From: Nocardia farcinica
GTDB taxonomy: Bacteria; Actinomycetota; Actinomycetes; Mycobacteriales; Mycobacteriaceae
Direction of reading: 5' to 3'
Assembly: GCF_001182745.1 (NCBI RefSeq)
Contig: NZ_LN868941.1
Span: forward strand, 32,709 to 96,708
DNA length: 64,000 bases
Below, piece by piece: positions 1-64,000 of this stretch; the stretch's first letter is position 1, and every line of letters begins with the position of its first letter. The notes beneath the pieces were generated by a model. That model made no database searches. It saw only the letters and a list, made by a program, of their open reading frames with translations, and was not told the origin of the DNA. The position numbers and the translations under genes were made by a program.

Positions 1-190
1 TACCGAGGTTCTGGCGCGTGCGCGCGGTCTTCTCGGCGAGCGCCGCCTCGAGCCATCCGGTCCAGGTCGGGTACTGGCGGAGTTGCTGGCCCCACTTCTT
101 CTTGGCGGCTCCCCACACCTCGTCACTGCACGAAAAGTTCTCTCGGCTCCATCGACGTCCCCCCGCCGCGTCGGACTGTGTGTCGGCCAC
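1..190 (-). CDS. Partial small polar protein cut by left edge
   Basis: Reading leftward from a GTG at 190, preceded by a GGAAGGA ribosome site, an open frame runs to the edge without a stop (63 codons seen). The start is polar (ADTQSDAAGGRRW), followed by a W/K/Q-rich segment (VWGAAKKKWGQQL) and a helical TWTGWLEAALAEKT stretch. Third positions are mostly G/C, as in real genes here. It diverges from the large helicase gene and shares its regulatory region. I do not recognise the family; a small plasmid DNA-binding or partition accessory protein is a guess from size, charge and location only. Confidence 0.6.
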   Translation of the reverse strand, partial: MADTQSDAAGGRRWSRENFSCSDEVWGAAKKKWGQQLRQYPTWTGWLEAALAEKTARTRQNLG

Positions 191-258
191 AGGCTCTTCC
201 TTCCTCTCGACGGCGTCGCAGGCTGGGTCGCACCTGACCGCAGCCGCAGGGTTCCACT

Positions 259-410
259 GTATCTAAAGGTGCGTCCACACCTAATGGTCCGAGTACCCCC
301 GCCGAGCCTTTCGGATCTATCGCACCATTAGATACATTAGAGGCATACCAAGTTTACCTGCGGCAACCGTCGCAGGTGAAACCGCAAAACGGATGTTTTA
401 GATACATCAG
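259..410. promoter_or_regulatory. Three TTTAGATACA-type boxes plus one AAAACG palindrome
   Basis: The 282-bp divergent intergenic region (191-472) is AT-richer than its surroundings and contains no gene. It holds TTTAGATACA on the minus strand (259-268), TTAGATACATTAG (328-340) and TTTTAGATACATCAG (396-410) on the plus strand. The last overlaps AAAACGGATGTTTT (386-399). A fourth copy of the first motif lies at 59649, and further copies of the second at 32270 and 62674. Shared operators for a plasmid regulator are inferred. Confidence 0.6.
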
Positions 411-472
411 CTACAACGGAACCATTGGGGCTGGTGACCATCGCCGCCCCGCCGCCGAACAAGGAGGCGAAC

Positions 473-3400
473 ATGGCGCGGCGAATGCGAAGAATGCAGA
501 GCGAAGGCCAGCTCAGCCTGGAGGCTCTATGGGGTGACCCGGACCCGGCCCCCTCGACCGTCGACAACCGAAAGGACAATGAGCGCGATGATCATCGATC
601 AGGTCAGGACGTACTACTCGACGTACCTGCCACAGACGACCGCAGCACTGGACGACTCGGAGGAGTTCTTCCAGGAGCTGAGCGACCAGATCAGCCAGCG
701 GGTCGAGCAGATCACGGCGCAGCTCGAAACGAACGCGATCGTGCCGGGGCAGGACTACCTGGAGCGAGTGGGAACGCTGAACACCCTGCGAGCGCAGGCA
801 CTGGAATCGGCGCTGGCGGAGCTGCTGTACTCGACACCCCCGGAAGTCGACGAGGACCCGGAACCCAGCCAGACCGAACGCGACCTGCTGGTGATGCAGC
901 AGGAGGAACGCGCGGTGGATCAGCGGCTGGAGATGGCACCGGGCAGCCCGGAGGCGATCGAGTGGGATCGCCGGTATCCGCATCTGGTCGAGGAAGTGAA
1001 CTGGATGCTGACCGATCACGGGGAGCTGACGGTCGAGCAGAAGCGCGAGCAACTGGCGCAGATCATGCACCGGCAGGACGAAGCGAGGGCCCGGCTCCGT
1101 CCGTAGAGCCCCGCACCGGCGAAGGTGGGGACGTCCTTCCCGCCGGGGAACGGCATTACCTGATCGACGGGCTAGAAGTCTGGGAAGCAACCGCCAGCGA
1201 CTCCCAGGAGGGCCGATGGGAACGTGCCCGCAGCATCGGTACGGCCACCAGCGCTGAGGAAGCCATCCGCTTGGCGCAGGCCGACGCAATGTTCACCCCG
1301 GCCGAGCTGGCAACGCTGCGCTGCAAGGTCGAGGACGAGGCGTACTCCTACGGCGGGTACAACCGCCCACTGGAGATCTTCAACCCCGGCACCGCCCCTC
1401 GCTACTTGACCGAGGGGCCGCTCAAGTCGTTGTCCACCGGGGAGCGGTTCGGCCCGACCTGGCTTCTGGTGGAGTCCTACCTGCGCGCGCACCCGGACCT
1501 CTACGACGAGACACCCACTTCGGTGGAAGCCCGCCAGGCGCAACGCAGTGCGGCCGTCAAATCGCTGACCACCGAGGCCGCCGAGCACTTCCGGGCCGGC
1601 CGACTCGCCCGCGCGCGAGAACTCGTCGATCAGGCCGAACTCGCCAACCCCTACGAGACCGGGACATACGACGGCATCCGCGCCCGCATCGACCGGCTCG
1701 CAGGGATCGTCGACGAACTCGGGCTCTCGCGACCGCAGGAACGGTTCGACGGGCTGCCCGGGGGCAAGCAGGCACAGGTCAGCGTCGGCGACCACAGCTT
1801 CTCCCTCGAGCCCCGAGGGGGCGGCCGTTGGGTCGTCTACCCGAAAACCGGCGGCGTCGAGGACCAATCCACACTGGCGGAACCCATGCCGACCAGCGAG
1901 GTAATGCCGCGCATTCGGACCTACCTGGCAACTCTCTCCGCCCCGCAGAACCCCGAGCCAGCAGCTCACGCTCCCAGCGCTGCGACGACTGCCGCAGAAC
2001 CGCGCAATCCCGCGACCCCAGGGGCTGCCCCGGAGGAACCGCTTCTGATCGTCATCGAGCACACCGCGGAGGGCACGCTCGTCCGCAACACCGACAAGAA
2101 CAACCTCGAGCTCCGGCAGGCCCTGCATGACGCCAAGTTCAATTGGTCACGCCCGCAAAAGTTCTGGTACCAGCGGCGGGCAACAGATTTCGCGGTGCGT
2201 ACCCGTCGAGTCGGTTACCTCCGGGCCTCGCTGACCAGGCTCGGGTTGCCCTTCACGGAGACGAATCCGGCGAGTGCCTTGTCCGCCACCGCGGCCGCGG
2301 ACGCCGTTGAGGTCGCGGCTCCGGAGAGAGCGCACGAGCAGCGAACACCCACTGAAACCCAACGTGATCCGGCAGCGGAGTCGGTGGCCTCCGCCGAGGT
2401 TTCACCGACGGCTTCGAGCACGCCGACGCCGCCTTCACTGTCACCTGAAGGCACTGCTAACACCACGACGGCGACATCGACGGCGGTTCCTACCTCCCGA
2501 ACCGAACCGCCCGCCGACCAGCCGGACAGCGCCGCCGGAATTGCCGAAGTCCCGGCACCCGAACAATCGCCGGCTCCGAAGGTCGAGGTGCCACGCTCGA
2601 CCCAGCGCCGCATCGAGGCGAACCTGGCAGCGATCAGGACTCTCCAGCTGGTCGAGGCCGAGAGCCGTCAGCCGACCGACGCCGAGCGGGAAGTGCTGGC
2701 GAAGTGGACCTCGTGGGGTGCTGCTCCCCAGATCTTTGACGCTGAGCGCGAAGAGTTCCGTTCGGACGCCGAGTCGCTGCGGGCCCTGATCGGCGAGGAA
2801 GGCTGGAAACAAGCCAATCGCACCGTCCTCAATGCCCACTACACCGATCCGATGATTGTTCGGGCGATGTGGGACCACCTTCGGGCACTCGGGTTCACCG
2901 GCGGTCAGGTACTCGAGCCAGGTTGCGGGGCGGGGGCCTTTATCGGGCACGCTCCGCAGGCGGCATCGATGACCGGCATCGAGCTGGACTCCACCACAGC
3001 GCGCATCGCGCAAACGCTGTACCCGCGCGCCAACATTCGCGTCGAGTCCTTCGCGGACACCCGGCTCCCGGAGGGGCACTTCGACGCCGCGATCGGAAAC
3101 GTGCCGTTCTCCTCGGCCCGCCTCCACGACCCGGTCCACAACGCCGGCGAGCACACCATGCACAACCACTTCATTCTCAAGTCGCTCGCGCTGACCAAGC
3201 CCGGCGGCGTGGTGGCGGTGGTGACCAGCTCGTTCACGATGGACAACAAGAACCCCGCTGCTCGCCGCGAAATCGCCGCGCAAGCGGACTTTCTGGGCGC
3301 AATCCGACTTCCCAACGGTACGCACCGACGGGTCGCGGGCACCGACGTGCTCACCGACATCCTGATCCTGCGCCGCCGCGACGGTGAAGCCCGCCGACCC

Positions 3401-6400
3401 GGCGGGCCCTTCGAGCTAGCCGTCACCGCCGAGCTCCCGCTGACCCGGGGACAAGGGGAGACAGAATCGGTACTGGTCAACGAGTACTTCCTCAACAATC
3501 CGGAGATGGTGCTCGGTGACCTGCGGGCGGGCACCAGCGTTTACGGTGGGCTCGCGGTCGAAGTGCTCGGCCGCGGCGACCTGGAGCAGCACCTGCGCGA
3601 CGCGCTGGCTCGAATCGCCGAACGCGCCCTGTCCGAGGGCATCGCCCATCAGCCCAGGGAGCTGGCCAGTGGCGAGCGTCGGGCAGCCGCAGCCGCTCCC
3701 GGTGATCCGAACGAATTCCCTGGCCATCTGCGCACCACGGCGAGCGGATTCGAAGTGCTGCACACCGATGGCACCTACAGCGAGCTGAAGGTGCCCAGCA
3801 CCCAAGCCGAGGAGCTGCGGGCACTGCTCGGCTTGCGAGACACCGCGGTTGACCTCTTGGAAAACGAGGCCGCCAACGCCGAGGACTCCGACGAGATCGA
3901 GGCCCTGCGCACGCGCCTCAACCAGCGCTACGACCGCTACGTCGAGCGCTATGGAGCGATCAACCGATGCTCCTGGCATCCGACCGGCCGTGTCGACGAC
4001 GCCGGGGAACCGGTGATGTCCGTACGCCGGCCGCCGGTGATGCGGGTGTTCCGCGACGATCCGCACGCGCCGGTTGTGCTGGCCCTCGAGGACTACGACG
4101 CCACCACCGACAGCGCGGTGAAGATGGCCATCATGCGTCAGCGCGTCGTCGCGCCGCGCAGTCCGCGCCTGGGTGCGGATACTGCCGAGGACGCGGTGGC
4201 GATCTGCCTCGACACCCACGGCAAGATCGATCTCCCGGTCATCGCGGGCCTGCTCGGCGTAGACGACGACGAAGCCCGCGTCCAATGCCGAGGTCTCATC
4301 TACCCCGACCCCGCCGACAACGGCCGGTACGTTCCAGCGGCGGAATACCTCTCGGGGAACGTGCGGGTCAAACTCGATCAGGCCCGCGAGGCGGCTGCGG
4401 CGAACCCGGAGACCTACAGCGACAACGTCACCGCGCTCACCGCGGTCATCCCGCCCGACCTCGGACCGGCCGAGATCGACGCCCGCCTGGGCGCGGTGTG
4501 GATCGAAGCGCCCGACGTGCAGGCGTTCCTCAACGAGATCCTCAACGATGACACGATCACCGTCGAGCACACCAAGGCGGGGGAGTGGAAGGTCACCGGC
4601 GGCCGTCGCGGCATTCTGTCGACCCAGGAATTCGGCACTTCCCGCGTCCCGGCGCCCAAACTCGCCCAGGCCCTGCTGCGGCAGGCCCCGATCCGCGTCT
4701 ACGACCCGGACGAGAACGGTGAGGCTCGCATCCCCAACCCCACCGAAACCGAAGCCGCCAACGAGAAGGCCGAGCAGCTCAACGAGCGGTTCTCCGAATG
4801 GGTGTGGGAGAACCCGGTCCGGGCCGCACGCCTGAGCGAGGAATACAACCGGCGCTTCAACAACCTGGTGCTGCGCAACTACGAGGCCGACGGCAAGATG
4901 CTCAGTCTGCCCGGCCTGTCCAAGGTCTACACCCCGCGTCCGCACCAGCGCGCCGCGGTGGCTCGCATGATCGCCGAACCGAACGTGGGCCTCTTCCACG
5001 CGGTCGGCGCTGGCAAGACCCTCGAAATGGCGATGGGCGTCATGGAGCTCAAACGCCTGGGCCTGGTGAACAAGCCTGCCATCATGGTGCCCAACTCCAT
5101 GCTCGACCAGTTCGCCCGCGAATTCCTCCAGGCATACCCGCAGGCGCGCATCCTTGCCGCCGGCACCGAGGATCTGGCCGGGGAGAAGCGGCGGCAGTTC
5201 GTCGCTCGCGCGGCCACCGGGGACTGGGACGCGATCATCCTGACCCGCGGGTCATTCCAGCGCCTCGAGGTCTCCCGCGAGACCGCGCACTGGTACTTCG
5301 ATCGTGAGATCGAGCCCCGGCGCCAGTACCTGGCGGAACTGATGTCCGGCAGCGCGAAACGCAGCGTCGTCAAGCGTATCGAAGACGCGATCCTCAAGTC
5401 CGAGGAGAAGCTGAAGAAGAAGCTCGGCGGTCCCACCGATCCGGGCATCACCTTCGAGCAGTCCGGCATCGACTACATCGTGGTCGACGAGCTGCACGAC
5501 TTCAAGAATCTGGCTACCGACACCCAGATCGAGTCCGCCGCCATTGCGGGCAGCCAGCGGGCGCAGAAGCTGCACATGGTCGTGGAGTACCTGCGCGACA
5601 AGCACAACGGTCGCGCCATCACCGGCGCCACGGCCACCCCGCTGGCGAACTCGATCACCGAGGCGTACGTCGTGCAGCGCTACCTGCGCCCGGACCTGCT
5701 CGAAGAGGCCGGAATCCGCAACTTCGACGAGTGGGCGGCCACCTTCGGCAAGACCAAAACCGAGCTGGAGATGTCGGTCGACGGCAACTCCTGGAACCTC
5801 AAGACCCGGCTCGTGGGCTTCCGCAACGTTCCTGAGCTGCAACGCATGTTCCATGTCGCCGCCGACGTGAAACTGCCCGAGGATCTGAACCTCCCGGTGC
5901 CCAAGCTCGCCCGCCGTGCCGACGGGCAGCGTGCGCCGGAGGTCATCTCGGTGCCAGCCACCGAGACCCAGCTCGAGTACGTCCGCGACCTCGGGCACCG
6001 CGCCCAGATGGTGAAATCGCGGGCGGTCGACCCGACCCGCGACAACATGCTCAAGATCTCCTCCGACGGCCGCGCCGCAGCGCTGGATCTCCGGCTGGTC
6101 AAGTCGCTCGGCCTCACCCCTGGCGCCGCAGAAGAACAGGGGAGCCCGACGCTGGACACCGCAGAGGGAGCCGCCATTGCCGGATATCTCCACTCGAAAT
6201 CCCCGAGTCCGTCTACAGCGAGGTATGTCGCACTGTACGCAGCGCGATCACGCCACGAACCGCAGCGCCAGGAACCGCAGGAGATTGCCGAGGAAGAGTT
6301 CGGTCTCAAGCTCGAGGCGGCGGCGGACTGGATGTTCCAGAAGTGGCAGGCCGCCAAGGATCAGGTCTACCTCGGCCGGGATGGGCAACCCCACGCCCGC

Positions 6401-7759
6401 CGAGGCGGGCTCGTCGTCGCGTTCTGCGATCTGGGCACCCCCGGTGAGGACTGGAACGCCTACGACGAGCTCAAGACGAAGCTCATCGCGCGGGGCGCTC
6501 CGCCGGAGCTGTTCGCCTACATCCACGACGCGAAGAACGACAAGGGCAAAGCGGCGCTGTTCACCAAGGCCCGAAACGGCAGCATCCAGTTCTTGTTCGG
6601 TTCCACGTCCAAGATGGGCGTCGGCGTGAACATCCAAGACCGCATGGTCGCCATGCTGCACGTCGACTGCCCTTGGCGGCCCGCCGATATCGAGCAGCGC
6701 GACGGCCGCGGCATCCGCCAGGGCAATCAGAACGAGGAGATCGCGGTTGGCCGAGTCGTCACCGAAGGCACCTTCGACGCCCGAATGTGGGCGGCCCAGG
6801 CGCGCAAGGCGGCCATGGTCAATCAGTTCATGAAGGGCTCTCTGACCGCCCGCGAGATCGACGACATCGGCGACGCGGCCCTCAACGCCAACGAGGCCCT
6901 CGCTATCGCCAGCGGCAACCCCCTGGTGCTGGAGAAGGCCGAGATCGACATCGAGGTCACCAAACTCGAACGTCTGCGGCGCGCGCACCAGCGCAGCCAG
7001 TCCATGCTGCAAATCCGCATCCGTGATGCCAACGACGCGATCCCCAAACTGGAGGCCGAGATCGACGCCTACACCCGGGCGATCGAGCACCGCAGGCCAA
7101 CCAAGGGCGATGCCTTCGCCGCCAAGGTCAGCGGACGCTTCTACGACCACCGCGGCGACGCCGGCGACGCCTTGGCCGCCCGGCTGCTCAAGCTGATCGA
7201 AGACCCCCGGGCGGTGTGGAAGGAGTTCGAGGACCACGGAGTGGCCGAGATCGCTGGCTTCACCTTGGACGCCCGCAACGTCCCGACGGGCCGCGAAGCC
7301 AGGGTGTCGGTGGTGTTCTCCGACATCGGCGACGATGTCTACGTCACGCTCGACAAGGCGACGCTCCAGAAGGGCGGGACCGCCGTGATGCTCCGCCTGG
7401 AGAACGCCGTCAACGGCTTGGACAAGCGGCTTGAGGTTGCCACCGGGCGGCTCGAAACCGAGCGCACGGAACGAGAGCGCTCCGAACTCCGCCTCGGCAA
7501 ACCGTTCGAGCACAGCGAACGGCTGGATGCGCTCCGGGAACGACAGAAGGAGATCAACAAAGAGCTGCTCGGCAGCAAGGAAACGGAGACCGAGAACGCC
7601 TCGACCGATCCGGCGACGGCGCCCGACGAGGCCGAATCCATCCGGTCGGCCGCAATGCACGACGCCGCAGCAATGGTTCACCAGATGGGAGGTGCCGCAG
7701 TGGTCAACAGCCCCAGTGGGATCACGATCATCAGCGATCGGGGCGGGCGGGCTCGGTGA
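473..7759 (+). CDS. Giant N6-methyltransferase-like / SNF2-type helicase protein
   Basis: This 2,428-residue protein starts at an ATG behind AAGGAGG. An Ala/Pro-rich linker precedes a Rossmann methyltransferase module with SAM motif EPGCGAGAF (about residue 815) and a motif-IV-like GNVPF (about 875). A superfamily-2 helicase follows: Walker A HAVGAGKT (about 1508), DELH box (about 1670), TGATATP, and motif VI QRDGRGIRQG (about 2073), then a coiled-coil tail. Such fusions are typical of large plasmids and phages, where related proteins (for example P1 DarB) protect incoming DNA from restriction; that role is inferred here. The motif-IV Pro-Pro is replaced by Val-Pro, so methylation activity is uncertain. 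Residues 36-210 have poor third-position GC because another gene occupies that DNA. Confidence 0.85.
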   Translation: MARRMRRMQSEGQLSLEALWGDPDPAPSTVDNRKDNERDDHRSGQDVLLDVPATDDRSTGRLGGVLPGAERPDQPAGRADHGAARNERDRAGAGLPGASGNAEHPASAGTGIGAGGAAVLDTPGSRRGPGTQPDRTRPAGDAAGGTRGGSAAGDGTGQPGGDRVGSPVSASGRGSELDADRSRGADGRAEARATGADHAPAGRSEGPAPSVEPRTGEGGDVLPAGERHYLIDGLEVWEATASDSQEGRWERARSIGTATSAEEAIRLAQADAMFTPAELATLRCKVEDEAYSYGGYNRPLEIFNPGTAPRYLTEGPLKSLSTGERFGPTWLLVESYLRAHPDLYDETPTSVEARQAQRSAAVKSLTTEAAEHFRAGRLARARELVDQAELANPYETGTYDGIRARIDRLAGIVDELGLSRPQERFDGLPGGKQAQVSVGDHSFSLEPRGGGRWVVYPKTGGVEDQSTLAEPMPTSEVMPRIRTYLATLSAPQNPEPAAHAPSAATTAAEPRNPATPGAAPEEPLLIVIEHTAEGTLVRNTDKNNLELRQALHDAKFNWSRPQKFWYQRRATDFAVRTRRVGYLRASLTRLGLPFTETNPASALSATAAADAVEVAAPERAHEQRTPTETQRDPAAESVASAEVSPTASSTPTPPSLSPEGTANTTTATSTAVPTSRTEPPADQPDSAAGIAEVPAPEQSPAPKVEVPRSTQRRIEANLAAIRTLQLVEAESRQPTDAEREVLAKWTSWGAAPQIFDAEREEFRSDAESLRALIGEEGWKQANRTVLNAHYTDPMIVRAMWDHLRALGFTGGQVLEPGCGAGAFIGHAPQAASMTGIELDSTTARIAQTLYPRANIRVESFADTRLPEGHFDAAIGNVPFSSARLHDPVHNAGEHTMHNHFILKSLALTKPGGVVAVVTSSFTMDNKNPAARREIAAQADFLGAIRLPNGTHRRVAGTDVLTDILILRRRDGEARRPGGPFELAVTAELPLTRGQGETESVLVNEYFLNNPEMVLGDLRAGTSVYGGLAVEVLGRGDLEQHLRDALARIAERALSEGIAHQPRELASGERRAAAAAPGDPNEFPGHLRTTASGFEVLHTDGTYSELKVPSTQAEELRALLGLRDTAVDLLENEAANAEDSDEIEALRTRLNQRYDRYVERYGAINRCSWHPTGRVDDAGEPVMSVRRPPVMRVFRDDPHAPVVLALEDYDATTDSAVKMAIMRQRVVAPRSPRLGADTAEDAVAICLDTHGKIDLPVIAGLLGVDDDEARVQCRGLIYPDPADNGRYVPAAEYLSGNVRVKLDQAREAAAANPETYSDNVTALTAVIPPDLGPAEIDARLGAVWIEAPDVQAFLNEILNDDTITVEHTKAGEWKVTGGRRGILSTQEFGTSRVPAPKLAQALLRQAPIRVYDPDENGEARIPNPTETEAANEKAEQLNERFSEWVWENPVRAARLSEEYNRRFNNLVLRNYEADGKMLSLPGLSKVYTPRPHQRAAVARMIAEPNVGLFHAVGAGKTLEMAMGVMELKRLGLVNKPAIMVPNSMLDQFAREFLQAYPQARILAAGTEDLAGEKRRQFVARAATGDWDAIILTRGSFQRLEVSRETAHWYFDREIEPRRQYLAELMSGSAKRSVVKRIEDAILKSEEKLKKKLGGPTDPGITFEQSGIDYIVVDELHDFKNLATDTQIESAAIAGSQRAQKLHMVVEYLRDKHNGRAITGATATPLANSITEAYVVQRYLRPDLLEEAGIRNFDEWAATFGKTKTELEMSVDGNSWNLKTRLVGFRNVPELQRMFHVAADVKLPEDLNLPVPKLARRADGQRAPEVISVPATETQLEYVRDLGHRAQMVKSRAVDPTRDNMLKISSDGRAAALDLRLVKSLGLTPGAAEEQGSPTLDTAEGAAIAGYLHSKSPSPSTARYVALYAARSRHEPQRQEPQEIAEEEFGLKLEAAADWMFQKWQAAKDQVYLGRDGQPHARRGGLVVAFCDLGTPGEDWNAYDELKTKLIARGAPPELFAYIHDAKNDKGKAALFTKARNGSIQFLFGSTSKMGVGVNIQDRMVAMLHVDCPWRPADIEQRDGRGIRQGNQNEEIAVGRVVTEGTFDARMWAAQARKAAMVNQFMKGSLTAREIDDIGDAALNANEALAIASGNPLVLEKAEIDIEVTKLERLRRAHQRSQSMLQIRIRDANDAIPKLEAEIDAYTRAIEHRRPTKGDAFAAKVSGRFYDHRGDAGDALAARLLKLIEDPRAVWKEFEDHGVAEIAGFTLDARNVPTGREARVSVVFSDIGDDVYVTLDKATLQKGGTAVMLRLENAVNGLDKRLEVATGRLETERTERERSELRLGKPFEHSERLDALRERQKEINKELLGSKETETENASTDPATAPDEAESIRSAAMHDAAAMVHQMGGAAVVNSPSGITIISDRGGRAR
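579..1106 (+). CDS. Nested alternative-frame gene, Gln/Glu-rich helical protein
   Basis: A 175-residue frame begins at an ATG behind GAAAGGACA and lies wholly inside the 5' part of the helicase gene in another frame. In this frame third positions are almost all G/C and the product is a credible soluble helical protein (YYSTYLPQTTAALDDSEEFF at the start, many E/Q). The helicase frame over the same bases gives low-complexity Gly/Ala/Arg/Asp sequence. This frame is therefore the better-adapted coding frame here. It may be a true overprinted gene, or the helicase gene may have acquired its N-terminus by reading through it. Function unknown. Confidence 0.65.
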   Translation: MSAMIIDQVRTYYSTYLPQTTAALDDSEEFFQELSDQISQRVEQITAQLETNAIVPGQDYLERVGTLNTLRAQALESALAELLYSTPPEVDEDPEPSQTERDLLVMQQEERAVDQRLEMAPGSPEAIEWDRRYPHLVEEVNWMLTDHGELTVEQKREQLAQIMHRQDEARARLRP

Positions 7760-7778
7760 CCTTGACGATCACCTATCC

Positions 7779-7816
7779 GCATACGGTGCGGCGGCCTGCG
7801 CGGCCGCACCGTATGC
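7779..7816. terminator. Perfect 14-bp stem hairpin after helicase gene
   Basis: GCATACGGTGCGGC at 7779-7792 is exactly complementary to 7803-7816 across a 10-nt loop. It begins 20 bp after the helicase stop and ends 58 bp before hisG. There is no T tract, as is usual for actinobacterial terminators. Confidence 0.7.
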
Positions 7817-7874
7817 CACGTTGTTGCTGGTGGGAGTGGGAAATGTGGTTGCGGGGTGTGTGAGGATTGTCGGT

Positions 7875-8741
7875 ATGCCATTGCTGCGCGTCGCTGTCCC
7901 GAACAAAGGTTCTCTGAGCGAATCGGCTCTGACGTTGCTCACCGAGGCCGGGTATCGCCTACCGCGGGTGCGGAACAAGGAGTTGAACTGCTTCGATCCC
8001 GAGAACGAGATCGAGTTCTTCTTCCAGCGGCCCCGCGATATCGCGGTGTACGTGGGCGCGGGAACCCTGGATCTGGGGATCACGGGCAAGGATCTGCTCG
8101 ACGACGCCGCCGCGCCGGCGGAGTCGGTTCTCGACCTCGGGTTCGCCCGGTCGACGTTCTATTTCGCGGCGCGTCCGGACGGGCCGAAGTCGGTGGCGGA
8201 CCTGGCGGGCCGGTCGGTGGCGACGTCGTATCCGGAACTGGTGCGCAAGCACTTGGCCCAGGCGGGGGTGTCGGCCAACGTCGTGGTGTTGCAAGGCGCG
8301 GTGGAGAACGCGGTCGCCCTCGGCTTGGCGGATGCGATCGCCGATGTGGTGGAGACCGGGACGTCGTTGGAGAACGCGGGCCTGGTCACCTTCGGTGAGC
8401 CCCTGATGAGGTCGGAGGCGGTGCTGATCCGCAGTACCACGGCGGAGTGGACCGATGAGCGGGCCGAGGCGGTGACGGTGATGCTGGACCGCCTCAACGG
8501 GGTGTTGACCGCGCGCCGGTACGTGATGGTCGATTACGACTGCCCGCGGGCGGTGCTCGATGCGGCGTGTGCGTTGACGCCGGGGATCGAGTCGCCGACG
8601 GTGTCGCCACTGGCGGACCCGGATTGGGTGGCGGTGCGGTCGTTGGTGGAGCGCAAGAGCATCAACCGCACCATGGACGACCTCAAGAAGCTCGGGGCCT
8701 CCGCGATCCTGGCGACCGAACTGGCTGCCTGCCGCCTATGA
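7875..8741 (+). CDS. hisG: ATP phosphoribosyltransferase (HisG family, long form)
   Basis: HisG condenses ATP with PRPP to phosphoribosyl-ATP, the first step of histidine synthesis. This 288-residue protein has the full actinobacterial architecture: N-terminal PNKGSLSE, FFFQRPRDIAVYVGAG, LDLGITGKDLL, the PRPP-region match GLADAIADVVETG, FGEPLMRSEAVLI and a C-terminal regulatory domain ending with conserved NRTMDDLKKLGA. It is alone: no other his gene is near, so it is a paralogue serving another purpose or a back-up copy. HisG paralogues such as PenA start purine-analogue (pentostatin) pathways; that precedent plus nucleotide-handling neighbours suggests a specialised role. The ATG at 7875 matches the family N-terminus. 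Confidence 0.9.
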   Translation: MPLLRVAVPNKGSLSESALTLLTEAGYRLPRVRNKELNCFDPENEIEFFFQRPRDIAVYVGAGTLDLGITGKDLLDDAAAPAESVLDLGFARSTFYFAARPDGPKSVADLAGRSVATSYPELVRKHLAQAGVSANVVVLQGAVENAVALGLADAIADVVETGTSLENAGLVTFGEPLMRSEAVLIRSTTAEWTDERAEAVTVMLDRLNGVLTARRYVMVDYDCPRAVLDAACALTPGIESPTVSPLADPDWVAVRSLVERKSINRTMDDLKKLGASAILATELAACRL

Positions 8742-8755
8742 CCCACGCACCCGTG

Positions 8756-9019
8756 TCATCGCTGGTGTTGGCCGCCGTCGGCGCGGCGCTGGACGGCGGT
8801 GGCGATGAGTCGTATATCCCGCCCGGCGCCGTGTGCGGCAGCAACGGCTTCGCGTAGCGCGGCGATTTCCTCTGGCCGCAGCGCGGCGAGCGGCACATCC
8901 TCGCCGATCACCTGGAGCGCCTGTTGGGAGGCGGTTTCCAGCTCGTCGGCGCACTTGACCAGCTGGGCAGTGAGCGGAAATCTCGCCTTGTCTGCGGTCA
9001 GCAGAAAGTCGTCAGCCAC
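8756..9019 (-). CDS. Small helical protein of unknown function
   Basis: An 87-residue frame with a GTG start lies 9 bp downstream of the dNTPase-like gene and is the last gene of that minus-strand operon, convergent with hisG. It is mostly Ala/Leu/Glu helix (VKCADELETASQQALQVI; AALRPEEIAALREAVAAAH). No family is recognised. Its size and position suggest an accessory or regulatory subunit, but nothing in it shows this. Confidence 0.6.
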   Translation of the reverse strand: MADDFLLTADKARFPLTAQLVKCADELETASQQALQVIGEDVPLAALRPEEIAALREAVAAAHGAGRDIRLIATAVQRRADGGQHQR

Positions 9020-9028
9020 GGCGCAAAC

Positions 9029-10387
9029 CTAGCGCCCCCGACCGCCCATGGAGTTCACTTCCGCGGTATCGGGGGCCCGGATCGGCCACAGTGCTGGTAC
9101 ACAGCTTGATTCGTCGCGCTTACGCCGGATCTCCGGAATCTGGGCCCCCACGGGCCCGGATTCACGATCGGTGGTCAGCGTGTCGAACACCTCGACCGCG
9201 CACCGGTCGGTGTAGGCCGCGACCTGATCAACGACCACCCGGACCCGGGCGGCGTCGGTGTCGGCGCGCAACCACGCCGCGGCGAAGCGGGGTTCGAGCA
9301 GGTCGGGGGCGGCGGTGAGGAGGGCGTCGAAGACGGTGTCGATGACGTGGCGCTGCCACGCCCGGCGGGCCCGCAAAGCGGGTGCACGGAGCACGAAGTG
9401 CAGGTGCACGGCTTTGAGTACCGCGATTTCGGCGCGGACGTGGGCGGGCACGACCAGATCGGCGGTGAACCGGTGGTGCGGGCCGAGTCCGGTGCCGGCT
9501 TTTGTCGCCTCTGTGATCGCGGTGGTGAACCGGGCGGTGAGCGCGTGCTCCAGCGCGGAGATCGCGGCCAGGTCGCCGGGCCCGGGGCGGGTGAGGGCAG
9601 CGACGGCGGGCAGGCCCAGCAGGTCGTTGGTGTGGGCGTCGATGTCGTCGACGGCCACGGTGGTGAAGTGGCCGTGGGCGAGCTTGGCGAACTCGGCGCG
9701 CTCGGACGCAGACGTGAGCGGGGACAGGGTGATCGCACCGGTGCGCAGCCCGGCGGTCAGGTCGGTGACAGCGTTGGCGATGTCGTCCGCTGTGTCCATG
9801 ATCTGCGCCTCCACGCACAGCCGCCGATCCGGTGCGCCGTGGCGGACCCAGGCCAGGGTGTCGGCGTCGTCGGGGTAAGCGCCGAACTTGCGGGCCGGGC
9901 CCGGGGTCCACGGGTATTTGCAGGTCGCGTCCAGGCTGGCGCGCGTCAGGTTCAACCCGCCACCGGTAGCGGTGCTGGGTTCGAGTCGGGTGAGGATGCG
10001 CAGGGTCTGGGCGTTGGCCTCGAACCCGAGCCCGTGGGCGCGGGCCTTGGTGCGCAACGCCATCTCGCCGTTGTGCCCGAACGGTGGATGTCCGAGATCG
10101 TGTGCCAGGCAACCGGTTTCGACCAGCGTGGGGTCGGCGCCGACGCCGAGGGCGATGCGGCGGCCGAGGGTGGCCACGGTCAGGGAGTGGGTGAGCCGGT
10201 TGTGGGGTACCGGCCCGGCGTCGGGTTCGTCGACCTGGGTGATGTTCGACAGTCGGTGCAGCGCGCCGCTGGCGAGCAGCCGGCCGCGGTCGTGGTCGAA
10301 CACGGTGGCCGGATCGCGGTAGGGGTGGCCGTGTTCGGGGATGCGGCGAGCCCGGTCGTGGTGGCTGTAGCCGGTCGGGGTCGTCAT
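9029..10387 (-). CDS. HD-domain dGTPase-like triphosphohydrolase
   Basis: The 452-residue protein belongs to the dGTPase branch of HD hydrolases, which convert (d)NTPs to nucleosides and triphosphate. The metal ligands are visible: His67 (NRLTHSLTVA), His96-Asp97 (AHDLGHPPFGHNGE) and a later Asp near 195 (IMDTADDIANAV). The N-terminal RDPATVFDHDRGRLLASGALHRLSNITQV stretch matches the family opening, where nucleotide contacts occur. The start follows GAGAGG. It sits in a four-gene operon with a kinase-fold protein and a GT4. In context it may remove an unwanted or modified dNTP, or dephosphorylate a pathway intermediate; this is inference. Confidence 0.85.
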   Translation of the reverse strand: MTTPTGYSHHDRARRIPEHGHPYRDPATVFDHDRGRLLASGALHRLSNITQVDEPDAGPVPHNRLTHSLTVATLGRRIALGVGADPTLVETGCLAHDLGHPPFGHNGEMALRTKARAHGLGFEANAQTLRILTRLEPSTATGGGLNLTRASLDATCKYPWTPGPARKFGAYPDDADTLAWVRHGAPDRRLCVEAQIMDTADDIANAVTDLTAGLRTGAITLSPLTSASERAEFAKLAHGHFTTVAVDDIDAHTNDLLGLPAVAALTRPGPGDLAAISALEHALTARFTTAITEATKAGTGLGPHHRFTADLVVPAHVRAEIAVLKAVHLHFVLRAPALRARRAWQRHVIDTVFDALLTAAPDLLEPRFAAAWLRADTDAARVRVVVDQVAAYTDRCAVEVFDTLTTDRESGPVGAQIPEIRRKRDESSCVPALWPIRAPDTAEVNSMGGRGR

Positions 10388-10406
10388 CGGCGTGGTCCTC
10401 TCGTCG

Positions 10407-11156
10407 CTATGGGGTGATCGGCTCGTCGACGGTGGTCGACGCGGCGAACAGGGCCTCGATCTGGGCGGGGTGCAGGTAGCGGGTGATCAGTGGATCGGTC
10501 CGGAACCGGGCGGCCGGGACGCCGAGGAACCGGTGCTCGAGGTACATCAACCGCCGAAACACCAGCCGGTAGATGTGTGCGGGGACGCCGTGGCAGGAGA
10601 CGGTCAGCAGCTGCCCGGCGTGGTGGTGGCGGCGGAGTTCGAGGGTGCTGATCAGCCGGTTGGTGTCGAGCAGCCGCAACTGCCCGGCGACGTCGACGAC
10701 GAGGTTGTCCATCGGCGGATCGATGAAGTCCGGGATCAGCGACGCTTCGGCATCGAGGGCGGGCACCGGCGCGGTGTCGGCCAGCAGCCCGCGCACCACG
10801 CCGGTGAACACGGCGAGCTGGTCGAGGGTTTGCCGCGGGAGCCGGTGGCGCGCGGCGATGCGCAGCGACCAGGCGGGCGCCACCGGCACGAAGTCCTTGA
10901 CCACCACCGCCTCGCACAACCGCGCGGACGGGGCGGGCAGCAGCAGGCGCTCGTTCGGGATCAGGCCGGGCAGGACCGGATCGAAGATCGCCCGCAGGTA
11001 TCGGTACTCGCGGCGCACCTTGGCCACGGTGAGTTCGGGGGCGTCGGGCCGGAACACCTGCATCACCACCGGGCTGCCGGGCCGGTGGTAGACCGTGGAA
11101 TGGTTGCCCTGCCCGATCGCCCGATGCCGCCGGGCCGTCCCGATCACCGCGGTCAT
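10407..11156 (-). CDS. Degenerate kinase-fold (phosphotransferase-like) protein
   Basis: The 249-residue protein shows a glycine-loop-like GQGNHSTVYHR (residues about 13-24) followed by a strand VVMQVFR, where a canonical kinase would carry the ATP-binding Lys; here it is Gln. A later DNLVVDVAGQLRLLDTNR block resembles the catalytic-loop/DFG region of aminoglycoside- or lipopolysaccharide-type kinases. ATP binding and activity are therefore uncertain. Its ATG overlaps the preceding glycosyltransferase stop (ATGA), and the dNTPase-like gene follows after 19 bp, so the three are translated together. It could phosphorylate a small molecule or act as a pseudokinase. Confidence 0.6.
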   Translation of the reverse strand: MTAVIGTARRHRAIGQGNHSTVYHRPGSPVVMQVFRPDAPELTVAKVRREYRYLRAIFDPVLPGLIPNERLLLPAPSARLCEAVVVKDFVPVAPAWSLRIAARHRLPRQTLDQLAVFTGVVRGLLADTAPVPALDAEASLIPDFIDPPMDNLVVDVAGQLRLLDTNRLISTLELRRHHHAGQLLTVSCHGVPAHIYRLVFRRLMYLEHRFLGVPAARFRTDPLITRYLHPAQIEALFAASTTVDEPITP

Positions 11157-12487
11157 GCCCGCACCGCCTCGTGGGAGCCGATGACCTGGGCGTAGCCGGT
11201 GGCCATCTGCTCCACCCCGAACCGGGTGGCACTGGCCCGCCCGTTGCGCGCCAGGCGCCGGTGCAGTGCGGTGTCGGTGAGCACGCGTGCCAGGGCGTCG
11301 GCGAGCGCGCCGGGATCGCTCGGTGGCACCAGCAGCCCGGAGCGGCCGTGGTCGATGTAGTCGCGTGGTCCGCCGTGGTCGGTGGTGATCACCGGGGTGC
11401 CGGCGAGCATCGCTTCGATGTTGGCGTAGCCGAACGCTTCCGGGCAGCGCGACGGCAGTACCGCGACCGTCGCGGCCCGGTAGCAGGCCGCGACCTCGAC
11501 CGGGGAGAGCTCGTCGAGCAGGAACACCCGCCCGGCCAGGTCGCTGGCGTTGATCAGATCGGTCAGCTCCCGGGTGTAGTCCAGGGCGCGGGTGTCGTGC
11601 ATGTCGTGGCCGTTGAACACCGCGAACGCCTCCCCGGCGACACCGCGGGCGGACAGGATGCGCAGGGCGGCGATCAGATCGGCGTGGCCCTTCCACGCCA
11701 CCCGCCGCGCCGAGAGCAACACCATCGGCCCGTCCGGAAGCTGGTTGCGGCGCGCGAGGGCGGCGAAGGCGTTCTCGGCGGCGGCCGCGCGCATCCGGGA
11801 CTCGAACTCGGCGATGTCCATGCCGTTGGGCACCGTGTGGACCCGCTCGCCGGTGATTCCGGCCTTGGCCAGGTGTTCGGCCACCGCGGTCGACACCGCG
11901 ACGATCCGCACCGAGTGCTCGGTGACCTCGAGACGGCGGCGCAGGTAGTCGAACCGCCGCTCGGCGCCGGCGAGATCGTGCACCACCCCGGTCACGTTCA
12001 GGCGGCCGACGCCGGCCGCGGCCAGCCGACCGGACTGTTCGGCTTTGAGCACCGACACGATCGGATTGATGTTCTGCGCCAGCAGATCCGGTGTATCGGC
12101 GGTGGCGATGACGTAGGCGTACTGCCGCGCCAAACCCGCATACACCGGATTTGCCGGGTCGTCGATGGCGTCCTCGTAGAAGTGGCGCACCCGCGCGGGG
12201 TCCTTGCCGCCGTCCGCACCGCCGAGGTACTGGCCGAACCCGCTCCGAATCCCTTGGGCCAGCACCACGGTGCCGTCCGGGGTGCGCAACTGGTAGGCGC
12301 CGGGGCGGGTGGCGCCGGTCTGGGTGATCGCCCAGCGCGTCCCAGGATGCCGGGCGGCCAGCGCGGCGAGCAGATGGTGGGTGTGGGCGACCAGACCGGT
12401 GTGGCGACAGGGTTTTCGCTGTCCCGTGGCCACGACGGTGCCGTGCATGTCGTAGGTGAGGATGTGCATCGCCGACGGGAATTCCAT
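11153..12487 (-). CDS. GT4-type glycosyltransferase
   Basis: The 444-residue protein has the GT-B fold signatures of family GT4: an N-terminal HTGLVAHTHHLLAALAAR donor/acceptor segment, the interdomain VHTVPNGMDIAEF, SARRVAWKGHADLIAAL, and the C-terminal EX7E block PEAFGYANIEAMLAGTPVI followed by HGRSGLLVPPSDPGAL. It transfers a sugar from an activated nucleotide donor, probably in the cytosol. The ATG at 12487 is preceded by GGAGGA at ideal spacing. First gene of the minus-strand operon, divergent from an HTH/TPR regulator that probably controls it. Confidence 0.85.
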   Translation of the reverse strand: MEFPSAMHILTYDMHGTVVATGQRKPCRHTGLVAHTHHLLAALAARHPGTRWAITQTGATRPGAYQLRTPDGTVVLAQGIRSGFGQYLGGADGGKDPARVRHFYEDAIDDPANPVYAGLARQYAYVIATADTPDLLAQNINPIVSVLKAEQSGRLAAAGVGRLNVTGVVHDLAGAERRFDYLRRRLEVTEHSVRIVAVSTAVAEHLAKAGITGERVHTVPNGMDIAEFESRMRAAAAENAFAALARRNQLPDGPMVLLSARRVAWKGHADLIAALRILSARGVAGEAFAVFNGHDMHDTRALDYTRELTDLINASDLAGRVFLLDELSPVEVAACYRAATVAVLPSRCPEAFGYANIEAMLAGTPVITTDHGGPRDYIDHGRSGLLVPPSDPGALADALARVLTDTALHRRLARNGRASATRFGVEQMATGYAQVIGSHEAVRA

Positions 12488-12590
12488 ACCGTCCTCCACG
12501 TTCCGAGACGACCGGATCAACAACCCCAGCAACCGGTTTCGGTGAACCAGGTCACATCAGGACACCGCGCGTATGGCCGGTCGCGGCAGT

Positions 12591-12625
12591 GGTGCGCTTG
12601 GTGCGTTTCGGTGCGTTTCGGTGCC
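12591..12625. repeat. Tandem 10-bp repeats GGTGCGTTTC in divergent promoter
   Basis: Units begin at 12591 (GGTGCGCTT), 12600 and 12610 (both exactly GGTGCGTTTC), and 12620 (GGTGC, then diverges). They are phased at about one helical turn between two divergent genes. They probably bind the neighbouring regulator cooperatively. Confidence 0.6.
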
Positions 12626-12692
12626 GAGAGCGCACCGCGGTCGGTACCCTCGCCGCATCGACGCCGACGATCCGGTCCAGGGGGCGAGGTGG

Positions 12693-14063
12693 GTGAACGC
12701 ACAGCTGGCCACGTTGTTGTCCGACCTGGGATGGCGGCCGGAAACCTTCGCCCGCAAGCTGAGCGAGCACGCCCAGCTGCACGGACGCCGCGAGCATGTC
12801 CACCCGAAAACCCCCTACAAATGGCTCGCCGGTGCCCGCCCGCGCTCACCCTGGCCGGACCTGGCAGCAGCGCTGCTCACCGCCGAACTCGCCCGGCCGA
12901 TCACCCCCGCAGACCTCGGGTGGAACGCCGCCCCCACCGCTCCGCTACTCCCGGCCGACTCCGGGCTGGACGGGCCATGGACAGCGGAAGGGGCCTTGCG
13001 CGCCATAGCGGCGGTCACAGAGGCTGATCCCATGCAGCGAAGGCTCTTCCTCACCCTGATGGGCACCGCGATCACCGCGCCAGCGCACCAGTGGCTACTC
13101 GCCGCCGAAGGCAGCGACCTCACCCACACCGCCGGCACGCGCATCGGGATCGGCACGGTCGAGGAGATCGACACCATGACCGCCAGCCTGCGCCGCATGG
13201 ACGACCAGCTCGGCGGCGGCACCCTGCTAAAAATGGTCCGCGCCCACCTGCGCCACGTCCTGAACCTGCTGCGCCACGGCAGCTACGACGACACCACCGG
13301 ACGCCGCCTGCACGCCTCGGCCGCCGAACTCCTGCGCCTGGCCGGATGGCTGTGCTTCGACACCAGCCAGCACGCCCGCGCCCAGCGCTACTGGGTCGCC
13401 GCGCTGCGCACCGCCCACACCGCCGGCGACCGCGCCCTCGCCGCCAACGTCCTCGGATTCATGAGCTGCCAGGCCAAGGACATCGGCCAACCCCGCGAGG
13501 CCGCGATGCTGGCCGACACCGCGATCTCGGGCTATCCCGGTGCCAGCGCACGAGTTTCAGCGATCCTGCAACTGCGCGCCGCCGAAGCCCACGCCGTCGA
13601 CGGATCGCCGACCAACACCCGCCGCGCCATCGACGCCGCCTTCACCCACCTCGATACCCCTACCGACGGAGCGCCGGACTGGAGCTACTGGCTCGACGAA
13701 ACCCACGCCCACGGCCAAGCCGGATACTGCTACCTGCGCCTCGGAGAACACAGCGCAGCCCGGCATCACCTTCGGGCCGCGCTACGCAACAGCAGCGGCA
13801 ACGACTCCCGCGAAGGCGCTCTTCGCTACGCGCTGCTGGCCACCACCTACGCCCGCCAGCCCGAACCCGACATCGACCACGCCCTGCACCACGCCGAACA
13901 CGCCGTGGACCTGCTCACCGCCCAGGTCACCTCGACCCGGGTGACCGGCCACCTCACCACGCTGCTCAGCGACCTCACCCCTTACCGCCACCGACCCGGC
14001 GTCCGCCAACTATCCGACCGCGTCCGCGCACTCCAGGCAGCCACCAGCAGCAGAAGCGCCTGA
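12693..14063 (+). CDS. XRE-like HTH / TPR-repeat transcriptional regulator
   Basis: The 456-residue protein has an N-terminal HTH-like region (LATLLSDLGWRPETFARKL, then KTPYKWLAGARPRSPWP) and a long C-terminal array of helical TPR-like repeats (AARAQRYWVAALRTAHTAGDRALAANVLG-type units). This architecture is common in actinobacterial cluster-linked regulators. The GTG at 12693 is chosen because GGGGCGAGGTGG lies just upstream and the fold starts there; the frame extends further but with unlike composition. It diverges from the GT4/dNTPase operon across the 10-bp repeats, which are its likely operator. Confidence 0.8.
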   Translation: MNAQLATLLSDLGWRPETFARKLSEHAQLHGRREHVHPKTPYKWLAGARPRSPWPDLAAALLTAELARPITPADLGWNAAPTAPLLPADSGLDGPWTAEGALRAIAAVTEADPMQRRLFLTLMGTAITAPAHQWLLAAEGSDLTHTAGTRIGIGTVEEIDTMTASLRRMDDQLGGGTLLKMVRAHLRHVLNLLRHGSYDDTTGRRLHASAAELLRLAGWLCFDTSQHARAQRYWVAALRTAHTAGDRALAANVLGFMSCQAKDIGQPREAAMLADTAISGYPGASARVSAILQLRAAEAHAVDGSPTNTRRAIDAAFTHLDTPTDGAPDWSYWLDETHAHGQAGYCYLRLGEHSAARHHLRAALRNSSGNDSREGALRYALLATTYARQPEPDIDHALHHAEHAVDLLTAQVTSTRVTGHLTTLLSDLTPYRHRPGVRQLSDRVRALQAATSSRSA

Positions 14064-14098
14064 CACATTCGCGCGGGGGTGGGGAATCCCGGGCAGGT

Positions 14099-14437
14099 TC
14101 AGAGGTCGTGGACGTCGTCGACGCGCGCCTCGGGGTCCACGTATACCAGGATTCCCAGGGCAGCACCCACGCGCAGGGCGAGGCTCCGAGCCTTGGCTTC
14201 AGGCAGGTCGGCGAAGCCTCGGCAGATCGCCGACAACGGCTGATCGAGAGTCGAGTGGCAGGTGATATGTCCCTCGTCGTGGAGCGCATCCCGCACCATC
14301 TGCGACCGGCGGCCCGGCCGCAGCCTCATGAGGTTTCCGGGGCGGAAGATGCAGGTACTGCACTTGTCCTCACAGACGCGAACCTCGTTGTGCGAGTACA
14401 CAATAGCGGTTCGCGCATCGTCCTCCGCGGTGTCCAA
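14099..14437 (-). CDS. Small Cys-motif protein (CxxxCxxC...CHSTL...CRGF)
   Basis: The 112-residue protein carries CEDKCSTCIFRPGN near residue 22, then CHSTL and ICRGF. This arrangement recurs in small proteins of actinobacteria and their phages and may ligate a metal or Fe-S cluster; the ligand is not provable from sequence. The likely start is TTG at 14437 behind AGGAGG (spacing 11), because no ATG or GTG lies in frame nearby. It is convergent with the TPR regulator and downstream of the WYL regulator. Confidence 0.65.
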   Translation of the reverse strand: MDTAEDDARTAIVYSHNEVRVCEDKCSTCIFRPGNLMRLRPGRRSQMVRDALHDEGHITCHSTLDQPLSAICRGFADLPEAKARSLALRVGAALGILVYVDPEARVDDVHDL

Positions 14438-14541
14438 ATGCCCGCATACCTCCTGTTGCGATGGCCGGTCCGGTTCCGGGAGGCCACGATGGCAATCCAG
14501 CGTGCCAGCTTCCTGGTGCGACCGGTACCGGGAGGCCGGGA

Positions 14542-15609
14542 TCAGTCGTCACAAATGCTGCCTGGTGTTCGGCCGCGTGTCGCCCGGAGACGGGAGTCGT
14601 CGTGGCGGAAGTCGGAGGGGCTGCCGGAGTTGCTGTCGGGTTCGGGGGTGTCGTAGGCGGCGGCTGCGTCGGCGTGGTGTTGTCGTAGCGCAGCGCGGAG
14701 TTCGGGGGGTTGTTCGATGATCACGTCGCTGCCGAAGCTGGCGACGAGTGGGATGAGCCATTTCCAGCGGTCGACGTAGAGGACGATGCGGGTGGTGCCG
14801 TCGGGGTCGTGGTGGACTTCGGAGTCGGGTTTGAGTCCCAGGCGCAGCATTTCCTCGCGGCTGCCGGGGCGCACGCGGATGACGACTCGGGTGGGTCCGC
14901 GGCCGAAGTCTTCGAGTGCTTGGCGCCACCAGTCCTTGAGGTTGAAGGTGGTTTCGGGGTAGACGAACTTCAGGTCGGTGGCGGTGAGCCGGTCGATGTT
15001 GTTGAGCTGGTAGCGCTGGGGTTCTGAGTGTGGTGGTGCGGCGACGAGCCACCATTCCCCACCTTTCCAGACCATGCCGTAGGGCTTGACGATGAGGTGC
15101 TGGTGGTCGTCGCTGTGGTGGACGCGGACGGTGATCTGGATGGCGGTCCCGGTGAGCAGGGCCTCGCGGAGTGTGGCGAGGTGACCGGAGCTTTCGTCGC
15201 GCCAGTACCAGTCGGTGGTGTCGAAGTAGATGCGGTGGGCGAGACGGTGCAGGAACCGGGCGCGTGAGGCGCTGACGTTGTTCCTGCCGGAGTTTGCTTC
15301 GCCGCCTGTGGGTTCGGGGTGGGCGTGTCCTTGTTCGAGGAGGCCGAGGACGTAGAGGCGCAGGGCGTCGTCGCCGTCGACAAGCAGGGAGTCCAGCGGT
15401 TGATCGGTGGTGAGCCGGAATCCGCCGCCGCGGCCGGCCACGGACTCGATCGGGATGCCGAACGCGATCAGTTCCTCGATGTCGCGGTAGATGGTGCGCG
15501 CATTGACGCCGAACCGGGCGGCCAGCGAGGTCGCGGAAACCCATGTGCGGGACCGCAACTGGTGAACGATGGCGGTGTGGCGGGCGTGGCGTGGGTTGGT
15601 CGGCGGCAT
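14542..15609 (-). CDS. WYL-domain transcriptional regulator (DeoR-type HTH)
   Basis: The 355-residue protein has an N-terminal winged HTH (WVSATSLAARFGVNARTIYRDIEEL), then a WYL-domain region (LIVKPYGMVWKGGEWWLVAA and YQLNNIDRL) and a C-terminal extension of the kind seen in PafBC-like regulators. Such proteins sense ligands, often nucleic acid or nucleotides, and control DNA-damage or defence genes. It ends 104 bp before the Cys-motif gene and starts 26 bp after the nine-gene operon on the same strand, so it may be that operon's last gene and its regulator. The tail is Ser/Asp-rich. Confidence 0.85.
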   Translation of the reverse strand: MPPTNPRHARHTAIVHQLRSRTWVSATSLAARFGVNARTIYRDIEELIAFGIPIESVAGRGGGFRLTTDQPLDSLLVDGDDALRLYVLGLLEQGHAHPEPTGGEANSGRNNVSASRARFLHRLAHRIYFDTTDWYWRDESSGHLATLREALLTGTAIQITVRVHHSDDHQHLIVKPYGMVWKGGEWWLVAAPPHSEPQRYQLNNIDRLTATDLKFVYPETTFNLKDWWRQALEDFGRGPTRVVIRVRPGSREEMLRLGLKPDSEVHHDPDGTTRIVLYVDRWKWLIPLVASFGSDVIIEQPPELRAALRQHHADAAAAYDTPEPDSNSGSPSDFRHDDSRLRATRGRTPGSICDD

Positions 15610-15635
15610 GCGCGCGAGTCTGCTCGGCGGTGTGG

Positions 15636-16733
15636 TCAGCTCGCTGCGGCGGCCTGCCGGTAGACCTCGATCAGACGGCGGCCGACCGATTCCGCGGTGT
15701 AGTTGCTCAGGTGCGCGGTGACCGCGTCGTGGTCAGCGGGTTCTGCGTCGCAGACGGCGATGATGTTCTTGGCCAGGATCTCCTCGTCGTGCGGGTCGGT
15801 GTAGCGGGCGGCCAGGCCGCCGGTGACTTCGCGGAGGACGGGCAGGTCCGAGCACAGCAGCGGTGTTCCGGCGACGAGGGCTTCCTGGGCGGGGATGCCG
15901 AAGCCCTCGAACAGGGTGGGGAACACGAACGCGGTCGCGGCCCGGTACAGGGCGGCGAGCTCGGCGTCGCCGATGTGGCCGAGGATCGTGATCTCGGGGT
16001 CGCGCATCGGCAGGCCCCGTTCCCAGCCGCGGCGCCCGGCCAGCAGCAGCCGGGCCGGTACCTGGTCGGGGGCGGCTGCTCGGGCGAGCCGGAAGGCGCG
16101 GACGAGGCGGGGGATGTTCTTCGACGGCATGTACACGCCGACGCCGAACAGGAAGGGCTCGGACGGGGCCAGGGCCGGGTCGGCGGTGCGCAGTTGGTGC
16201 GCGAAGTCGGTGGCCACGTAGTTCGGTACGACCTCAAGGGGTTTGCCGAGATCGCCGAGGGCGCCGACGATATCGGCGCGGGCCGCGTGGGAGACGGTGA
16301 TGACCGCGCGCAGGTCCTCACCGGCCAGCAGGGTGTGCAGGCGCGGGTTCTGTACGTCGCGGACTGCGCGGACCATCTGGTCGGGGAACAGGTAGCGGCC
16401 GGCGTCGTGCAGGGTGAACACCGCGGGCCGCGGCAGGGCGGCGGGCAGCGCGAACGGGTAGTGCACGAGGTCGGCGTCGAAGTGCTCGATCTGGCGGTGC
16501 AGGTGGTGTTCGCGCCGGTCCGGCACGGTGAGAACGCGGATACCCGCGCGCTGGGCACGCGGGTATCGGTCGGCATGCTCGGCGGTGAGCACGACGGCGA
16601 TCTCGACCTTCTCACCGGTCGCGGCGAGGGCGTCGGTGAGCAGGTGGATGTAGCGTTCGACACCGGTCTGGATGGTGGCGCGCCAGTAGCGGGCGTCGAT
16701 CGCCACGCGCAGTGCTCGGTCAGACACGGGCAC
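15636..16733 (-). CDS. GT4-type glycosyltransferase (second)
   Basis: A 365-residue GT-B enzyme: N-terminal RVAIDARYWRATIQTGVERY, central LEVVPNYVATDF and FLFGVGVYMPSKNIPRLVRAF, C-terminal EX7E block FEGFGIPAQEALVAGTPLL and SDLPVLREV. It resembles mannosyl/rhamnosyl-transferase-like GT4 members. GTG starts at 16733 and 16727 are both possible. It overlaps the DNA glycosylase gene by 14 bp at its start and is distal in the nine-gene operon. The acceptor is unknown; with the GT4 at 11153 the island carries two sugar-transfer steps. Confidence 0.85.
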   Translation of the reverse strand: MPVSDRALRVAIDARYWRATIQTGVERYIHLLTDALAATGEKVEIAVVLTAEHADRYPRAQRAGIRVLTVPDRREHHLHRQIEHFDADLVHYPFALPAALPRPAVFTLHDAGRYLFPDQMVRAVRDVQNPRLHTLLAGEDLRAVITVSHAARADIVGALGDLGKPLEVVPNYVATDFAHQLRTADPALAPSEPFLFGVGVYMPSKNIPRLVRAFRLARAAAPDQVPARLLLAGRRGWERGLPMRDPEITILGHIGDAELAALYRAATAFVFPTLFEGFGIPAQEALVAGTPLLCSDLPVLREVTGGLAARYTDPHDEEILAKNIIAVCDAEPADHDAVTAHLSNYTAESVGRRLIEVYRQAAAAS

Positions 16734-17673
16734 CGGATTTCACGCCGACCTGCGTGCCCAGCTGCGCTACCCAGGTCTCGGTGTCGGTGGTGAGGAAGTC
16801 GAGCACGGTGTCGCCGAGGTCGCCCCAGCGGTCGGCGATGAACGCGGTGACCGTCTCGGGGGTCGGGTTCGGGTCGTCGAGGTAGAGGCGGCCGATCACG
16901 TCGACGACGTAGGTGTCGACGTGGGCGTGCCCGCCGGTGCCGTAGGACAGGTTCACCGCGAGGTTCGCGGTGTAGGGCCCGACGCCTTTGATCTGGAGCA
17001 GGTCGGTGATGACCTCGGCGGTGGGGCGGTGGCGCCATTCGTGCCAGCTGTAGCCCGCCTCGGCCAGCGTCGCGGCGGCGGCCGCGAGTCCTTTGGCGCG
17101 GAACCCGACCTTGCAGGCCCGCAGCTGCTCGTCGCTGGCCTGTGCCAGCTGCGCGGGGGTGGGGAAGGCGTAGATCGTGGCGTCGTCGACGGTGGTGTCG
17201 GTGGGCACGCCGAAGGCTTGGGCGAGGTTGCGCATCATCGCGTAGATGCGGGCGAAGTTGGTGCGCTGAGCGCAGATCACCCCGCACAGCGCTTCGAAGA
17301 TGTCGGGGTAGAGCTTGCCGCGTCCCAGCCCGCGGTGCGCGACGGCGGCCGCGAGCACCGGGTCGTCGGCGGTGAGGGCGTGCACCTGGTCGTAGGGGTA
17401 GTCCAGTTGCAGGCAGCGGGTCAACGTTTCGGTGACCGCCGCGACGGTGGCGGTGTCGAGGTCGGGGCCGGTCAGGGTGGCGCTCAAGGTGGTCGGCGCG
17501 GTCTGACGAATCCGGGCGGTGGTGATCGTGGCATCGCCCGGCCCGGTGCGCACGGGCCGCACCAGGTCCTCGCCGTCGCGCACCCACGGGTAGATCAGGT
17601 AGGTCTCCAGCGCGTGGGTGAAGTCGACGTGGCCGTTGACCGGCAGCTCGATCACGGTGGTCTGGTCGGTCAT
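16720..17673 (-). CDS. HhH-GPD superfamily DNA glycosylase (AlkA-like)
   Basis: The 317-residue protein ends in a helix-hairpin-helix LLQIKGVGPYTANLAV (residues 225-240) followed by the catalytic Asp in HVDTYVVD (Asp253). Tyr occupies the place where bifunctional enzymes carry the Schiff-base Lys, so a monofunctional base-excision enzyme of AlkA type is predicted, acting on alkylated or bulky bases. No Cys-rich Fe-S loop is seen. It overlaps the S66 peptidase stop by 4 bp (ATGA). A DNA-repair enzyme inside a biosynthesis-like operon recalls base-excision self-resistance to genotoxic products; inferred. Confidence 0.8.
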   Translation of the reverse strand: MTDQTTVIELPVNGHVDFTHALETYLIYPWVRDGEDLVRPVRTGPGDATITTARIRQTAPTTLSATLTGPDLDTATVAAVTETLTRCLQLDYPYDQVHALTADDPVLAAAVAHRGLGRGKLYPDIFEALCGVICAQRTNFARIYAMMRNLAQAFGVPTDTTVDDATIYAFPTPAQLAQASDEQLRACKVGFRAKGLAAAAATLAEAGYSWHEWRHRPTAEVITDLLQIKGVGPYTANLAVNLSYGTGGHAHVDTYVVDVIGRLYLDDPNPTPETVTAFIADRWGDLGDTVLDFLTTDTETWVAQLGTQVGVKSGARV

Positions 17674-18608
17674 GCGATCACCAGGTCCTCGAGGTAGCGC
17701 AGCGTCGGGGTGCCGGTCAGGTCGACTTCGACGTCGAGGCCGAGCGGCAGCGGGAACTTGGTGGAGGTGTGCCCGAATTCGGCGCCGGTGACGATCGGGA
17801 AGTTCCCGCCGGCGCAGCGCAGGATCAGCTCGTCGTAGGTCTCGTCGGGGGCGTCGTCGCGGGGGCTGTCGACCGGTGCGGCCACGACCAGACCGGCGAT
17901 GTGGTCGAGCACTCCGGCCAGCCGCAGGTGGGTCAGCGCGGCATCGACCTGCACCCACGGCACGAACACCTCCTCGAGGATCAGCACCGCCCCGCGGGTG
18001 TCGGGCATCCACGGGGTGCCGACGAGGGCGCGGATGGTGCCCAGGTGGCCACCGACGACCGGGCCGGAGAACACCCGCCCGGCCCCGCGCGGCACCCGCC
18101 AGTCGCTGCCGGAGACTGTCTGTCCCTTCACCCGGCCGGACACGATGGACCAGAACCGGTCAGCGGTCGCCGAGTTCACCGGTTCCCGGGTGAAGTCGTA
18201 GCCCGTGGGCCCGTGCACGGTGGCCAGCCCGGTCCGCGCAGTGATCGCATTGGCCACGATCACCGGGTCCGACAAGGCGGTGAACACCGTCGGGTTCTCG
18301 GCGATCACCGCGTAGTCGAGCAGGTCGAGCAGCTGCGCGGCGCCTTTGCCGCCGGTCGCCGGGACGATCAGGCCGATGCCGGGGTCGGCGAAGGCGGCCA
18401 TGAGGTCGGCGGCCCGGTCGGCGGGCGGCCCGGCGAGGTAGCCCGTCGCGGCCCGCGCGTGCGCGCCGACGGTGACCGGGTGCCCACGATCAGCGAAATA
18501 CGCTGTGAGCCGGTCGAGTTCGTCGCCGGGGACCGGTGAGGAGGTGGAGACGATCGCGACGCCGGTGCCGGGGGTGACGGCGGGAGGCCGGATTACGGGG
18601 CGGGTCAT
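17670..18608 (-). CDS. S66-family peptidase (LD-carboxypeptidase / MccF-like)
   Basis: The 312-residue protein fits family S66. The nucleophile is Ser113 in TALSDPVI, followed by the GLATVHGP strand; the other triad members are Glu near 212 (VLILEEV) and His near 285 (EFGHTSTKFPLPLG). S66 enzymes either trim LD-linked muropeptides or, as MccF, cleave peptide-nucleotide antibiotics and give self-immunity. The usual G-x-S-D becomes A-L-S-D. There is no signal peptide, so it acts in the cytoplasm, favouring recycling or the MccF-like role. It overlaps both neighbours by 4 bp. Confidence 0.8.
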   Translation of the reverse strand: MTRPVIRPPAVTPGTGVAIVSTSSPVPGDELDRLTAYFADRGHPVTVGAHARAATGYLAGPPADRAADLMAAFADPGIGLIVPATGGKGAAQLLDLLDYAVIAENPTVFTALSDPVIVANAITARTGLATVHGPTGYDFTREPVNSATADRFWSIVSGRVKGQTVSGSDWRVPRGAGRVFSGPVVGGHLGTIRALVGTPWMPDTRGAVLILEEVFVPWVQVDAALTHLRLAGVLDHIAGLVVAAPVDSPRDDAPDETYDELILRCAGGNFPIVTGAEFGHTSTKFPLPLGLDVEVDLTGTPTLRYLEDLVIA

Positions 18609-21001
18609 GGTTGTGGTGCTCCTGCTCGTGTCGTCGGGTCGATGTCGCGCACCACGCGCACGCCGACCAGATGCCCGCACTTCTCGGCGGCTTCCAGCGG
18701 GCGCACGGTCGTGCGCAGGAAGTACGTGTTGGAGGCCACGTCCCCACCCCGGTAGACCGGGTGGCCGCGGTAGGAATCCGAACACCACTGCCAGACATGG
18801 CCGGTCAGGTCGGCGAGACCGAACGGTGATGGCCCGTCGTCTCCGTCGTCGATGGTAGACACGGCCGCACCGCGCTCCAAGCACCGTGGCGGACCGGGCA
18901 ACGCTGCGCCCCAAGGGAACCAGCGCCCGTCGCTGCCGCGCGCGGCGTACTCCCATTCGGCCTCGGTCGGCAGCCGGCCACCAGCCCAGCCCGCGTACCG
19001 GTCGGCCCAGTCGAACGGCACGATCACCGGCTCGGCGGGCCGCTCGGCCCGCACCGGGGTCTCGGCGAGGGTGAACCCGCCACCGGCCGCGTGGGCCGCG
19101 GCGGCCGCGTCGTCGGGGGCCAGTGCGGTCAGGAACCGGGCGAACTGGGCGCGGGTGGCCGGGGTGACGCTGAACCACACGCCGGCGATGTCCACCGGCG
19201 CCTGCCCGCGTTCCCCGATGGGCTCGATGCCGAACACCGCCCGCACCACGTCGGCTTCGTCGTCGGTGAGGCCGGGCGCGAACCGGGCGGCGGGCAACCG
19301 GATCTCGCGCGCACCGTCGACCGCGCGCCGCCGTGTCGGCAGACCGGTCGCCGGTTCGGCGGCCGGGCGGGTGGTGAGGTAGTTGGTGAGCACGGTGAGC
19401 ATGTCGGCGGGGGCGATGCCGTCGCGGGTCGCGGTCGGGCCGGTGAACCAGGCCCCGCCGTCGCCGATCCCGTCGGGCCCGTGCTCGGCGGCCCACCCGA
19501 TATCGGCGAACCAGGCGGCGTAGGCGTCGTTGCGGCCGTTGGGCCGGAACACCGCGGTCAACGTGGGGATGTCGCGGCGGTGGGCGTCGCGGCGGATGAG
19601 ATCGAGCATCCGCTGGTGCGTGCCCGCCCACAGCAGGCGGCAGCTGGCCAGCAGCGAGTCCAGCCGCGCCGTGCCGTCGCGGTAGTCGACCTCGGCGACG
19701 CCGACGATTTCCGGCGCCAGGGCCGTGCCGTGGTAGCGGACCTCGAACGCCAGCACCGCCCAGTCCGGGTCGGCGGCCAGCTTGGCCAGTTCGTCGGCGC
19801 TGCGCCGGGGGGAGGTCATGTTGAACTGGTTGCTGCGCTGGTGCAGCTGCGCGCACCGGTCGAGCACCGCCGGGTCGGTGGGATCGGTCAGGCACACCAC
19901 TTCCGGGATCAGCTCGCCGGTGGCCTTGGCCCGATAGAACGCGGTGCGGGCGGTGTCGGAGGCGGTGACCGGCGCCGCACCGGGAGGCGGAAGCTGGGCC
20001 AGCAGGTCCGCGACGAGCAGCGGCGGCCCGGCCACCGACGGCACCCGCAGGTCCGGCCACACCGTGCGGGCCCGTTCCTGCTGCGCCGGGTCGTCGTCGA
20101 CGAACACCACACTGTCGGGGGCGATGCCGTCGAAGAAGCCGAGGATGTCGGTGATCCGGTCGGCCTTGTCGATATCCGGCTGCGCCCACAGCCCGGCCAG
20201 CCCGATATCGGCGGCGTGGGCCTGCACCGCGGCCGCGGCGGCGTCGCGGTCGTTGCGCGACAGGCCCGCCACCAGCGTGCCGTGGGAGCGGCGATCGGCC
20301 AGCACCGACCGCCACACCCGGTGCGGTGCCGCAGCCAGCATGTCGGTGCCGTCGAGACCGGTCGTGCCGTCCTCGGCGACGGTGCCGGGCCACAGGACTC
20401 CGTCGAGGTCGCTGATCACCGCTTTCGGCCCCGGCTGGGTCTGTGCGGCGATCAGCTGCCAGTGCAACCAGGCCGTATCCACCAGCCCCGCCCACAGCGC
20501 GGCCGCGCGGATGTGTCGCCCCATCGCCCGCAGCGCCGCCGACGTCGCCGGGTAGTCCGCGCCGGCGGACAGCACATCCAGGGACGCGACCCGGTGCAGC
20601 GCGGCCACCGTCACCCCGTGGCGGGCAGCCCACTGCGACAGGGCGCGGTTGGCGTCCTCGATCACCGCATCGATCCGGCCGTCACCGGTGAAGGGCACGG
20701 TCTGCACGATCACGGCGGGTTCGGCGGCCGCGACCTGTTCGACGGCGTCGACCAGGCCGGTGGCCGCGCCCGCGTCGCCGGTGAAGATCGCGGCGGCTTC
20801 CGGCAGGGCAGCGGTGACCAGCACGGTCGCGGTGATCTCGTCGCGGTCGGGGGCCAGGCGGGCGGTGAGCCGTCCCAGCAGCTCGCCCAGCGCGGGCAAC
20901 GCCACCGGCTCGGGCAGCAGACGCAGGCACAGCCCGGCCCCGGGGTCGCCGAACCCGGACTCGAGGCTGGTGAGCCAGTGCAGGTAGTTGGTCTTGGTCA
21001 T
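18605..21001 (-). CDS. FkbH-like HAD/GNAT protein fused to FGE-sulfatase domain
   Basis: The 798-residue protein starts with a Leu/Ala-rich region, then a HAD-IIIC domain with DxD in VISDLDGVLWPG (Asp198, Asp200) and VFVDDDP (about 285), then a GNAT-like module (about 350-510). FkbH proteins of this kind activate 1,3-bisphosphoglycerate onto carrier proteins, but no carrier protein is encoded nearby. Residues about 570-785 form an FGE/EgtB-type domain (FSVTPATRAQFARFL, RLPTEAEWEYAARG, GHVWQWCSDSY, ending GVRVVRD), a fold used by formylglycine-generating enzyme and by sulfoxide synthases. The combination is unusual. It is translationally coupled on both sides. Confidence 0.8.
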   Translation of the reverse strand: MTKTNYLHWLTSLESGFGDPGAGLCLRLLPEPVALPALGELLGRLTARLAPDRDEITATVLVTAALPEAAAIFTGDAGAATGLVDAVEQVAAAEPAVIVQTVPFTGDGRIDAVIEDANRALSQWAARHGVTVAALHRVASLDVLSAGADYPATSAALRAMGRHIRAAALWAGLVDTAWLHWQLIAAQTQPGPKAVISDLDGVLWPGTVAEDGTTGLDGTDMLAAAPHRVWRSVLADRRSHGTLVAGLSRNDRDAAAAAVQAHAADIGLAGLWAQPDIDKADRITDILGFFDGIAPDSVVFVDDDPAQQERARTVWPDLRVPSVAGPPLLVADLLAQLPPPGAAPVTASDTARTAFYRAKATGELIPEVVCLTDPTDPAVLDRCAQLHQRSNQFNMTSPRRSADELAKLAADPDWAVLAFEVRYHGTALAPEIVGVAEVDYRDGTARLDSLLASCRLLWAGTHQRMLDLIRRDAHRRDIPTLTAVFRPNGRNDAYAAWFADIGWAAEHGPDGIGDGGAWFTGPTATRDGIAPADMLTVLTNYLTTRPAAEPATGLPTRRRAVDGAREIRLPAARFAPGLTDDEADVVRAVFGIEPIGERGQAPVDIAGVWFSVTPATRAQFARFLTALAPDDAAAAAHAAGGGFTLAETPVRAERPAEPVIVPFDWADRYAGWAGGRLPTEAEWEYAARGSDGRWFPWGAALPGPPRCLERGAAVSTIDDGDDGPSPFGLADLTGHVWQWCSDSYRGHPVYRGGDVASNTYFLRTTVRPLEAAEKCGHLVGVRVVRDIDPTTRAGAPQP

Positions 21002-21765
21002 GGGAGATCCCCCGGAATATCGGCGTCCAATCGGATGATCTGGCCGCTCACGTACTGCCACGACGGGTCGCACACCACCGCGACCGTCGTCTGCGCGACC
21101 TCGTCGATGCTCAGCGCGCGGCCCCACGGCAACCGCGCGTAGTAGTCGGCCGGGTCGGTGATGCCTTTGCGGGCCAGGATCTGCTCGGCCATGGGCGAGC
21201 AGATCAGCGACGGCGCAACCACATTCACGCGCACCCCGTGGCCCGCCTCTTCCTTGGCCAGCGTCCACGCCAACGCCTCCAACGCCGCCTTCGACGCGCT
21301 GTAGGCGCCGTTGCCGGGCGTGCAGGTCGCCGCCGCCTGCGAGCTGAGCACCACAACCCGCGCCCGCCCCGACCGCGCGGCCGGATGCACCGCCCGCCAC
21401 ATCTGGTGCAGCGCACCGGCATTGACCGTGAACAGGTCGGACAATTCGGCGGGGGATGTCGCGTCCAGGCGGGCCTTGCTCGAGGCCGCGCCGGCGGCGA
21501 ACACCATCACGCCCAGGTGCTGCCCGACGGCGGCCGCGAGCCCGCCGAGATCATCGCCGGACCGGGCATCGAACCGGGTCCAGGTCAGGTCCGGCGCGGC
21601 TGGGCCGGTGCCGGTGGTCGAGGTCGCCACGACGCGATGCCCCCGCTCGAGCAGAAGCTGCACCACCGCGGCGCCCACCGCGCCGCTGCCACCGATCACC
21701 AGCGCAGCACCCGCACCGTCGCGCGGTGCGTGCCCGCCCGTCTCAGACTCCAGCGCGGCGGCCAC
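20998..21765 (-). CDS. Short-chain dehydrogenase/reductase
   Basis: A classical 255-residue SDR: nucleotide-binding GGSGAVG near residue 25, catalytic Ser141/142 (VVVLSSQ) and YSASK (Tyr155, Lys159), and a C-terminal GRALSIDEVAQTTVAVVCDPSWQYVSGQ segment. The usual NNAG is altered to FAAGAAS. It oxidises or reduces an alcohol/ketone with NAD(P)(H). The GTG at 21765 is chosen because GGAAGGAGG precedes it by 5 nt; it lies within the end of the upstream small gene, so translation is coupled. Pentostatin-type pathways pair a HisG paralogue with an SDR, but the resemblance is only at family level. Confidence 0.85.
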   Translation of the reverse strand: MAAALESETGGHAPRDGAGAALVIGGSGAVGAAVVQLLLERGHRVVATSTTGTGPAAPDLTWTRFDARSGDDLGGLAAAVGQHLGVMVFAAGAASSKARLDATSPAELSDLFTVNAGALHQMWRAVHPAARSGRARVVVLSSQAAATCTPGNGAYSASKAALEALAWTLAKEEAGHGVRVNVVAPSLICSPMAEQILARKGITDPADYYARLPWGRALSIDEVAQTTVAVVCDPSWQYVSGQIIRLDADIPGDLP

Positions 21766-22159
21766 GGTCGCCTCCTTCCACCGGGTCGGAGTCGGGGTGG
21801 TCGGTGACGAACATGTCCTGGAAGCGCATCTGCCGGTCCGGGATGCCGAAGAACGCGCCGATGGCACGGGCCCGCTCGGCGGCCGCCTCGTCGCCGCGCC
21901 GGACCTGGACCACGACACCGGGAAAGATCACGATCATCAGCTCGTCGTCGAGCAGGTGCGCGTACCACCCATCTGGTGCGAGCACCGCGGCCAGCCGAAC
22001 CGCGACCTCGGCGGCGCGTCCCGGCGCGACCTGCACCTCGAGCACCTCGACCGGGATGCGCCGGTCCAGCAGGTGCGGATACGAGCCGGTGAGCACCACC
22101 GGCATCGGCAGCGGCAGGCTCCGATCCGGCAAGCTCTCCCGCAACACGATCCCGCGCAT
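21743..22159 (-). CDS. Small conserved protein, paralogue of the 24728 gene
   Basis: The 138-residue product begins MRGIVLRESLP and contains GWYAHLLDDELMIVIFPGVVVQV and AIGAFFGIPDRQMRF. The divergent protein at 24728 begins MIKGVLIAESL with GWYVDMHNDTTVYVVFPGKVF and ATGVAGVPDTQLW, so the two share start, core and end motifs and are paralogues. The predicted fold is a small alpha/beta domain without Cys, membrane segment or catalytic signature. It starts 2 bp after the B12-type radical SAM gene. Roles such as chaperone, sensor or substrate carrier are open. Confidence 0.75.
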   Translation of the reverse strand: MRGIVLRESLPDRSLPLPMPVVLTGSYPHLLDRRIPVEVLEVQVAPGRAAEVAVRLAAVLAPDGWYAHLLDDELMIVIFPGVVVQVRRGDEAAAERARAIGAFFGIPDRQMRFQDMFVTDHPDSDPVEGGDRGRRAGV

Positions 22160-22161
22160 GC

Positions 22162-23517
22162 TCAGCTCACCCCCGCGCCGGGTGCCTTGACCAGGCGAGT
22201 GTGCGCGCGAGCGCGGGCCACCATCTCGCTGCTGGTCCACGGCGTCTGCGAGTCGTAGTAGTCGAAGTCCGCCCACTGCGCCAGCGTCGTCGGCGCCTGG
22301 AACCCTCGTTCGAGCGCCAGGTCGAACAGCGGAACGCCCGGGAAGGGCCCGAACAGGTGCACGCGGGTCTCCGGACGCGGGTCCAACGTGCTGATCTCCT
22401 CGATCAGGCTGTAGGTCGCCTCGATCTCGGCCTCGGTCTCGTCCGGGAATCCGACGATGAACGTGTACGCGCCGAGAATCCCGTGGTTGGCGATATCGCG
22501 GGCGACATCGAGAACCTGGGCTCGGGTGACCTCCTTGCGCACCACCTCGCGCAGTACCCGGTCGTCGCCGGACTCGATACCCATCAGCAGTCGGCGGCAG
22601 CCGGAATCGGCGATCGAACCGAGCAGGTCGAGCCGCTGCTTGCGGGCGCGCAGCACGTCGTTGGGGTTGATCGAGGCCGCCCACGCCAGGTCGATGCCGC
22701 GCTCGGCCTTGAGCTGGCAGAACTCCACCGCCCGGCGCACGTTGACGAACCAGTCCGCGTCGTAGAACTTCACCCCGTTGATGCCGTAGCGATCGGCGAG
22801 GTCGGCCAGGTCGTCCAGCAGCGAATCCGCCTGCATCGCACTGTATTTGCGCTGATAGGTCAACTCGTAGCAGAACGCGCACTTGTACACGCAGCCCTGG
22901 GAGGACACGTAGTTCAAGGTGCGCGGCGCCACGGTCGGGTCGTCGCGGATGTAGTCGCCGACGGCCAGCAGGTCCCACGGGTAAGCACCCAGGTTCCCCG
23001 CCCGCGGCGGGTTGATCGGTCCCTCGATCCGGTTGCGGCCGTGCACGGCGAGCAGGCCGGGCACCGAGTCCCAGCCGGCCCGGTTGCGCAGGGCCTCGAC
23101 GAACGCGGGCATCGATGCCTGTCCCGGGCCTGCCAGCGTGACGTCGACCAGCTCGTGCTCGGCGGTCTGCTCGGCGAGCACATTGACGTGCGGGCCGCCG
23201 AACACCAGCGGCGGGCAGCCCGGACGGTTCTGCGCCACCTCGGCCATCTCCAGGGCGTGCCGGATCTGCGCGCCGCCGGTCATGATGCTGATCCCGATAC
23301 ACATCGCCCGGTCGGCGTGCTCGTCGAGGAAGCCCGGCCACTCGGTCTGCGGACGCTGGTTGCCGTCGAAGATCACCACCTCGACGCCGTTGTCCATCAA
23401 CGGTTTGGCGATGGTGAGCAGCGAGAACGGCATCCAGTGGTACAGGTAGTCCTTCTCGTGCTCCACCTGCGGATACACCAGGATCACCAACGGGCGATCC
23501 ACCAGCAACGCGGTCAC
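22162..23517 (-). CDS. B12-binding-domain radical SAM protein
   Basis: The 451-residue protein has an N-terminal Rossmann-like region of the cobalamin-binding type (MPFSLLTIAKPLMDNGVEVVIFDGNQRP; GGPHVNVLAEQTAEH) and a radical SAM core with Cys209/213/216 in CVYKCAFC. It ends with the typical FIVGFPDETEAEIEATYSLI segment. The usual DxHxxG cobalamin-ligand motif is not evident, so the corrinoid may bind base-off or not at all. Class members methylate unactivated carbons or rearrange rings. It overlaps the second radical SAM gene by 4 bp, implying paired action in one pathway. Confidence 0.85.
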   Translation of the reverse strand: MTALLVDRPLVILVYPQVEHEKDYLYHWMPFSLLTIAKPLMDNGVEVVIFDGNQRPQTEWPGFLDEHADRAMCIGISIMTGGAQIRHALEMAEVAQNRPGCPPLVFGGPHVNVLAEQTAEHELVDVTLAGPGQASMPAFVEALRNRAGWDSVPGLLAVHGRNRIEGPINPPRAGNLGAYPWDLLAVGDYIRDDPTVAPRTLNYVSSQGCVYKCAFCYELTYQRKYSAMQADSLLDDLADLADRYGINGVKFYDADWFVNVRRAVEFCQLKAERGIDLAWAASINPNDVLRARKQRLDLLGSIADSGCRRLLMGIESGDDRVLREVVRKEVTRAQVLDVARDIANHGILGAYTFIVGFPDETEAEIEATYSLIEEISTLDPRPETRVHLFGPFPGVPLFDLALERGFQAPTTLAQWADFDYYDSQTPWTSSEMVARARAHTRLVKAPGAGVS

Positions 23518-24599
23518 GACGACACCCCCACCACGGGCAGCATCCGAACCCCGCTGGACTGGCCGCCACCGGGGTGGAAGCTCGCCCCGGCGTAGGTCGC
23601 CAACGCATCGGCCAGCGCACGCTCCAGCCGCGCCGGATCGTGCAGGATCGGCGCGAGCGGCACCGAGATCTCATCCCGCAGCAGGCAGAACTGCAACCGG
23701 CGATCGGCGGTCAGCCGCAGCGCCATCAACGCATCATGGCACGGGAAGAACCGGCACCCCGAGCACACATCGCCGTACCAGGCCCCGGCGCGGCTGTCCT
23801 TCAGCACGACCTCGAATCCCGAGGCCAGGGTCATCACCGTCATCGGGTGGCCGAGCCCGCCCTGAGACCGGCTCTCCACCACCACCGCGCGGGCCCGCAG
23901 CCCTCCCGCCACCTCCTCCAGCGGCACATACAGCGACTCGACCGTGGCACCGCCGCGGGTGATGGCCAGCCGCCGGGCGAAGGACTCGGCGCCGGCGTCC
24001 AGGTCGCGGATGACATCGAGCAGCTTCAGCGTCGCCACGCCCTCGCTCTCGCACCACGCGGCCAGATCGGGCACCTCACCCGCGTTCACCCCGGCCATCA
24101 CCACCGTGTTGATCTTCACCGGCACACCGGTGGCCACGCAGGCGCGCATCGCCGACTGCACCTCGGCCAGGTCGTCGATACCGCAGATCTGGCGGTGCAG
24201 GCCCGCGTCCAAGGTGTCGATGCTCATGTTGAACTGGGTGACCCCGGCCGCGGCGAGCGCACCGGCCCGCTCACCGATTCGCGGGTGCCGCGAGATCACC
24301 TCGATCTCCGACATCCCCGCATCCCGCAGCCCCGCCACCGCTTCCTCGAGCGGGGCCCACAGTGCCGGATCACCACCGGTCAGCTTGATCGAGGTCAGGC
24401 CACGCTCGACCAAGGGCGCGACGACGGCCAGCAAGTCGGCCACGGTCAGTTCCTCCCCCGCGGTGGTGGCCACCGCCTCCCCCGAGGGGCGGCAGAAGAA
24501 GCACGCCCGCCCGCACCGCGAATTCACCGTCACCCGGAACTGCGGCAGCCGCTCGGGGAAACCTTGACGTTCCGACATTGCTTTCATACCTGTCATCAT
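23514..24599 (-). CDS. MoaA-like radical SAM protein with auxiliary Cys cluster
   Basis: The 361-residue protein has the radical SAM motif CGRACFFC (Cys29/33/36), SIKLTGGDPALW, FNMSIDTLDAG and VKINTVVMAGVN, closely patterned on MoaA, which rearranges GTP in molybdopterin synthesis. The C-terminus carries further Cys (CSGCRFFPCH, then QFCLL), likely an auxiliary 4Fe-4S site that in MoaA binds substrate. Four ATG codons (24599, 24596, 24587, 24578) are near the start; the last is plausible. First gene of the nine-gene operon. A nucleotide or purine substrate is an attractive guess given HisG nearby, but unproven. Confidence 0.85.
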   Translation of the reverse strand: MMTGMKAMSERQGFPERLPQFRVTVNSRCGRACFFCRPSGEAVATTAGEELTVADLLAVVAPLVERGLTSIKLTGGDPALWAPLEEAVAGLRDAGMSEIEVISRHPRIGERAGALAAAGVTQFNMSIDTLDAGLHRQICGIDDLAEVQSAMRACVATGVPVKINTVVMAGVNAGEVPDLAAWCESEGVATLKLLDVIRDLDAGAESFARRLAITRGGATVESLYVPLEEVAGGLRARAVVVESRSQGGLGHPMTVMTLASGFEVVLKDSRAGAWYGDVCSGCRFFPCHDALMALRLTADRRLQFCLLRDEISVPLAPILHDPARLERALADALATYAGASFHPGGGQSSGVRMLPVVGVSS

Positions 24600-24640
24600 G
24601 AGCCCATCTCAAGCGAAATTGCCGACAGTACAACAGAATT

Positions 24641-24684
24641 CGATGTCAGTGTTTCTGTGCGCGGCGCGCGAAACCCTGACATCG
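24641..24684. promoter_or_regulatory. 15-bp inverted repeat in divergent radical SAM promoter
   Basis: CGATGTCAGTGTTTC (24641-24655) is repeated in reverse complement at 24670-24684 with one mismatch, 14 bp apart. It sits between the radical SAM operon start and the small gene at 24728, whose likely -10 (TAGGCT, 24715-24720) lies 7 bp before its ATG. Probable operator for both directions. Confidence 0.65.
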
Positions 24685-24727
24685 AGAGTGCTTCCGAACC
24701 ACACCGAACCGGCTTAGGCTCGGCGGC

Positions 24728-25120
24728 ATGATCAAAGGTGTGCTCATCGCCGAAAGCCTCGTCGCGGGCGCGAAGATCGAAGCAATCCCGCTCACCCTCA
24801 CCGGCGTCTACCGGGTCGCGGTCACCGATGCGGCGGACTACCAGCCGCCGGTGTGGACGATCATGTATTTCGACGCCGACGACGCGAACGCTGACACGCT
24901 CGCCGAGCGATTCGCCGACCAACTCGACGCCCCGGGCTGGTACGTCGACATGCACAACGACACCACCGTCTACGTCGTCTTCCCCGGCAAGGTGTTCCGG
25001 TACGCGATCGGCGACCCCGCCGGCCGCGCCGAAGCAGTCGCCTACGCCACCGGAGTGGCCGGAGTCCCCGACACCCAGCTGTGGGGCGAAGGCAACACCC
25101 CCGACCCCGCACTCACCTGA
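24728..25120 (+). CDS. Small conserved protein, paralogue of the 21743 gene
   Basis: The 130-residue protein shares opening, core and closing motifs with the product encoded inside the radical SAM operon: MIKGVLIAESL, GWYVDMHNDTTVYVVFPGKVFRY, VAGVPDTQLW. It adds VWTIMYFDADDANADTLAERF, an acidic helix. Expression is probably from a leaderless transcript: TAGGCT ends 7 bp before the ATG, with TTCCGA 17 bp further up. It is divergent from the operon across a 15-bp inverted repeat, so the two paralogues may be regulated oppositely or together. Function unknown. Confidence 0.75.
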   Translation: MIKGVLIAESLVAGAKIEAIPLTLTGVYRVAVTDAADYQPPVWTIMYFDADDANADTLAERFADQLDAPGWYVDMHNDTTVYVVFPGKVFRYAIGDPAGRAEAVAYATGVAGVPDTQLWGEGNTPDPALT

Positions 25121-25138
25121 CCAGCACGCCTCCGCCAT

Positions 25139-25224
25139 ACCGTTGAGCGGCGCGCCGAGCGGCGGCGCAGTAATCGGGTTGTCGCCCATTGCATTCCCTC
25201 CCAGTAGTAGTGCTGCTCAACGGT
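25139..25224. other. 86-bp segment closed by a 10-bp inverted repeat
   Basis: ACCGTTGAGC (25139-25148) and GCTCAACGGT (25215-25224) are perfect inverted repeats bounding most of the gap between two convergent genes. The interior is GC-rich with short self-complementary runs. It could be a bidirectional terminator, a structured RNA or the scar of an insertion. Confidence 0.4.
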
Positions 25225-25232
25225 TTTGAGGC

Positions 25233-25748
25233 TCACCCCGGCCGCTGGCATCGAGTGGCCAGCCGGATGCCGAAGGCGTCCTGGTGGATGGGAATCGTGT
25301 AGACCGTGGGCACCGTGCATCTGCCGGTCAGCAGATCCGCGACCAGGTCGTCGAGGCCGCCCGCGAGTTGCGCGGCGTGGACCTCGGCGAAGTGCACCTC
25401 GCTCCCGGTGGCAGCGATATCGGGGGTGTAGGCGAGGGCGCACCAGTTCGCGATCCGATCCACGACCGCACCGACGGTCTCGGTATGGCGCCGCGCGCCG
25501 GGTGCGGCAACCGGGGTGACGAGCGCGATATACCGGTCGATCGCGCGGACCAGACGAAGCCGGTGCATATCGATCTGGTCGGCTCGCTCACCGCCACCTG
25601 AAAGCCGGGCCGCATGCAGCGCGCCGAGTTCCCCGGCAGCATCCAGCATCGGGTGCGGCCGCGACACCAGGAGCAGGCCACGAATGGTGTGGATCAGTGT
25701 CGTCGAGCTCGGAATGCGAGCAGCGTGCATCGGTCCGTCGCTCGTCAT
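25233..25748 (-). CDS. DUF4254-like protein
   Basis: The 171-residue protein resembles DUF4254 proteins in its helical middle (LHAARLSGGGERADQIDMHRLRLVRAIDRYI), which in that family follows a W/E-rich segment and precedes an Asp/Asn-rich helix; the match is by eye and moderate. The second half is TVGAVVDRIANWCALAYTPDIAATGSEVHFAEVHAAQLAGGLDD-like helix, broken here only for length. The ATG overlaps the upstream stop by 4 bp. Last gene of the seven-gene nucleoside hydrolase operon. Members of this family are often found near sugar-transfer genes. Confidence 0.55.
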   Translation of the reverse strand: MTSDGPMHAARIPSSTTLIHTIRGLLLVSRPHPMLDAAGELGALHAARLSGGGERADQIDMHRLRLVRAIDRYIALVTPVAAPGARRHTETVGAVVDRIANWCALAYTPDIAATGSEVHFAEVHAAQLAGGLDDLVADLLTGRCTVPTVYTIPIHQDAFGIRLATRCQRPG

Positions 25749-26080
25749 CGCCCAGCCTGGAGGTGCCGATCCGGACGAGTGAGGGAATGCGGGCGCCCAC
25801 CACCCTGCGGCCAGCACATCGGCGGGTCCACCGTCCAGACCGCCGCGATGCGCCGCACCGTTTCCATCCACCCTCGTAGGTGTCGCTCCGAGGGCACCAC
25901 GACCACATCCGCCCGCGCGGAGTGCAAATGAGCCAGCAGGACAGTCAGATCGGTGGTGACGTAGGTGTCGCGGGCAGGCAAATCCAGCCGCATCCGCCGG
26001 GCCAGCGCCCGGACGCTCTCGACACCGCCCTGCCCATCGCGCGCCGAAACATCTTGCCGGACAATCGCAATCGCTCTCAT
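25745..26080 (-). CDS. Resolvase-fold-like small protein lacking catalytic Ser
   Basis: The 111-residue protein reads like the N-terminal domain of a serine recombinase: MRAIAIVRQDVSARDGQ, a helix ESVRALARRMRLDL, then ADVVVVPSERHLRG where recombinases place the D-x-L/P-S-x-x-x-L segment. The canonical YxRxS start is changed and there is no DNA-binding tail, so it is unlikely to cut DNA. The ATG overlaps the previous gene's stop (ATGA). The preceding gene encodes a second protein of the same kind. Confidence 0.55.
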   Translation of the reverse strand: MRAIAIVRQDVSARDGQGGVESVRALARRMRLDLPARDTYVTTDLTVLLAHLHSARADVVVVPSERHLRGWMETVRRIAAVWTVDPPMCWPQGGGRPHSLTRPDRHLQAGR

Positions 26081-26907
26081 GAGACCGCGCTCCGTAGCGA
26101 GCTGCGCGAGACCGACGGCGTCACGGCCAGGGGAATCCTCGCCCACGTGAGCGTTCCGCCGGCCTCGGGCTGTACCCGCCCGTGCTCGGCGAAGGCGGTG
26201 ATCGAAACGCTCAGCGGCTCATCGGCCCGGGATGCGGTCTCGTGCACCTGGACTTCCAGCGTGGCTTCGCGCCGGAGTAGCCACACGGTCACCTGGTTGT
26301 TCGGCGCGAGATCCGGGAAGCCGGCCGCGACTCGCGCGTAGATGCCCGGCTCGGCCGCCGCCATGGCTTCGCCCAGCACCGCGAGGACGATCTGCTCGAC
26401 AGGCTCGGAGAGGTGCCGCAGTCCGGCACGGGTGAGTAGCTCGTGCGTCTGGAGCTGGGCCAGCCCGCGAGTGGCCAAGTTCAGTCGAAGCTCGAATTGC
26501 CCGATCGGAGTCCGCGGCGGGGTGGGGGCGGATGCCCGTGGCGACGGGATATCGCGGTTGCGGCGGACGGTGCGCACCAGGGCGGCATCGTCGTCCGGAT
26601 CGAGGTACCACACTCGCAGCGGGCGGAGCCGCTGCAACTGGCCCAGCAACGTCAGCCGGTCGGAATTCTCTCCGCCTTTGAGGTGGGTCGGCGTCGGCGT
26701 GATGATGTGCCGCGACCACGCTTGCGAGACATCCCGCAGGAGCATCCACAACGCGCCGGTGGCGGCGCCGTACTCCCGGTGCACCACGGCCAGGTCGAAG
26801 CCTTCCCGAGCTGCGAACTCGCGCATCGCATCCTCTACCTCCTGGACGCGCTCGCCGACCAACTCTTGACGCAGATAGCCGTACATCAACGACGGTTTTC
26901 GGCCCAT
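26077..26907 (-). CDS. Protein with dead resolvase-like domain and helical tail
   Basis: The 276-residue protein opens with YGYLRQELVGERVQEVEDAM and FAAREGFDLAVVHREYGAAT, the layout of a resolvase N-terminal domain, but lacks the Ser after the first strand; IITPTPTHLKG corresponds to the VxSxxHL segment. A C-terminal half follows (QFELRLNLATRGLAQLQTHELL; LSEPVEQIVLAVLGEAMAAAEPGIYARVAAG), then a beta-rich end with RREATLEVQVHE. It is 4 bp from the nucleoside hydrolase gene and overlaps the next by 4 bp. A regulatory or nucleotide-sensing role is possible. Confidence 0.6.
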   Translation of the reverse strand: MGRKPSLMYGYLRQELVGERVQEVEDAMREFAAREGFDLAVVHREYGAATGALWMLLRDVSQAWSRHIITPTPTHLKGGENSDRLTLLGQLQRLRPLRVWYLDPDDDAALVRTVRRNRDIPSPRASAPTPPRTPIGQFELRLNLATRGLAQLQTHELLTRAGLRHLSEPVEQIVLAVLGEAMAAAEPGIYARVAAGFPDLAPNNQVTVWLLRREATLEVQVHETASRADEPLSVSITAFAEHGRVQPEAGGTLTWARIPLAVTPSVSRSSLRSAVS

Positions 26908-26911
26908 CGTC

Positions 26912-27988
26912 TTACCCCTGTCTGAACTTCGGCAGCCCGTCGTGCTGGCCAAACTGAGATGTGGAACCCGGTGTGGTTCGGTGCGTGGCGAAAAGGGCCG
27001 TATGGCCGAGTGACTCGGACCCGGCAGCGGCGGCGTGCGCAGCGGGATCGGTGGCCGCCTGGCTCTGGCCGGGACTGGCCGGCGCTCCCGCTCGCAAGGT
27101 CGCGAGAACCCATTCCAGGAAGCCCAGATAGTCGACGCCCGAGGAGAGCCGCGCGATGCGGCCGGGCCCCAAGTGCATCCGCGCATCCGGCTCGATCCGG
27201 AACTCGCGATGGTCGAAGGACACGAAAGCGCCTTGCAACGCGGCGAAGGTCAGCGGATCATGCATCATGCTCGCGGGGTGGAACCGCGCGAACCACTGGT
27301 CGAGGTGGCGGGCGATCACCTGGGCCCACGGAATCGACGATGTCGCGAGCAGGCGATAGATCGGGCTGTCCGGGTCCACTGCGATCACCGGAGTGAAGGT
27401 GTGATCGGACAGCACCAAGGTCAGATTCTCTGCTCGGTCTACGACCGTGTGGACCGCCTTCGGATCGAGCCGAAAGTTGTGCTCGGCGCGGTCCGGCTGG
27501 CGGTATTCGAGAGCGCCGCCCATCTGCCAGATCCGCAGGCGCCGGGCCAGCCCGAGCGGGTTCCGCCGACCGGAATCGATCTCCAGAAGGCGTGCGAGAT
27601 CGGTGAGCGGCCCGATTCCCAACCAGCGCAATGGCGCCGACGAAGCCGGGTCGGTGAGTGTGGCCACCGTGGCGTACAGGTCCAGCGGCCAGGGGTGCGC
27701 CCCAGCGGGGACAAGCCCATCGGCGGCCCAATACTTACTCTCGCCCGCCGTGGCCCCGGCTGCTACCACGACGTCCTCGCGGCCGAGCAAGTCGAGCAGG
27801 TGGCGGGCGAGTATCGACCGCCGGCCGTCGGGGAACTCATCAGCGGTGACAACCAGTGCCAGACGTGGTTCGGTCATTGCGGCCAAGGCCAGTGCGATCG
27901 CGTCGTCCGGATCGCCGCCGATGTCGGTGGAAACGATGAGGGGACAGTCCCTCAGCGCCACCGGGTCGTTGGAAGCAGCGGCAGCCAT
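26912..27988 (-). CDS. Inosine-uridine-type nucleoside hydrolase
   Basis: The 358-residue enzyme carries the family calcium-site signature as STDIGGDPDDAIALALA near residue 20 (canonical DTDxGxDDAxA, with the first Asp replaced by Ser) and the C-terminal MHDPLTFAAL helix bearing a further Asp. These enzymes hydrolyse the N-glycosidic bond of ribonucleosides to base and ribose in the cytoplasm. The changed first residue could alter specificity. The ATG at 27988 overlaps the upstream stop region (TTGATCATGG); a TTG at 27994 is the alternative. It is the only clear enzyme in a seven-gene coupled operon. Confidence 0.8.
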   Translation of the reverse strand: MAAAASNDPVALRDCPLIVSTDIGGDPDDAIALALAAMTEPRLALVVTADEFPDGRRSILARHLLDLLGREDVVVAAGATAGESKYWAADGLVPAGAHPWPLDLYATVATLTDPASSAPLRWLGIGPLTDLARLLEIDSGRRNPLGLARRLRIWQMGGALEYRQPDRAEHNFRLDPKAVHTVVDRAENLTLVLSDHTFTPVIAVDPDSPIYRLLATSSIPWAQVIARHLDQWFARFHPASMMHDPLTFAALQGAFVSFDHREFRIEPDARMHLGPGRIARLSSGVDYLGFLEWVLATLRAGAPASPGQSQAATDPAAHAAAAGSESLGHTALFATHRTTPGSTSQFGQHDGLPKFRQG

Positions 27989-27990
27989 GA

Positions 27991-28449
27991 TCAACCCGCC
28001 TGCGACAGGTTCTTCGCGGCGTCCAGGACGATGCTGACCACGGTGTCGAAGTCGGGACGTTCTTCGCCGACGGGTTCCTCCACCCAGTGCCGCCGCTCGT
28101 CGTCCGGGCCGGGGAGCGTGACCAGCGAACCCTGAACAGTCCGGATCGCTTGGAACTTGAACAGCTGGGACAGGATGCGGACCGGGCGTGGATCTCCCAT
28201 CCGCGCGGGCTGGGTGACGAAGGTCAGGAACCCGGTTGCACGATTCTCGATCGTCGGGGTTGCCAGGCCCCGACGAAGCAGCTCGGCCCGAACTCGCTCA
28301 CCGAGCGGGCGGGGCGTCTGGATTGTGTCCACGGGCCCGGCGCGCAAGATGATCTGCTGGTGCTCGTCCACCTCGGCGCCGACGAAACGGTTTTCTGTGA
28401 TGTACCTCGCGCAACGCGCCGCCGCGGTCTCGGTCAGGGTAGTAGCCAT
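27991..28449 (-). CDS. Unknown 152-residue protein in nucleoside hydrolase operon
   Basis: The frame starts at ATG 28449, overlapping the upstream gene by 16 bp. The protein has a helical start (ARCARYITENRFVGAEV), a basic middle (RPLGERVRAELLRRGL), a beta segment GFLTFVTQPARMGDPRPVRI and an acidic end (DFDTVVSIVLDAAKNL). No signal peptide, Cys motif or known domain is recognised. Conserved operon position suggests a partner of the neighbouring small proteins. Confidence 0.6.
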   Translation of the reverse strand: MATTLTETAAARCARYITENRFVGAEVDEHQQIILRAGPVDTIQTPRPLGERVRAELLRRGLATPTIENRATGFLTFVTQPARMGDPRPVRILSQLFKFQAIRTVQGSLVTLPGPDDERRHWVEEPVGEERPDFDTVVSIVLDAAKNLSQAG

Positions 28450-28709
28450 AGCTCCTCACAGGGCATCCGATGATCGGGAAGGAAGCCGTCGAACAGCTCG
28501 ACGGCGGTGATCGCGGGGTTGTGGCCCTGCGACCACTTCCGCAAGAAGTTCTTGACCGCTGAACGGCAACCGCGGTAGTCGAAAACCCGGTCAGCCCAAA
28601 CGAACCGAAGATGCACATCGGGTTCTCCCGGGCGCGGCGAGCCCTTGCCGTTCAACCGCGCATCAACCGCGCGGGCCACGAAATCGGAACGAACTACCGC
28701 ACTAGCCAT
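28434..28709 (-). CDS. Unknown 91-residue basic protein
   Basis: The ATG at 28709 is preceded by GGAGG at 8 nt and lies inside the end of the upstream gene. The product has a basic N-terminus (VRSDFVARAVDARLNGKG), aromatic strands (LRFVWADRVFDYRGCR) and SAVKNFLRKWSQGHNPAITA. The composition suggests a small nucleic-acid-binding or regulatory protein; no family is recognised. Overlap with both neighbours indicates stoichiometric expression. Confidence 0.6.
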   Translation of the reverse strand: MASAVVRSDFVARAVDARLNGKGSPRPGEPDVHLRFVWADRVFDYRGCRSAVKNFLRKWSQGHNPAITAVELFDGFLPDHRMPCEELWLLP

Positions 28710-29050
28710 CGCGGAAACCTCCGTCGGTGGGTTAGCTGCTGACCACGTCGTTCGGGCAGCGGGGCGAGGTGGCACGGGACTCCGAGGACGCCGGCCACCG
28801 TGAGTGGGGCGTGACTCAACCCGAGCTCGTCAAGCCAGTCGGCTACGTTCGCCCACAGCGGGTCGTCGTCGCTCGCTGGGCGGGGCTGGGGGAGCACTTC
28901 GGCCAGCCTGATGGCGGCCAACGCCTGCCCCAGCGTGAGCGTGCGCCCTCGCAGCTGCTCGACCACCCACTGGTCGTTCCCTACCGAGATCGCGGAAATA
29001 GTGGTGACGTCGCTCGACATCCTCCGGCCTGCAACCAGCTGAACAGCCAT
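28694..29050 (-). CDS. Unknown 118-residue protein, first gene of operon
   Basis: An ATG at 29050 with AAGGAGG at ideal spacing defines the start; the frame stays open to 29230 but upstream composition is unlike coding DNA. The protein has an N-terminal beta stretch (VQLVAGRRMSSDVTTISAISV), DQWVVEQLRGRTLTLGQALAAIRLAEVL and WANVADWLDELGLSHAPL. It opens the operon that leads to the nucleoside hydrolase and faces the XRE/DUF5753 gene across TGTCAC operators. Function unknown. Confidence 0.6.
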   Translation of the reverse strand: MAVQLVAGRRMSSDVTTISAISVGNDQWVVEQLRGRTLTLGQALAAIRLAEVLPQPRPASDDDPLWANVADWLDELGLSHAPLTVAGVLGVPCHLAPLPERRGQQLTHRRRFPRWLVR

Positions 29051-29239
29051 GATCAGGCCCTCCTTCGCGGGTCGACCGTGCTGAACGGCGAGTTGGGAGG
29101 GGACACCGAGTCCGGCGGCAGAGTCACGCCACCGTGTTGTCCGAAGTCGCACTGATATGCCGTCATCAGTCCCACCTGCACTGGCCTCGTCTCGGAGTGA
29201 CCAATCCCCACGGTCACTTTGCTCTGCCATGTGTCAGAA

Positions 29240-29367
29240 TGTCACAGTGACAAGCAACGTGCAATGCAAACGGCAAACATAGAGGTGGCGGATCGTTGCC
29301 GCCCAGTACTCCGACGCCGTCAGGGGCCGGAACTTGTGACAGAATGTTGGATGTGACAAAAAGTCAC
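29240..29367. promoter_or_regulatory. Clustered TGTCAC/GTGACA operators between divergent genes
   Basis: Perfect palindrome TGTCACAGTGACA (29240-29252), half-site TGTGACA near 29335, and GTGACAAAAAGTCAC (29353-29367). They lie between the seven-gene operon and the XRE/DUF5753 gene, 24 bp before the latter's GTG at the nearest. Likely binding sites of that regulator, giving autoregulation and control of the operon. Confidence 0.65.
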
Positions 29368-29391
29368 TGTGCGCTAGAGGAGGTGTGACCG

Positions 29392-30297
29392 GTGACTCAG
29401 GGCCCGATCTCGGCCAATGGCTACCGAATGTCGCCCTACAGTCGGCGGTTGCATCTCGGCGACCGCCTCCGCAACCTGCGCCAAGAGCAAGAACGCTCGA
29501 TCCAGCAGGTGGCCAAGGAAGCTGACATCGACCGGACGCTGCTGACCCGCATCGAAACCGGACAACGTCGAGTCGCGGCCGACGTCAGTATGAAGGTTGC
29601 CGAGCATCTCGGCGTCGAGCAGCATTCGCCCCTCTGGCAGGAGTTCTACGCGCTCGCCCGAGACGCCGCGCAGTCCGGGTGGTGGGAGGGCCGCGCCTTC
29701 CGCGGGTTGTCCGACCGCCAGGCTTTACCGGCGGATCTTGAGGCAGGCGCCAGCCGAATCCGGTGGTACGACTTCGCGCTGGTTCCCGGCCTTCTCCAAT
29801 CGCCGGCATACGTTCGTGCGCGCCATGATGCGACGGTCACCAACGATCATTCTTCGGACAATCCTGTCGAGATCCGCGCCCGCGAACGCCGTCAGCAGGA
29901 AGCGCTCACTGAGGGTGGTCCCCGGATCGAGGTAATCGTCGAAGAGACCGTCGTTCGGCGGCGCGTCGTGCCCGCTCCGGCAATGCTCGAACAGCTGGAG
30001 CACTTGCTGAAGCTCATCGACGCGAACGAGCAGATCGACTTCCGCATCCTGCCCGTCGGTGGCGAACTACTCGGCCTGCGAGCGCCGAGGTCGCCGGTGT
30101 CGATCTACGAGTTCGCTGCGGGCGACCCGCCCTTGGTGTTCGTCGAGTCGTTAACCGACGATGTGCTGTTGCGCGATCACGCCGAGGTCGCCAACCATGA
30201 GCGGCTCTGGAAGCGGCTGCACGAGATAGCCCTACCCCCGGACGAAAGCCGTGTACTCATCGCCCGGAGTGCCGAAATTCTCGCAAAGGAGCAGTGA
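29392..30297 (+). CDS. XRE-family regulator with DUF5753-type domain
   Basis: The 301-residue protein has an N-terminal XRE HTH (LGDRLRNLRQEQERSIQQVA, IDRTLLTRIETGQRRV) and the DUF5753-type C-terminus with IRWYDFALVPGLLQSPAYVRA, ARERRQQEALTEGGPRIEVIVEE, LRILPVGG-like and LVFVESL segments. These regulators act with a downstream DUF397 protein, often described as an antitoxin- or development-linked pair in actinobacteria. The GTG start is backed by GAGGAGG. Operators lie immediately upstream. Confidence 0.85.
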   Translation: MTQGPISANGYRMSPYSRRLHLGDRLRNLRQEQERSIQQVAKEADIDRTLLTRIETGQRRVAADVSMKVAEHLGVEQHSPLWQEFYALARDAAQSGWWEGRAFRGLSDRQALPADLEAGASRIRWYDFALVPGLLQSPAYVRARHDATVTNDHSSDNPVEIRARERRQQEALTEGGPRIEVIVEETVVRRRVVPAPAMLEQLEHLLKLIDANEQIDFRILPVGGELLGLRAPRSPVSIYEFAAGDPPLVFVESLTDDVLLRDHAEVANHERLWKRLHEIALPPDESRVLIARSAEILAKEQ

Positions 30298-30704
30298 AGC
30301 AAGTGAGGAACACGATCATGACCGGGCATCGGCCGCTTGACGGGTACGTCAAGGCGTCCGCCAGCGACGGCGGTGGTAACTGTGTCCTCGTCCGCCGGAA
30401 GTCGGGCGAGGAGCTGATCTTCATTCGAGATAGCAAATACGGGCGCGACCCGCGCAATCTTCCGGAAGAGGAGCCGGTCGTCGAGATGCCGGCCTCGGCA
30501 TGGGAGGGGCTTCGGGCCGCTGCCTTGGGCGCTGCAACATCGCCTACGGTTCCCGGTCAGCCCGTCCTCGAAGAGGCGGTTGACGGCGGAATGGTGCTCC
30601 AGGGAGCGGACGGTACAAGGTTGACCTTCACCGCCGCGGAATGGAGAGCGTTCAAGGCTGGCCTCGTCGCAGGAGAGTTCGAGCCCCAGCAGGTCGCCGC
30701 CTAG
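30294..30704 (+). CDS. DUF397-type protein with two repeat units
   Basis: The GTG at 30294 overlaps the XRE stop (GTGA); GTG 30303 and ATG 30318 are alternatives with better spacing from AAAGGAG. The first unit shows the DUF397 pattern NCVLVRRKSGEELIFIRDSKY; the second ends DGTRLTFTAAEWRAFKAG and EFEP, also DUF397-like. At 136 residues it is about twice the usual single-unit length, hence a tandem form. It probably partners the XRE/DUF5753 protein. Confidence 0.8.
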   Translation: MKQVRNTIMTGHRPLDGYVKASASDGGGNCVLVRRKSGEELIFIRDSKYGRDPRNLPEEEPVVEMPASAWEGLRAAALGAATSPTVPGQPVLEEAVDGGMVLQGADGTRLTFTAAEWRAFKAGLVAGEFEPQQVAA

Positions 30705-30764
30705 GCCCGCCGCCCGTCCGTCGGCGACGACTCTCTCCGGCTCGCTACACCCCTACCAGAATCC

Positions 30765-30799
30765 AACGTCCGTCGACTGAACCCAGGTCGGCGGACGTT
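30765..30799. terminator. Hairpin between convergent genes
   Basis: AACGTCCG (30765-30772) pairs with CGGACGTT (30792-30799); an inner CGAC/GTCG pairing extends the stem past one mismatch. It lies between the DUF397 gene and the convergent gene at 30817. Confidence 0.5.
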
Positions 30800-30816
30800 C
30801 GCATCTCCGAACAGTG

Positions 30817-31179
30817 CTACAGCAGATGACCCGGCTCGAAGCCGAACTCCACGACCAGGGCGTGCAGGCGCTGAACATCATCGTCGGCGATCGGCTGCCA
30901 TGTGGACGGGGGAAGGAGCATGTTCTCGGCTGTGCGCTGGTCGCCGAGCAGCGGAGCGAACCGAACCCTTCCCAGGAGATCGCCCACCGAGGTGACGACG
31001 AGCTCCTCCAGCCGCCCAGGGACGTCGTCCTCCACCCGCAGACCACGCGCCTTCTGCCATAGGGGGGTGGCGCCTCCCCAGCGGAGTCGTGCGGGCGGCC
31101 AAACACCGGCCACCCGCACGGTCACGTCGATAGGGGGGTCCACCCACCGGCACGGCTGGTATCGGGCCTCATCGAACAT
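30817..31179 (-). CDS. Unknown 120-residue protein
   Basis: An ATG-initiated frame with coding-like third positions. The product has an aromatic, proline-rich start (DEARYQPCRWVDPPIDVTV), then LWQKARGLRVEDDVPGRLEELVVTSVGDLLG and a C-terminal acidic helix. It lies 35 bp downstream of the coiled-coil gene on the same strand and could be the last gene of the MoxR/VWA operon. No clear ribosome site is visible. Function unknown. Confidence 0.55.
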   Translation of the reverse strand: MFDEARYQPCRWVDPPIDVTVRVAGVWPPARLRWGGATPLWQKARGLRVEDDVPGRLEELVVTSVGDLLGRVRFAPLLGDQRTAENMLLPPSTWQPIADDDVQRLHALVVEFGFEPGHLL

Positions 31180-31213
31180 ATGAGCGACACTAGTTCACCG
31201 GCCGGGCGAGGGC

Positions 31214-32236
31214 CTATCCGGCTGCGCGCATCATCAACTCGGCGAGCTGCATGTTCACCAACCGCAGTGAGGCGTGAGTATCGTCCAGGGAATCGGAGAG
31301 CCGTTCGGAGTACTCCTCCGCTCGGCGGCTCAGCTGCTGGAAGCGGTTGTGCAAGTTGGTGACAGCGGCGTCGCCGGCTCCGTTCGCCTTCGCCGCGGCG
31401 ATGTCTTCGGCCAGCTTCTCGAGGTCTTCCCGGGCCTGGTTGGTGAAGGCGTTGACGATCATCTCGCGCATCTCGTCTTCATCGGGCAGGGGGACACGGA
31501 CGAAGTGGCTGCCGGACCCGAACCGCGCGACTACTTCGCGCAGCCCGGCCAGGGTCGCTTCGTGCTCGGCGGTGACGAAGTAGACCCCGCCGGTAGGTCG
31601 AACCTTCAGTCCCCCAAGGGCTTCTACGTAGCGGCGGACGATGGCCCGAAGGCGGTCGGGGCCCATGTAGGTCGAGTGCCAGGTGTGCAGGTCGGTGACT
31701 TCCGCGAGCAGCTGCTCGACTCGATCCTGTTCACCCTGCGGGAGGTCCGCGATGGCGGCGGCGTCCGGCTCCACCCGGAGCTTCCCCGCACCGGCGGCGT
31801 CGGGATCATCGGAGCGGATGAACGCGATGACGCCCAGGCGGGTGTCGTAGGACAGCTCGGTGCGTTCCTCGTCGCGGACCTCCCGCACGAGGTGGCGAAC
31901 CAACTGACCGCTGTCACGGCGGACGTGGCGAACCATCAGCGTGGCCACCCGATCACCGGCATCGTCGCCTGACTTGCGCCGCGGACGGGTTTTTCGGTCC
32001 GCCGTGGGATCGTCGAGGGAGTAGACAGCCTTCACTCCCTGCGGCCCGGTGACCCGCTCGAAGGCGTCGTCGGCGCGCAGGGGAGGTGGCAGATGCACTG
32101 TGTCCAAGTCGAATTCGTCGAACCACTCTTCGAGTTCTTCCGGAGTGACCTCCCCCCGGAAGATCGAGTACAGCACCAGCCAGCCCAGCACAGGGCTCGT
32201 TTCTGCCTTGTCGGTGTACTGGTCGAAGACGGACAT
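31214..32236 (-). CDS. Coiled-coil protein of the MoxR/VWA locus
   Basis: A 340-residue acidic protein starting at ATG 32236 behind GAGGAGG. It contains LGWLVLYSIFRGEVTPEELEE at the start, a charged linker, LRAIVRRYVEALGGLKVRPTGGVYFV in the middle, and a long C-terminal helix (AREDLEKLAEDIAAAKANG...RAEEYSERLSDSLDD) likely to be coiled coil. It follows the VWA gene after 97 bp holding an AAAACG palindrome and a hairpin, so it may also have its own promoter. No named family is assigned with confidence; it is probably the substrate, adaptor or third component of the ATPase pair. Confidence 0.75.
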   Translation of the reverse strand: MSVFDQYTDKAETSPVLGWLVLYSIFRGEVTPEELEEWFDEFDLDTVHLPPPLRADDAFERVTGPQGVKAVYSLDDPTADRKTRPRRKSGDDAGDRVATLMVRHVRRDSGQLVRHLVREVRDEERTELSYDTRLGVIAFIRSDDPDAAGAGKLRVEPDAAAIADLPQGEQDRVEQLLAEVTDLHTWHSTYMGPDRLRAIVRRYVEALGGLKVRPTGGVYFVTAEHEATLAGLREVVARFGSGSHFVRVPLPDEDEMREMIVNAFTNQAREDLEKLAEDIAAAKANGAGDAAVTNLHNRFQQLSRRAEEYSERLSDSLDDTHASLRLVNMQLAELMMRAAG

Positions 32237-32269
32237 TGGGAAGCCTCCTCATCAAGCCGCAATCTATTC

Positions 32270-32283
32270 AAAACGTTCGTTTT
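32270..32283. promoter_or_regulatory. AAAACGTTCGTTTT palindrome upstream of coiled-coil gene
   Basis: A 14-bp AT-rich palindrome lies 34 bp before the start of the minus-strand gene at 32236. The pattern AAAACGNNNGTTTT recurs at 386-399 and 62674-62687. Plasmid-wide regulator site inferred. Confidence 0.5.
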
Positions 32284-32286
32284 CAT

Positions 32287-32320
32287 CCCCACCGCCCCCC
32301 GTGAAGTCGGCGCGGTGGGG
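32287..32320. terminator. Hairpin downstream of VWA gene
   Basis: CCCCACCGC (32287-32295) pairs with GCGGTGGGG (32312-32320), 12 bp after the VWA stop codon on the minus strand. It may attenuate transcription into the coiled-coil gene. Confidence 0.5.
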
Positions 32321-32332
32321 GAGCACGCTCGG

Positions 32333-33967
32333 TCAGATGACCCGAAACAGGTCCGCTGCCGGGTGCGGGTCGGCCAGGTCGTCAAGGGTGCGCAGGTTGT
32401 CACACAACGCTTCCAGCACGGCGCTACGGCCGGCCGGGCGGCGTGGGTCGGTGATGGCCACCCCGAACAGTCGGAAGTCCAGCTCGCTCTTGGCCGACTT
32501 CCAGGTCCGCATCCACTCTTCTGCCACCTCGGCCTCCCCATCGGTGATGAGCACGATGTCCCCGCCCTGCACCGCCTCGTCGCCGTGGTTCTCGGCGAGG
32601 ATGTCGACGGCGGCACCGAGGGGTGTTTGGAAATCGGTTCCGCCGGAGAAGAAGGTCTCGGCGAAATCGAGTACCTGGTCGAGCGCGGCCTCTCCGGCCG
32701 GGAACCTGTGCACGCTGACCTGTTCAGCCGAGGAGAACAGGATGCCGACGAAATCGCGGCCCTCGGCGCGGGCCTGGTCGAGCAGCGCGAGCCCGCAGGC
32801 TTTCGCCCATGCCTCCGCGCTGGCGATCCGTCCATCCGGCCCGGTGTGCGGTGCACACATCGAATACGAGCAATCCAGGCAGGCGATGATCGCACCGCGG
32901 CCGCTGTGGTCTTCGCCCATGGTTTCGTAGAGCATCAGTTGCTTCTCGGCGAAGCGGGCGGCGAACACCGCCCGCAACGCGGGGTGCGCAAGATTGGCTG
33001 CCTCGGACGGGATCAGCCGCGTCAAGTCGTCGCCCAGAGTGATACCAACGAGTTCTCCGGCGACGTGTTCGAGCTTGCGGGTGCGTTCGGCCGTGGCCAG
33101 GCGCCGGAACCGGCCGACGAGGTCGGTGAACTTGCCCAGCCTGCCACCGCGCAGGCGCTCGGCCAGCCGGGCGCGCTCGTCGAACGACATCCGTTGCAGC
33201 TGACCGGGTCCGAGACCCCAGGCCGCCATCAGCGCCGCCTCCTCGCGCGCCTGTTCGGCGGCGGAGGCCATCGCCTGGCGAGCGTCCGCCCGCAGTGTGG
33301 TGCCGAGCGCGCCGGCCGCTGCTTCCGCTTGTGCGCGGGCCTGCTGGGCCGCATCGTCGGCGGCGTGCGCTGCGGCTACCGCGTTGTCGACCGCGGCGGC
33401 GGCTTGGTCGGGCACCGCGCCGTCGTCGTCTACCTGATCAGCGGCGGCGCCGAGCGCGACTTCGACTGCTGTGGCACGCTCGGCGGCCTCCTGCTCAGCC
33501 GCGGCGGACTGTTCGGCGGCCTGTTGAGCGTCTTGGGACTGCTCGAGCATCTGGGCCAGAGTCGAGCGCTGGGCGATCACCGCCATGGCGGCGGCGTACT
33601 CGTCACCGACGGTCTCGCGGTGGAGATCGGCGTACTCAGGAGTGCCGACCAGGGCGGAGACGATGGCGTGGTTCGGCAGCCGAGTGGGCTCAACCCCGGC
33701 AGGGTCGCGCAGGACGGGATCAGCCTTGTAGACGGTGAGGAATACATCCCGCAGCAGATCGGGCACGTAGTCGAAGCGCTGGGACAGCTCCTCTTCGACC
33801 TTGGCCAGCGCGGTGGCCTGATCCCGCACCTCGGTCCAGGTCATCACGTCGAACCGGTCGCCCTCCACGACCGTGACGGGCCGTGCGGGTGCGGACGTGC
33901 CCAGGCCGACCCATCGGCCTGCCTTGCGGGCCAGATCGGCGAACTTGCGCAGTGCAGTGCTGGACAT
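32333..33967 (-). CDS. VWA-domain protein (ViaA/CoxE-like)
   Basis: The 544-residue protein ends in a von Willebrand A domain with the MIDAS parts DCSYSM (about 365), FSGGTDFQTPL and LITDGEAEV, binding a divalent metal. The N-terminal half is helical and Ala/Glu/Gln-rich (AEQSAAAEQEAAERATA), then AWGLGPGQLQRMSFDERARLAERLRG, as in ViaA. ViaA-type proteins bind a MoxR/RavA ATPase and regulate it. ATG 33967 is preferred over 33976 because GGGGG abuts the latter but is correctly spaced for the former. The MoxR gene is 19 bp upstream. Confidence 0.85.
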   Translation of the reverse strand: MSSTALRKFADLARKAGRWVGLGTSAPARPVTVVEGDRFDVMTWTEVRDQATALAKVEEELSQRFDYVPDLLRDVFLTVYKADPVLRDPAGVEPTRLPNHAIVSALVGTPEYADLHRETVGDEYAAAMAVIAQRSTLAQMLEQSQDAQQAAEQSAAAEQEAAERATAVEVALGAAADQVDDDGAVPDQAAAAVDNAVAAAHAADDAAQQARAQAEAAAGALGTTLRADARQAMASAAEQAREEAALMAAWGLGPGQLQRMSFDERARLAERLRGGRLGKFTDLVGRFRRLATAERTRKLEHVAGELVGITLGDDLTRLIPSEAANLAHPALRAVFAARFAEKQLMLYETMGEDHSGRGAIIACLDCSYSMCAPHTGPDGRIASAEAWAKACGLALLDQARAEGRDFVGILFSSAEQVSVHRFPAGEAALDQVLDFAETFFSGGTDFQTPLGAAVDILAENHGDEAVQGGDIVLITDGEAEVAEEWMRTWKSAKSELDFRLFGVAITDPRRPAGRSAVLEALCDNLRTLDDLADPHPAADLFRVI

Positions 33968-33986
33968 CGAAACCATCCCCCTTCGG

Positions 33987-35204
33987 TCAGTTGCTGCCGG
34001 TCAGGGTGCTGACGTCCACGCCGAGCGCTTCGGTCATCACCCGGGCGTAGACCGCCTTGTGCCGGGCCAGCGCCGCGTCCACCGTGGCCGTGGACCGGCC
34101 TGCGGAACGTGCGTTGTGACGCAGCTCCTCGAGCCTCTTGCCCGCCTTGCCGAGCTTGTGGTTGGCCTCTTTGATCGCCCACTGCGACAACGCCTCTCGC
34201 GATTGACCCGCCTTGGCGTCGAGCTGGGCGGCCATCTCGGCAATGGCGTCGGACAGGTCCATCGCCTCCCGCGCGTCGGGGTTGACCAGCGCGAGTACCT
34301 CCCGTTCCACGGTGGGCCGCTCGGCGACCGAGTCCCACAGCACGTGGGTGAGCATCGGCAGGTCGTTGTCGTCGACCTCGGCGCGGCCGTCGAGGAACGC
34401 CGATGCCTGGAGAAGGCGAATGGCCTGCTTCCAGCGTCGATCCGACGCCACGAGCGACTGTCGCCTCAGCGAGGTTCGCAGCTGGCAGACAGTATCGACC
34501 ACCCCGTCAGGCACCGCCACGGCCGGGACGTCGATCGTGACCGCCTGCTGCAACGCCGCAAGTGTGACCGTGGTCGGCGCGGCGGCGGCCGCGGGGCTCT
34601 GGACGGCAGAACGAATGAGGGCGGCGAAGTTCGACGGATCGGTCAGATAGCCGACCTCGAGCCGGACGAGCAGACGATCGTAGATCGCGGCGCTTTCCTC
34701 CCCGCTGGGCAGCTCGTTGGAGGCGGTGATGGCCGAGATCAGCGGGCAGCTGATCGGGGCCCCGCCGGATTCGGGGTGGTAGAGCCGTTCATTGAGGAAG
34801 GCCAGTGTCTCGTTGAGAGCACCCACCGAGCACTTGAAGATCTCGTCCATGAACGCGATATGGCAGGTCGTAGCACGTCCCTCGAACAGCTGGGTGTACC
34901 GGCCCTGGGTCAGTGCTGCCACGTCGACCGGTCCGAACATTTTCTTCGGGTCGGTGAATTTGCTCAGCAGAATCTCCCACAGCTGGGCATCGACGATCCG
35001 GCCGGTCAGCTCCCGCGCCAACTCGGATTTCGCGGTGCCGGGAGGGCCCAGGATCAGCGAGTGCTTGCCCGCAAGGATCGCTGCGACCACCGCGCGCACA
35101 ACTTCGGAACGCTCGTAGAACAAGTCCGACAACTCATCGCTCACCGCCCGCAGCTTGCGCGCCGTGTCGGACGAGTCGTGCTCCACCTGCTGTTTCCCGC
35201 TCAT
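33987..35204 (-). CDS. MoxR/RavA-type AAA+ ATPase
   Basis: The 405-residue ATPase has Walker A GPPGTAKS (about 53), Walker B CHIAFMDEIFK (about 118), a sensor-1 SAITASNELPSGEE and the RavA-like IYDRLLVRLEVGYLTD segment. The C-terminal half is helical with DRRWKQAIRLLQASAFLDGR (the sensor-2 region) and DLPMLTHVLWDS. MoxR ATPases remodel or insert cofactors into protein partners; with a VWA protein the RavA-ViaA pairing is clear. It is read from the AATGGGTACCCATT region and is the first gene of its operon. The ATG at 35204 follows GAGAGG. Confidence 0.85.
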   Translation of the reverse strand: MSGKQQVEHDSSDTARKLRAVSDELSDLFYERSEVVRAVVAAILAGKHSLILGPPGTAKSELARELTGRIVDAQLWEILLSKFTDPKKMFGPVDVAALTQGRYTQLFEGRATTCHIAFMDEIFKCSVGALNETLAFLNERLYHPESGGAPISCPLISAITASNELPSGEESAAIYDRLLVRLEVGYLTDPSNFAALIRSAVQSPAAAAAPTTVTLAALQQAVTIDVPAVAVPDGVVDTVCQLRTSLRRQSLVASDRRWKQAIRLLQASAFLDGRAEVDDNDLPMLTHVLWDSVAERPTVEREVLALVNPDAREAMDLSDAIAEMAAQLDAKAGQSREALSQWAIKEANHKLGKAGKRLEELRHNARSAGRSTATVDAALARHKAVYARVMTEALGVDVSTLTGSN

Positions 35205-35220
35205 GACCTCTCCCCGATTT

Positions 35221-35281
35221 AATGGGTACCCATTTAATGTGGACGACACTAGCACAGAGGTTGGACAAATGGGTACCCACT
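35221..35281. promoter_or_regulatory. Two AATGGGTACCCATT operators
   Basis: AATGGGTACCCATT (35221-35234) is a perfect palindrome; AATGGGTACCCACT (35268-35281) differs by one base. Start-to-start distance is 47 bp. They lie in the 93-bp gap between the MoxR gene and the divergent small gene at 35298, whose product is a likely binder. Confidence 0.75.
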
Positions 35282-35297
35282 AAGTGAGGATGGGGCG

Positions 35298-35543
35298 ATG
35301 ACGCCCAGCGACCCGCACAAGGCCCCCCAGCGAACCTGGCGTCCTGAGAACGACGAGTACGACGACGCGAAGAAGCTCCTCCGCGCTCGCGGGCGGGGAT
35401 TGACGGAATACCTGCGTGCCTGCGTGCGTTGGCTGCGCGCCGACCCGGACACCGCGCTCGCGATACTCGGCGAGCACTGGCCCGAGCCGCGCACCCGCGG
35501 ACGTCCTCGTACGGAGGAGTCTTCGCATGAAGCGCCTCGCTGA
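35298..35543 (+). CDS. Small basic protein, possible RHH-type autoregulator
   Basis: An 81-residue protein, start ATG after GAGGATGGGGCG. The centre (DEYDDAKKLLRARGRGLTEYLRACVRWLRADP) fits a short ribbon-helix-helix-like DNA-binding fold with two helices; the ends are polar and basic. It faces the MoxR operon across two palindromic AATGGGTACCCATT sites and is followed by a strong hairpin, so it is a monocistronic regulator candidate. The fold is an inference. Confidence 0.65.
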   Translation: MTPSDPHKAPQRTWRPENDEYDDAKKLLRARGRGLTEYLRACVRWLRADPDTALAILGEHWPEPRTRGRPRTEESSHEAPR

Positions 35544-35576
35544 ATGCGGGGGAAGGCGGCGTCGTAGAACGAGACG

Positions 35577-35639
35577 GAGGGAAGGCGCGGGTGGCATCCG
35601 GTCTGGGGAGGGGTCCGGATGCCGCGCGCCTTCCCTCCG
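35577..35639. terminator. Strong long-stem terminator, bidirectional
   Basis: GGAGGGAAGGCGCG pairs with CGCGCCTTCCCTCC, continued by GGCATCCGG with CCGGATGCC around a 13-nt loop. It lies 33 bp after the small gene's stop and before the convergent DUF4913 gene's end, so it can stop transcription from both sides. The rest of the 188-bp gap shows nothing else. Confidence 0.8.
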
Positions 35640-35731
35640 TGAGGAGGCCGTCGCCGGCGCGGTGGAAGGCCGAGGGGAGTGGTGCCTCCCACCGTGCTCG
35701 ATGGTGACGGCGTGGCTTGGACGGCAAGGAA

Positions 35732-36385
35732 TTACGGTCTGAAACTTGCCGGAACGACCGGGACGAATTTCGCCTCCGGGTCGTGCTTGTCGGGCGTGCA
35801 GGCGTAGAACGGCCCCGCCGGATCGGTCAGGTTGCGCAGCAGAGGGTAGAAGAAGTCGCGGAAGTACACGGCCATGGCGGCTCCTGGCTGCACGACCGCC
35901 TCCAGCCACGAGCGGCGCAGCGACCACAGCACCGTCACCGCCTCGGGGTGCTCGTACCACTCCGAGCACCAGCAGATCGCGCCGTTGGCGGAACTGGTGG
36001 TGGAGCGAGGCAGCTTACGCTGCGCCCACTCACCGATATTGGCGATCACCCATTCCAGCAGCACGTCCATGTCGATCTGGTCCGGATCGGCCCCGTCGGG
36101 GATCGCGGCAGGCGGGGCGCTGCTGGCGCCGTCACCCGCACCGCTCGGGGCGGCCGCAGCGGGAGCCTCACCAGGGGCGGCGGAAGCGAGCCGGTCGGCC
36201 AGAACGCCGAGCGCAGTCTCGAACTCGTCGAGCCCTTGGGAGGATCGGGCGGCGGTGGCGTCGACCCGCTCCACCTTCGTGGACAACAGCCGGTGCTGGT
36301 TGCGCATCTCGACGAGAGCTTCGCTCAGGGAGGCGACCTGGTTGCGCAGTTCTTCGACCCGCTCATCCGGCGATTCGGTGCTCAC
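35732..36385 (-). CDS. DUF4913-type conjugation-associated protein
   Basis: The 217-residue protein begins with a coiled coil (RVEELRNQVASLSEALVEMR) and an Ala/Pro linker. The C-terminal domain matches DUF4913: a Trp-rich core with WCSEWYEHPEAVTVLWSLRRSWL and YFRDFFYPLLRNL, found in actinobacterial mobile elements beside T4CP genes. The GTG at 36385 overlaps the T4CP stop (GTGA). It closes the conjugation operon; a cytoplasmic partner of the coupling protein is likely. Confidence 0.8.
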   Translation of the reverse strand: MSTESPDERVEELRNQVASLSEALVEMRNQHRLLSTKVERVDATAARSSQGLDEFETALGVLADRLASAAPGEAPAAAAPSGAGDGASSAPPAAIPDGADPDQIDMDVLLEWVIANIGEWAQRKLPRSTTSSANGAICWCSEWYEHPEAVTVLWSLRRSWLEAVVQPGAAMAVYFRDFFYPLLRNLTDPAGPFYACTPDKHDPEAKFVPVVPASFRP

Positions 36386-38106
36386 GCCGCACTCGCTTTC
36401 GCCTGCTCGTCGAGCCGCCGCCGCAGCGCCTTGGCGACCGGGTTGGCCGGGCCCAGATGCTCGATCGCGGCGTTCTGCACCTCCTTGGTGGCCTCGTCGC
36501 GGACTCGTTCGACATCGCCCTTGTCCGGTTCGGTGTACCAGGGGATGAGGTCGATCAGCACGGGGCGCGATTCCTGCCGGATCAGCAGCGCGTTGCGCTT
36601 CTTCATCGCAGCGATCTCTTCCACGGGCATGATCGGCTCCAGCGATCCACGATCGTTGGAGGTGGTAACACCCCCGGGACCATGGGAGCGGCGCCGCTCA
36701 CGAGGTTTGTACTGTCCGACCAGGCCGGAGAGCTTGCGCAGGAACGGTTCGTCCTGCAATCCGGCGCCGAGGATGCGCACGGTGGAGGCACCCCACAGGG
36801 CGGCCGCGTCGTCCGCACCCCAGGTCGAGATCACCTGGGCTTCGGACTGGAAAATGGCGGTGACGCACATCGACTTCGACCCCAGGTGTGACGCCAGCTT
36901 CGGCAACCGTTTGATCTTGCAGATGTTGGCGCACTCGTCGAGAACGAGAGTCAAGGGTGGATCGACCCGGCCGCCATGAGCCGAGGCGGCGAGGTCGCCG
37001 AGTTCGAATATCTTGGCGACCATCGCCGCGATCACCGCGCCGGCGGAGCCGGAACCCTCCTGGGTCATCAAGTACAGCGTCGGGGCCTTGCCGTCTTCGT
37101 AGGCGAACAGGCTCCACAAATCGAGTTCGGTGATCTTCTCCGTGGTCGGCTGCTCCCACGTGTTCGGCGGAGTGATCCAGCGCAACGTTTCTTCGTCCTG
37201 GATGCTGGCCAGCGCGGTCTGGGCCTCACCGAACACACCGCCCCGGGTCTCGGCGGGCAGGTCGAGCACCGCGGCGAAGGCGTTGGCCGCACGGCGGTTT
37301 CCGTGCTGGTGCAGGATGTCGATCGGTTTGTCCGAGTACGTGTCGATCCAATCCAGCACGTCACGCATGGTGCGGCCGCTCAGGGATGCGGCCAGCAACG
37401 CCCAGGACAGCAGGTTCTTGCCGGTCGGGGCGAAGAACGGGTCCTCGTTCTGTCCGGACCCGCCGCCGCGGTTCTCCTCGATGAAGTGCTCGGCGACCTT
37501 CTTGGCGTCTCGCAGCGTGGTGATGCCGGAAAGGATGTTCCACCACCACGTCTGGGCGGCGTAGGCGATCTGGCTGGGATCGAAGACGTAGACCGGGCCG
37601 ACGTCCTTCCGCAGGGCGCCGGTCAGAATCCACAGGTCCGGCTTGTTCGAGGTGGCGATCACCGCCCCGGGTGCTGACAGAATGCGGGGGACCGCGACCG
37701 CGGAGGTCTTGTTGCTGCGCGGTCCCATCATCACGATGGTGAAGTCCTCGTAGGAGGCATACACCGACTTGCCCTTCAGACGGCCGATCAGCGGCGCCAG
37801 CTCCCGCATGGACACGCCTTTGGCCGACTCGATCGAGGCGCGCAGGCCCACACCTCGCTCAGCAGCCTTCTTCCCGATCATGTCCGGGATCTGCTTCCTG
37901 TCGCGCAGCAACTTCTCCGGCGTCTCGTTCGGCCATGCCTTCCACACCACCCACGCCAGCGCCGCGAGCAAAAGGCACAACAGCGCCCCCACAAGCCCGA
38001 TAACCAGCCACGACGTACCCTGCTCGTGAATGCGGTAGACGCTGTAGCAGATCCCACCGACGACCAACACCGAGATCCAAACCCACGCCAGCGCAGAGTC
38101 ACCCAT
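36382..38106 (-). CDS. Type IV coupling protein (TraD/TraG/VirD4 family)
   Basis: The 574-residue ATPase has two N-terminal membrane helices (ALAWVWISVLVVGGICYSVY; SWLVIGLVGALLCLLLAALA), a divergent Walker A GPRSNKT (about 128) and Walker B LTLVLDECANI (about 389), ending in the TraG-type LPKLASHLGSKSMCVTAIFQSEAQ-like block (given in parts for length). It pumps DNA or relaxosome into the secretion channel. ATG 38106 with GAAGGGG is preferred over GTG 38109. It follows a truncated relative directly. Confidence 0.85.
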   Translation of the reverse strand: MGDSALAWVWISVLVVGGICYSVYRIHEQGTSWLVIGLVGALLCLLLAALAWVVWKAWPNETPEKLLRDRKQIPDMIGKKAAERGVGLRASIESAKGVSMRELAPLIGRLKGKSVYASYEDFTIVMMGPRSNKTSAVAVPRILSAPGAVIATSNKPDLWILTGALRKDVGPVYVFDPSQIAYAAQTWWWNILSGITTLRDAKKVAEHFIEENRGGGSGQNEDPFFAPTGKNLLSWALLAASLSGRTMRDVLDWIDTYSDKPIDILHQHGNRRAANAFAAVLDLPAETRGGVFGEAQTALASIQDEETLRWITPPNTWEQPTTEKITELDLWSLFAYEDGKAPTLYLMTQEGSGSAGAVIAAMVAKIFELGDLAASAHGGRVDPPLTLVLDECANICKIKRLPKLASHLGSKSMCVTAIFQSEAQVISTWGADDAAALWGASTVRILGAGLQDEPFLRKLSGLVGQYKPRERRRSHGPGGVTTSNDRGSLEPIMPVEEIAAMKKRNALLIRQESRPVLIDLIPWYTEPDKGDVERVRDEATKEVQNAAIEHLGPANPVAKALRRRLDEQAKASAA

Positions 38107-38879
38107 CACGCACCCCTTCGCAGAGGACCGACACTCACCACTCGCACCACCAGACCCGCCTCTTGGGCCGCGAGCAGCAGCTCCGCCCGCAACGCGGCGG
38201 CCGCACCGGCACTTCGGGTGCCCGGCACCTCGACGACGAAGACCTCCCGGCGCGCGGTGAGCGCCGCCGCCTCGAGCACCGGCAGCGGCCCGACGCCGGG
38301 AAGCGCACCGGTCTGCGCGCTCAGCGCGGCGAGGATCATGCCGTGGTCCAGCGGCAGCATCGCTTGGCGGACCACAGCCCAGATCGCAGCCTGTTCCCCG
38401 GCCGGCGTCTCGCCGAAGGTATCCAGATCAGCGGTCGGACCGGATTCCCCGTTCGCGTGCAGCAGCTGATACGGCTCACTGAGATCACCGGAGTGAATCC
38501 AGTCGAGCACATCCGTGAGGCTGCGGCGGCCGCGCACGGCCGCCAGCAACAGGTTCGCGGTCAGCAGCGTAGCTTCCGGGACGAAGTACAGAGCCGCCTC
38601 ATCTCGGACCACGGAGAAGAGGTTTTCGGCGATCCGGTCGGCATCGGCGGCATCGGTGATTCTGGCCAGCAGATCCCAACGGAAAGTAGTTGCCGGGCCC
38701 GGCAACTCCGGGTTCCACACCAACGCCTGGCCCCACCACCGTCGCGGCAACGCCGCAACGTGGTCGGTCACGGTGATGACCATGGCCGAGGTAGCGCCGA
38801 CCGGATCGTGGTCCCAGTCCTGTGCGGAGATGACGTCCCGCATCACGATCCTCTCCCGAGTCGGTCGTTCATGCTGCAT
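38106..38879 (-). CDS. Truncated, nucleotide-site-free T4CP-like protein
   Basis: The 257-residue protein aligns by eye with the middle of the adjacent coupling protein: VWNPELPGPATTFRWDLLARIT matches FDPSQ...WWWNILSGIT; ANLLLAAVRGRRSLTDVLDWIHSG matches SWALLAASLSGRTMRDVLDWIDTY; YQLLHANG matches DILHQHG. It lacks Walker A, Walker B and membrane helices. ATG 38879 and ATG 38843 both have good ribosome sites. It overlaps its neighbours at both ends. A pseudo-ATPase partner or a regulatory subunit of the coupling complex is inferred. Confidence 0.7.
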   Translation of the reverse strand: MQHERPTRERIVMRDVISAQDWDHDPVGATSAMVITVTDHVAALPRRWWGQALVWNPELPGPATTFRWDLLARITDAADADRIAENLFSVVRDEAALYFVPEATLLTANLLLAAVRGRRSLTDVLDWIHSGDLSEPYQLLHANGESGPTADLDTFGETPAGEQAAIWAVVRQAMLPLDHGMILAALSAQTGALPGVGPLPVLEAAALTARREVFVVEVPGTRSAGAAAALRAELLLAAQEAGLVVRVVSVGPLRRGA

Positions 38880-40494
38880 GGCTCCTCCGTCCGTCGGAGT
38901 TGAGTCCGGCGAAAGCGCCGTCGGTGTTGTAGAGATCGAGTTCTTCCGGTGTCAGGTCGACATGGACCGGCAGGCCCATGCGGGAGCCGGACTTGATCAG
39001 ATATTTGCCGCGACCTGGGTGACGTTGACCGGGAACCCAGGTCGGCGGAGCGGACCAGCGGGTCACCAACTCCTTCTCGCCAGAGGTGAACGGGCTGATC
39101 GCGTGCAGGCGCTCCATTTCGGCGTTGTCCAGCCCGCCGATGACTTTGATCGCGTTGCGCGCGACCATGCCCTTGGCCTTGGCCCGGTCGGCTTCGGTGG
39201 GCAGCGCTTCGAGGTCGGTGATCGAGTGCGTGCTTTGTGCCGACACCACACCGCGTGCGCGGTTCAGACGGGTCATGCGGTCGGACTTCTCCACCAGACC
39301 TGGTGCCGCGCGCAACGCGCGCCACAGTTCGTCCTGGGGCTGGAACACATTCCGGCGCTCCCCGGCGGCCTGCTTACCCTCGATCAGGCCGGCCGACCAT
39401 GCCCACGCGCACATCATTGCGGCGGCCACCACGTCGTCACCGTCATCCTCAACGGCCTTGAGCGACAGCGAGACCGCGGGCAGATCGGCGTCGATCGAGA
39501 AGCTCGAAGACCGATCGAACATGCCCTTGATCGGGCCTTCGCACAACAGCACCAGGGTGTTGCGCAGCTCCCGGATCTCGCGGCGGTACTCGTACTCGTC
39601 TCGCGCCGCGACCACGCGCTGCAACGGTGCGCCCGCCTCATCGAGAATGTGCACGAGCTCCGGGATCGTGGGATCGGGGAGATGGTGCCGCGCGCTGGCG
39701 TCGTCGGCCTGGTCGACTGCCATCGCCAGCAGCAGCCGCTCGGTGGCAGTCAGATCCTGGCCGCCGACGATGGTGATCAGCGACTCCAGCAGGTCCAGGC
39801 GCCGGCCGCGGGCCTGGGAGACCAGCTGTTCACGCTGGCTGCCTACAGCGGCGCGAATCGCGCCGCGCAGCGGGCCGAGATCGAGGGGGTTGAGGCTGTG
39901 CAGACCGCGCCCGATCCGGAAAACCTTGCCTTCCAGTGCCTCCACGATTGGGCTGTACTCGTCTTTGATGTCGCCGGGGATCACTGCGGCGAAGCCGTAC
40001 GCGACGAGGCCGACCATCAACCGTTTGCAGCAGGTGGACTTGCCGATGCCGGGCTGGCCCTGCACCCAGAGGCCCGTGTTGGTGACCAGACCGTCGACGA
40101 GCCACTGCGACGGGTCGAGCCCGATTGGCTCGGCGGTGTGCAGGTGGCGGCCGAAGGGGACGCCCCGGACGCGGGCACCGGATGCAGCCGGGAACGGGTA
40201 GAGGCCCTGAACCTGGGTGGTGGTGCCCGCATACAGCCGACCCGCGTCGACGTTGTGGGCGTACCCGCCGAACGGACGGTTCTCGCCCCGCGCGCTGGGA
40301 ATCGGAGGCAAGGACTCGAAGGGCAGGAACGGGTTGAACGGAGCCTGTCCAGGCTCGTTCTCGTCGGGCTGTTCCTGTTTGCGGTAGGCCGGAGTGACGC
40401 CCAACTTCGCCAACCATCGCTCTGCCAGACCTGCTTGGGCTCCCGCACGCTGCCGCGCGGCGGATTCGGCTTCGGTGATCAGTTCGGTGGTCAT
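38869..40494 (-). CDS. VirB4/TraC-like conjugation ATPase
   Basis: The 541-residue ATPase has Walker A GQPGIGKS (about 150), ALEGKVFRIGRGLHSLNPLD, a helical middle with DEYEYRREIRELRNTLVLL, and FQPQDELWRALRAAPGLVEKSDRMTRLNR around Walker B, then ARGVVSAQSTHSITDLEAL. It is the energising component assembled at the membrane face of the transfer channel; the N-terminal VirB4 portion is carried by the next gene (SCO6880-like). ATG 40494 is supported by GAGG at 8 nt. It overlaps that gene by 4 bp. Confidence 0.8.
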   Translation of the reverse strand: MTTELITEAESAARQRAGAQAGLAERWLAKLGVTPAYRKQEQPDENEPGQAPFNPFLPFESLPPIPSARGENRPFGGYAHNVDAGRLYAGTTTQVQGLYPFPAASGARVRGVPFGRHLHTAEPIGLDPSQWLVDGLVTNTGLWVQGQPGIGKSTCCKRLMVGLVAYGFAAVIPGDIKDEYSPIVEALEGKVFRIGRGLHSLNPLDLGPLRGAIRAAVGSQREQLVSQARGRRLDLLESLITIVGGQDLTATERLLLAMAVDQADDASARHHLPDPTIPELVHILDEAGAPLQRVVAARDEYEYRREIRELRNTLVLLCEGPIKGMFDRSSSFSIDADLPAVSLSLKAVEDDGDDVVAAAMMCAWAWSAGLIEGKQAAGERRNVFQPQDELWRALRAAPGLVEKSDRMTRLNRARGVVSAQSTHSITDLEALPTEADRAKAKGMVARNAIKVIGGLDNAEMERLHAISPFTSGEKELVTRWSAPPTWVPGQRHPGRGKYLIKSGSRMGLPVHVDLTPEELDLYNTDGAFAGLNSDGRRSHAA

Positions 40495-41990
40495 GCCAGC
40501 CACCTCTGCGCGGCGCTACGGGAAAGTCCGGCGGTCGGCTCGATGCCGTAGCCGAGGCTCGTTGCAAACGCGGCGGCCTGTGCGCCGCGTGCCCGCCGGA
40601 ACTGCAACTTGGAGGCGCTGACTCGATCCTCGATGTCGGCGCAGGCCGCGGCCAAGGTGTCCTCGTTTCGCACCGTGGTGGTGATGTACATGGTGAACTG
40701 GCCCAGCCCGGCGCCCATGGACTCTTCCTGAGCGGCCTTGCGGGCGCGGACCCGATCGTCGTACTCGCGCTGGGTCTCGTCCTTCTTCGTCTTCGCATTC
40801 CAGATCCGGCGCAGGGTGCCGGCCTGGATCTCGCGCTCGACGATCTCGGCGGCCTGGGCGGCGGTGTAGGGGCGGTACACCAGCGAGAAGCGCCGGTAGT
40901 ACTTACCTGGGCTGACCAGCTTGAGCAAGATGTGGTGTCGCACCACCCCGCTCGGCGGAGCCTTGAAAACCCAGGTCACCGAGTATCCGCTGTCGTGGTA
41001 GTAGACATCCTTGGTCGACTCGGTTCGCAGCGGCCCCGCGTCGGACCAGGACAGCAACTCGTCGGCCTCCTCGTCGGGAGCGTCGGAGAGGAACACCCGG
41101 ATGGCGGGGTCGAAAGCGGCGCGGATGTTGCGGATGACCCCCGCCGTGCTGGCCCGCTCGGTCACCGTCGCCCCGGCCGCAGCGAGTGCGGACTCGATGC
41201 GCGGCAACCAGCGCACCACTTCGGCCGCCCCCTCCGAGAGGGTCTTCGGCTGAGGAGACGCCTTGGACAGGTCGAAATTGACTGTCACCCGCATCTGCAC
41301 GTCCGCGGTGGTCGTCCGCGACTGGTTCACGACCTTCTTCATGATCGTCTTGGCCAGTTTCGGGGCGTTCCTGCCGTCGCGCTCCATCCGCGCCAGGGTG
41401 TAGGCGCGCTGGTCGACACCACCTGTGGGGGAGGACTCGCACGTAAACACCACCGAGGAGATGATGGGTGTGAAGCCCAGATCGGCGAGCCAGCTGCCGT
41501 AGTTGCGAACCCAGGCTTCGGTGTCGGCCGTGTCGGCCAGGGTTGTGCCGACAGGGGACACCTTCAGCACCGCAGACAGGATGCCGGTGCGGCGGTTCCA
41601 CAGCAGGCATTGGTTGCCGCCTCGGCCGTCCTCCACCGTCAACGGCTTGAGCGGCGCCAGTACACCGGGAAGGTTTTCTCCTCGGCTGACCTCTTCGAGA
41701 ACGTCGGCCGCGTGGGCGTCGCTGGCACAGCGATTAGCCCAGGCGTTGCGTACGTTCCACGCCACGTGCTGGACGACCGTGCGCCGAGAATCGCCCACAG
41801 GGACGATCGTCAGAGCCAGCACCGGGATGGCGATGAGCAATCCCATGAAGGCGAGGACCAGGCTGATGAAGGTGGTGAATGCCAGGCCAACCACGGTGGC
41901 AAGGATGATGGCCGTTCCGCTGGTCCCGAGTCGCCCCAGCCCGAACCCGGTGACTTCGCGGTAACCGCCGTAACCTCGGGTCTCGCTCAT
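40491..41990 (-). CDS. SCO6880-family membrane protein (PrgI/VirB4 N-like)
   Basis: The 499-residue protein begins with GYREVTGFGLGRLG then two adjacent membrane helices (AIILATVVGLAFTTFISLVL; FMGLLIAIPVLALTIVP), a PrgI/VirB3-like opening, followed by a soluble VirB4-N-like domain (LPGVLAPLKPLTVEDG, ADTEAWVRNYGSWLADLG, PSGVVRHHILLKLVSPGKYYRR). This matches the actinobacterial SCO6880 arrangement in which VirB3-like and VirB4-N parts are fused. ATG 41990. Partner of the following ATPase. Confidence 0.8.
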   Translation of the reverse strand: MSETRGYGGYREVTGFGLGRLGTSGTAIILATVVGLAFTTFISLVLAFMGLLIAIPVLALTIVPVGDSRRTVVQHVAWNVRNAWANRCASDAHAADVLEEVSRGENLPGVLAPLKPLTVEDGRGGNQCLLWNRRTGILSAVLKVSPVGTTLADTADTEAWVRNYGSWLADLGFTPIISSVVFTCESSPTGGVDQRAYTLARMERDGRNAPKLAKTIMKKVVNQSRTTTADVQMRVTVNFDLSKASPQPKTLSEGAAEVVRWLPRIESALAAAGATVTERASTAGVIRNIRAAFDPAIRVFLSDAPDEEADELLSWSDAGPLRTESTKDVYYHDSGYSVTWVFKAPPSGVVRHHILLKLVSPGKYYRRFSLVYRPYTAAQAAEIVEREIQAGTLRRIWNAKTKKDETQREYDDRVRARKAAQEESMGAGLGQFTMYITTTVRNEDTLAAACADIEDRVSASKLQFRRARGAQAAAFATSLGYGIEPTAGLSRSAAQRWLA

Positions 41991-42066
41991 CGTGTGCTCC
42001 TAACCTGTGTCGCCTGCCCTGCTGGTGTTGTCTTTCGTGATGCGTGTCGCCGGAATACGTTGTCGT

Positions 42067-43782
42067 TCATCGCGTCTCCGGCCCGAGGTCGTCGCCGGTC
42101 ATCTCCGAGCCGACGTCATCGGCGGCCTCGACCGCCGAATTGGCTGCCGACATCCCCGCTTGGATCGCCAGGGTCGCCCCGCCGGTGGCAGCGGCACCCG
42201 CCGCTCCGGCAGCTGCCGATCCGCCACCCGCTGCTCCGGCGGCTGCCGCTCCGCCTCCCGCCGCGGACCCGGCGGCCCCACCGCCGGCGGCACCGGCGAT
42301 CTCGACGCCACTGCCTCCGGCATCGCTCGGTGTGGCCGGTGTTCCGGCGGCGTCCGGATGCTCGGGCTGCGGGCCTCCGGACCCGGCCTCGAGTTCGACA
42401 CCAGACGAGCCGGAGCCGATCGCCTTCTGCGAGGACCCGGACTCCAACTGGCTCTGTCCGCTACCGGATGTCAGTGCCTGCGACCCGCCGTTGCCCGGGG
42501 ACGGATCAGGCTCTCCCGAGCCACCCGGCCCGGTGGCCGACATGAAATTGGCGAACCCATCACCCCCGGCGGACGTTCCGCCCCCGCCTCCACCACCGCC
42601 ACTGAGCGCAGCGGCGCCGAGCATGCCGCCCGCCAACCCGCCGACCGCGACGCCGAGTGCGCCCGATCCACCGGAGACGTGCATGCCCATGAAGTCGAAG
42701 AACTTCAGCATCGCGGGGAGGGCGATCACCGCCAAGGCGACCACCATCAGGCCCGTGACCAGGGTGGTCAAGGACTGTTCTTCGCCAATGAGCTGGAAGC
42801 CGAGCGAGTAGATGAACGCAGCCATCGGTTTGTAGAGCACCAGCGCCACACAGGTGGCGGCAATGCGGGGGAACCACTGGCGTCCCCAGGTGGTGAGCTG
42901 TCCGGCGGCGGCGAACAAGATCATGTTGTAGAGCACGATGATTCCGGCCTGGCGAATGAAGCCCATCACCCACTGGATGAACCCGAGGATGGCACCGAGC
43001 AGGCCGAGGATCAGGACACCGCCGGGGTTCCCGATGGTGGCGGTTCCCAGCATTGCCTGCACGCGCTGGCCGAACTGGTTGGCGTCGGTATCGATCATCT
43101 GCCGGGCGAAGTCGTCGCCGGCGTGGATCGCCCCGGAAAGGACGATCAACGCCATCGACGAGATGACGACGTACTTGACGCCGCCCAGCAGGACTTGCGC
43201 ACCGGGCTCGGTCCGGCGGGAGATCATCATCACCATGGCGCTGGTGAGGATTCCGGCCATCATGATGAAGAAGACGACCTTCTGCACCGGCTGTTTGTCG
43301 GCCATCACTCCCGCGTAGGACAGGCTGATCGAGTCGGTGCCGATCCACCAGGTCATCGACTCGACCAGCAGATCGCCAGCGAACTTCCCGATGGACTCCG
43401 CAGCCTTGCCGAATGCCGAATCCACCGCCTTGCCGACGGTGTTCTCGGCGACTGTTCCGGGGCTCAGGTCGAAGGTCCTTTCCCGGGCACCGTTGTTGAT
43501 CTGAGCCCGATACAGGGTGTCGTCGTTGGGGTAGAGGTATCCGGTGTCCGGGTTGCCCTCGCACCCAGGGAACTCGGGGTGTTCCGAGCACCAGATCACA
43601 CCGTCGGCGTCGCGCCAGCTCTTCTGTTCGGCGGTCAGTTCAGACAGCTTCTGCGGCATGTTCGCCGGCGGTTGCGCCGCGACGATTCCCGGTCCGGCGA
43701 CCAGTGCCGCCAGCAGCACGCCGAGAAACACCATCGGCCGCAGCATCGCTCGCGCACCTGCGCGCGCACCCGGAACCGTCAT
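42067..43782 (-). CDS. VirB6/TrbL-like polytopic channel protein
   Basis: The 571-residue protein has a signal peptide (MLRPMVFLGVLLAALVAGPG; AQPP cut region), a Cys-containing extracytoplasmic segment (VIWCSEHPEFPGCEGNP), then about six membrane helices (VVFFIMMAGILTSAMVMMIS, VVISSMALIVLSG, ILGLLGAILGFIQWVMGF, LTTLVTGLMVVALAVIALP). The last 180 residues are a Gly/Ser/Ala-rich tail of low complexity. VirB6-type proteins form the inner-membrane core of the channel. The ATG follows GAGAGGAG. The 77-bp gap to the SCO6880 gene holds nothing notable. Confidence 0.85.
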   Translation of the reverse strand: MTVPGARAGARAMLRPMVFLGVLLAALVAGPGIVAAQPPANMPQKLSELTAEQKSWRDADGVIWCSEHPEFPGCEGNPDTGYLYPNDDTLYRAQINNGARERTFDLSPGTVAENTVGKAVDSAFGKAAESIGKFAGDLLVESMTWWIGTDSISLSYAGVMADKQPVQKVVFFIMMAGILTSAMVMMISRRTEPGAQVLLGGVKYVVISSMALIVLSGAIHAGDDFARQMIDTDANQFGQRVQAMLGTATIGNPGGVLILGLLGAILGFIQWVMGFIRQAGIIVLYNMILFAAAGQLTTWGRQWFPRIAATCVALVLYKPMAAFIYSLGFQLIGEEQSLTTLVTGLMVVALAVIALPAMLKFFDFMGMHVSGGSGALGVAVGGLAGGMLGAAALSGGGGGGGGTSAGGDGFANFMSATGPGGSGEPDPSPGNGGSQALTSGSGQSQLESGSSQKAIGSGSSGVELEAGSGGPQPEHPDAAGTPATPSDAGGSGVEIAGAAGGGAAGSAAGGGAAAAGAAGGGSAAAGAAGAAATGGATLAIQAGMSAANSAVEAADDVGSEMTGDDLGPETR

Positions 43783-43796
43783 GGTGGACTCCTCTC

Positions 43797-44468
43797 CTAG
43801 AAGGTCGTGAACCCTTTCAGGCCCGTGGAATTCGGAAGTTCAGGAAGGCCGGAATCGACCTGGTACACCCAGTCGTTGCCGTCCCAGAGCACAGCGCGGC
43901 GCTGGAAGTCGTAGCCGCCCTTGTTCGAGGGGACGGCGAAGTAGATCCGCGCGAAAGTCGGTGTGTAAGTGGCGAACTGGAAAGCGACGGGCTGACGGAA
44001 CGCCGCGTCGAACTCCTCCGGAGACAGGTTGCGGGTCTGGGTCACTGCGTTGCGAACCTGCTGCTGCTGGCCGAGGTCGGCGCGCACCTGGGTGCCGAGC
44101 AGTTGTTCGTATCGGGTGTCGGTCAGCACTCGCGTGGAGATCTGCCAGGCGGCGATGAGCGCGCCCTGTGGCGTGTGGCTGTAGCCGTGGGCCCGGGGAC
44201 CATCGACTTCGGCGGGCCCGTCGGGACCGAACGGCAGTCGTACTCCGTTGATCAGCTTCCACTCCAGATCGCGTGGCGGTGTCGCCGTGGCGACGGCACC
44301 GGGCTCGGCCGGAGTCGCGGAGTTGTCCGAGCGGTCGCGAACGACGGCGACCAGGACTATTCCGACAGCCACGACCAGCACGGCGGCCGCGGCCACGAGC
44401 AGCCAGCGTCGCGACGGTCGCGGGCCCTGGTTCGCGGGGCGTTCGGCGAATTCCCGGGTGGTGAACAT
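43797..44468 (-). CDS. Membrane-anchored conjugation protein, copy 1
   Basis: The 223-residue protein has a short cytosolic start (MFTTREFAERP), one membrane helix (RWLLVAAAAVLVVAVGIVLVAV) and an extracytoplasmic domain with INGVRLPFGPDGPAEVDGP, HGYSHTPQGALIAAWQIS and LPNSTGLKGFTTF. The neighbour at 44485 has the same parts in the same order, so the pair arose by tandem duplication. Found among T4SS genes; a VirB8-like assembly factor is one option by topology, unproven. Confidence 0.7.
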   Translation of the reverse strand: MFTTREFAERPANQGPRPSRRWLLVAAAAVLVVAVGIVLVAVVRDRSDNSATPAEPGAVATATPPRDLEWKLINGVRLPFGPDGPAEVDGPRAHGYSHTPQGALIAAWQISTRVLTDTRYEQLLGTQVRADLGQQQQVRNAVTQTRNLSPEEFDAAFRQPVAFQFATYTPTFARIYFAVPSNKGGYDFQRRAVLWDGNDWVYQVDSGLPELPNSTGLKGFTTF

Positions 44469-44484
44469 TGACGTCTCTCCTTCG

Positions 44485-45243
44485 CTACAGCGGGGTGAAT
44501 CCGGTCAGCTCTGCCGTTTCCGGCAGCGCCGGGGCGATCAGATCACTGCTGTAGCGCCAATCGCCATCGCGCCACACCACCGCTTGCCGGGCGATCCGGT
44601 AGGAGCCAGAGGGCCGGGGGTAGGCGTAATAGACGGTGGCGGCATCGCCGGTGTAGGCGCCGATCTTGAATCCGGCGGGTTGCACGGTGCTTGCCTGCAC
44701 CGCGACCGGGTCCAGTCGGGGCTGGGTGGACCGGGCAGTGAGGATTTGCTGCCGATCTCCATCCGAGATCGCGGCCTGGGCGTCGAGGATGCGCGCGTAG
44801 TCCGGCGAGTACAGGATTCGCATGCTGATCTGGAGCGCCGCTATAGCCGCGCCCTGTGGGGTGTGGCTATAGCCGGCCGCGACCGCCCCGTCGATGCGGC
44901 TCGGTCCATCGGAGGCACTGAACGGCAGCGGAACACCCTCGACCCGCTGCCAGGACACCCCTTGCGGTGCGGCGGTAAGCCAGTCCGGGTCGGCAGGGCT
45001 GCGGTTGACCGGCACCTGGGGGACCAGCGATCCCTTCGCAGGGGTCGTCGGGGCGGCGGCTGCGCTGCTACTGGCTCCGGGGCCGGTGGCGAGGTCCTGT
45101 CCGCCGGAGCCGGAGTCGGAGCCGATCAGCGCGATCCCGGTGACGAGTACCAGCGCCGCTGCGGCGGCAGCGCCGATCAGATACGGACGGCGAACACCCG
45201 CCAGGGGCGTCTTCTCTCGGAACTCTCGCGTAGTCAGTGGCAT
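44485..45243 (-). CDS. Membrane-anchored conjugation protein, copy 2
   Basis: The 252-residue protein mirrors the gene beside it: LTTREFREKTPL, one membrane helix (YLIGAAAAAALVLVTGIALI), VEGVPLPFSASDGPSRIDG, AGYSHTPQGAAIAALQIS, and ending ETAELTGFTPL. It has a longer Ser/Ala/Thr/Pro linker after the helix. Two divergent copies retained side by side suggest a heteromeric complex. 16 bp separates the genes. Confidence 0.7.
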   Translation of the reverse strand: MPLTTREFREKTPLAGVRRPYLIGAAAAAALVLVTGIALIGSDSGSGGQDLATGPGASSSAAAAPTTPAKGSLVPQVPVNRSPADPDWLTAAPQGVSWQRVEGVPLPFSASDGPSRIDGAVAAGYSHTPQGAAIAALQISMRILYSPDYARILDAQAAISDGDRQQILTARSTQPRLDPVAVQASTVQPAGFKIGAYTGDAATVYYAYPRPSGSYRIARQAVVWRDGDWRYSSDLIAPALPETAELTGFTPL

Positions 45244-45259
45244 TGTGGCTCAACCTCTT

Positions 45260-45706
45260 TCACAGGAAAACGTGGATGACGGTGTATGCCGACCCGGACA
45301 GCACGGTGGCGCCGAGCACGACGGGCAGCGAATGCAGCGCCTTCTTCGCCTGTTCGGACCGCCCCCGGATGCCGACCATCAGCACCCCGGCGGTGATCAG
45401 CACTCCGCCGACGGCGCAAGCGAGTGCGAGCGTGCGCAGCCAGCCGAGCGCGGCGGCGATGAACGAGTCCAGATCCTCGGGGGCGTTCGCGGGATCTCCA
45501 CCGAATTTGTCCCATTGCACGCCACCGGTTTTGGGGTCCTGGATGGGGATTTGCTCCCCGCTGCCGCCACCGCCGGGACTCTGCGGGCTGAGCTGCTGGC
45601 TGGGGGTGGGGGCCGGGGTGGTCGTCGGCGGCTGTGCGTGCACAGCCCCGGCCCCCGCCACGGTCAATACCGTGGCGAGCACGAACGCCCAGGCTGCCTG
45701 TTTCAT
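45260..45706 (-). CDS. VirB2/TrbC-like pilin candidate, copy 1
   Basis: The 148-residue protein has a signal peptide (MKQAAWAFVLATVLTVAGAG ending VHAQ), a Pro/Gly-rich linker and two membrane helices (WLRTLALACAVGGVLITAGV; LPVVLGATVLSGSAYTVIHV) joined by a short basic IRGRSEQAKKAL loop, the topology of VirB2-type pilins. ATG 45706 overlaps the next gene's stop by 4 bp. It shares the loop motif GxRGRSxxAKxAL with the adjacent product. Confidence 0.75.
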   Translation of the reverse strand: MKQAAWAFVLATVLTVAGAGAVHAQPPTTTPAPTPSQQLSPQSPGGGGSGEQIPIQDPKTGGVQWDKFGGDPANAPEDLDSFIAAALGWLRTLALACAVGGVLITAGVLMVGIRGRSEQAKKALHSLPVVLGATVLSGSAYTVIHVFL

Positions 45707-45990
45707 TGGAACGCCTGGATAATTCCGCCCGCGCCGCCGGTGATGACGACGCCCAGGATGACCATCGGCAGGTGCCCGAGGGCGTTCTTGGCGGTGTCGC
45801 TGCGCCCACGCAACCCGATGAACAGCATCCCCGCTACGGCGAGAAGCCCGCCGAAAGCCAGGGCGTAGCAAATGGTCTTGCCGTAGCCGAGGACGGTGTC
45901 GATGCGGTTGCCGAGCTCGCCCGGCAGTTCCCTGGCAGGAGGGTTGGGGACTTGGGCCAGCCAGTCGGCGGCCAGTAGGAGTGTGGACAT
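45703..45990 (-). CDS. VirB2/TrbC-like pilin candidate, copy 2
   Basis: A 95-residue protein with two membrane helices (AFGGLLAVAGMLFIGL; HLPMVILGVVITGGAGGII) around the basic loop LRGRSDTAKNALG, closely paralleling copy 1. It has no classic signal peptide but a short hydrophobic start. Two pilin-like copies could form a mixed filament or channel. The ATG at 45990 is 23 bp from the ParA-like gene. Confidence 0.75.
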   Translation of the reverse strand: MSTLLLAADWLAQVPNPPARELPGELGNRIDTVLGYGKTICYALAFGGLLAVAGMLFIGLRGRSDTAKNALGHLPMVILGVVITGGAGGIIQAFQ

Positions 45991-46013
45991 TGGCTTTCCT
46001 TTCTCGTGATCGG

Positions 46014-46544
46014 TTAGGACACCCGCATGACGGGGTGCTCGTCGTTGGGCTCCAGCTCGGAGTCGCTGTCGGCGGTCAGGGGTTCGCGCTCGATGAGAGC
46101 CAGCACCGCGGGGACCAGTTCCTCTCGGAACTTGCGGGCCGGTTCGGCCCAGCGGTAGGTCTTGCGATCGGCGTCGAACACGCCGGTGGCCAGCAGGTCC
46201 CACGGGTTGTCGCTCGCGGCGAGCGGCGAGAACCACGGCAGTCGAAGCACCGGGGTCGACAAGTTGGCCGCCGCCATCTTCAGCCGCCGCTCCACCACCG
46301 ATGGCCACCGTGCTTCGCTGCCCGCGACCACGACCAGAACGGGACGCACGGGCATCCGCTGGGCGGTAGCGATCGCCCAGCTCACTGCGGCCGCGGTCGC
46401 GCGGGTCACCAGTACGTCGACGCACTGGCTTCCGTTGGCCTCGATGACACCCATATCGATGCCGTCGAGCAGATGCGCGACTGTCGTCGTGCCGACGCCA
46501 CCGGCGATCCCGCCCACCACCGGACGCCGTGGGACCGCGCTCAT
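46014..46544 (-). CDS. ParA-like NTPase of the conjugation operon
   Basis: The 176-residue protein has a deviant Walker A, GGIAGGVGTTTVAHLL, near the N-terminus, with Thr in place of the signature Lys, then GVIEANGSQCVDVLVTRATAAA and PVLVVVAGSEARWPSVVERRL. Loss of the Lys makes ATP hydrolysis doubtful. Related small proteins occur among actinobacterial secretion genes. ATG 46544 overlaps the lipoprotein stop (ATGA); an upstream GTG-like start at 46571 is less likely. Possibly a positioning factor for the transfer apparatus. Confidence 0.65.
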   Translation of the reverse strand: MSAVPRRPVVGGIAGGVGTTTVAHLLDGIDMGVIEANGSQCVDVLVTRATAAAVSWAIATAQRMPVRPVLVVVAGSEARWPSVVERRLKMAAANLSTPVLRLPWFSPLAASDNPWDLLATGVFDADRKTYRWAEPARKFREELVPAVLALIEREPLTADSDSELEPNDEHPVMRVS

Positions 46545-47194
46545 CGCGAACCCACCTGAGACACGCGCCATTCAGCGCCTACCTTGACCAGTGCGATGCC
46601 GACCACCAAGTGCCGGTCCGGCATCGGCCCGGTCGGAGTGTTCACCTTCTGGGTGACCTCGAGGAGCCGCACCGCTGAGGTTGCCGTGTCCGTGGGGGCG
46701 CCGGCCTCTACGCCCGGACGAATCCCCTCGGCGGGGACGGTCAGGATGGCGGAGCGTGCCGTCAGATCCAGCCAGTCGGCACCGGGGCCTGCGATCGGCG
46801 GATAGTCGCGAAGCAGTTGGGTGAGTCGGGGCTCCAGCAACGGCACCGCGCGGAGCTTCGCGTCGTGTGGAGTCAGGTCCCGGGTGGTGTCCCACCCGTA
46901 CCAGATTCGCGCCACTGCGGCCGCGACAGCGTCGGCGCTGGCCTCGTCGACCGGTCCGATCTCCGCCGGAAGGGTCGCCGGGGCGGGCAGCGGCGTCGAT
47001 GGCGGTGTGGCGGGAACGCGAGAGGTCGTCTCGGTGGGCGTTACGAAGGAGGTTGTCGGCGAGGGTGGAGCAGTCTGCTCGTGGTCGGAGTCACCGGACG
47101 AGCACCCGGTGACCACCAGCGCAGCGCTGGCCAGCACGGCAGCCGGTGCCGTCCAACGGAACTTTGGCGTCATTGTTTCTGGATTCCTACTCAT
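46541..47194 (-). CDS. Lipoprotein of the conjugation operon
   Basis: The 217-residue precursor has a signal peptide ending in a lipobox (LASAALVVTGCSSG), so it is lipid-anchored outside the membrane. A Thr/Pro/Ser-rich spacer is followed by a globular domain with ASADAVAAAVARIWYGWDT, LEPRLTQLLRDYPP and LVVGIALVKVGAEWRVSQV. The layout resembles a VirB7/VirB8-like or NTF2-like domain; not established. ATG 47194 overlaps the transglycosylase stop by 4 bp. Confidence 0.75.
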   Translation of the reverse strand: MSRNPETMTPKFRWTAPAAVLASAALVVTGCSSGDSDHEQTAPPSPTTSFVTPTETTSRVPATPPSTPLPAPATLPAEIGPVDEASADAVAAAVARIWYGWDTTRDLTPHDAKLRAVPLLEPRLTQLLRDYPPIAGPGADWLDLTARSAILTVPAEGIRPGVEAGAPTDTATSAVRLLEVTQKVNTPTGPMPDRHLVVGIALVKVGAEWRVSQVGSR

Positions 47195-48252
47195 CCGAAC
47201 CGCCTAATTTCGATTCCCGATCCCAAATTCGACAAGGGCGAGATCTTCACTACGTCGCCCGATTGGGGGGCCTCAACCATTTTTCCGTCACCAATTGCAA
47301 TTCCGACGTGCTGCGGGTCTCCGCCGCCTGGAAAAACGATGTCCCCCGGCTGTATATCGCCGAGTGCTACCTCTCGACCCCGAGGGTCATTGAGGATGCT
47401 TGTGGTGTAGTGGGGGAGCTGGATTGTTTTTCCGCTCGCTTGCCCGACTGCGTACACCACCAGTCCGGAGCAGTCGAACCCGACTTTCCCATAATCGCCG
47501 TGGGAGTCGGCAACGCCACCGTCTCGAATTCCCTGCGACGGGCCGTCGATGTTGCCGCCGCCCCAGGCGTAGGGGGTTCCTTGCCAGCACAACGCCGCAG
47601 CGGCGACATTCGCACCGAAACCACCCCCGGGGCGGAACTGGCTGCAATTGGCCACCCGCCCGCCGCCGGTGCCGATCTGGGTGTACTTGGCCATCTTGGC
47701 CTTGACTCCCGGGGCGTAACCCTCCGTTTCCCCGTTGACGATCTGAGGGCCGCCATTGGCCAATACGCAGCCGTAGCCACAGTTGTAAGCGTTGAGGACG
47801 ATGTCGATCAGGTCACCCTTGATGCGCCCGCTGGCCAGGTCCTTCTTCGCCTGCTCGACGGTGGTGCAGTCGAACTTCGCCTGCGCCATGATGGCGTCCG
47901 GGGGGTCGAACGGGGAGATCACGCCGTTGCCGTTGGCGTCGACGCCGTAGCTCGGCCAGGTATAGGGCATGAACTGACTGAGCCCTTGCGCACCGGCCGG
48001 GGAAACAGCGTTAGGATTCCAGCCTGATTCCTGCTCGATCTGCGCAGCGATGAGTGGGGCCGAGATTTCCTCGCACATGGTGCCGGCCCGGATGACCCAC
48101 GCCTCGTATTCGGGCGGAACGGTTCCGGTCGCCAGTTTTCCCTGCGCGAAACTTGGGTTGTCTTTGTCTCCATCGACGAAAACCGCGACGATCAGCACCG
48201 GGAATAAGAGCAACGCCAAGGCGAGCGCTGCCCATTTCAATGATGATTTCAT
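47191..48252 (-). CDS. Bifunctional lytic transglycosylase / NlpC-P60 endopeptidase
   Basis: The 353-residue wall hydrolase has an N-terminal hydrophobic anchor (WAALALALLLFPVLIVAV), a lytic transglycosylase domain with Glu in QIEQESGWNP and AGAQGLSQFMPYTWPSYG, a Cys-rich link (CTTVEQAKK; NCGYGCVLANG) and an NlpC/P60 domain with Cys near 259 (FDCSGLVVYAVG) and His near 312 (DPQHVGIAIG). It opens the peptidoglycan for the transfer channel (VirB1-like role). ATG 48252 has GGAGG upstream at 11 nt; GTG 48261 is too close to it. Confidence 0.85.
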   Translation of the reverse strand: MKSSLKWAALALALLLFPVLIVAVFVDGDKDNPSFAQGKLATGTVPPEYEAWVIRAGTMCEEISAPLIAAQIEQESGWNPNAVSPAGAQGLSQFMPYTWPSYGVDANGNGVISPFDPPDAIMAQAKFDCTTVEQAKKDLASGRIKGDLIDIVLNAYNCGYGCVLANGGPQIVNGETEGYAPGVKAKMAKYTQIGTGGGRVANCSQFRPGGGFGANVAAAALCWQGTPYAWGGGNIDGPSQGIRDGGVADSHGDYGKVGFDCSGLVVYAVGQASGKTIQLPHYTTSILNDPRGREVALGDIQPGDIVFPGGGDPQHVGIAIGDGKMVEAPQSGDVVKISPLSNLGSGIEIRRFG

Positions 48253-48364
48253 CGCGGTCACACCTCCCCAGATGTGTGTATTGAATGCTCATATCCACCG
48301 TGGTTCGGTGGCGCTGTGTTTATCCGGCGGTGAGTTCTGAGAGAACTCTGTCGAGTGGCGACTG

Positions 48365-48410
48365 TTTTCCGCTGGTGCCCGGCACTCCCATACCGGGCGC
48401 CAGCGGAAAA
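48365..48410. terminator. 18-bp stem intrinsic terminator after cutinase-like gene
   Basis: TTTTCCGCTGGTGCCCGG (48365-48382) pairs with 48393-48410 with one G-U wobble and A/T tracts on both flanks, giving a U-rich tail in either direction. It begins 10 bp after the cutinase-like stop. The rest of the 168-bp gap to the transglycosylase gene likely contains that gene's promoter. Confidence 0.85.
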
Positions 48411-48420
48411 GGTCACCGGA

Positions 48421-49728
48421 TTACAAACCGGCCTGAATTTTGGAGGTCAGCCATTTCACGATCCATTGAGTGGCCGTGTCGCCACTCTCGTTGACCTTGT
48501 AGTTACCGGCGTAGGATCGGTGCGCGTCCAGCAGCAGGTACGAGACCGCCTGCGATGCCTGCTGAATGAGCTCGTCGGGCTTGGTCAAGCTGACCAGCGC
48601 GTCGAACTCCGGCATGTTGATGACCTTGGAGACGTCATCGAGCATCGTGGAGGAGAACACCATCTCGGCCAGCGCGATCGGCAGGGTCTGCGGCGAGGTA
48701 GCCGCTGCCACACCGATTTTCGTGAACTCGGTGATCACCGACTTTGCAGCCTGCGCGATCACCTGCGGATCGGCCTCGGCGACGTTCTTCACCAGCTCGA
48801 GGCCCCGGCCGATCAAGTAGTCGGGCAGATCCTCGGGCGTGAGGTTCAGCAGTGGGACAACCGCCGCGACGACCTTGGACTTGCCCGACAGCGAGCACAC
48901 AGTGTCATTGGGCGCACACATTGTGGTCACCCGCTCGGCGAGCACACCCATTCCGCCCTCGCGCTCGCCGAGAACGCCTTCACCGCCGGGGTTGGAGCCG
49001 ATCAAGGTCTCCGAGACCGAGGAGAGCTTCGTACTCGACGAGCCGGTTGAGGTGCCGGTGCTGCTGGCGGAGTCCGACTCTGCGGTGGCCGAGCGCTTCG
49101 GGTCCGACAGCAGGGCACCGGCCAGGATGCGCGACGGATCGACCGCTCCCTTGCGGTTGCCCACAGCCGACAGGAAATCTCCGGCGATCAGCGCGCCCTG
49201 CGAGTAGCCCAGGATGACGAACTTCGACAACGGGCACGCCTCGGCCAGTTCCTTGGCTCGGGTGTTCAGCGCCGACGCCCCGTTCTCGCGGGACTGGCTC
49301 AGCGTGAGCGGGTTTCCGGTGAACATGCCCGCGATCGGCCCGCCGACCTGAGCAACGTAAGGAACCTGCTCAGCGCGCACCGACGCCGTCGCGGGCTTCT
49401 GCGCGGTGGCAGAGGGGCGCGGGGTTGCCGCCGGGGTCGCCGCCGGGGTCGCCGCCGGAGTCGATCCCGACAGCGTCGGCGGAGCCGAATTCAATGCTGC
49501 GAGAAGCGGACCCGTAACCTGTCCGAGCATTCCCGGCACGACGTTACGGTCCGCTCCCGCACTGGTCTCCCACGTCCCAGGGACGGCGAGGGTGATCACA
49601 TCGGCGCAGTCCGTCACAGCAGGACTGGCGCCCGGATCGGCCGATGCGACCGACGGGGCGATGCAGGTCAGCGACGCCGCTATCACCAGCGAGCCGGCTA
49701 CCCGCCCTCCGATCATCGCGGCGGACAT
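48421..49728 (-). CDS. Secreted cutinase-like serine hydrolase
   Basis: The 435-residue protein has a signal peptide (GGRVAGSLVIAASLTCIAPS), a Cys-containing opening strand (CADVITLAVPGTWE), a low-complexity PAATPAATPAATP insert, and the hydrolase elbow GYSQG (about 174) preceded by FVIL, with Cys pairs (ACPLS; MCAPNDTVCS) followed by the acid residue. Cutinase-like enzymes of mycolate-bearing genera cleave lipid esters and phospholipids in the envelope. ATG 49728 follows the upstream gene as TGATG. At about twice the usual cutinase length, with an extra C-terminal domain. Possibly an envelope-remodelling factor for conjugation. Confidence 0.8.
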   Translation of the reverse strand: MSAAMIGGRVAGSLVIAASLTCIAPSVASADPGASPAVTDCADVITLAVPGTWETSAGADRNVVPGMLGQVTGPLLAALNSAPPTLSGSTPAATPAATPAATPRPSATAQKPATASVRAEQVPYVAQVGGPIAGMFTGNPLTLSQSRENGASALNTRAKELAEACPLSKFVILGYSQGALIAGDFLSAVGNRKGAVDPSRILAGALLSDPKRSATAESDSASSTGTSTGSSSTKLSSVSETLIGSNPGGEGVLGEREGGMGVLAERVTTMCAPNDTVCSLSGKSKVVAAVVPLLNLTPEDLPDYLIGRGLELVKNVAEADPQVIAQAAKSVITEFTKIGVAAATSPQTLPIALAEMVFSSTMLDDVSKVINMPEFDALVSLTKPDELIQQASQAVSYLLLDAHRSYAGNYKVNESGDTATQWIVKWLTSKIQAGL

Positions 49729-51212
49729 CACCGCACCAGCCCTTGCACTGCCGCCAACGCACCATTGGCCGCATCGGTCAGGGGGCCGAGCTGGTCAGGC
49801 GTGAACGCCGGCTGCTCGGTGACCGCCTCCACGACCGCATCGGCCACCGCAGCCGTCTCCGGTGCGGCCTGTGCGGCAGCCACGACATCCTGCGCGGTCT
49901 GCTCGACAACGCCGACAGCCTGAGTGACGACGGGCTCGCTCTGAGCCCACTGGTCGACCTGATCGACAACCGCGGCGGCCTGCTCGAGCACCTGCTCACC
50001 GCCGGGCTGCTCCTGAACCCAATCGACAGCCTGCTCACCGGCATCTACCGCAACGGCGGCTTGCTCGCTGAACTGGTCGGCCAAGGTCGGGCCGGGCGGG
50101 GGCACCTCGCGCTCCTCCATGGGAATCTCGCCGTCGGGGGCCGGACCGGTGTATTCGGAGCCGTCATCGGCGAGCAGCACGAACCCGACCAGGCCGCCGA
50201 TCGCCCCGCCCGCGAGACCACCAGCGATCGCAGCCGGGATGCCGACGATCGCGGCACCGGCGGCCGCGCCGGCGGCGACGCCGATCGCGGTTCCGGCGAC
50301 ACCGCTGGTGACAGTGCCGATCACGGGTACGGGGATGAGCGTGCCCATCGCGGCACCGGCGATGCCACCGATCGTGCCGCCGATCAAGCCACCGGCGATG
50401 CCGCCGAAGACCGCGGCCGGAACGCCGATGACCGTGGCACCGATGCACGTTCCGGCTGCCGCGCCGATAACGGTGCCTCCGGCGAGCGCGTCAGCACGCG
50501 AGGGGGCGATTCCGACCGACTGCAACGCCGTGTTGGTGGCCTGCTGGGCTTCGCTGATGTAGGCGTTGGCCTTCCACGCCACATCGATCGGCACCCAGTC
50601 AGGCGTAGGGATGGACGCTCGCTTCGAGCCGATTCTTTCCGGCCCGACCGGCACCCAGTACTTCGGCTTCTCGGGCACCGGGGCCGGGGCGTGCAGGGTC
50701 AGCAGTTCCTCGCCCAGGCTCGGCTCGGGCGCGGGGGCACGGTACGGCGGAGTCGGCTCGACGTAGTAGTAGGTCTGCGGAGCCGGGGTACTCGGGGCCG
50801 GAGTGTCGTAGTACGGACCGACCTGGACACCACCACTGGGCGGCGCCGTCTCGTACTCGCTGGGAGCGCGCGAGGGTGGGTCGGGCAGGATTACGCCCAA
50901 CGGACTCTGGGACTGTGGCTTGGGCGGGAGCACGGGAGCGGTCGACACCCCGGGCTGTTCCTGCGGTTCGGCCGGGCCGGTGATTCCCGGCTGCCCCGAC
51001 GGGGCTGCCTGTGCCACACCGCAAGCAGTCATCAGGACCGCGGTTGCTACCGCTGGCGCGACCGCCACGCGGATGAGGTCGGTTCGGATTCCGGTGAAGC
51101 GGCGGTGAGCGGCCGATCGAGTTGTTCCGACACGCCGGGAGCCGCTGTAGGGGATCGGCGTTTCCGCCTTATCGCTGCACGCGCTTGCGGCAGCAGGACC
51201 TAGTGTTGTCAT
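49728..51212 (-). CDS. Membrane/secreted glycine-zipper protein
   Basis: The 494-residue protein has a hydrophobic N-terminal helix (VAVAPAVATAVLMTACGVAQA, in parts) that could be a signal peptide, a Pro/Tyr-rich region, a WVPIDVAWKANAYI helix, then about 130 residues of Gly/Ala/Ile/Val repeats (IGVPAAVFGGIAGGLIGGTI, GGAIGGLVGFVLL) typical of glycine-zipper membrane segments, and a helical tail rich in EQAAAVVDQ. It probably spans or inserts into the outer (mycolate) layer or assembles channels. ATG 51212 is supported by AAGGAAGG. Confidence 0.75.
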   Translation of the reverse strand: MTTLGPAAASACSDKAETPIPYSGSRRVGTTRSAAHRRFTGIRTDLIRVAVAPAVATAVLMTACGVAQAAPSGQPGITGPAEPQEQPGVSTAPVLPPKPQSQSPLGVILPDPPSRAPSEYETAPPSGGVQVGPYYDTPAPSTPAPQTYYYVEPTPPYRAPAPEPSLGEELLTLHAPAPVPEKPKYWVPVGPERIGSKRASIPTPDWVPIDVAWKANAYISEAQQATNTALQSVGIAPSRADALAGGTVIGAAAGTCIGATVIGVPAAVFGGIAGGLIGGTIGGIAGAAMGTLIPVPVIGTVTSGVAGTAIGVAAGAAAGAAIVGIPAAIAGGLAGGAIGGLVGFVLLADDGSEYTGPAPDGEIPMEEREVPPPGPTLADQFSEQAAVAVDAGEQAVDWVQEQPGGEQVLEQAAAVVDQVDQWAQSEPVVTQAVGVVEQTAQDVVAAAQAAPETAAVADAVVEAVTEQPAFTPDQLGPLTDAANGALAAVQGLVR

Positions 51213-51284
51213 TGCAGAGCCTTCCTTAAGTTTCTGCACCTGCTCCGGGGGCGGTTGCACCCGCGAATCCCGGAGTTCTCTGGG

Positions 51285-51312
51285 CCTTCCCCCCGTTGCA
51301 CCGGGGGGAAGG
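51285..51312. promoter_or_regulatory. Hairpin in leader upstream of glycine-zipper gene
   Basis: CCTTCCCCCC (51285-51294) pairs with GGGGGGAAGG (51303-51312). It lies 73 bp before the minus-strand start, inside the presumed 5' leader, so attenuation or mRNA stability is possible; otherwise it is a terminator from the right. Apart from this and the 13-bp repeats the 51213-51479 gap holds nothing. Confidence 0.45.
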
Positions 51313-51418
51313 TCCTTCACTTCGTGACGCTGATGGCCTCGGCTGTGGTTGCACCCACACCTTCGGCGTTCAGCGCCACACCCTCAGACGCTCTCTATCG
51401 CCCCACCTTCCTGGGATG

Positions 51419-51449
51419 ATACGTTATTCCCATACGATACTTGCATACG
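51419..51449. repeat. Three ATACG boxes phased at exactly 13 bp
   Basis: ATACG starts at 51419, 51432 and 51445, in units ATACGTTATTCCC, ATACGATACTTGC and ATACGTTGCGAGA. They lie 31 bp before the GTG of the divergent HTH gene at 51480, a likely operator array for that protein. Confidence 0.6.
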
Positions 51450-51479
51450 TTGCGAGACTTCTCTAGGGGGTGCGGCAAG

Positions 51480-51974
51480 GTGTTTCCTGATGGACCACCG
51501 GCCCCGGCGCGCGCAATGACGCGACGCATCACGCGCGGATTCGACCCCGTGGCGCTCAAGCGCGCCCGCGAGGAGCATCCGAACGAAGATCTCCGCCGCC
51601 GGGCCGAGGTCGCGCGGCTGGCGGGTGTGGGCGTCGCCACGATTCAGCAGTGGGAGGCTGGAAAGAAATCCCCCCAGGTCAATCTGCTGTTCCGTGTCGC
51701 TGCCGTACTCGGCGTTCCGATGGAGCAGCTCGTCCCGATTCCGCGTGAGCAGCGCTATCTGCGTGACTGGCGCGTCCTGCGCGGCATGCTGGAATCGGAC
51801 CTGGCTGCCCGTACCGGAATCAGCGGTTCGTCGATAGGCCGCCTGGAAGAAGGCTCGGCCGCCCTCACCGACGAAAACGCCAACCGCCTCGCCGAAGCCT
51901 TGGGTATCACGGCTATCGAAGTGCGTGCCGCCTACGACCGGGCCCGCAACCGCGCCGTCGGCGCACCCGCTTGA
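51480..51974 (+). CDS. Double-HTH XRE-family regulator
   Basis: The 164-residue protein contains two successive XRE-type helix-turn-helices: LRRRAEVARLAGVGVATIQQ-WEAGKK and LRDWRVLRGMLESDLAARTGISGSSIGRLEEG. The GTG at 51480 is preferred, with AGGGGG 9 nt upstream; ATG 51516 lacks a ribosome site but starts nearer the first domain. It is divergent from the conjugation operon across 13-bp ATACG repeats and may repress transfer. Confidence 0.75.
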   Translation: MFPDGPPAPARAMTRRITRGFDPVALKRAREEHPNEDLRRRAEVARLAGVGVATIQQWEAGKKSPQVNLLFRVAAVLGVPMEQLVPIPREQRYLRDWRVLRGMLESDLAARTGISGSSIGRLEEGSAALTDENANRLAEALGITAIEVRAAYDRARNRAVGAPA

Positions 51975-52200
51975 ATTCCTACCCCGCACCAGGCTCGGCC
52001 TGCTCGGCACCGTGAACCCCCTTGCTTCGGGCTCTGCCGGAACACTGGGCGGCTCCAGCAGGTGGGATCGTGCACTCCACTCCTGTTTCGTGAGATCACA
52101 CACCCCCGGAGCGTACTTACTCCGCGTGCCGCCCGCAAGCGCTTATCACTACGAAATCACTAACATATTGCCCTTTTGGGTCGAAATTCGTTGGTGGGGG

Positions 52201-52229
52201 CTGACTTGTCGTGAACATCTGACTACACT
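52201..52229 (+). promoter_or_regulatory. Leaderless promoter for the HTH-like gene at 52236
   Basis: CTGACT (52201-52206) and TACACT (52224-52229) are separated by 17 bp; transcription would start at or next to the ATG at 52236, giving a leaderless mRNA, common in mycolate-type actinobacteria. The preceding 226 bp after 51974 contain no gene; CGGAG...CTCCG near 52117 is a weak inverted repeat. Confidence 0.6.
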
Positions 52230-52235
52230 CTTGCT

Positions 52236-52916
52236 ATGCCCTCCGGACATCCAGAGTTCTTCGGGGAAGTCGTCAAGGCTCGCCGTGAGTACCTCAGCCT
52301 CACCATGGCCGAGGTGCGCGCCGCCGGCGGTCCTGCGCAGACGACGATGGTCCGGACCGAGCGCGGAGAGCTAGACAACCCGCAGAAAAAAATCTTCGCG
52401 AAGTTCGATGAGGCGCTGCGCTGGGTGCCTGGATCCGCCGCGGCCGCCTACTGGAATGGGGAAGTGCCGGTTCCTCTCGAACCGGCACAGCCGCCGGCCC
52501 CGCCCTTGAGCCTGGCTGGTTCCGACGTCGAGGTTCCTCTCGACCAGGTCATCGCGTTGATGGAGTTACAGCGTGATCTCAACGCCGCCGCGGAGGCTCG
52601 CCGGGAATTGAGTGCCGACTCCGTCCAGGATCTCGCCACACGCCTCAACAGGGAGGTCAGCCTGATAGTTGGCCGCTGGGCCACCACTATGCTGGAACGT
52701 AACCGTGGCACGGAAGCGGTGCATCCCGGGCTCGAAGTGATCTTCGCCGATGCACTGTCCACTCCGGTCGACCCCGGCACTCCGGACGCCGAAGAGCGTT
52801 TGTATCGGCGCTGGTTGCTCGGTGGCCGCTCGGCTGCTGGCCTCGGGGAGGAGCTACGCCAGAAGTTCGAGCAGCGCTATCGGCAGCGAGGAGGTGATCT
52901 GGATGCAGACCAATGA
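52236..52916 (+). CDS. XRE-like regulator, first gene of ImmA cassette
   Basis: The 226-residue protein starts with an XRE-like N-terminal domain (FFGEVVKARREYLSLTMAEV, TTMVRTERGELDNPQKK), then a Pro/Ala linker and helical C-terminal part (VEVPLDQVIALMELQRDLNAA, VQDLATRLNREVSLIVGRW). It overlaps the next gene by 14 bp. It likely controls the cassette of protease, membrane protein and P450 downstream. Confidence 0.7.
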   Translation: MPSGHPEFFGEVVKARREYLSLTMAEVRAAGGPAQTTMVRTERGELDNPQKKIFAKFDEALRWVPGSAAAAYWNGEVPVPLEPAQPPAPPLSLAGSDVEVPLDQVIALMELQRDLNAAAEARRELSADSVQDLATRLNREVSLIVGRWATTMLERNRGTEAVHPGLEVIFADALSTPVDPGTPDAEERLYRRWLLGGRSAAGLGEELRQKFEQRYRQRGGDLDADQ

Positions 52917-53373
52917 CGGCTCTTTACCGCCGCTCAGTGCGCGCGTGAGCCGGCTTTTCGCTACCTTCCACGCCCGCTCCGCACCCGAACAGTCCGTCGA
53001 TGACGTTGCACGGTCGGTCAGTGCGATGTTGGGCAGGATCGTCCCCGGCGCCGAGATCGCCGCGTTGCGGGCGGGCGAATACGACCGCGACTTCGCCGAT
53101 CCTCAAATCCTTGCCGCTCTCGCGAAGCACTTCGGTGTCCCTCCGGCCTATCTGGCCGGAGCGGACGCCACCGCCGTGCGCCAGGTCGAAAAGGAGCTGC
53201 TGATGCTTGCAGCCACCCGCGATGCCGGCGTGCGGAGCCTGAACTTGCGCGGCAAGAAGATCGACATTGGCGAACTCGCCGACCACCTCAAACGACTGGC
53301 CAAACGGCGGTCCGACTCGCCGGATGAGGCGGCCACTCGCGACGTATCCGATACGTCTGACCTGGGGGAATAG
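52903..53373 (+). CDS. Second small HTH-type protein of ImmA cassette
   Basis: The 156-residue protein, ATG 52903 behind AGGAGG, has an HTH-like SVSAMLGRIVPGAEIAALRAG and ALAKHFGVPPAYLAGAD, then KELLMLAATRDAGVRSLNLRG and a charged tail. In ImmA-type modules the immediate upstream HTH protein is the repressor degraded by the protease; here two candidates are encoded in series. 19 bp precede the next gene. Confidence 0.7.
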   Translation: MQTNDGSLPPLSARVSRLFATFHARSAPEQSVDDVARSVSAMLGRIVPGAEIAALRAGEYDRDFADPQILAALAKHFGVPPAYLAGADATAVRQVEKELLMLAATRDAGVRSLNLRGKKIDIGELADHLKRLAKRRSDSPDEAATRDVSDTSDLGE

Positions 53374-53392
53374 ACTCGAGCGAAAGTAGGAG

Positions 53393-53929
53393 ATGACCGT
53401 GGTGAGAGGGGAGGGCGTGGTGAACAAAATGACCACGCGGTTCACAGAGCTGAGCAAACTCGTGCCGATCCCATACCCCTGGGATACGCGCGAATACATC
53501 GCGAGGGTAGCCGCATACCGCGGCCGGCCGATCGACTTGGTCCCCATCGCCCCGGGCGCTCTCTCCGGGACCGGCTGCGGAACCGGCAGCGGATTGTGGC
53601 TAGAACTCGACGACTCCGACGTGATCATGTACGGCGCGGATACCGAGTGGCACGCCGACCACATCATCGCTCATGAGATCGGCCACATGCTTCTCGGCCA
53701 CGGCAGTACCGAGGGGGAACCCGATCCCGTCGACGACCTTCCGCTCAACGAGCTCATGCCGTCGCTGTCACCCGATGCCATCCGCAACGTCCTGCGCCGA
53801 CAGGACTACGACAGCGCCCGGGAGCGTGACGCGGAGACCTTCGCCGACATGGTGATGGTCGAAGCGACTCTGCCCCAACGGAAACCGAGCCGGTTCCGGT
53901 CAACCTTCTTCCGAGCACGGCACCGATGA
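53393..53929 (+). CDS. ImmA/IrrE-type zinc metallopeptidase
   Basis: The 178-residue protein has the zinc motif HEIGH near residue 94 (HADHIIAHEIGHMLLGHG) with a downstream DAETFADMVM Glu/Asp helix. ImmA/IrrE proteases cleave XRE repressors in response to a signal. The first ATG (53393) has AGGAG directly abutting, so a GTG at 53402 or ATG 53429 may be used. Its stop overlaps the membrane gene by 4 bp. The two preceding HTH proteins are likely substrates. Confidence 0.8.
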   Translation: MTVVRGEGVVNKMTTRFTELSKLVPIPYPWDTREYIARVAAYRGRPIDLVPIAPGALSGTGCGTGSGLWLELDDSDVIMYGADTEWHADHIIAHEIGHMLLGHGSTEGEPDPVDDLPLNELMPSLSPDAIRNVLRRQDYDSARERDAETFADMVMVEATLPQRKPSRFRSTFFRARHR

Positions 53930-55107
53930 CCTCCCCGATCCCCGGCGTCGTGGCCTGGCCGGTGCTGGTCCTGTTCATCGCGGTCATCATCGGGCGCTGC
54001 TGGCTGCTGCGAGATGGCGCGGTGGACAAGCTCATCAACCGCGCGCTGGTCATTGCGCTCTTCGGACTGTTGCTGCGGGAAGCATGGTTCGAGCACATGC
54101 TGATCGCGATCCTGCCGTTCAACGATGCCGACGTCGTTCACTTCGCACGCCAGATTTCCTTCGGCTGCATCCTGTTCACCGTCTCGTGTATCTACGGCAT
54201 CGCTCAACTTTGGGCAGGAGCCGACCCAGAACACACCTGGCAGCGGCAACGTCGCTACGACCTCGTCGCCCTGATATCGACCATCACCATCCTGATTGCT
54301 GGAACTCCCGCCCGGCGGGCAGACCAACTGATCGATCAAGCCCTGGGCTGGCCAGCGGTCATCGCCTGGGTTGCGTTCTATCTTCCGATCGCGGCCACCG
54401 CCCTGCTCGTTGGCCGAATCAGCATCCGCGAGTTGCGCGGCGCCGATCAGAACACCTCATGGCGAGAGCGCAGCGTATACCTCGGTGTCCTGGCCATCGC
54501 GATCGCAATCGGTGCGGACTCCGTCTTCGTCCCCGTCGTAACGGCCCTCGAAGTCGCAGCCGATCGCCCTTCGGCAGACCCCGACATGGAGGCGAAGGCT
54601 TGGACCTTCTTCGGCGCCACCGTCGCAGCAGGCGCCGTCGTAGCGGTACCGCTGATCGGCACGGTTCTGGCCCTTTCCGGGTGGGACCGCACAAGTCGCT
54701 ACTGCCGCAGGCTGAAGCCGCTGTGGCGCGACCTCACCGCAGCCGTACCGGAGATCGTTCTCGCTCTGCCACAGGACCGATCCGGCCGAGTCGAGCCGGC
54801 CACCCGGCTGCACCGGATGACGGTGGAGATCCGCGATAGCTTGCTCTACCTCAAACGCTACGGAGCCGTCGACGAAGCTGGACAAGGCGCCGACGCATAC
54901 GCACGCCGCGTCGCCGCTGCTATCGCAGCCAAGAACGCTGGAGAAGCACCCCAGACCAGCCCTGCGCCTGCCGGGCGCCCTGCATTCGTCGGGGCCCGCG
55001 ACCTCACCGCGGAGCTGCAACAGCTGCTCGACCTCGCCGCCGCCTGGCCCACCGCCAAGCGGCAGGCCGGCCGAACCGAGTCGCCGGACACGGCACTGAC
55101 CCAGTAG
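53926..55107 (+). CDS. Multi-span membrane protein (MAB_1171c-like)
   Basis: The 393-residue protein has about seven membrane helices (WPVLVLFIAVIIGRCWLL; LINRALVIALFGLLLREAWF; YDLVALISTITILIAGT; VIAWVAFYLPIAATALLVG; VYLGVLAIAIAIGADSVFVP; WTFFGATVAAGAVVAVPLIG, each shown shortened) and a cytosolic C-terminal region with RLHRMTVEIRDSLLYLKRY. This matches the MAB_1171c-type proteins found after HTH-ImmA pairs in actinobacteria, of unknown transport or sensing role. ATGA overlap with the protease gene; the P450 follows after 8 bp. Confidence 0.7.
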   Translation: MTSPIPGVVAWPVLVLFIAVIIGRCWLLRDGAVDKLINRALVIALFGLLLREAWFEHMLIAILPFNDADVVHFARQISFGCILFTVSCIYGIAQLWAGADPEHTWQRQRRYDLVALISTITILIAGTPARRADQLIDQALGWPAVIAWVAFYLPIAATALLVGRISIRELRGADQNTSWRERSVYLGVLAIAIAIGADSVFVPVVTALEVAADRPSADPDMEAKAWTFFGATVAAGAVVAVPLIGTVLALSGWDRTSRYCRRLKPLWRDLTAAVPEIVLALPQDRSGRVEPATRLHRMTVEIRDSLLYLKRYGAVDEAGQGADAYARRVAAAIAAKNAGEAPQTSPAPAGRPAFVGARDLTAELQQLLDLAAAWPTAKRQAGRTESPDTALTQ

Positions 55108-55115
55108 GAGTTCCA

Positions 55116-56537
55116 ATGGCAGTGACAACATCCACCACCTCGGGCGGCCACTCCAATCCGCCGTTGCCCCACCCGAAATGGCGGCTGCCGATCATCAACG
55201 ACCTACTCACCATCAATCCCGTCAAACCCACCCTCACCTCGCTGCGGGATGCCGAGCAACTTGGCGGCATCTTCGAACGGCGACTCGTCGACTGGCCCAT
55301 GATCGTCGTCTCCGACTCCGAACTCATCACCGAGATCTGCGACGAGCGCAACTGGGCCAAACACCTCGGCGTCCCGCTCCGGAAGATGCGCCACATCGCT
55401 CGTGACGGCCTGTTCACCGCCCGCAACGATGAACCGAACTGGGCAAAGGCCCACGCTGTGCTTGCGCCGGCCTTCACCAAGGAGGCGATGCGCTCCTACC
55501 ACCAAACCATGCTCACAACGATCAGCGAACTCCTCGATTACTGGGCGAAGCGCGATGGCCAGTGGGTCGACATCGGCGAGGACATGAACAAACTCACCCT
55601 CGAGATCATCGCCCGAACTGGATTCGACTACACCTTCGACAGCTTCACACGCAGCGAGGTACACCCGTTCGTCGCCGCCATGCTGCGCGGCCTGACCTAC
55701 ATCTCCCGCAACAGCAACATGCCGCCCTTCTTGCAGAAGACCATCGGCGCCCGCGCGGCCGCGCGCCATAGCCGCGACATCACCTACGTCCGAACGGTCG
55801 TCGACGACGTCATCAAAGCCCGCCAAGCCAGCGGCACCGTAGGCGACCACCACGATCTGCTCGACCGGATGCTCACCGTGCCCGACCCGGCTTCCGGCGA
55901 GCTCCTCGACACCACGAATGTCCGCAGCCAGATCCTCACCATGCTCGTCGCGGGCCACGAAACCAGCGCTGGAGTCCTCGCTTTCGCGCTCTACGAGCTC
56001 AGCCGACGCCCTGAGATCGTCGCTGCCGCCCGCGCCGAGATCGACACACGTTTCGCCGACGGCGACCTGTCCACGATCGCCTACGACGACGTGGCGAAAC
56101 TCCGTACCCTGCGCCGCATCGTCGACGAGACGTTGCGCCTCTACCCGGTCGCGCCCGGCTTCTTCCGTGAAGCCCGGCACGAGACCACAATTGGAGGCGG
56201 CCGGTACCGCTTCGGGCCCGGCGACTGGGTACTCGTGCTCACCCTGCACGCCCACCGCGACCCCGCCACGTGGGGCCCCGACGCCGGCGAGTTCCAGCCC
56301 GACCGATGGCTGCCCGAACGAATGCGTTCTCTGGACGGCCGTCAGGTATTCAAGCCGTTCGGCACTGGGCTTCGCGCCTGCATCGGTCGCCAATTCGCCT
56401 ACCACGAAATCGTTCTCGCGCTGGCGCACATCCTGCAAACGTTCGAGTTCACCCCCGACCCAGGGTACGAACTCGACATCGCTGAGCAGATCACCCTCAA
56501 GCCGAACCGGTTCAGGCTGCGCCTCAACCACCGCTGA
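55116..56537 (+). CDS. Cytochrome P450, CYP102-like haem domain
   Basis: The 473-residue enzyme carries I-helix AGHETSAG (about 278), ExxR in ETLRLYP (about 337) and haem-ligand KPFGTGLRACIGRQFA (Cys about 420). The sequence pattern (ILTMLVAGHETSAGVLAF, FGTGLRACIG) resembles the haem domain of self-sufficient CYP102 enzymes, but it ends at haem-domain length with no reductase, so it needs external electron partners, none of which is encoded here. Substrate unknown, perhaps a fatty acid or lipid. AGGAG lies 5 nt before the ATG. Confidence 0.85.
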   Translation: MAVTTSTTSGGHSNPPLPHPKWRLPIINDLLTINPVKPTLTSLRDAEQLGGIFERRLVDWPMIVVSDSELITEICDERNWAKHLGVPLRKMRHIARDGLFTARNDEPNWAKAHAVLAPAFTKEAMRSYHQTMLTTISELLDYWAKRDGQWVDIGEDMNKLTLEIIARTGFDYTFDSFTRSEVHPFVAAMLRGLTYISRNSNMPPFLQKTIGARAAARHSRDITYVRTVVDDVIKARQASGTVGDHHDLLDRMLTVPDPASGELLDTTNVRSQILTMLVAGHETSAGVLAFALYELSRRPEIVAAARAEIDTRFADGDLSTIAYDDVAKLRTLRRIVDETLRLYPVAPGFFREARHETTIGGGRYRFGPGDWVLVLTLHAHRDPATWGPDAGEFQPDRWLPERMRSLDGRQVFKPFGTGLRACIGRQFAYHEIVLALAHILQTFEFTPDPGYELDIAEQITLKPNRFRLRLNHR

Positions 56538-56573
56538 TTGGGCGGATCGCCCGGCCGACGGCGCTGTAGCAGA

Positions 56574-56804
56574 TCAACGGGGCCCCGGCTGAGGGCGTGA
56601 TAACTCGGCGGAACGTCCATGCCAGCGCAGTGCGGCGTAGCCGACGGCGACCGACGCGGCGAGGGCCGCGACGGCGAGGGCCAGGCCAACAGGATCGGGC
56701 CGGAGCCCGTGTTTCGTCGTCATGACCAGCAGTACCGCGAGCCAGGGCAATCCGACAGCGGCCAAGGTGAACAGGAAATCGGCGCGGGGTGTGCGACCTG
56801 TCAT
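56574..56804 (-). CDS. Small two-helix membrane protein
   Basis: A 76-residue protein with two predicted membrane helices (FLFTLAAVGLPWLAVLLVM; PVGLALAVAALAASVAVGY) and basic ends. ATG 56804 with GGGAAG upstream. It is convergent with the P450 and divergent from the GT2-HTH fusion. Short hydrophobic proteins in this position may be membrane-active, but no family is recognised. Confidence 0.55.
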   Translation of the reverse strand: MTGRTPRADFLFTLAAVGLPWLAVLLVMTTKHGLRPDPVGLALAVAALAASVAVGYAALRWHGRSAELSRPQPGPR

Positions 56805-56905
56805 TCGGTGCGCTTCCCTTCCTTCGTGATCTGCGGGCCCGATCTGGGTGTGCGCTCGACTGGTTGCGGGCCCGGATCTCAGCGTAGCCGGTAGCGTGAA
56901 ACGCT

Positions 56906-57991
56906 GTGACCGGCAGCGTAACCCAGGTAATCAGCGTAGTGACCGCCGTCGGCCGCGTGGACCCGCAGCATTTGACCGAGGCGTACGAGTCGCTGTGCGC
57001 GCAAGTGCTCCCGGCTGGGTGGAGCTGGGAATGGGCCGTCCAATCCGACGGCCCCCACCATGACGAACTGCCGCTACCGGCCGCTGCCCGGCAAGATCCG
57101 CGGGTCCGACCGGGCAGCCAACCGCACGGCGGCCCAGCGGTCGCGCGGACCACCGCACTCGCCCGTTGCCACGGCCCGCTGGTGCGGGTTCTCGACGCCG
57201 ATGACCAGCTCCCCGAAACCGCGCTCGCGGACGCGATCACCGCCCTGTCCACCGATCCGGGTATTGGTTGGACGGCGAGCGCAGTGCTCGACCTCGTCCC
57301 TGACGGCACCCTCACCGGCTGGGACGGCGACCCCGCCGAAGGCGTACTCCCGCAGGGATCGACCATCGCCGCGTGGATGACCGACCCGGCCGCGTTGCGT
57401 ATCCATCCGGCCACCCTCACCGTGCGCCGTGCGCTTCTGGTAGCCGTCGGGGGGTGGTCAGCCCTGCCCGTCTCTGAGGACATGGGGATGCTCGCGGGCC
57501 TGGACAGCCTGGCCAGCGGGTACTTCTTGGCCAGGCCGGGCCTGGTGCGCCGCTCGCACCCAGGGCAGATGACCCGCACACCGGAGTTCGCCGGTCAGGT
57601 GGCCGCCTTGCGGGGGTTCATCGCCGAACGCGCGACCGTCCTGCGCGGCCTTTTCCCCTCCGCCGAGGAAGACGCCGCCCAGGCGCGCCAGCTGCTCGGC
57701 CGGCGGCTGCGCGACCTGCGCCGGGCGAGCAACCTGACGGGCCGGGATCTGGCGCACGAAGCAGGCTGGCATCCCTCGAAGGTCACCCGGACCGAGCAGG
57801 GCGGCCGGATGCCCACGCCCGATGATCTGCGTACCTGGTGCGCGATCACCGGGGCCCAGCTACACCTCCAAGACCTTCTGGCCGCCGTCCGCAACGTCGA
57901 TGCGGTCGCCGTGGAGGCCCGGCGTGCCAGAGCGCGGCAACGAACCATCGGCGCGAGCCCGGACCGGAGCAGCCCTCGGAATGATGATTGA
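56906..57991 (+). CDS. GT2 glycosyltransferase fused to XRE-type HTH
   Basis: The 361-residue protein begins with a GT-A domain of family GT2: VISVVTAVGRVDPQHLTEAY, VQSDGP, ARTTALARCHGPLVRVLDADDQLP (DxD at about 98-100) and LTVRRALLVAVGGWSALPVSEDMGML. A C-terminal XRE HTH follows (about 265-330: LGRRLRDLRRASNLTGRDLAHEAG, KVTRTEQGGRMPTPDDLRTW). The fusion of a sugar transferase to a DNA-binding domain is unusual and suggests direct regulation by the enzyme. A GTG 56906 start is likely; TAGCGT ends 8 bp before it. Confidence 0.75.
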   Translation: MTGSVTQVISVVTAVGRVDPQHLTEAYESLCAQVLPAGWSWEWAVQSDGPHHDELPLPAAARQDPRVRPGSQPHGGPAVARTTALARCHGPLVRVLDADDQLPETALADAITALSTDPGIGWTASAVLDLVPDGTLTGWDGDPAEGVLPQGSTIAAWMTDPAALRIHPATLTVRRALLVAVGGWSALPVSEDMGMLAGLDSLASGYFLARPGLVRRSHPGQMTRTPEFAGQVAALRGFIAERATVLRGLFPSAEEDAAQARQLLGRRLRDLRRASNLTGRDLAHEAGWHPSKVTRTEQGGRMPTPDDLRTWCAITGAQLHLQDLLAAVRNVDAVAVEARRARARQRTIGASPDRSSPRNDD

Positions 57992-58037
57992 TCGAGAGCC
58001 CGGCCGCGCGGCCACGATATCGGGCAGGATCGGCAGC

Positions 58038-58274
58038 GTGACCGATATCGCGGCCGCCGACGAGCGCGCAATCTTGGACCAGTTACGCAGGGCGCAGGAC
58101 GCTCACCACGGGGGCGATCAGCCCACCGCGAGCGCGTTGATAGACGACCTGCTGACCCGATACGGGCGCGAGACCGTGGACGCGGTGCGTTGGCGGCAGG
58201 CCCGTGACCAACTCGACGCAGATCTCAACCTGTACAGCATGTTCGGGACCGCCGGATTGATCGGCGACGACTAG
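58038..58274 (+). CDS. Small acidic helical protein
   Basis: A 78-residue product (TDIAAADERAILDQLRRAQDA start, HHGGDQPTASALIDDLLTRYG centre, LNLYSMFGTAGLIGDD end) is expected from GTG 58038; an ATG pair at 57981/57984, overlapping the GT2-HTH stop, would add up to 19 residues. It is convergent with the next gene and overlaps it by 4 bp. No family recognised; possibly an accessory of the fusion protein. Confidence 0.5.
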   Translation: MTDIAAADERAILDQLRRAQDAHHGGDQPTASALIDDLLTRYGRETVDAVRWRQARDQLDADLNLYSMFGTAGLIGDD

Positions 58275-58702
58275 CCCCGCAGCCGCTCGACACCGATCCG
58301 GATCGTGGTGACGAACACCGCCGTCGCGGTGCGCGCGGCCGCACGCCGGTCCGCGACCGTCAGGGCCTCGCTCTGCGCGGCCAGCGTCGCCGCGTCGCCG
58401 CGTTCGGCGACGGTCAGCGCCAACCGCCGGAACCCGATCGGCACCGGGCTATCAACGCTGTCGAGATCGGCCAAGTCCACCGGAAGCCCGCCCAAGGTGT
58501 CGATGACACCGACACAAGCCAGCTCAACGAGCTGCGCCGTAGTCGGCGCGCTCTCGCCGACCAGCACCAAGAGCGGCTCCGGGCACGAGGGGCACTCGTC
58601 GTACGCGGCGCCGACGAGCTGGGCAAGTAAATCCGTGTCCACGCCCCATCCGGCCAGCTTGCCGGGTGGGACCTCGAACCCGCTGTGTCCGTGGTCAATC
58701 AC
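58271..58702 (-). CDS. Unknown 143-residue protein
   Basis: A GTG-started frame with coding-like third positions. Parts: GKLAGWGVDTDLLAQLVGAAYDECPSCPEPLLVL (includes a CPSC pair), then VIDTLGGLPVDLADLDSVDSPVPIGF and an Ala-rich helical end (DRRAAARTATAVFVTTIRIG). The CxxC-like pair could bind metal or be redox-active, but the partner Cys is missing. Function unknown. Confidence 0.5.
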   Translation of the reverse strand: MIDHGHSGFEVPPGKLAGWGVDTDLLAQLVGAAYDECPSCPEPLLVLVGESAPTTAQLVELACVGVIDTLGGLPVDLADLDSVDSPVPIGFRRLALTVAERGDAATLAAQSEALTVADRRAAARTATAVFVTTIRIGVERLRG

Positions 58703-58827
58703 ACGTAGATGGTGTCACCGATCAGCCCGGAAGTTCGGCCGAACGAGCACGAGAGCCCCAGGGCAGATGGCGCCGGGCTCCCACCCCGACCAATGCCGGG
58801 CGTGCCGGTGAGCCTTCCACGCCAGGA

Positions 58828-59496
58828 TCAGCGTCGCGGTTTCCTCGCGGTGAACAACGTGACATCTCCTACCTCGCTGAGATTCACCTCGGCGAAGGCG
58901 CTTCTCAGCGCCGTCTCCAGTCCGGCGTGGTCGTCCGCTGCGTTGTTGAACGCCCCGACCTCGGTGTAGATCGCAGTCAACACCCGGCCGAACAGCGTGC
59001 TGGACTTCCGGTTGAGGATGGTCGATCCGAACAGCACGCCGTCGTCGGCGAGCACCTGGGCGAGATGAGCGAACGCCACACCTTTCTCACCGAAATCGCC
59101 CGGTAGGCAGTGAAGAACGAAGTTGATCCCGATCGAGTCGAACCCAACCCCAGCGCTTTCGGGCACGGGGTCTAGAACGCTTGCTGCGACGGTACGAACG
59201 TCGCAGCTCCTACCCTCCAGCCGACGGCGAGTATGCGCCAGCGGCTCCGGGTTCAGATCCATCAGCGTGACGGCGGACTCCGGGGGCAGCTCGGCGTTGG
59301 CCAGGTACCACCCGGAACCCGGGCCCACCTCGAGGTGCTTCCGGCCGATGAACCGGTTGTACTGGTCCAGCATGACCTCTGCCGGGCATTGCCAGGCGAA
59401 CCGGTCCGACAGCTTGATGACCCACAAGTCGTAGACCGCCAAGAACGCGGGCGTATACGGCTCTGCGGCGATGCGGGCGGCATCCTTGCCTGCCAT
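58828..59496 (-). CDS. Class I SAM-dependent methyltransferase
   Basis: The 222-residue enzyme has motif I HLEVGPGSGWYLA (55-67), acidic motif II VTLMDLNPEPLAHTRRRLEG, FDSIGINFVLHCLPG (motif IV) and GSTILNRKSSTLFGRVL. It resembles small-molecule or natural-product methyltransferases rather than DNA enzymes. ATG 59496 with GGGAGG at 5 nt is used; the frame extends to 59601 with poor composition. It may tailor a product of the neighbouring P450 or GT. Confidence 0.8.
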   Translation of the reverse strand: MAGKDAARIAAEPYTPAFLAVYDLWVIKLSDRFAWQCPAEVMLDQYNRFIGRKHLEVGPGSGWYLANAELPPESAVTLMDLNPEPLAHTRRRLEGRSCDVRTVAASVLDPVPESAGVGFDSIGINFVLHCLPGDFGEKGVAFAHLAQVLADDGVLFGSTILNRKSSTLFGRVLTAIYTEVGAFNNAADDHAGLETALRSAFAEVNLSEVGDVTLFTARKPRR

Positions 59497-59648
59497 GGGT
59501 CCTCCCAGCTCAAGGAACGGGTCCGTCCGTCTGGAACCCTCACAACGCCAGCTGACCATGCTGGCGCAGTCCGGGCCCAGGATCTCACACACCCTGGCCA
59601 CTCGGCGCAGATCGCATTGCCTCGCACCCGGAAGAGATCATTGTGCGT

Positions 59649-59673
59649 TAATGTATCTAAAGAGTCTATAGAC
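59649..59673. promoter_or_regulatory. TTTAGATACATTA box and GTCTATAGAC palindrome
   Basis: TAATGTATCTAAAG (59649-59662) is the reverse complement of the TTTAGATACATTA box seen three times at 259-410; next to it is the palindrome GTCTATAGAC (59664-59673). It lies in the 314-bp gap before the small gene at 59811, after which GAGGAAGGAGG precedes a 17-codon frame (59702-59755) that may be a leader peptide. Confidence 0.55.
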
Positions 59674-59810
59674 ACCAACGAGGAAGGAGGCCGCTATCGA
59701 AGTGGACGCTGTGGCACACCCACGACCGTGGCCAGCAGCGATTCATCTTGGTTAACCGAAATCAGCGTGTCGCGTGCTCCGGCGCGACTCTCCATGCAAG
59801 GATGTCGCAC

Positions 59811-60071
59811 ATGGCTGGAGTAAAGCGCCTGTCTTACTCACGAAAGACGTACGGCTTCAAGCTGCATCAGAACGTCGACAAACTGATCGACGAGTTGGCC
59901 GCCGCCGAAACTGGAGGCGACCGGAGCAGGTTGCTGACGTTGCTGGTGTGCGAGAGGCGCGGCGTCCCGGTCGACGAGATCCTCGTTCCCGATGAGAACG
60001 GCCAGGAGTCACTACTCGACGGCACCACGAAAAAGGAGGTCACAAGGAAGCACCGACAATCGGTCGCATAG
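59811..60071 (+). CDS. Small basic plasmid protein, possible DNA-binder
   Basis: An 86-residue protein starting AGVKRLSYSRKTYGFKLHQN, then NVDKLIDELAAAETGGDRSRLLTLL and a hydrophilic tail (TTKKEVTRKHRQSVA). The basic-start and helical layout fit a small regulatory DNA-binding protein, perhaps of the ribbon-helix-helix kind. ATG 59811 has AAGG at 9 nt; ATG 59802 is the alternative. It lies between the TTTAGATACA box and the rep gene, so a copy-number or partition role is likely. The function is inferred. Confidence 0.6.
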   Translation: MAGVKRLSYSRKTYGFKLHQNVDKLIDELAAAETGGDRSRLLTLLVCERRGVPVDEILVPDENGQESLLDGTTKKEVTRKHRQSVA

Positions 60072-60153
60072 TCCGGGGCTAGCTCACGCCAGCACGCCCT
60101 GAAGACCAGCGGAGACCAAAGACCACAAACTGAACAATCGACCGGGTTAACCA

Positions 60154-60232
60154 CATGGACGGAAGCCCTCAGCCACGCCTAGCCGAGAGCTCCCGGTTCG
60201 TCCATGGGGGATGAGCATTCGCCTTCTCATCT
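60154..60232. promoter_or_regulatory. Two inverted repeats in the rep leader
   Basis: CATGGACG (60154-60161) with CGTCCATG (60199-60206), and GGATGAG with CTCATCTCC flanking 10 nt (60209-60232). They lie between the small gene and the rep start at 60269, so may form RNA hairpins that control Rep synthesis. Nothing else was seen in the 197-bp gap. Confidence 0.45.
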
Positions 60233-60268
60233 CCACGGTGTACCCCCTCAGCAACGAAAGGCCATCCC

Positions 60269-62146
60269 TTGCTGAAGGAACCCAGGGTCGAGGATACCGC
60301 ACGCCCGAAATCCGGTTCAACCGAAACCGCAGAGTGTGTCGAAAACTCACCCTCCTCAAACCGAAGCGGCAGCCCACCAGGGCCACCATCACAGCTCAGA
60401 TTGCGCGAGTTGGACCATGTCCTCTACTCCGGTCCCTACGTTCTCATCGACGCCGACAACCATTCGCCGCGCCGGACCCGGTCTCTCGACAGGGCGTACG
60501 CCGCGATCGACGCCGGCGAGGTTGCTACGGCTGGTGGGACTCTCCGGCCTGGCAACGTCGGCGCAGACATCGACCCCCTCCCAGAGCACGCTGTGCTCGG
60601 TGACGCGGTCGCCGAGGTACTCGTCGGGTGGCTCCACGATCAGGGCATCTTCTACCTGGCGCGTGAGTCCGGTCGGCCCGGAGGTCGGCACGTTGTAGGC
60701 GTCGGCGCATCGCCGGACCAGATGGAGGAATGGAACCGCCTGTGCGCCGATACCGCGCAAGCGTTCGGCGTTCCGGTCGACGACCGCTCTGGCGGCGTGC
60801 TGAGACTGCTCGCCGCCCCGCACCGCAAGGGATACTCCGCACCTGTTCTCGGCGGAACGCTGACGCTGAACGCCCCCACCGTGAGGACGCGAGCCAGCCG
60901 GGTCCGCGGTGCGCGGCCGGCGCGTCGACGGCCTTCGCCTAGCTCTCGCCCGGCGCCCGCTGGTCCCGACACCTCCCGCTCTGCGCGGGAGTACGGGCAA
61001 GTCTGCGCCATGATCCGCCGTGGATGCACCCCTGCCGAGGCGTGGCGGGCCCAGAACCGCCCCGGATCGAAAGCTTCCGAGCGTGGAGAGCACCGGTGGC
61101 GGCGCTTCGTCTGGCTCGATGCCCACACCACCGTGTGCGCCGAGGAAGGGCTTACGCCGGAGCAAGCATGGCAGCGGGTCAGCGCAGCAAGTCCGGCCGT
61201 GTGCCGCAAGATCGGACGGCGAGCATGGCAGCGCCTCTGGGAGCGTGCGGTCGAGCAGGCGGCCATTCAGCGGCCGCGCCGGCGGCGCCTGCCGTCCGAC
61301 ACTGTGAATAGGTCGACGGGAGCGGACAACGCGCGGATCGCCGCTGTCGCAGCGGGCCTCAAAACAGCACTCGATGCGACAGATCTGGGCGTGCGCCCCC
61401 AACGACGGAGGAACTGCGAGATTCTGCTGCTGAACCTCGCGCCGGTCTTCGTCAGGCGGGAGGGTTCAATCTCGGTGCGGGATATCGCTCTTCGTGCGGG
61501 CATCGACGTGAAAACGGTCCGGGTGTGCCGCGACCTACTCATCGCCCACGGACTTCTCGCGACGACGCACCACTACGCAGGCGGCGCGTCGGACAGCCAC
61601 GCTTACGCGATGGGACCAGCGGCCCGTCCTTACGTCGACGACGCAGTTTCGAAAATTTCCCCCACTTGTCCGAAGGACACCCCCCTCCCCCCAACGCCCT
61701 CCGGCCGCGCCGACCGCTCCCTCCTCCGCTCCCGCTTCCGCCGTGAACGCCACCACTGGCGCATCCGCTGCGCAGCCCTAGCCGACCTACCCCCTGGTGA
61801 ATCCCTGGCCAGCAGCTCGTCACCCGCGGTGAAGGCGTACCGCTCGCTGCGCTACCAGCAGCGCTGGTGGCGCAGCCTGTCGTGCGACGACCAGGAGGCG
61901 CGTCGGGCTGCCAGGCGCGCGACACTCGAGGCGCTGACCCCCAGCGCCCGCTCGGCCTGGTTCAACTGGCTGGACCGGCGGAACAGCCTGGTGGCCGTGG
62001 TTGATCGGGCTGCCGCCGGAACCTTCACTTCGACCGACCGATCTGTCCTGGCTGCTGCGCCTCGAACTGTGCACACGGGGCTGCAAGACCCCAGCTGGCA
62101 GCCCTGCCGCCCTCGGAGCAGACAGCTCGTCTTGGCGGCGGCTTAG
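60269..62146 (+). CDS. Plasmid replication initiator with prim-pol-like motifs
   Basis: The 625-residue protein starts at TTG 60269 (AAAGG upstream). An archaeo-eukaryotic-primase-like region shows acidic GADIDPLPE (about 100), a sxH-type GGRHVVGVG (about 139) and VDDRSGGVLRLLAAPHRKGY (about 170-190), followed by a helical and Arg-rich middle and an HTH-like ISVRDIALRAGIDVKTVRVC. These features occur in Rep proteins of actinobacterial theta-type plasmids. It would open the origin and synthesise primers at the iteron region directly downstream. The motifs were assigned by eye. Confidence 0.75.
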   Translation: MLKEPRVEDTARPKSGSTETAECVENSPSSNRSGSPPGPPSQLRLRELDHVLYSGPYVLIDADNHSPRRTRSLDRAYAAIDAGEVATAGGTLRPGNVGADIDPLPEHAVLGDAVAEVLVGWLHDQGIFYLARESGRPGGRHVVGVGASPDQMEEWNRLCADTAQAFGVPVDDRSGGVLRLLAAPHRKGYSAPVLGGTLTLNAPTVRTRASRVRGARPARRRPSPSSRPAPAGPDTSRSAREYGQVCAMIRRGCTPAEAWRAQNRPGSKASERGEHRWRRFVWLDAHTTVCAEEGLTPEQAWQRVSAASPAVCRKIGRRAWQRLWERAVEQAAIQRPRRRRLPSDTVNRSTGADNARIAAVAAGLKTALDATDLGVRPQRRRNCEILLLNLAPVFVRREGSISVRDIALRAGIDVKTVRVCRDLLIAHGLLATTHHYAGGASDSHAYAMGPAARPYVDDAVSKISPTCPKDTPLPPTPSGRADRSLLRSRFRRERHHWRIRCAALADLPPGESLASSSSPAVKAYRSLRYQQRWWRSLSCDDQEARRAARRATLEALTPSARSAWFNWLDRRNSLVAVVDRAAAGTFTSTDRSVLAAAPRTVHTGLQDPSWQPCRPRSRQLVLAAA

Positions 62147-62219
62147 GCTAGACGGGGGTACTGAGCGCGCGGCGGATCGTAACCGGCAGGTGGAGGTCCG
62201 ATAGCTTTGGAAGAGCCGT

Positions 62220-62242
62220 GAGCCCCGGCACTATTGGGGCTC
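62220..62242. terminator. Hairpin after rep gene
   Basis: GAGCCCC (62220-62226) pairs with GGGGCTC (62236-62242) across a 9-nt loop, 74 bp after the Rep stop codon. Confidence 0.6.
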
Positions 62243-62468
62243 TGCGGGCTTGTGGCGGACACGGACGCGGCGAGGGTAACGACTGAACTCTGACACGGTC
62301 CAGCGGGTTGAGCAGTGCCGGTGTCGGGCTCCGTCGGCTGGGCCGTACGGCATACACACCGCGTGAGCAGGGAGGCCAGGCGACCGGACTGGGCCCAGCA
62401 GTGCGAGCCGCCTCGCGCCTCGAACCTGATGTGGCGGGTCGAACGGTTCGAGCTGCGTGCTCAAGAGC

Positions 62469-62688
62469 GAAACTTCCCACACAACTTCGGAGTTGGGCCG
62501 GTTAAGGAGTGTTCGGTGCCAGCGGAAACTTCCCACACCGCGAATATCGGGTAAACCACGGTTTACCCGAGCCCGGGTTGAATCCGGCGCTGACGTCAGC
62601 AGGTCGAAGAACTTCACTACGTGCGTGAGGTCGCAGGCCAGAGTGGAAACTTCCCACACTGACCACAATCTCAAAACGTCCGTTTTGG
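62469..62688. other. Probable replication origin: three iterons and two palindromes
   Basis: Three direct copies of GAAACTTCCCACAC start at 62469, 62525 and 62647. Between the second and third lies the 20-bp palindrome GGGTAAACC-AC-GGTTTACCC (62549-62568), and after the third AAAACGTCCGTTTT (62674-62687). The region sits in a 687-bp gene-free stretch directly downstream of rep. Spacing (56 and 122 bp) is irregular, but iterons plus palindrome next to rep is the classic layout of an iteron origin. Confidence 0.75.
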
Positions 62689-62833
62689 AAGCGTGGCAGG
62701 GCCGCGTGAACGGCAAGGATTCCGCCGAGCCCTTCCGGGTCGACCGGCGACCGAGGGCCTCAGCGCGTCGTCACAGTGACGAAATGGTTTGGGGGAAGGC
62801 AGTGGTTGGTAAACGCAGTCTCTCGGCCCAACT

Positions 62834-63100
62834 TCAGGTTTGGTTCGAGGGGACCTCGGGCATGCGTCCGTGTTCGTCGGGTCGCGGCACGCCGGCCGAA
62901 TCGAGCCAGGCGTTGACGGCATCGTCTACGGTCTTAGAGATGACGTAGCCGCGCTTCTTGATCCAGTCGAGACGAGCGATCGTCGAAGCATGGAGTTGCG
63001 TCCCAAACTGCTTCTTGCCGACGCCTTTTCGAACCGGCAGCTCCACGGCCGCGGCTACTGAGGAATCTCCGCTGGTAGGTGTACTGCGCGAAGCATTCAC
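62834..63100 (-). CDS. Small basic protein divergent from parA
   Basis: The GTG at 63100 with GGAGGAG at 4 nt is preferred to the weak ATG at 63127; product 88 residues. It begins NASRSTPTSGDSSV, continues KKQFGTQLHASTIARLDWIKKRGYVISKTVDDAVNAWLDSAG and ends polar. The helical core with STIARLDWIKKRGYVISKTV fits a ribbon-helix-helix or ParG-like centromere-binding protein. It is divergent from parA across a promoter and a palindrome, so it is a candidate partner of ParA. Confidence 0.65.
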   Translation of the reverse strand: MNASRSTPTSGDSSVAAAVELPVRKGVGKKQFGTQLHASTIARLDWIKKRGYVISKTVDDAVNAWLDSAGVPRPDEHGRMPEVPSNQT

Positions 63101-63169
63101 GGTAACTCCTCCAATGAAGATGGACATCCGGTTCTTCAGTGCGGTTTCGGCGAATCGCCGCCGTAGCCG

Positions 63170-63197
63170 TTGACACTAGAAAACTATCTTATATCCT
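63170..63197 (+). promoter_or_regulatory. Promoter for parA
   Basis: TTGACA (63170-63175) and TATCCT (63192-63197) are separated by 16 bp of AT-rich sequence, an unusually canonical -35 for this GC-rich DNA. parA starts 91 bp downstream. Confidence 0.6.
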
Positions 63198-63250
63198 CTC
63201 TTACAGTCGCAGTTACCACCGCGGCGATTCTCAAACCCAAATCCGAAGTA

Positions 63251-63267
63251 GCCCACACGATGTGGGC
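63251..63267. promoter_or_regulatory. Palindrome in parA leader, candidate operator or centromere site
   Basis: GCCCACACGATGTGGGC: 7-bp arms GCCCACA/TGTGGGC around CGA, flanked on each side by GAAGTA. It lies 22 bp before the parA ATG and may bind the protein encoded at 62834 or ParA. Confidence 0.55.
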
Positions 63268-63288
63268 GAAGTACACGGAGGTAGAACC

Positions 63289-64000
63289 ATGGCATACGTC
63301 GAGGTTGTTCTGAATCAGAAGGGTGGCGTCGGCAAGTCCACGCTCACCGTCAACCTGGCGGCCACCACCGCGGATGCGCTGTCGAGCTCGGAGCCGGGCA
63401 CCATCTCTCCCGTTGCGGCGGTCAGCATCGACCCCCAGGGGTCGGCAGTCTGGTGGGCAGACCGAGTTGCGGATCTGCCGTTTCATATCGTCCAGGCGCA
63501 CAATGACATTGAAGGACTGCGCGCTCTCCGGAACAGCAGCAGCATCGACCACTTCTACGTCGACACCCCAGGCTGGATCGGCCACGACGAAGATGACGAA
63601 GCAGCTGCCGACCCTCTCGGCAAGGGGCCCGCGGCCGAGGCGCTGCGCGCTGTGCTCGAATCCGCTGACCACGTGATCGTGCCGATCGAGCCCGAGCCGC
63701 TCGCGTTCGATCCGACGGCTCGGACAATCGAGAAGGTCATCAAGCCGCGTGGGTTGGATTTCCTTGTCGTAGTCAACAACTGGGACCCACGAGACGGTAT
63801 GGCGGACTTGGAGCAGACCAAGGACTACGTCAAGGCCAACGGGTGGCCTCTCGCGAATACCGTGATCCGCCACTACAAGGTTCACGCACGTGCCGCAGCC
63901 GAAGGCACCGTGGTGACGGAGTACCCGCGCAACCGAGTTAGCTTGGAAGCGCGTGCCGATTTCAGCAAGCTCGCTCTTGAGCTCAAGGCCGGGGCTCGCT
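63289..64000 (+). CDS. parA: ParA-family partition ATPase, 3' end beyond window
   Basis: 237 codons are seen and the frame is open at the edge. Walker A is QKGGVGKST (residue 10 on), Walker A' VSIDPQGS, Walker B FYVDTPGWIG, with a C-terminal VNNWDPRDGM strand, as in plasmid partition ParA proteins, which move plasmids along the nucleoid. ATG 63289 has GGAGG at 7 nt. The divergent small gene at 62834 is the likely centromere-binding partner, although a parB could lie beyond the edge. Confidence 0.85.
   Translation, partial: MAYVEVVLNQKGGVGKSTLTVNLAATTADALSSSEPGTISPVAAVSIDPQGSAVWWADRVADLPFHIVQAHNDIEGLRALRNSSSIDHFYVDTPGWIGHDEDDEAAADPLGKGPAAEALRAVLESADHVIVPIEPEPLAFDPTARTIEKVIKPRGLDFLVVVNNWDPRDGMADLEQTKDYVKANGWPLANTVIRHYKVHARAAAEGTVVTEYPRNRVSLEARADFSKLALELKAGAR

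Follow-up and report, generated by a model that had tools for sequence, protein, structure and literature searches.

A recurrent radical SAM gene cassette with interchangeable acyl-activating enzymes on a Nocardia plasmid

Mcc clusters are defined by a ThiF-type adenylyltransferase, MccB, together with a short precursor peptide. Microcin C-like clusters, with MccF and MccH immunity, share an S66 hydrolase and an acyl-activating enzyme with a gene block that we analyzed on a Nocardia plasmid, and some relatives of this block also have HIT proteins and exporters. The block lies in a 64,000-nucleotide stretch of Nocardia farcinica DNA (contig NZ_LN868941.1; “the window,” to which all coordinates refer). 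Unlike the microcin C-like clusters, it has a core of two radical SAM enzymes, and activation is assigned to a LysRS-like enzyme, an FkbH or an AMP-ligase. No ThiF-family protein was found among the 20 proteins of 7881-28449 that were scanned.

The pentostatin/coformycin pathway (HisG-like PenA, SDR PenB and PenC) resembles the locus in that a HisG and an SDR are encoded within 15 kb, but HisG was found linked to the cassette only in three related records, and the PenC-like (SAICAR-synthase) family was not found in 40 window proteins. The PenA-C passages of PMC12648386 mention no radical SAM pair, S66 protein or acyl-activating enzymes. Oxetanocin OxsB and OxsA, a B12 radical SAM enzyme and an HD phosphohydrolase, have parallels in the B12 radical SAM enzyme and an HD-domain dGTPase of the window; however, similarity to OxsB is weak (E 3.3e-6) and conservation of the cassette does not extend to the dGTPase. 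MoaA, the GTP 3',8-cyclase, has three C-terminal cysteines. The cassette enzyme likewise combines a radical SAM domain with a C-terminal region rich in cysteines but has four invariant C-terminal cysteines and scores far below the MoaA NCBIfam equivalog cut-off (121.2 bits vs 284.05), and no other molybdopterin gene was recognized in the block. Finally, FkbH glyceryl-transfer enzymes usually need a carrier protein. The window has a TIGR01686 match, but this protein is below the curated cut-off and fused to an FGE-like domain, and a scan of 40 window proteins turned up no carrier-protein family. In searches of open-licence PMC papers, we recognized neither a description of the cassette gene set nor a characterized counterpart.

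Extent and recurrence of the cassette

The conserved unit of the region is a nine-gene block (14542-25120) built around the two radical SAM enzymes. It encodes a MoaA-like and a B12-binding radical SAM enzyme, the small protein sm138, a short-chain dehydrogenase/reductase (SDR), an FkbH-FGE fusion, an S66 hydrolase of MccF/LdcA type, an HhH-GPD glycosylase, a GT4 glycosyltransferase and a WYL regulator. With gene starts taken from a codon-score caller, the eight operon junctions have spacings of -23 to +26 bp, and four of the eight are 4-bp overlaps.

The first gene of the operon (23514-24599, minus strand; start at 24587 in NZ_CP031419) encodes the MoaA-like enzyme, identified by Pfam and NCBIfam. 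It has a CxxxCxxC motif at residue 29 and its four invariant C-terminal cysteines at 279, 282, 287 and 305, and its family profile aligns with solved MoaA over the N-terminal part only. The B12-binding enzyme (22162-23517, minus; Pfam/NCBIfam) is truncated in one record (L010). The SDR (20998-21765, minus; Pfam/NCBIfam) accompanies the radical SAM pair also where HisG is not nearby. Between these lies sm138 (21743-22159, minus), a 138-aa small protein family without a Pfam or PDB sequence match; its structure model is a small alpha/beta protein for which a fold search returned no significant match, which is not in itself proof of a new fold. In the window, L012, L013 and L015, a divergent relative, sm130 (24728-25120, plus; 28% identical), is encoded upstream of the operon. 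Both small proteins and the WYL regulator (14542-15609, minus) are part of the conserved block, though they were absent from the gene list of an earlier sequence-only reading of this region.

We compared 22 records, comprising actinobacteria, one cyanobacterium (Calothrix) and one alphaproteobacterial MAG (Rhodobacteraceae); three of the records are close relatives of one another. All 22 have the B12 enzyme and sm138, 21 have the MoaA-like enzyme, and HhH-GPD and WYL each occur in 19; neither of the latter two was found in the stretch of Calothrix read. Reference members for this comparison were taken from the compared loci and the window, so that any 100% entry is a sequence matched to itself. 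L006 and L023, which represent a single record, were counted once, and NZ_CP031419, near-identical to the window, was left out of the count. Contig ends cut off L015 and L021; L014, L018 and L025 come from short contigs or sit close to a contig end, and the Rhodobacteraceae block is split over two contigs of one MAG (L025, L055), its continuity being inferred. Outside the 22 are two further Streptomyces plasmids (H5, H6) with a 66% B12-enzyme match, and L070, which has the FkbH-FGE, S66, HhH, GT4b and WYL part on a contig that stops before the radical SAM genes. A second FkbH piece of the L070 genome is on a different contig.

Within Nocardia, the B12 enzyme and sm138 are present in the same 6 of 150 genomes, and the other 144 have neither at the cut-offs used; some of the genus-wide searches scored part of the first-look candidates. 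All 15 genomes retrieved through the B12 enzyme have sm138. We judge the gene order repeated across species to be beyond chance.

Interchangeable acyl-activating enzymes

The acyl-activating enzymes are interchangeable around the recurring radical SAM pair and sm138. Among the 22 records the gene is LysRS-like in 15, FkbH-FGE in 6, and an AMP-ligase with a PCP-condensation protein in 1, and the three are mutually exclusive; the FkbH-FGE count leaves aside two stand-alone FGE-like matches, one near L009 and one at the L024 edge, which are 38-40% identical to a portion of the window protein. In the type B cassette of the window this slot is filled by an FkbH-like domain fused to an FGE/EgtB-like domain (18605-21001, minus; Pfam/NCBIfam). 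The FkbH part scores 88.0 bits against the TIGR01686 cut-off of 146.65, and DLDGV[LI]W is present in the three type B FkbH proteins aligned. Despite the sub-cut-off score, this part may be able to work like an FkbH.

Type B also has its own GT4 glycosyltransferase, GT4b (15636-16733, minus; Pfam/NCBIfam; start at 16727 in NZ_CP031419). In the B12-enzyme tree, type B forms one clade (five tips, support 0.999) spanning Nocardia and Micromonospora; it was not recovered as one clade in the MoaA tree. The HhH proteins of type A and type B are just 18-24% identical.

Some Streptomyces relatives have an added ABC transporter (L007 and L008, and more weakly L022 and L069) and HIT proteins (L007 and L008, and upstream in L022). 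MFS proteins occur in L008 and L022, and L021 has both an MFS and a PCP-condensation protein, as is common in secondary-metabolite clusters. Beside the window cassette no exporter family was found.

Candidate product and proposed self-immunity

Tentatively, and at slightly less than an even chance of being right, we read the cassette as a mobile cluster in which a core made by radical chemistry, perhaps from a nucleotide, is acylated, and in which an amidase and a glycosylase shield the producer. The product is most likely a self-toxic small molecule, uncharacterized, whose class we infer. A nucleotide-related product is the favored, unproven reading because of the kinship to MoaA, the kinship to MccF and the company of HhH and dGTPase genes. 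The MoaA-like and B12 enzymes, with the SDR and sm138, would convert a small precursor, probably of nucleotide origin, into a shared core, to which an acyl group would be joined by an amide-type bond. In the window, FkbH would attach a glyceryl unit; elsewhere, attachment would fall to the LysRS-like aminoacyl-adenylate enzyme or to the AMP-ligase and PCP-condensation protein. The type B product would possibly be glycosylated by GT4b. Points in favor of this reading are the recurrent, tightly spaced block, the shared distribution of the B12 enzyme and sm138, the mutually exclusive acyl-activating genes, the S66 family profile, the transporter, HIT and PCP-condensation genes of relatives and the type B clade in the B12-enzyme tree. 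Points against it are the S66 scores of the window protein itself, the partial, sub-cut-off MoaA match, the failure to find a carrier-protein family in the window proteins scanned or an exporter family beside the cassette, the Calothrix stretch without HhH-GPD and WYL, the low identity between type A and type B HhH proteins and the MoaA tree.

Self-immunity would come from the S66 hydrolase (17670-18608, minus; Pfam), the proposed amidase, which would cleave the acyl bond as MccF does for microcin C. PMC7157772 presents HIT hydrolases and MccF as immunity enzymes of peptide-nucleotide antibiotics. The Ser-Glu-His positions of the S66 protein are invariant in 12 of 12. The HhH-GPD glycosylase (16720-17673, minus; OGG/AlkA-like by Pfam) would clear the product or damage from DNA; at the presumed position of the catalytic Lys of OGG-type enzymes it has a Tyr, and the Asp is kept. 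Regulation would be by the WYL/WCX helix-turn-helix protein. A broader reading, which we consider rather doubtful, would make these cassettes a plug-in, horizontally mobile family in which one core, made by the MoaA-like and B12 radical SAM enzymes with sm138, receives one of three caps: an amino acid through the LysRS-like enzyme, glycerate through FkbH-FGE, or an acyl group of NRPS-type/ComA-derived origin. The products would then be Trojan-horse toxins of a new acyl-nucleotide class, with self-immunity conferred by an MccF-type enzyme and a DNA glycosylase.

It is quite possible instead that the product has a non-nucleotide core, derived for example from an amino acid or sugar, that the S66 protein is an ordinary L,D-type amidase, and that HhH-GPD mends DNA damage caused by the product. 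The nearest solved relatives of the B12 enzyme include AprD4 (apramycin) and TokK, and sugar or glyceryl chemistry fits the GT4 and FkbH proteins. The S66 protein points both ways. Taken alone, the window protein is level with muramoyltetrapeptide carboxypeptidase (91.9 bits for 6uuk, 89.9 for an MccF-like protein and 87.2 for MccF), and its sole NCBIfam match is muramoyltetrapeptide carboxypeptidase, far below the cut-off; the family profile, however, leans to MccF (E 3.8e-63, vs 1.1e-49 for 6uuk). The MoaA-like partner and the HIT proteins near some relatives also argue against a non-nucleotide core.

We regard as improbable a DNA/RNA hypermodification or anti-phage system, in which the radical SAM and acyl-activating enzymes decorate a base while HhH-GPD provides quality control and WYL regulation. 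The recurrence of WYL and HhH-GPD and the plasmid location are consistent with such a system, as are PADLOC matches for the dGTPase (289 bits), WYL (99.9 bits) and, weakly, viperin for the MoaA-like protein. Yet those viperin matches (34.4 and 30.0 bits) compare with 121 bits for MoaA, and NCBIfam prokaryotic viperin gives 27.6 bits against a cut-off of 180. The MFS and PCP-condensation proteins of relatives and the Calothrix stretch lacking HhH and WYL also speak against it. Scanning viral contigs with the B12 alignment yielded no relative, which likewise counts against it; a HisG scan of viral contigs also came back empty.

hisG and the other plasmid neighbors

The sequence-only reading had placed hisG at the head of a candidate undescribed system. 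All the genes it listed (HisG, dGTPase, two radical SAM enzymes, SDR, FkbH/FGE, two GT4 proteins, S66, glycosylase and nucleoside hydrolase) were recovered with Pfam/NCBIfam, and the region does hold what looks like an undescribed biosynthetic system. The genes do not form one unit: both radical SAM genes and those for the SDR, S66 and HhH-GPD mostly occur together, whereas hisG, the dGTPase, GT4a and nucleoside hydrolase genes do not co-occur with them in this way. In addition, hisG is lone within the region but not genome-wide, since another hisG (C1:873863; 54% identical to the window copy) and a PRA-CH gene (C1:2262977) are elsewhere.

The window hisG (7881-8741, plus) is a canonical second copy, with HisG and HisG_C domains both above the Pfam cut-off, and aligns nearly full length with its best PDB matches 5u99, 5lht and 1nh7, presumably M. 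tuberculosis HisG structures. In a large protein set it has relatives labeled Nocardia brevicatena (95% identity), N. carnea (86%), Mycobacterium (75%) and Micromonospora (69%). A Tsukamurella plasmid also has a hisG, at 56% identity. Among the 15 genomes retrieved with the B12 enzyme, HisG is on the cassette contig only in N. neocaledoniensis, whose proteins there are 92-100% identical to those of the window. The remaining 14 have HisG matches exclusively on non-cassette contigs (a single match in 13, two of equal score in one); several cassette contigs are short, so this distribution opposes linkage but is blind beyond contig ends. We rejected HisG as pathway leader on distribution, strand (opposite to the cassette operon) and GC (0.675 vs 0.711), and hisG is probably a plasmid neighbor outside the conserved cassette. 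A single pathway in which HisG supplies a phosphoribosyl-ATP analogue to the radical SAM enzymes is very improbable on the same grounds and because the scan of 40 window proteins gave no SAICAR-synthase family, although this hisG is a real second copy with an intact family match and adjoins the cassette in three related records. The pentostatin/coformycin (PenA) analogy likewise fails, because that family was not found in the scan and the SDR keeps company with the radical SAM enzymes even in loci that have no HisG nearby.

Three more genes beside hisG encode a dGTPase (HD; 9029-10387, minus; Pfam/NCBIfam; chromosomal relative at 48% identity), a 249-aa protein without a Pfam match (10407-11156, minus), which by eye may have a kinase-like motif, and GT4a (11153-12532, minus; Pfam). 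These were sought in the cassette flanks and in plasmids, the 249-aa gene also across the genus. All four genes were found to adjoin the cassette only in the three closely related records; in the flanks of the 22 records, dGTPase matches were confined to the neighborhoods of the window, L010 and L012/L053 cassettes. They would be dispensable plasmid neighbors, with a possible resistance or precursor role. The nucleoside hydrolase (26912-27994, minus; Pfam/NCBIfam) was rejected as a part of the system: three N. farcinica plasmids (H43-H45) have window 25761/25770-30000 at ~93% identity as best place, each with a further, second place, and they are not among the eight plasmid records with a B12-enzyme match of at least 60%.

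If the proposed reading is true, the cassette would represent an uncharacterized natural-product family that actinobacteria and no fewer than two further phyla carry on plasmids and chromosomes. The sm138 family could then serve as a marker for genome mining, and a hisG adjoining a cluster of this kind would not have to be one of its members. The natural exchange of its acyl-activating enzyme would be useful for finding related antibiotics, and the family would offer a route to learning the joint role of MoaA-like and B12 radical SAM enzymes.

A conserved gene set on plasmids and genome contigs

Five aligned B12-binding radical SAM proteins (the B12 enzyme), used as the query against genome contigs, located 15 loci from 15 species. 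Searches of plasmid records contributed four more: N. cyriacigeorgica, N. asteroides and two Streptomyces plasmids (a Calothrix plasmid was already among the 15). Genome searches contributed two, one belonging to the window's genus and the other retrieved by the Streptomyces search; with the window itself, the set numbers 22 records. The window, L010 (N. cyriacigeorgica) and L012 are close kin among them. Scored from gene tables and by BLAST against members, the B12 enzyme and the 138-aa protein sm138 were present in 22/22 records (the L010 copy of the former being truncated), the MoaA-like enzyme and the SDR in 21, S66 in 20, and the WYL regulator and HhH-GPD protein in 19 each. Specific absences are as follows: (i) L010 lacks the MoaA-like gene; (ii) L021 (Actinomadura rubrisoli) has no SDR, S66 or WYL up to the contig end; (iii) the L015 contig breaks off within FkbH, leaving S66, WYL and HhH out of view; (iv) Calothrix has no WYL or HhH in the 23 kb read; and (v) in a Rhodobacteraceae MAG, where the second half of the cassette (S66, two sm138, SDR and a distant WYL) comes from a separate contig, the 5.1 kb taken shows no HhH. 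The L010 cassette (NZ_CP026745.1, 3858-8446) is broken, its B12 gene being truncated near a Tn3 transposase gene.

All 15 genomes picked by the B12 enzyme contain sm138. In the window's genus, the B12 enzyme (E<=1e-80) and sm138 (E<=1e-6) occur in the same 6/150 genomes. The B12 enzyme is rare outside this genus: it was found in 2/392 genomes of the Streptomyces search, including the centre genome, and in 1/65 of the Actinomadura search, the centre genome itself. FkbH-FGE was present in 2/298 genomes of the window's order, counting the genome that holds the window. With 7999 candidates scored, a large protein set yielded 208 clusters that match the B12 enzyme at E<=1e-120, and among the matches listed (120 of 208) some are named Brevundimonas, Bradyrhizobium or Melioribacteraceae. 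sm138 matches 115 clusters at E<=1e-3, only one of which has Pfam domains, namely a series of repeat families. Outside its cassette, Nocardia miyunensis has additional sequences distantly resembling sm138/sm130 (L054, 11093-11485, and G299:C50:60703, the latter with a weak E-value).

Gene calling and domain searches of the window bore out the genes listed in the sequence-only reading and added three: the WYL regulator (14542-15609), sm138 (21743-22159) and its divergent relative sm130 (24728-25120, + strand). The eight WYL-to-MoaA junctions range from -23 to +26 bp, with 4-bp overlaps at four. Over its first 18.4 kb, window 7000-30000 matches N. farcinica plasmid NZ_CP031419.1 (96,709 bp, circular, mobilizable, relaxase MOBP) at 100% as a single segment; that plasmid also holds a second matching stretch. 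The cassette is very likely real, conserved and mobile. Elsewhere, the window encodes a TraG/VirD4-like coupling protein, an SLT plus NlpC/P60 protein and a cutinase-like protein (36382-38106 and 47191-49380), and a cytochrome P450 outside the cassette (55164-56537). A small cysteine-containing protein (14099-14437) has no Pfam match, and its matches are confined to three related records.

HisG and other neighbours

The region had been read as an island led by HisG. Among 15 cassette genomes, only N. neocaledoniensis has HisG on the cassette contig (98-99% identical), together with GT4a, the 249-aa gene and dGTPase at about 96% identity to the window's; in the other 14, all HisG matches lie on contigs other than the cassette's, which argues against HisG leadership. 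Co-occurrence mostly held for the radical SAM pair, SDR, S66 and HhH-GPD, and failed for HisG, dGTPase, GT4a and the nucleoside hydrolase. The last was rejected as a member: its segment is also found on other N. farcinica plasmids, where a B12-enzyme match of at least 60% is absent. In the window's genus, HisG (E<=1e-115) and the 249-aa gene (E<=1e-20) occur in the same 2/148 genomes, all with the cassette; the 249-aa gene is also in two plasmid records, both with the cassette. The window HisG (7881-8741, + strand) shares 54% identity with the chromosomal copy and aligns almost full length to the solved M. tuberculosis HisG enzymes 5u99, 5lht and 1nh7. Judged by sequence, the protein is an ordinary HisG, and it is most likely a bystander. 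Directly before hisG lies the gene for a very large protein (1271-7759, + strand) with methyltransferase and helicase matches, annotated as helicase-related in NZ_CP031419.

Relation to known systems

MoaA and viperin identities for the MoaA-like enzyme were both excluded by score. The cassette is distinct from the pentostatin/coformycin cluster, with PenA-C as described in PMC12648386, and from the three-gene 4'-thiothymidine cluster of PMC12691670. Within open-licence PMC literature, we recognised no description of the gene set.

A parallel to microcin C is drawn from the S66 family profile and from HIT proteins that adjoin the Streptomyces loci L007 and L008; L022 has a relative upstream. 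According to PMC7157772, MccF cleaves the carboxamide bond and HIT hydrolases the phosphoramide bond of microcin C-like compounds. Taken alone, the window S66 does not separate the MccF type from the LdcA type. The cassette is not a microcin C cluster, because no MccB was recognised.

In L007 (NZ_CP108096.1, 4079-13203), a second nucleotide-flavoured gene run adjoins the cassette, comprising phosphodiesterase, TauD, deoxycytidine deaminase, dCTP deaminase, PIG-L, WbqC, GT4, editing-domain synthetase, MurG-like and HIT genes. On another N. farcinica plasmid (L011, NZ_CP086603.1, 5959-6951), the window's S66 hydrolase has a 96% identical counterpart that adjoins genes for P450, ferredoxin, amidohydrolase and GalE. 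The 25 kb read there contains no radical SAM pair, and this placement might be that of a transferable resistance gene.

Acyl-activating enzymes and proposed chemistry

The records fall into three types by acyl-activating enzyme: a LysRS-like class II synthetase in 15 (type A), FkbH-FGE in six (type B: the window, L010 and L012-L015) and, in L021 alone (type C), an AMP-ligase accompanied by PCP-condensation, ComA-like and MFS proteins. The type C cluster (L021, 1-12608), cut by the contig end, also holds the radical SAM pair, sm138, HhH-GPD and a luciferase-like monooxygenase. In the stretches examined, the LysRS-like enzyme and FkbH-FGE never occur together in any record. Type B (five tips) forms one clade in the B12-enzyme tree (support 0.999) and does not in the MoaA tree.

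LysRS-like motif positions R103, G310, G312 and R315 are invariant in 11/11 aligned sequences, and E114, the fifth position, is retained in 10. Also invariant are Ser, Glu and His of S66 (12/12), the B12 enzyme's radical SAM cysteines (5/5) and four cysteines in the C-terminal part of the MoaA-like family (13/13); in seven of these 13 MoaA rows the N-terminus is cut too short for CxxxCxxC to be judged. The HhH-GPD family has Tyr at what is presumably the catalytic Lys site of OGG-type enzymes and keeps the Asp, each in 10/11 (L021 being the exception in both cases).

The cassette is likely a biosynthetic cluster. The radical SAM pair together with the SDR would build a core, which the acyl-activating enzyme would cap; S66 and HhH-GPD would protect the producer. 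The cluster may plausibly make an acylated compound, perhaps of nucleotide origin, and itself provide the self-immunity to it.
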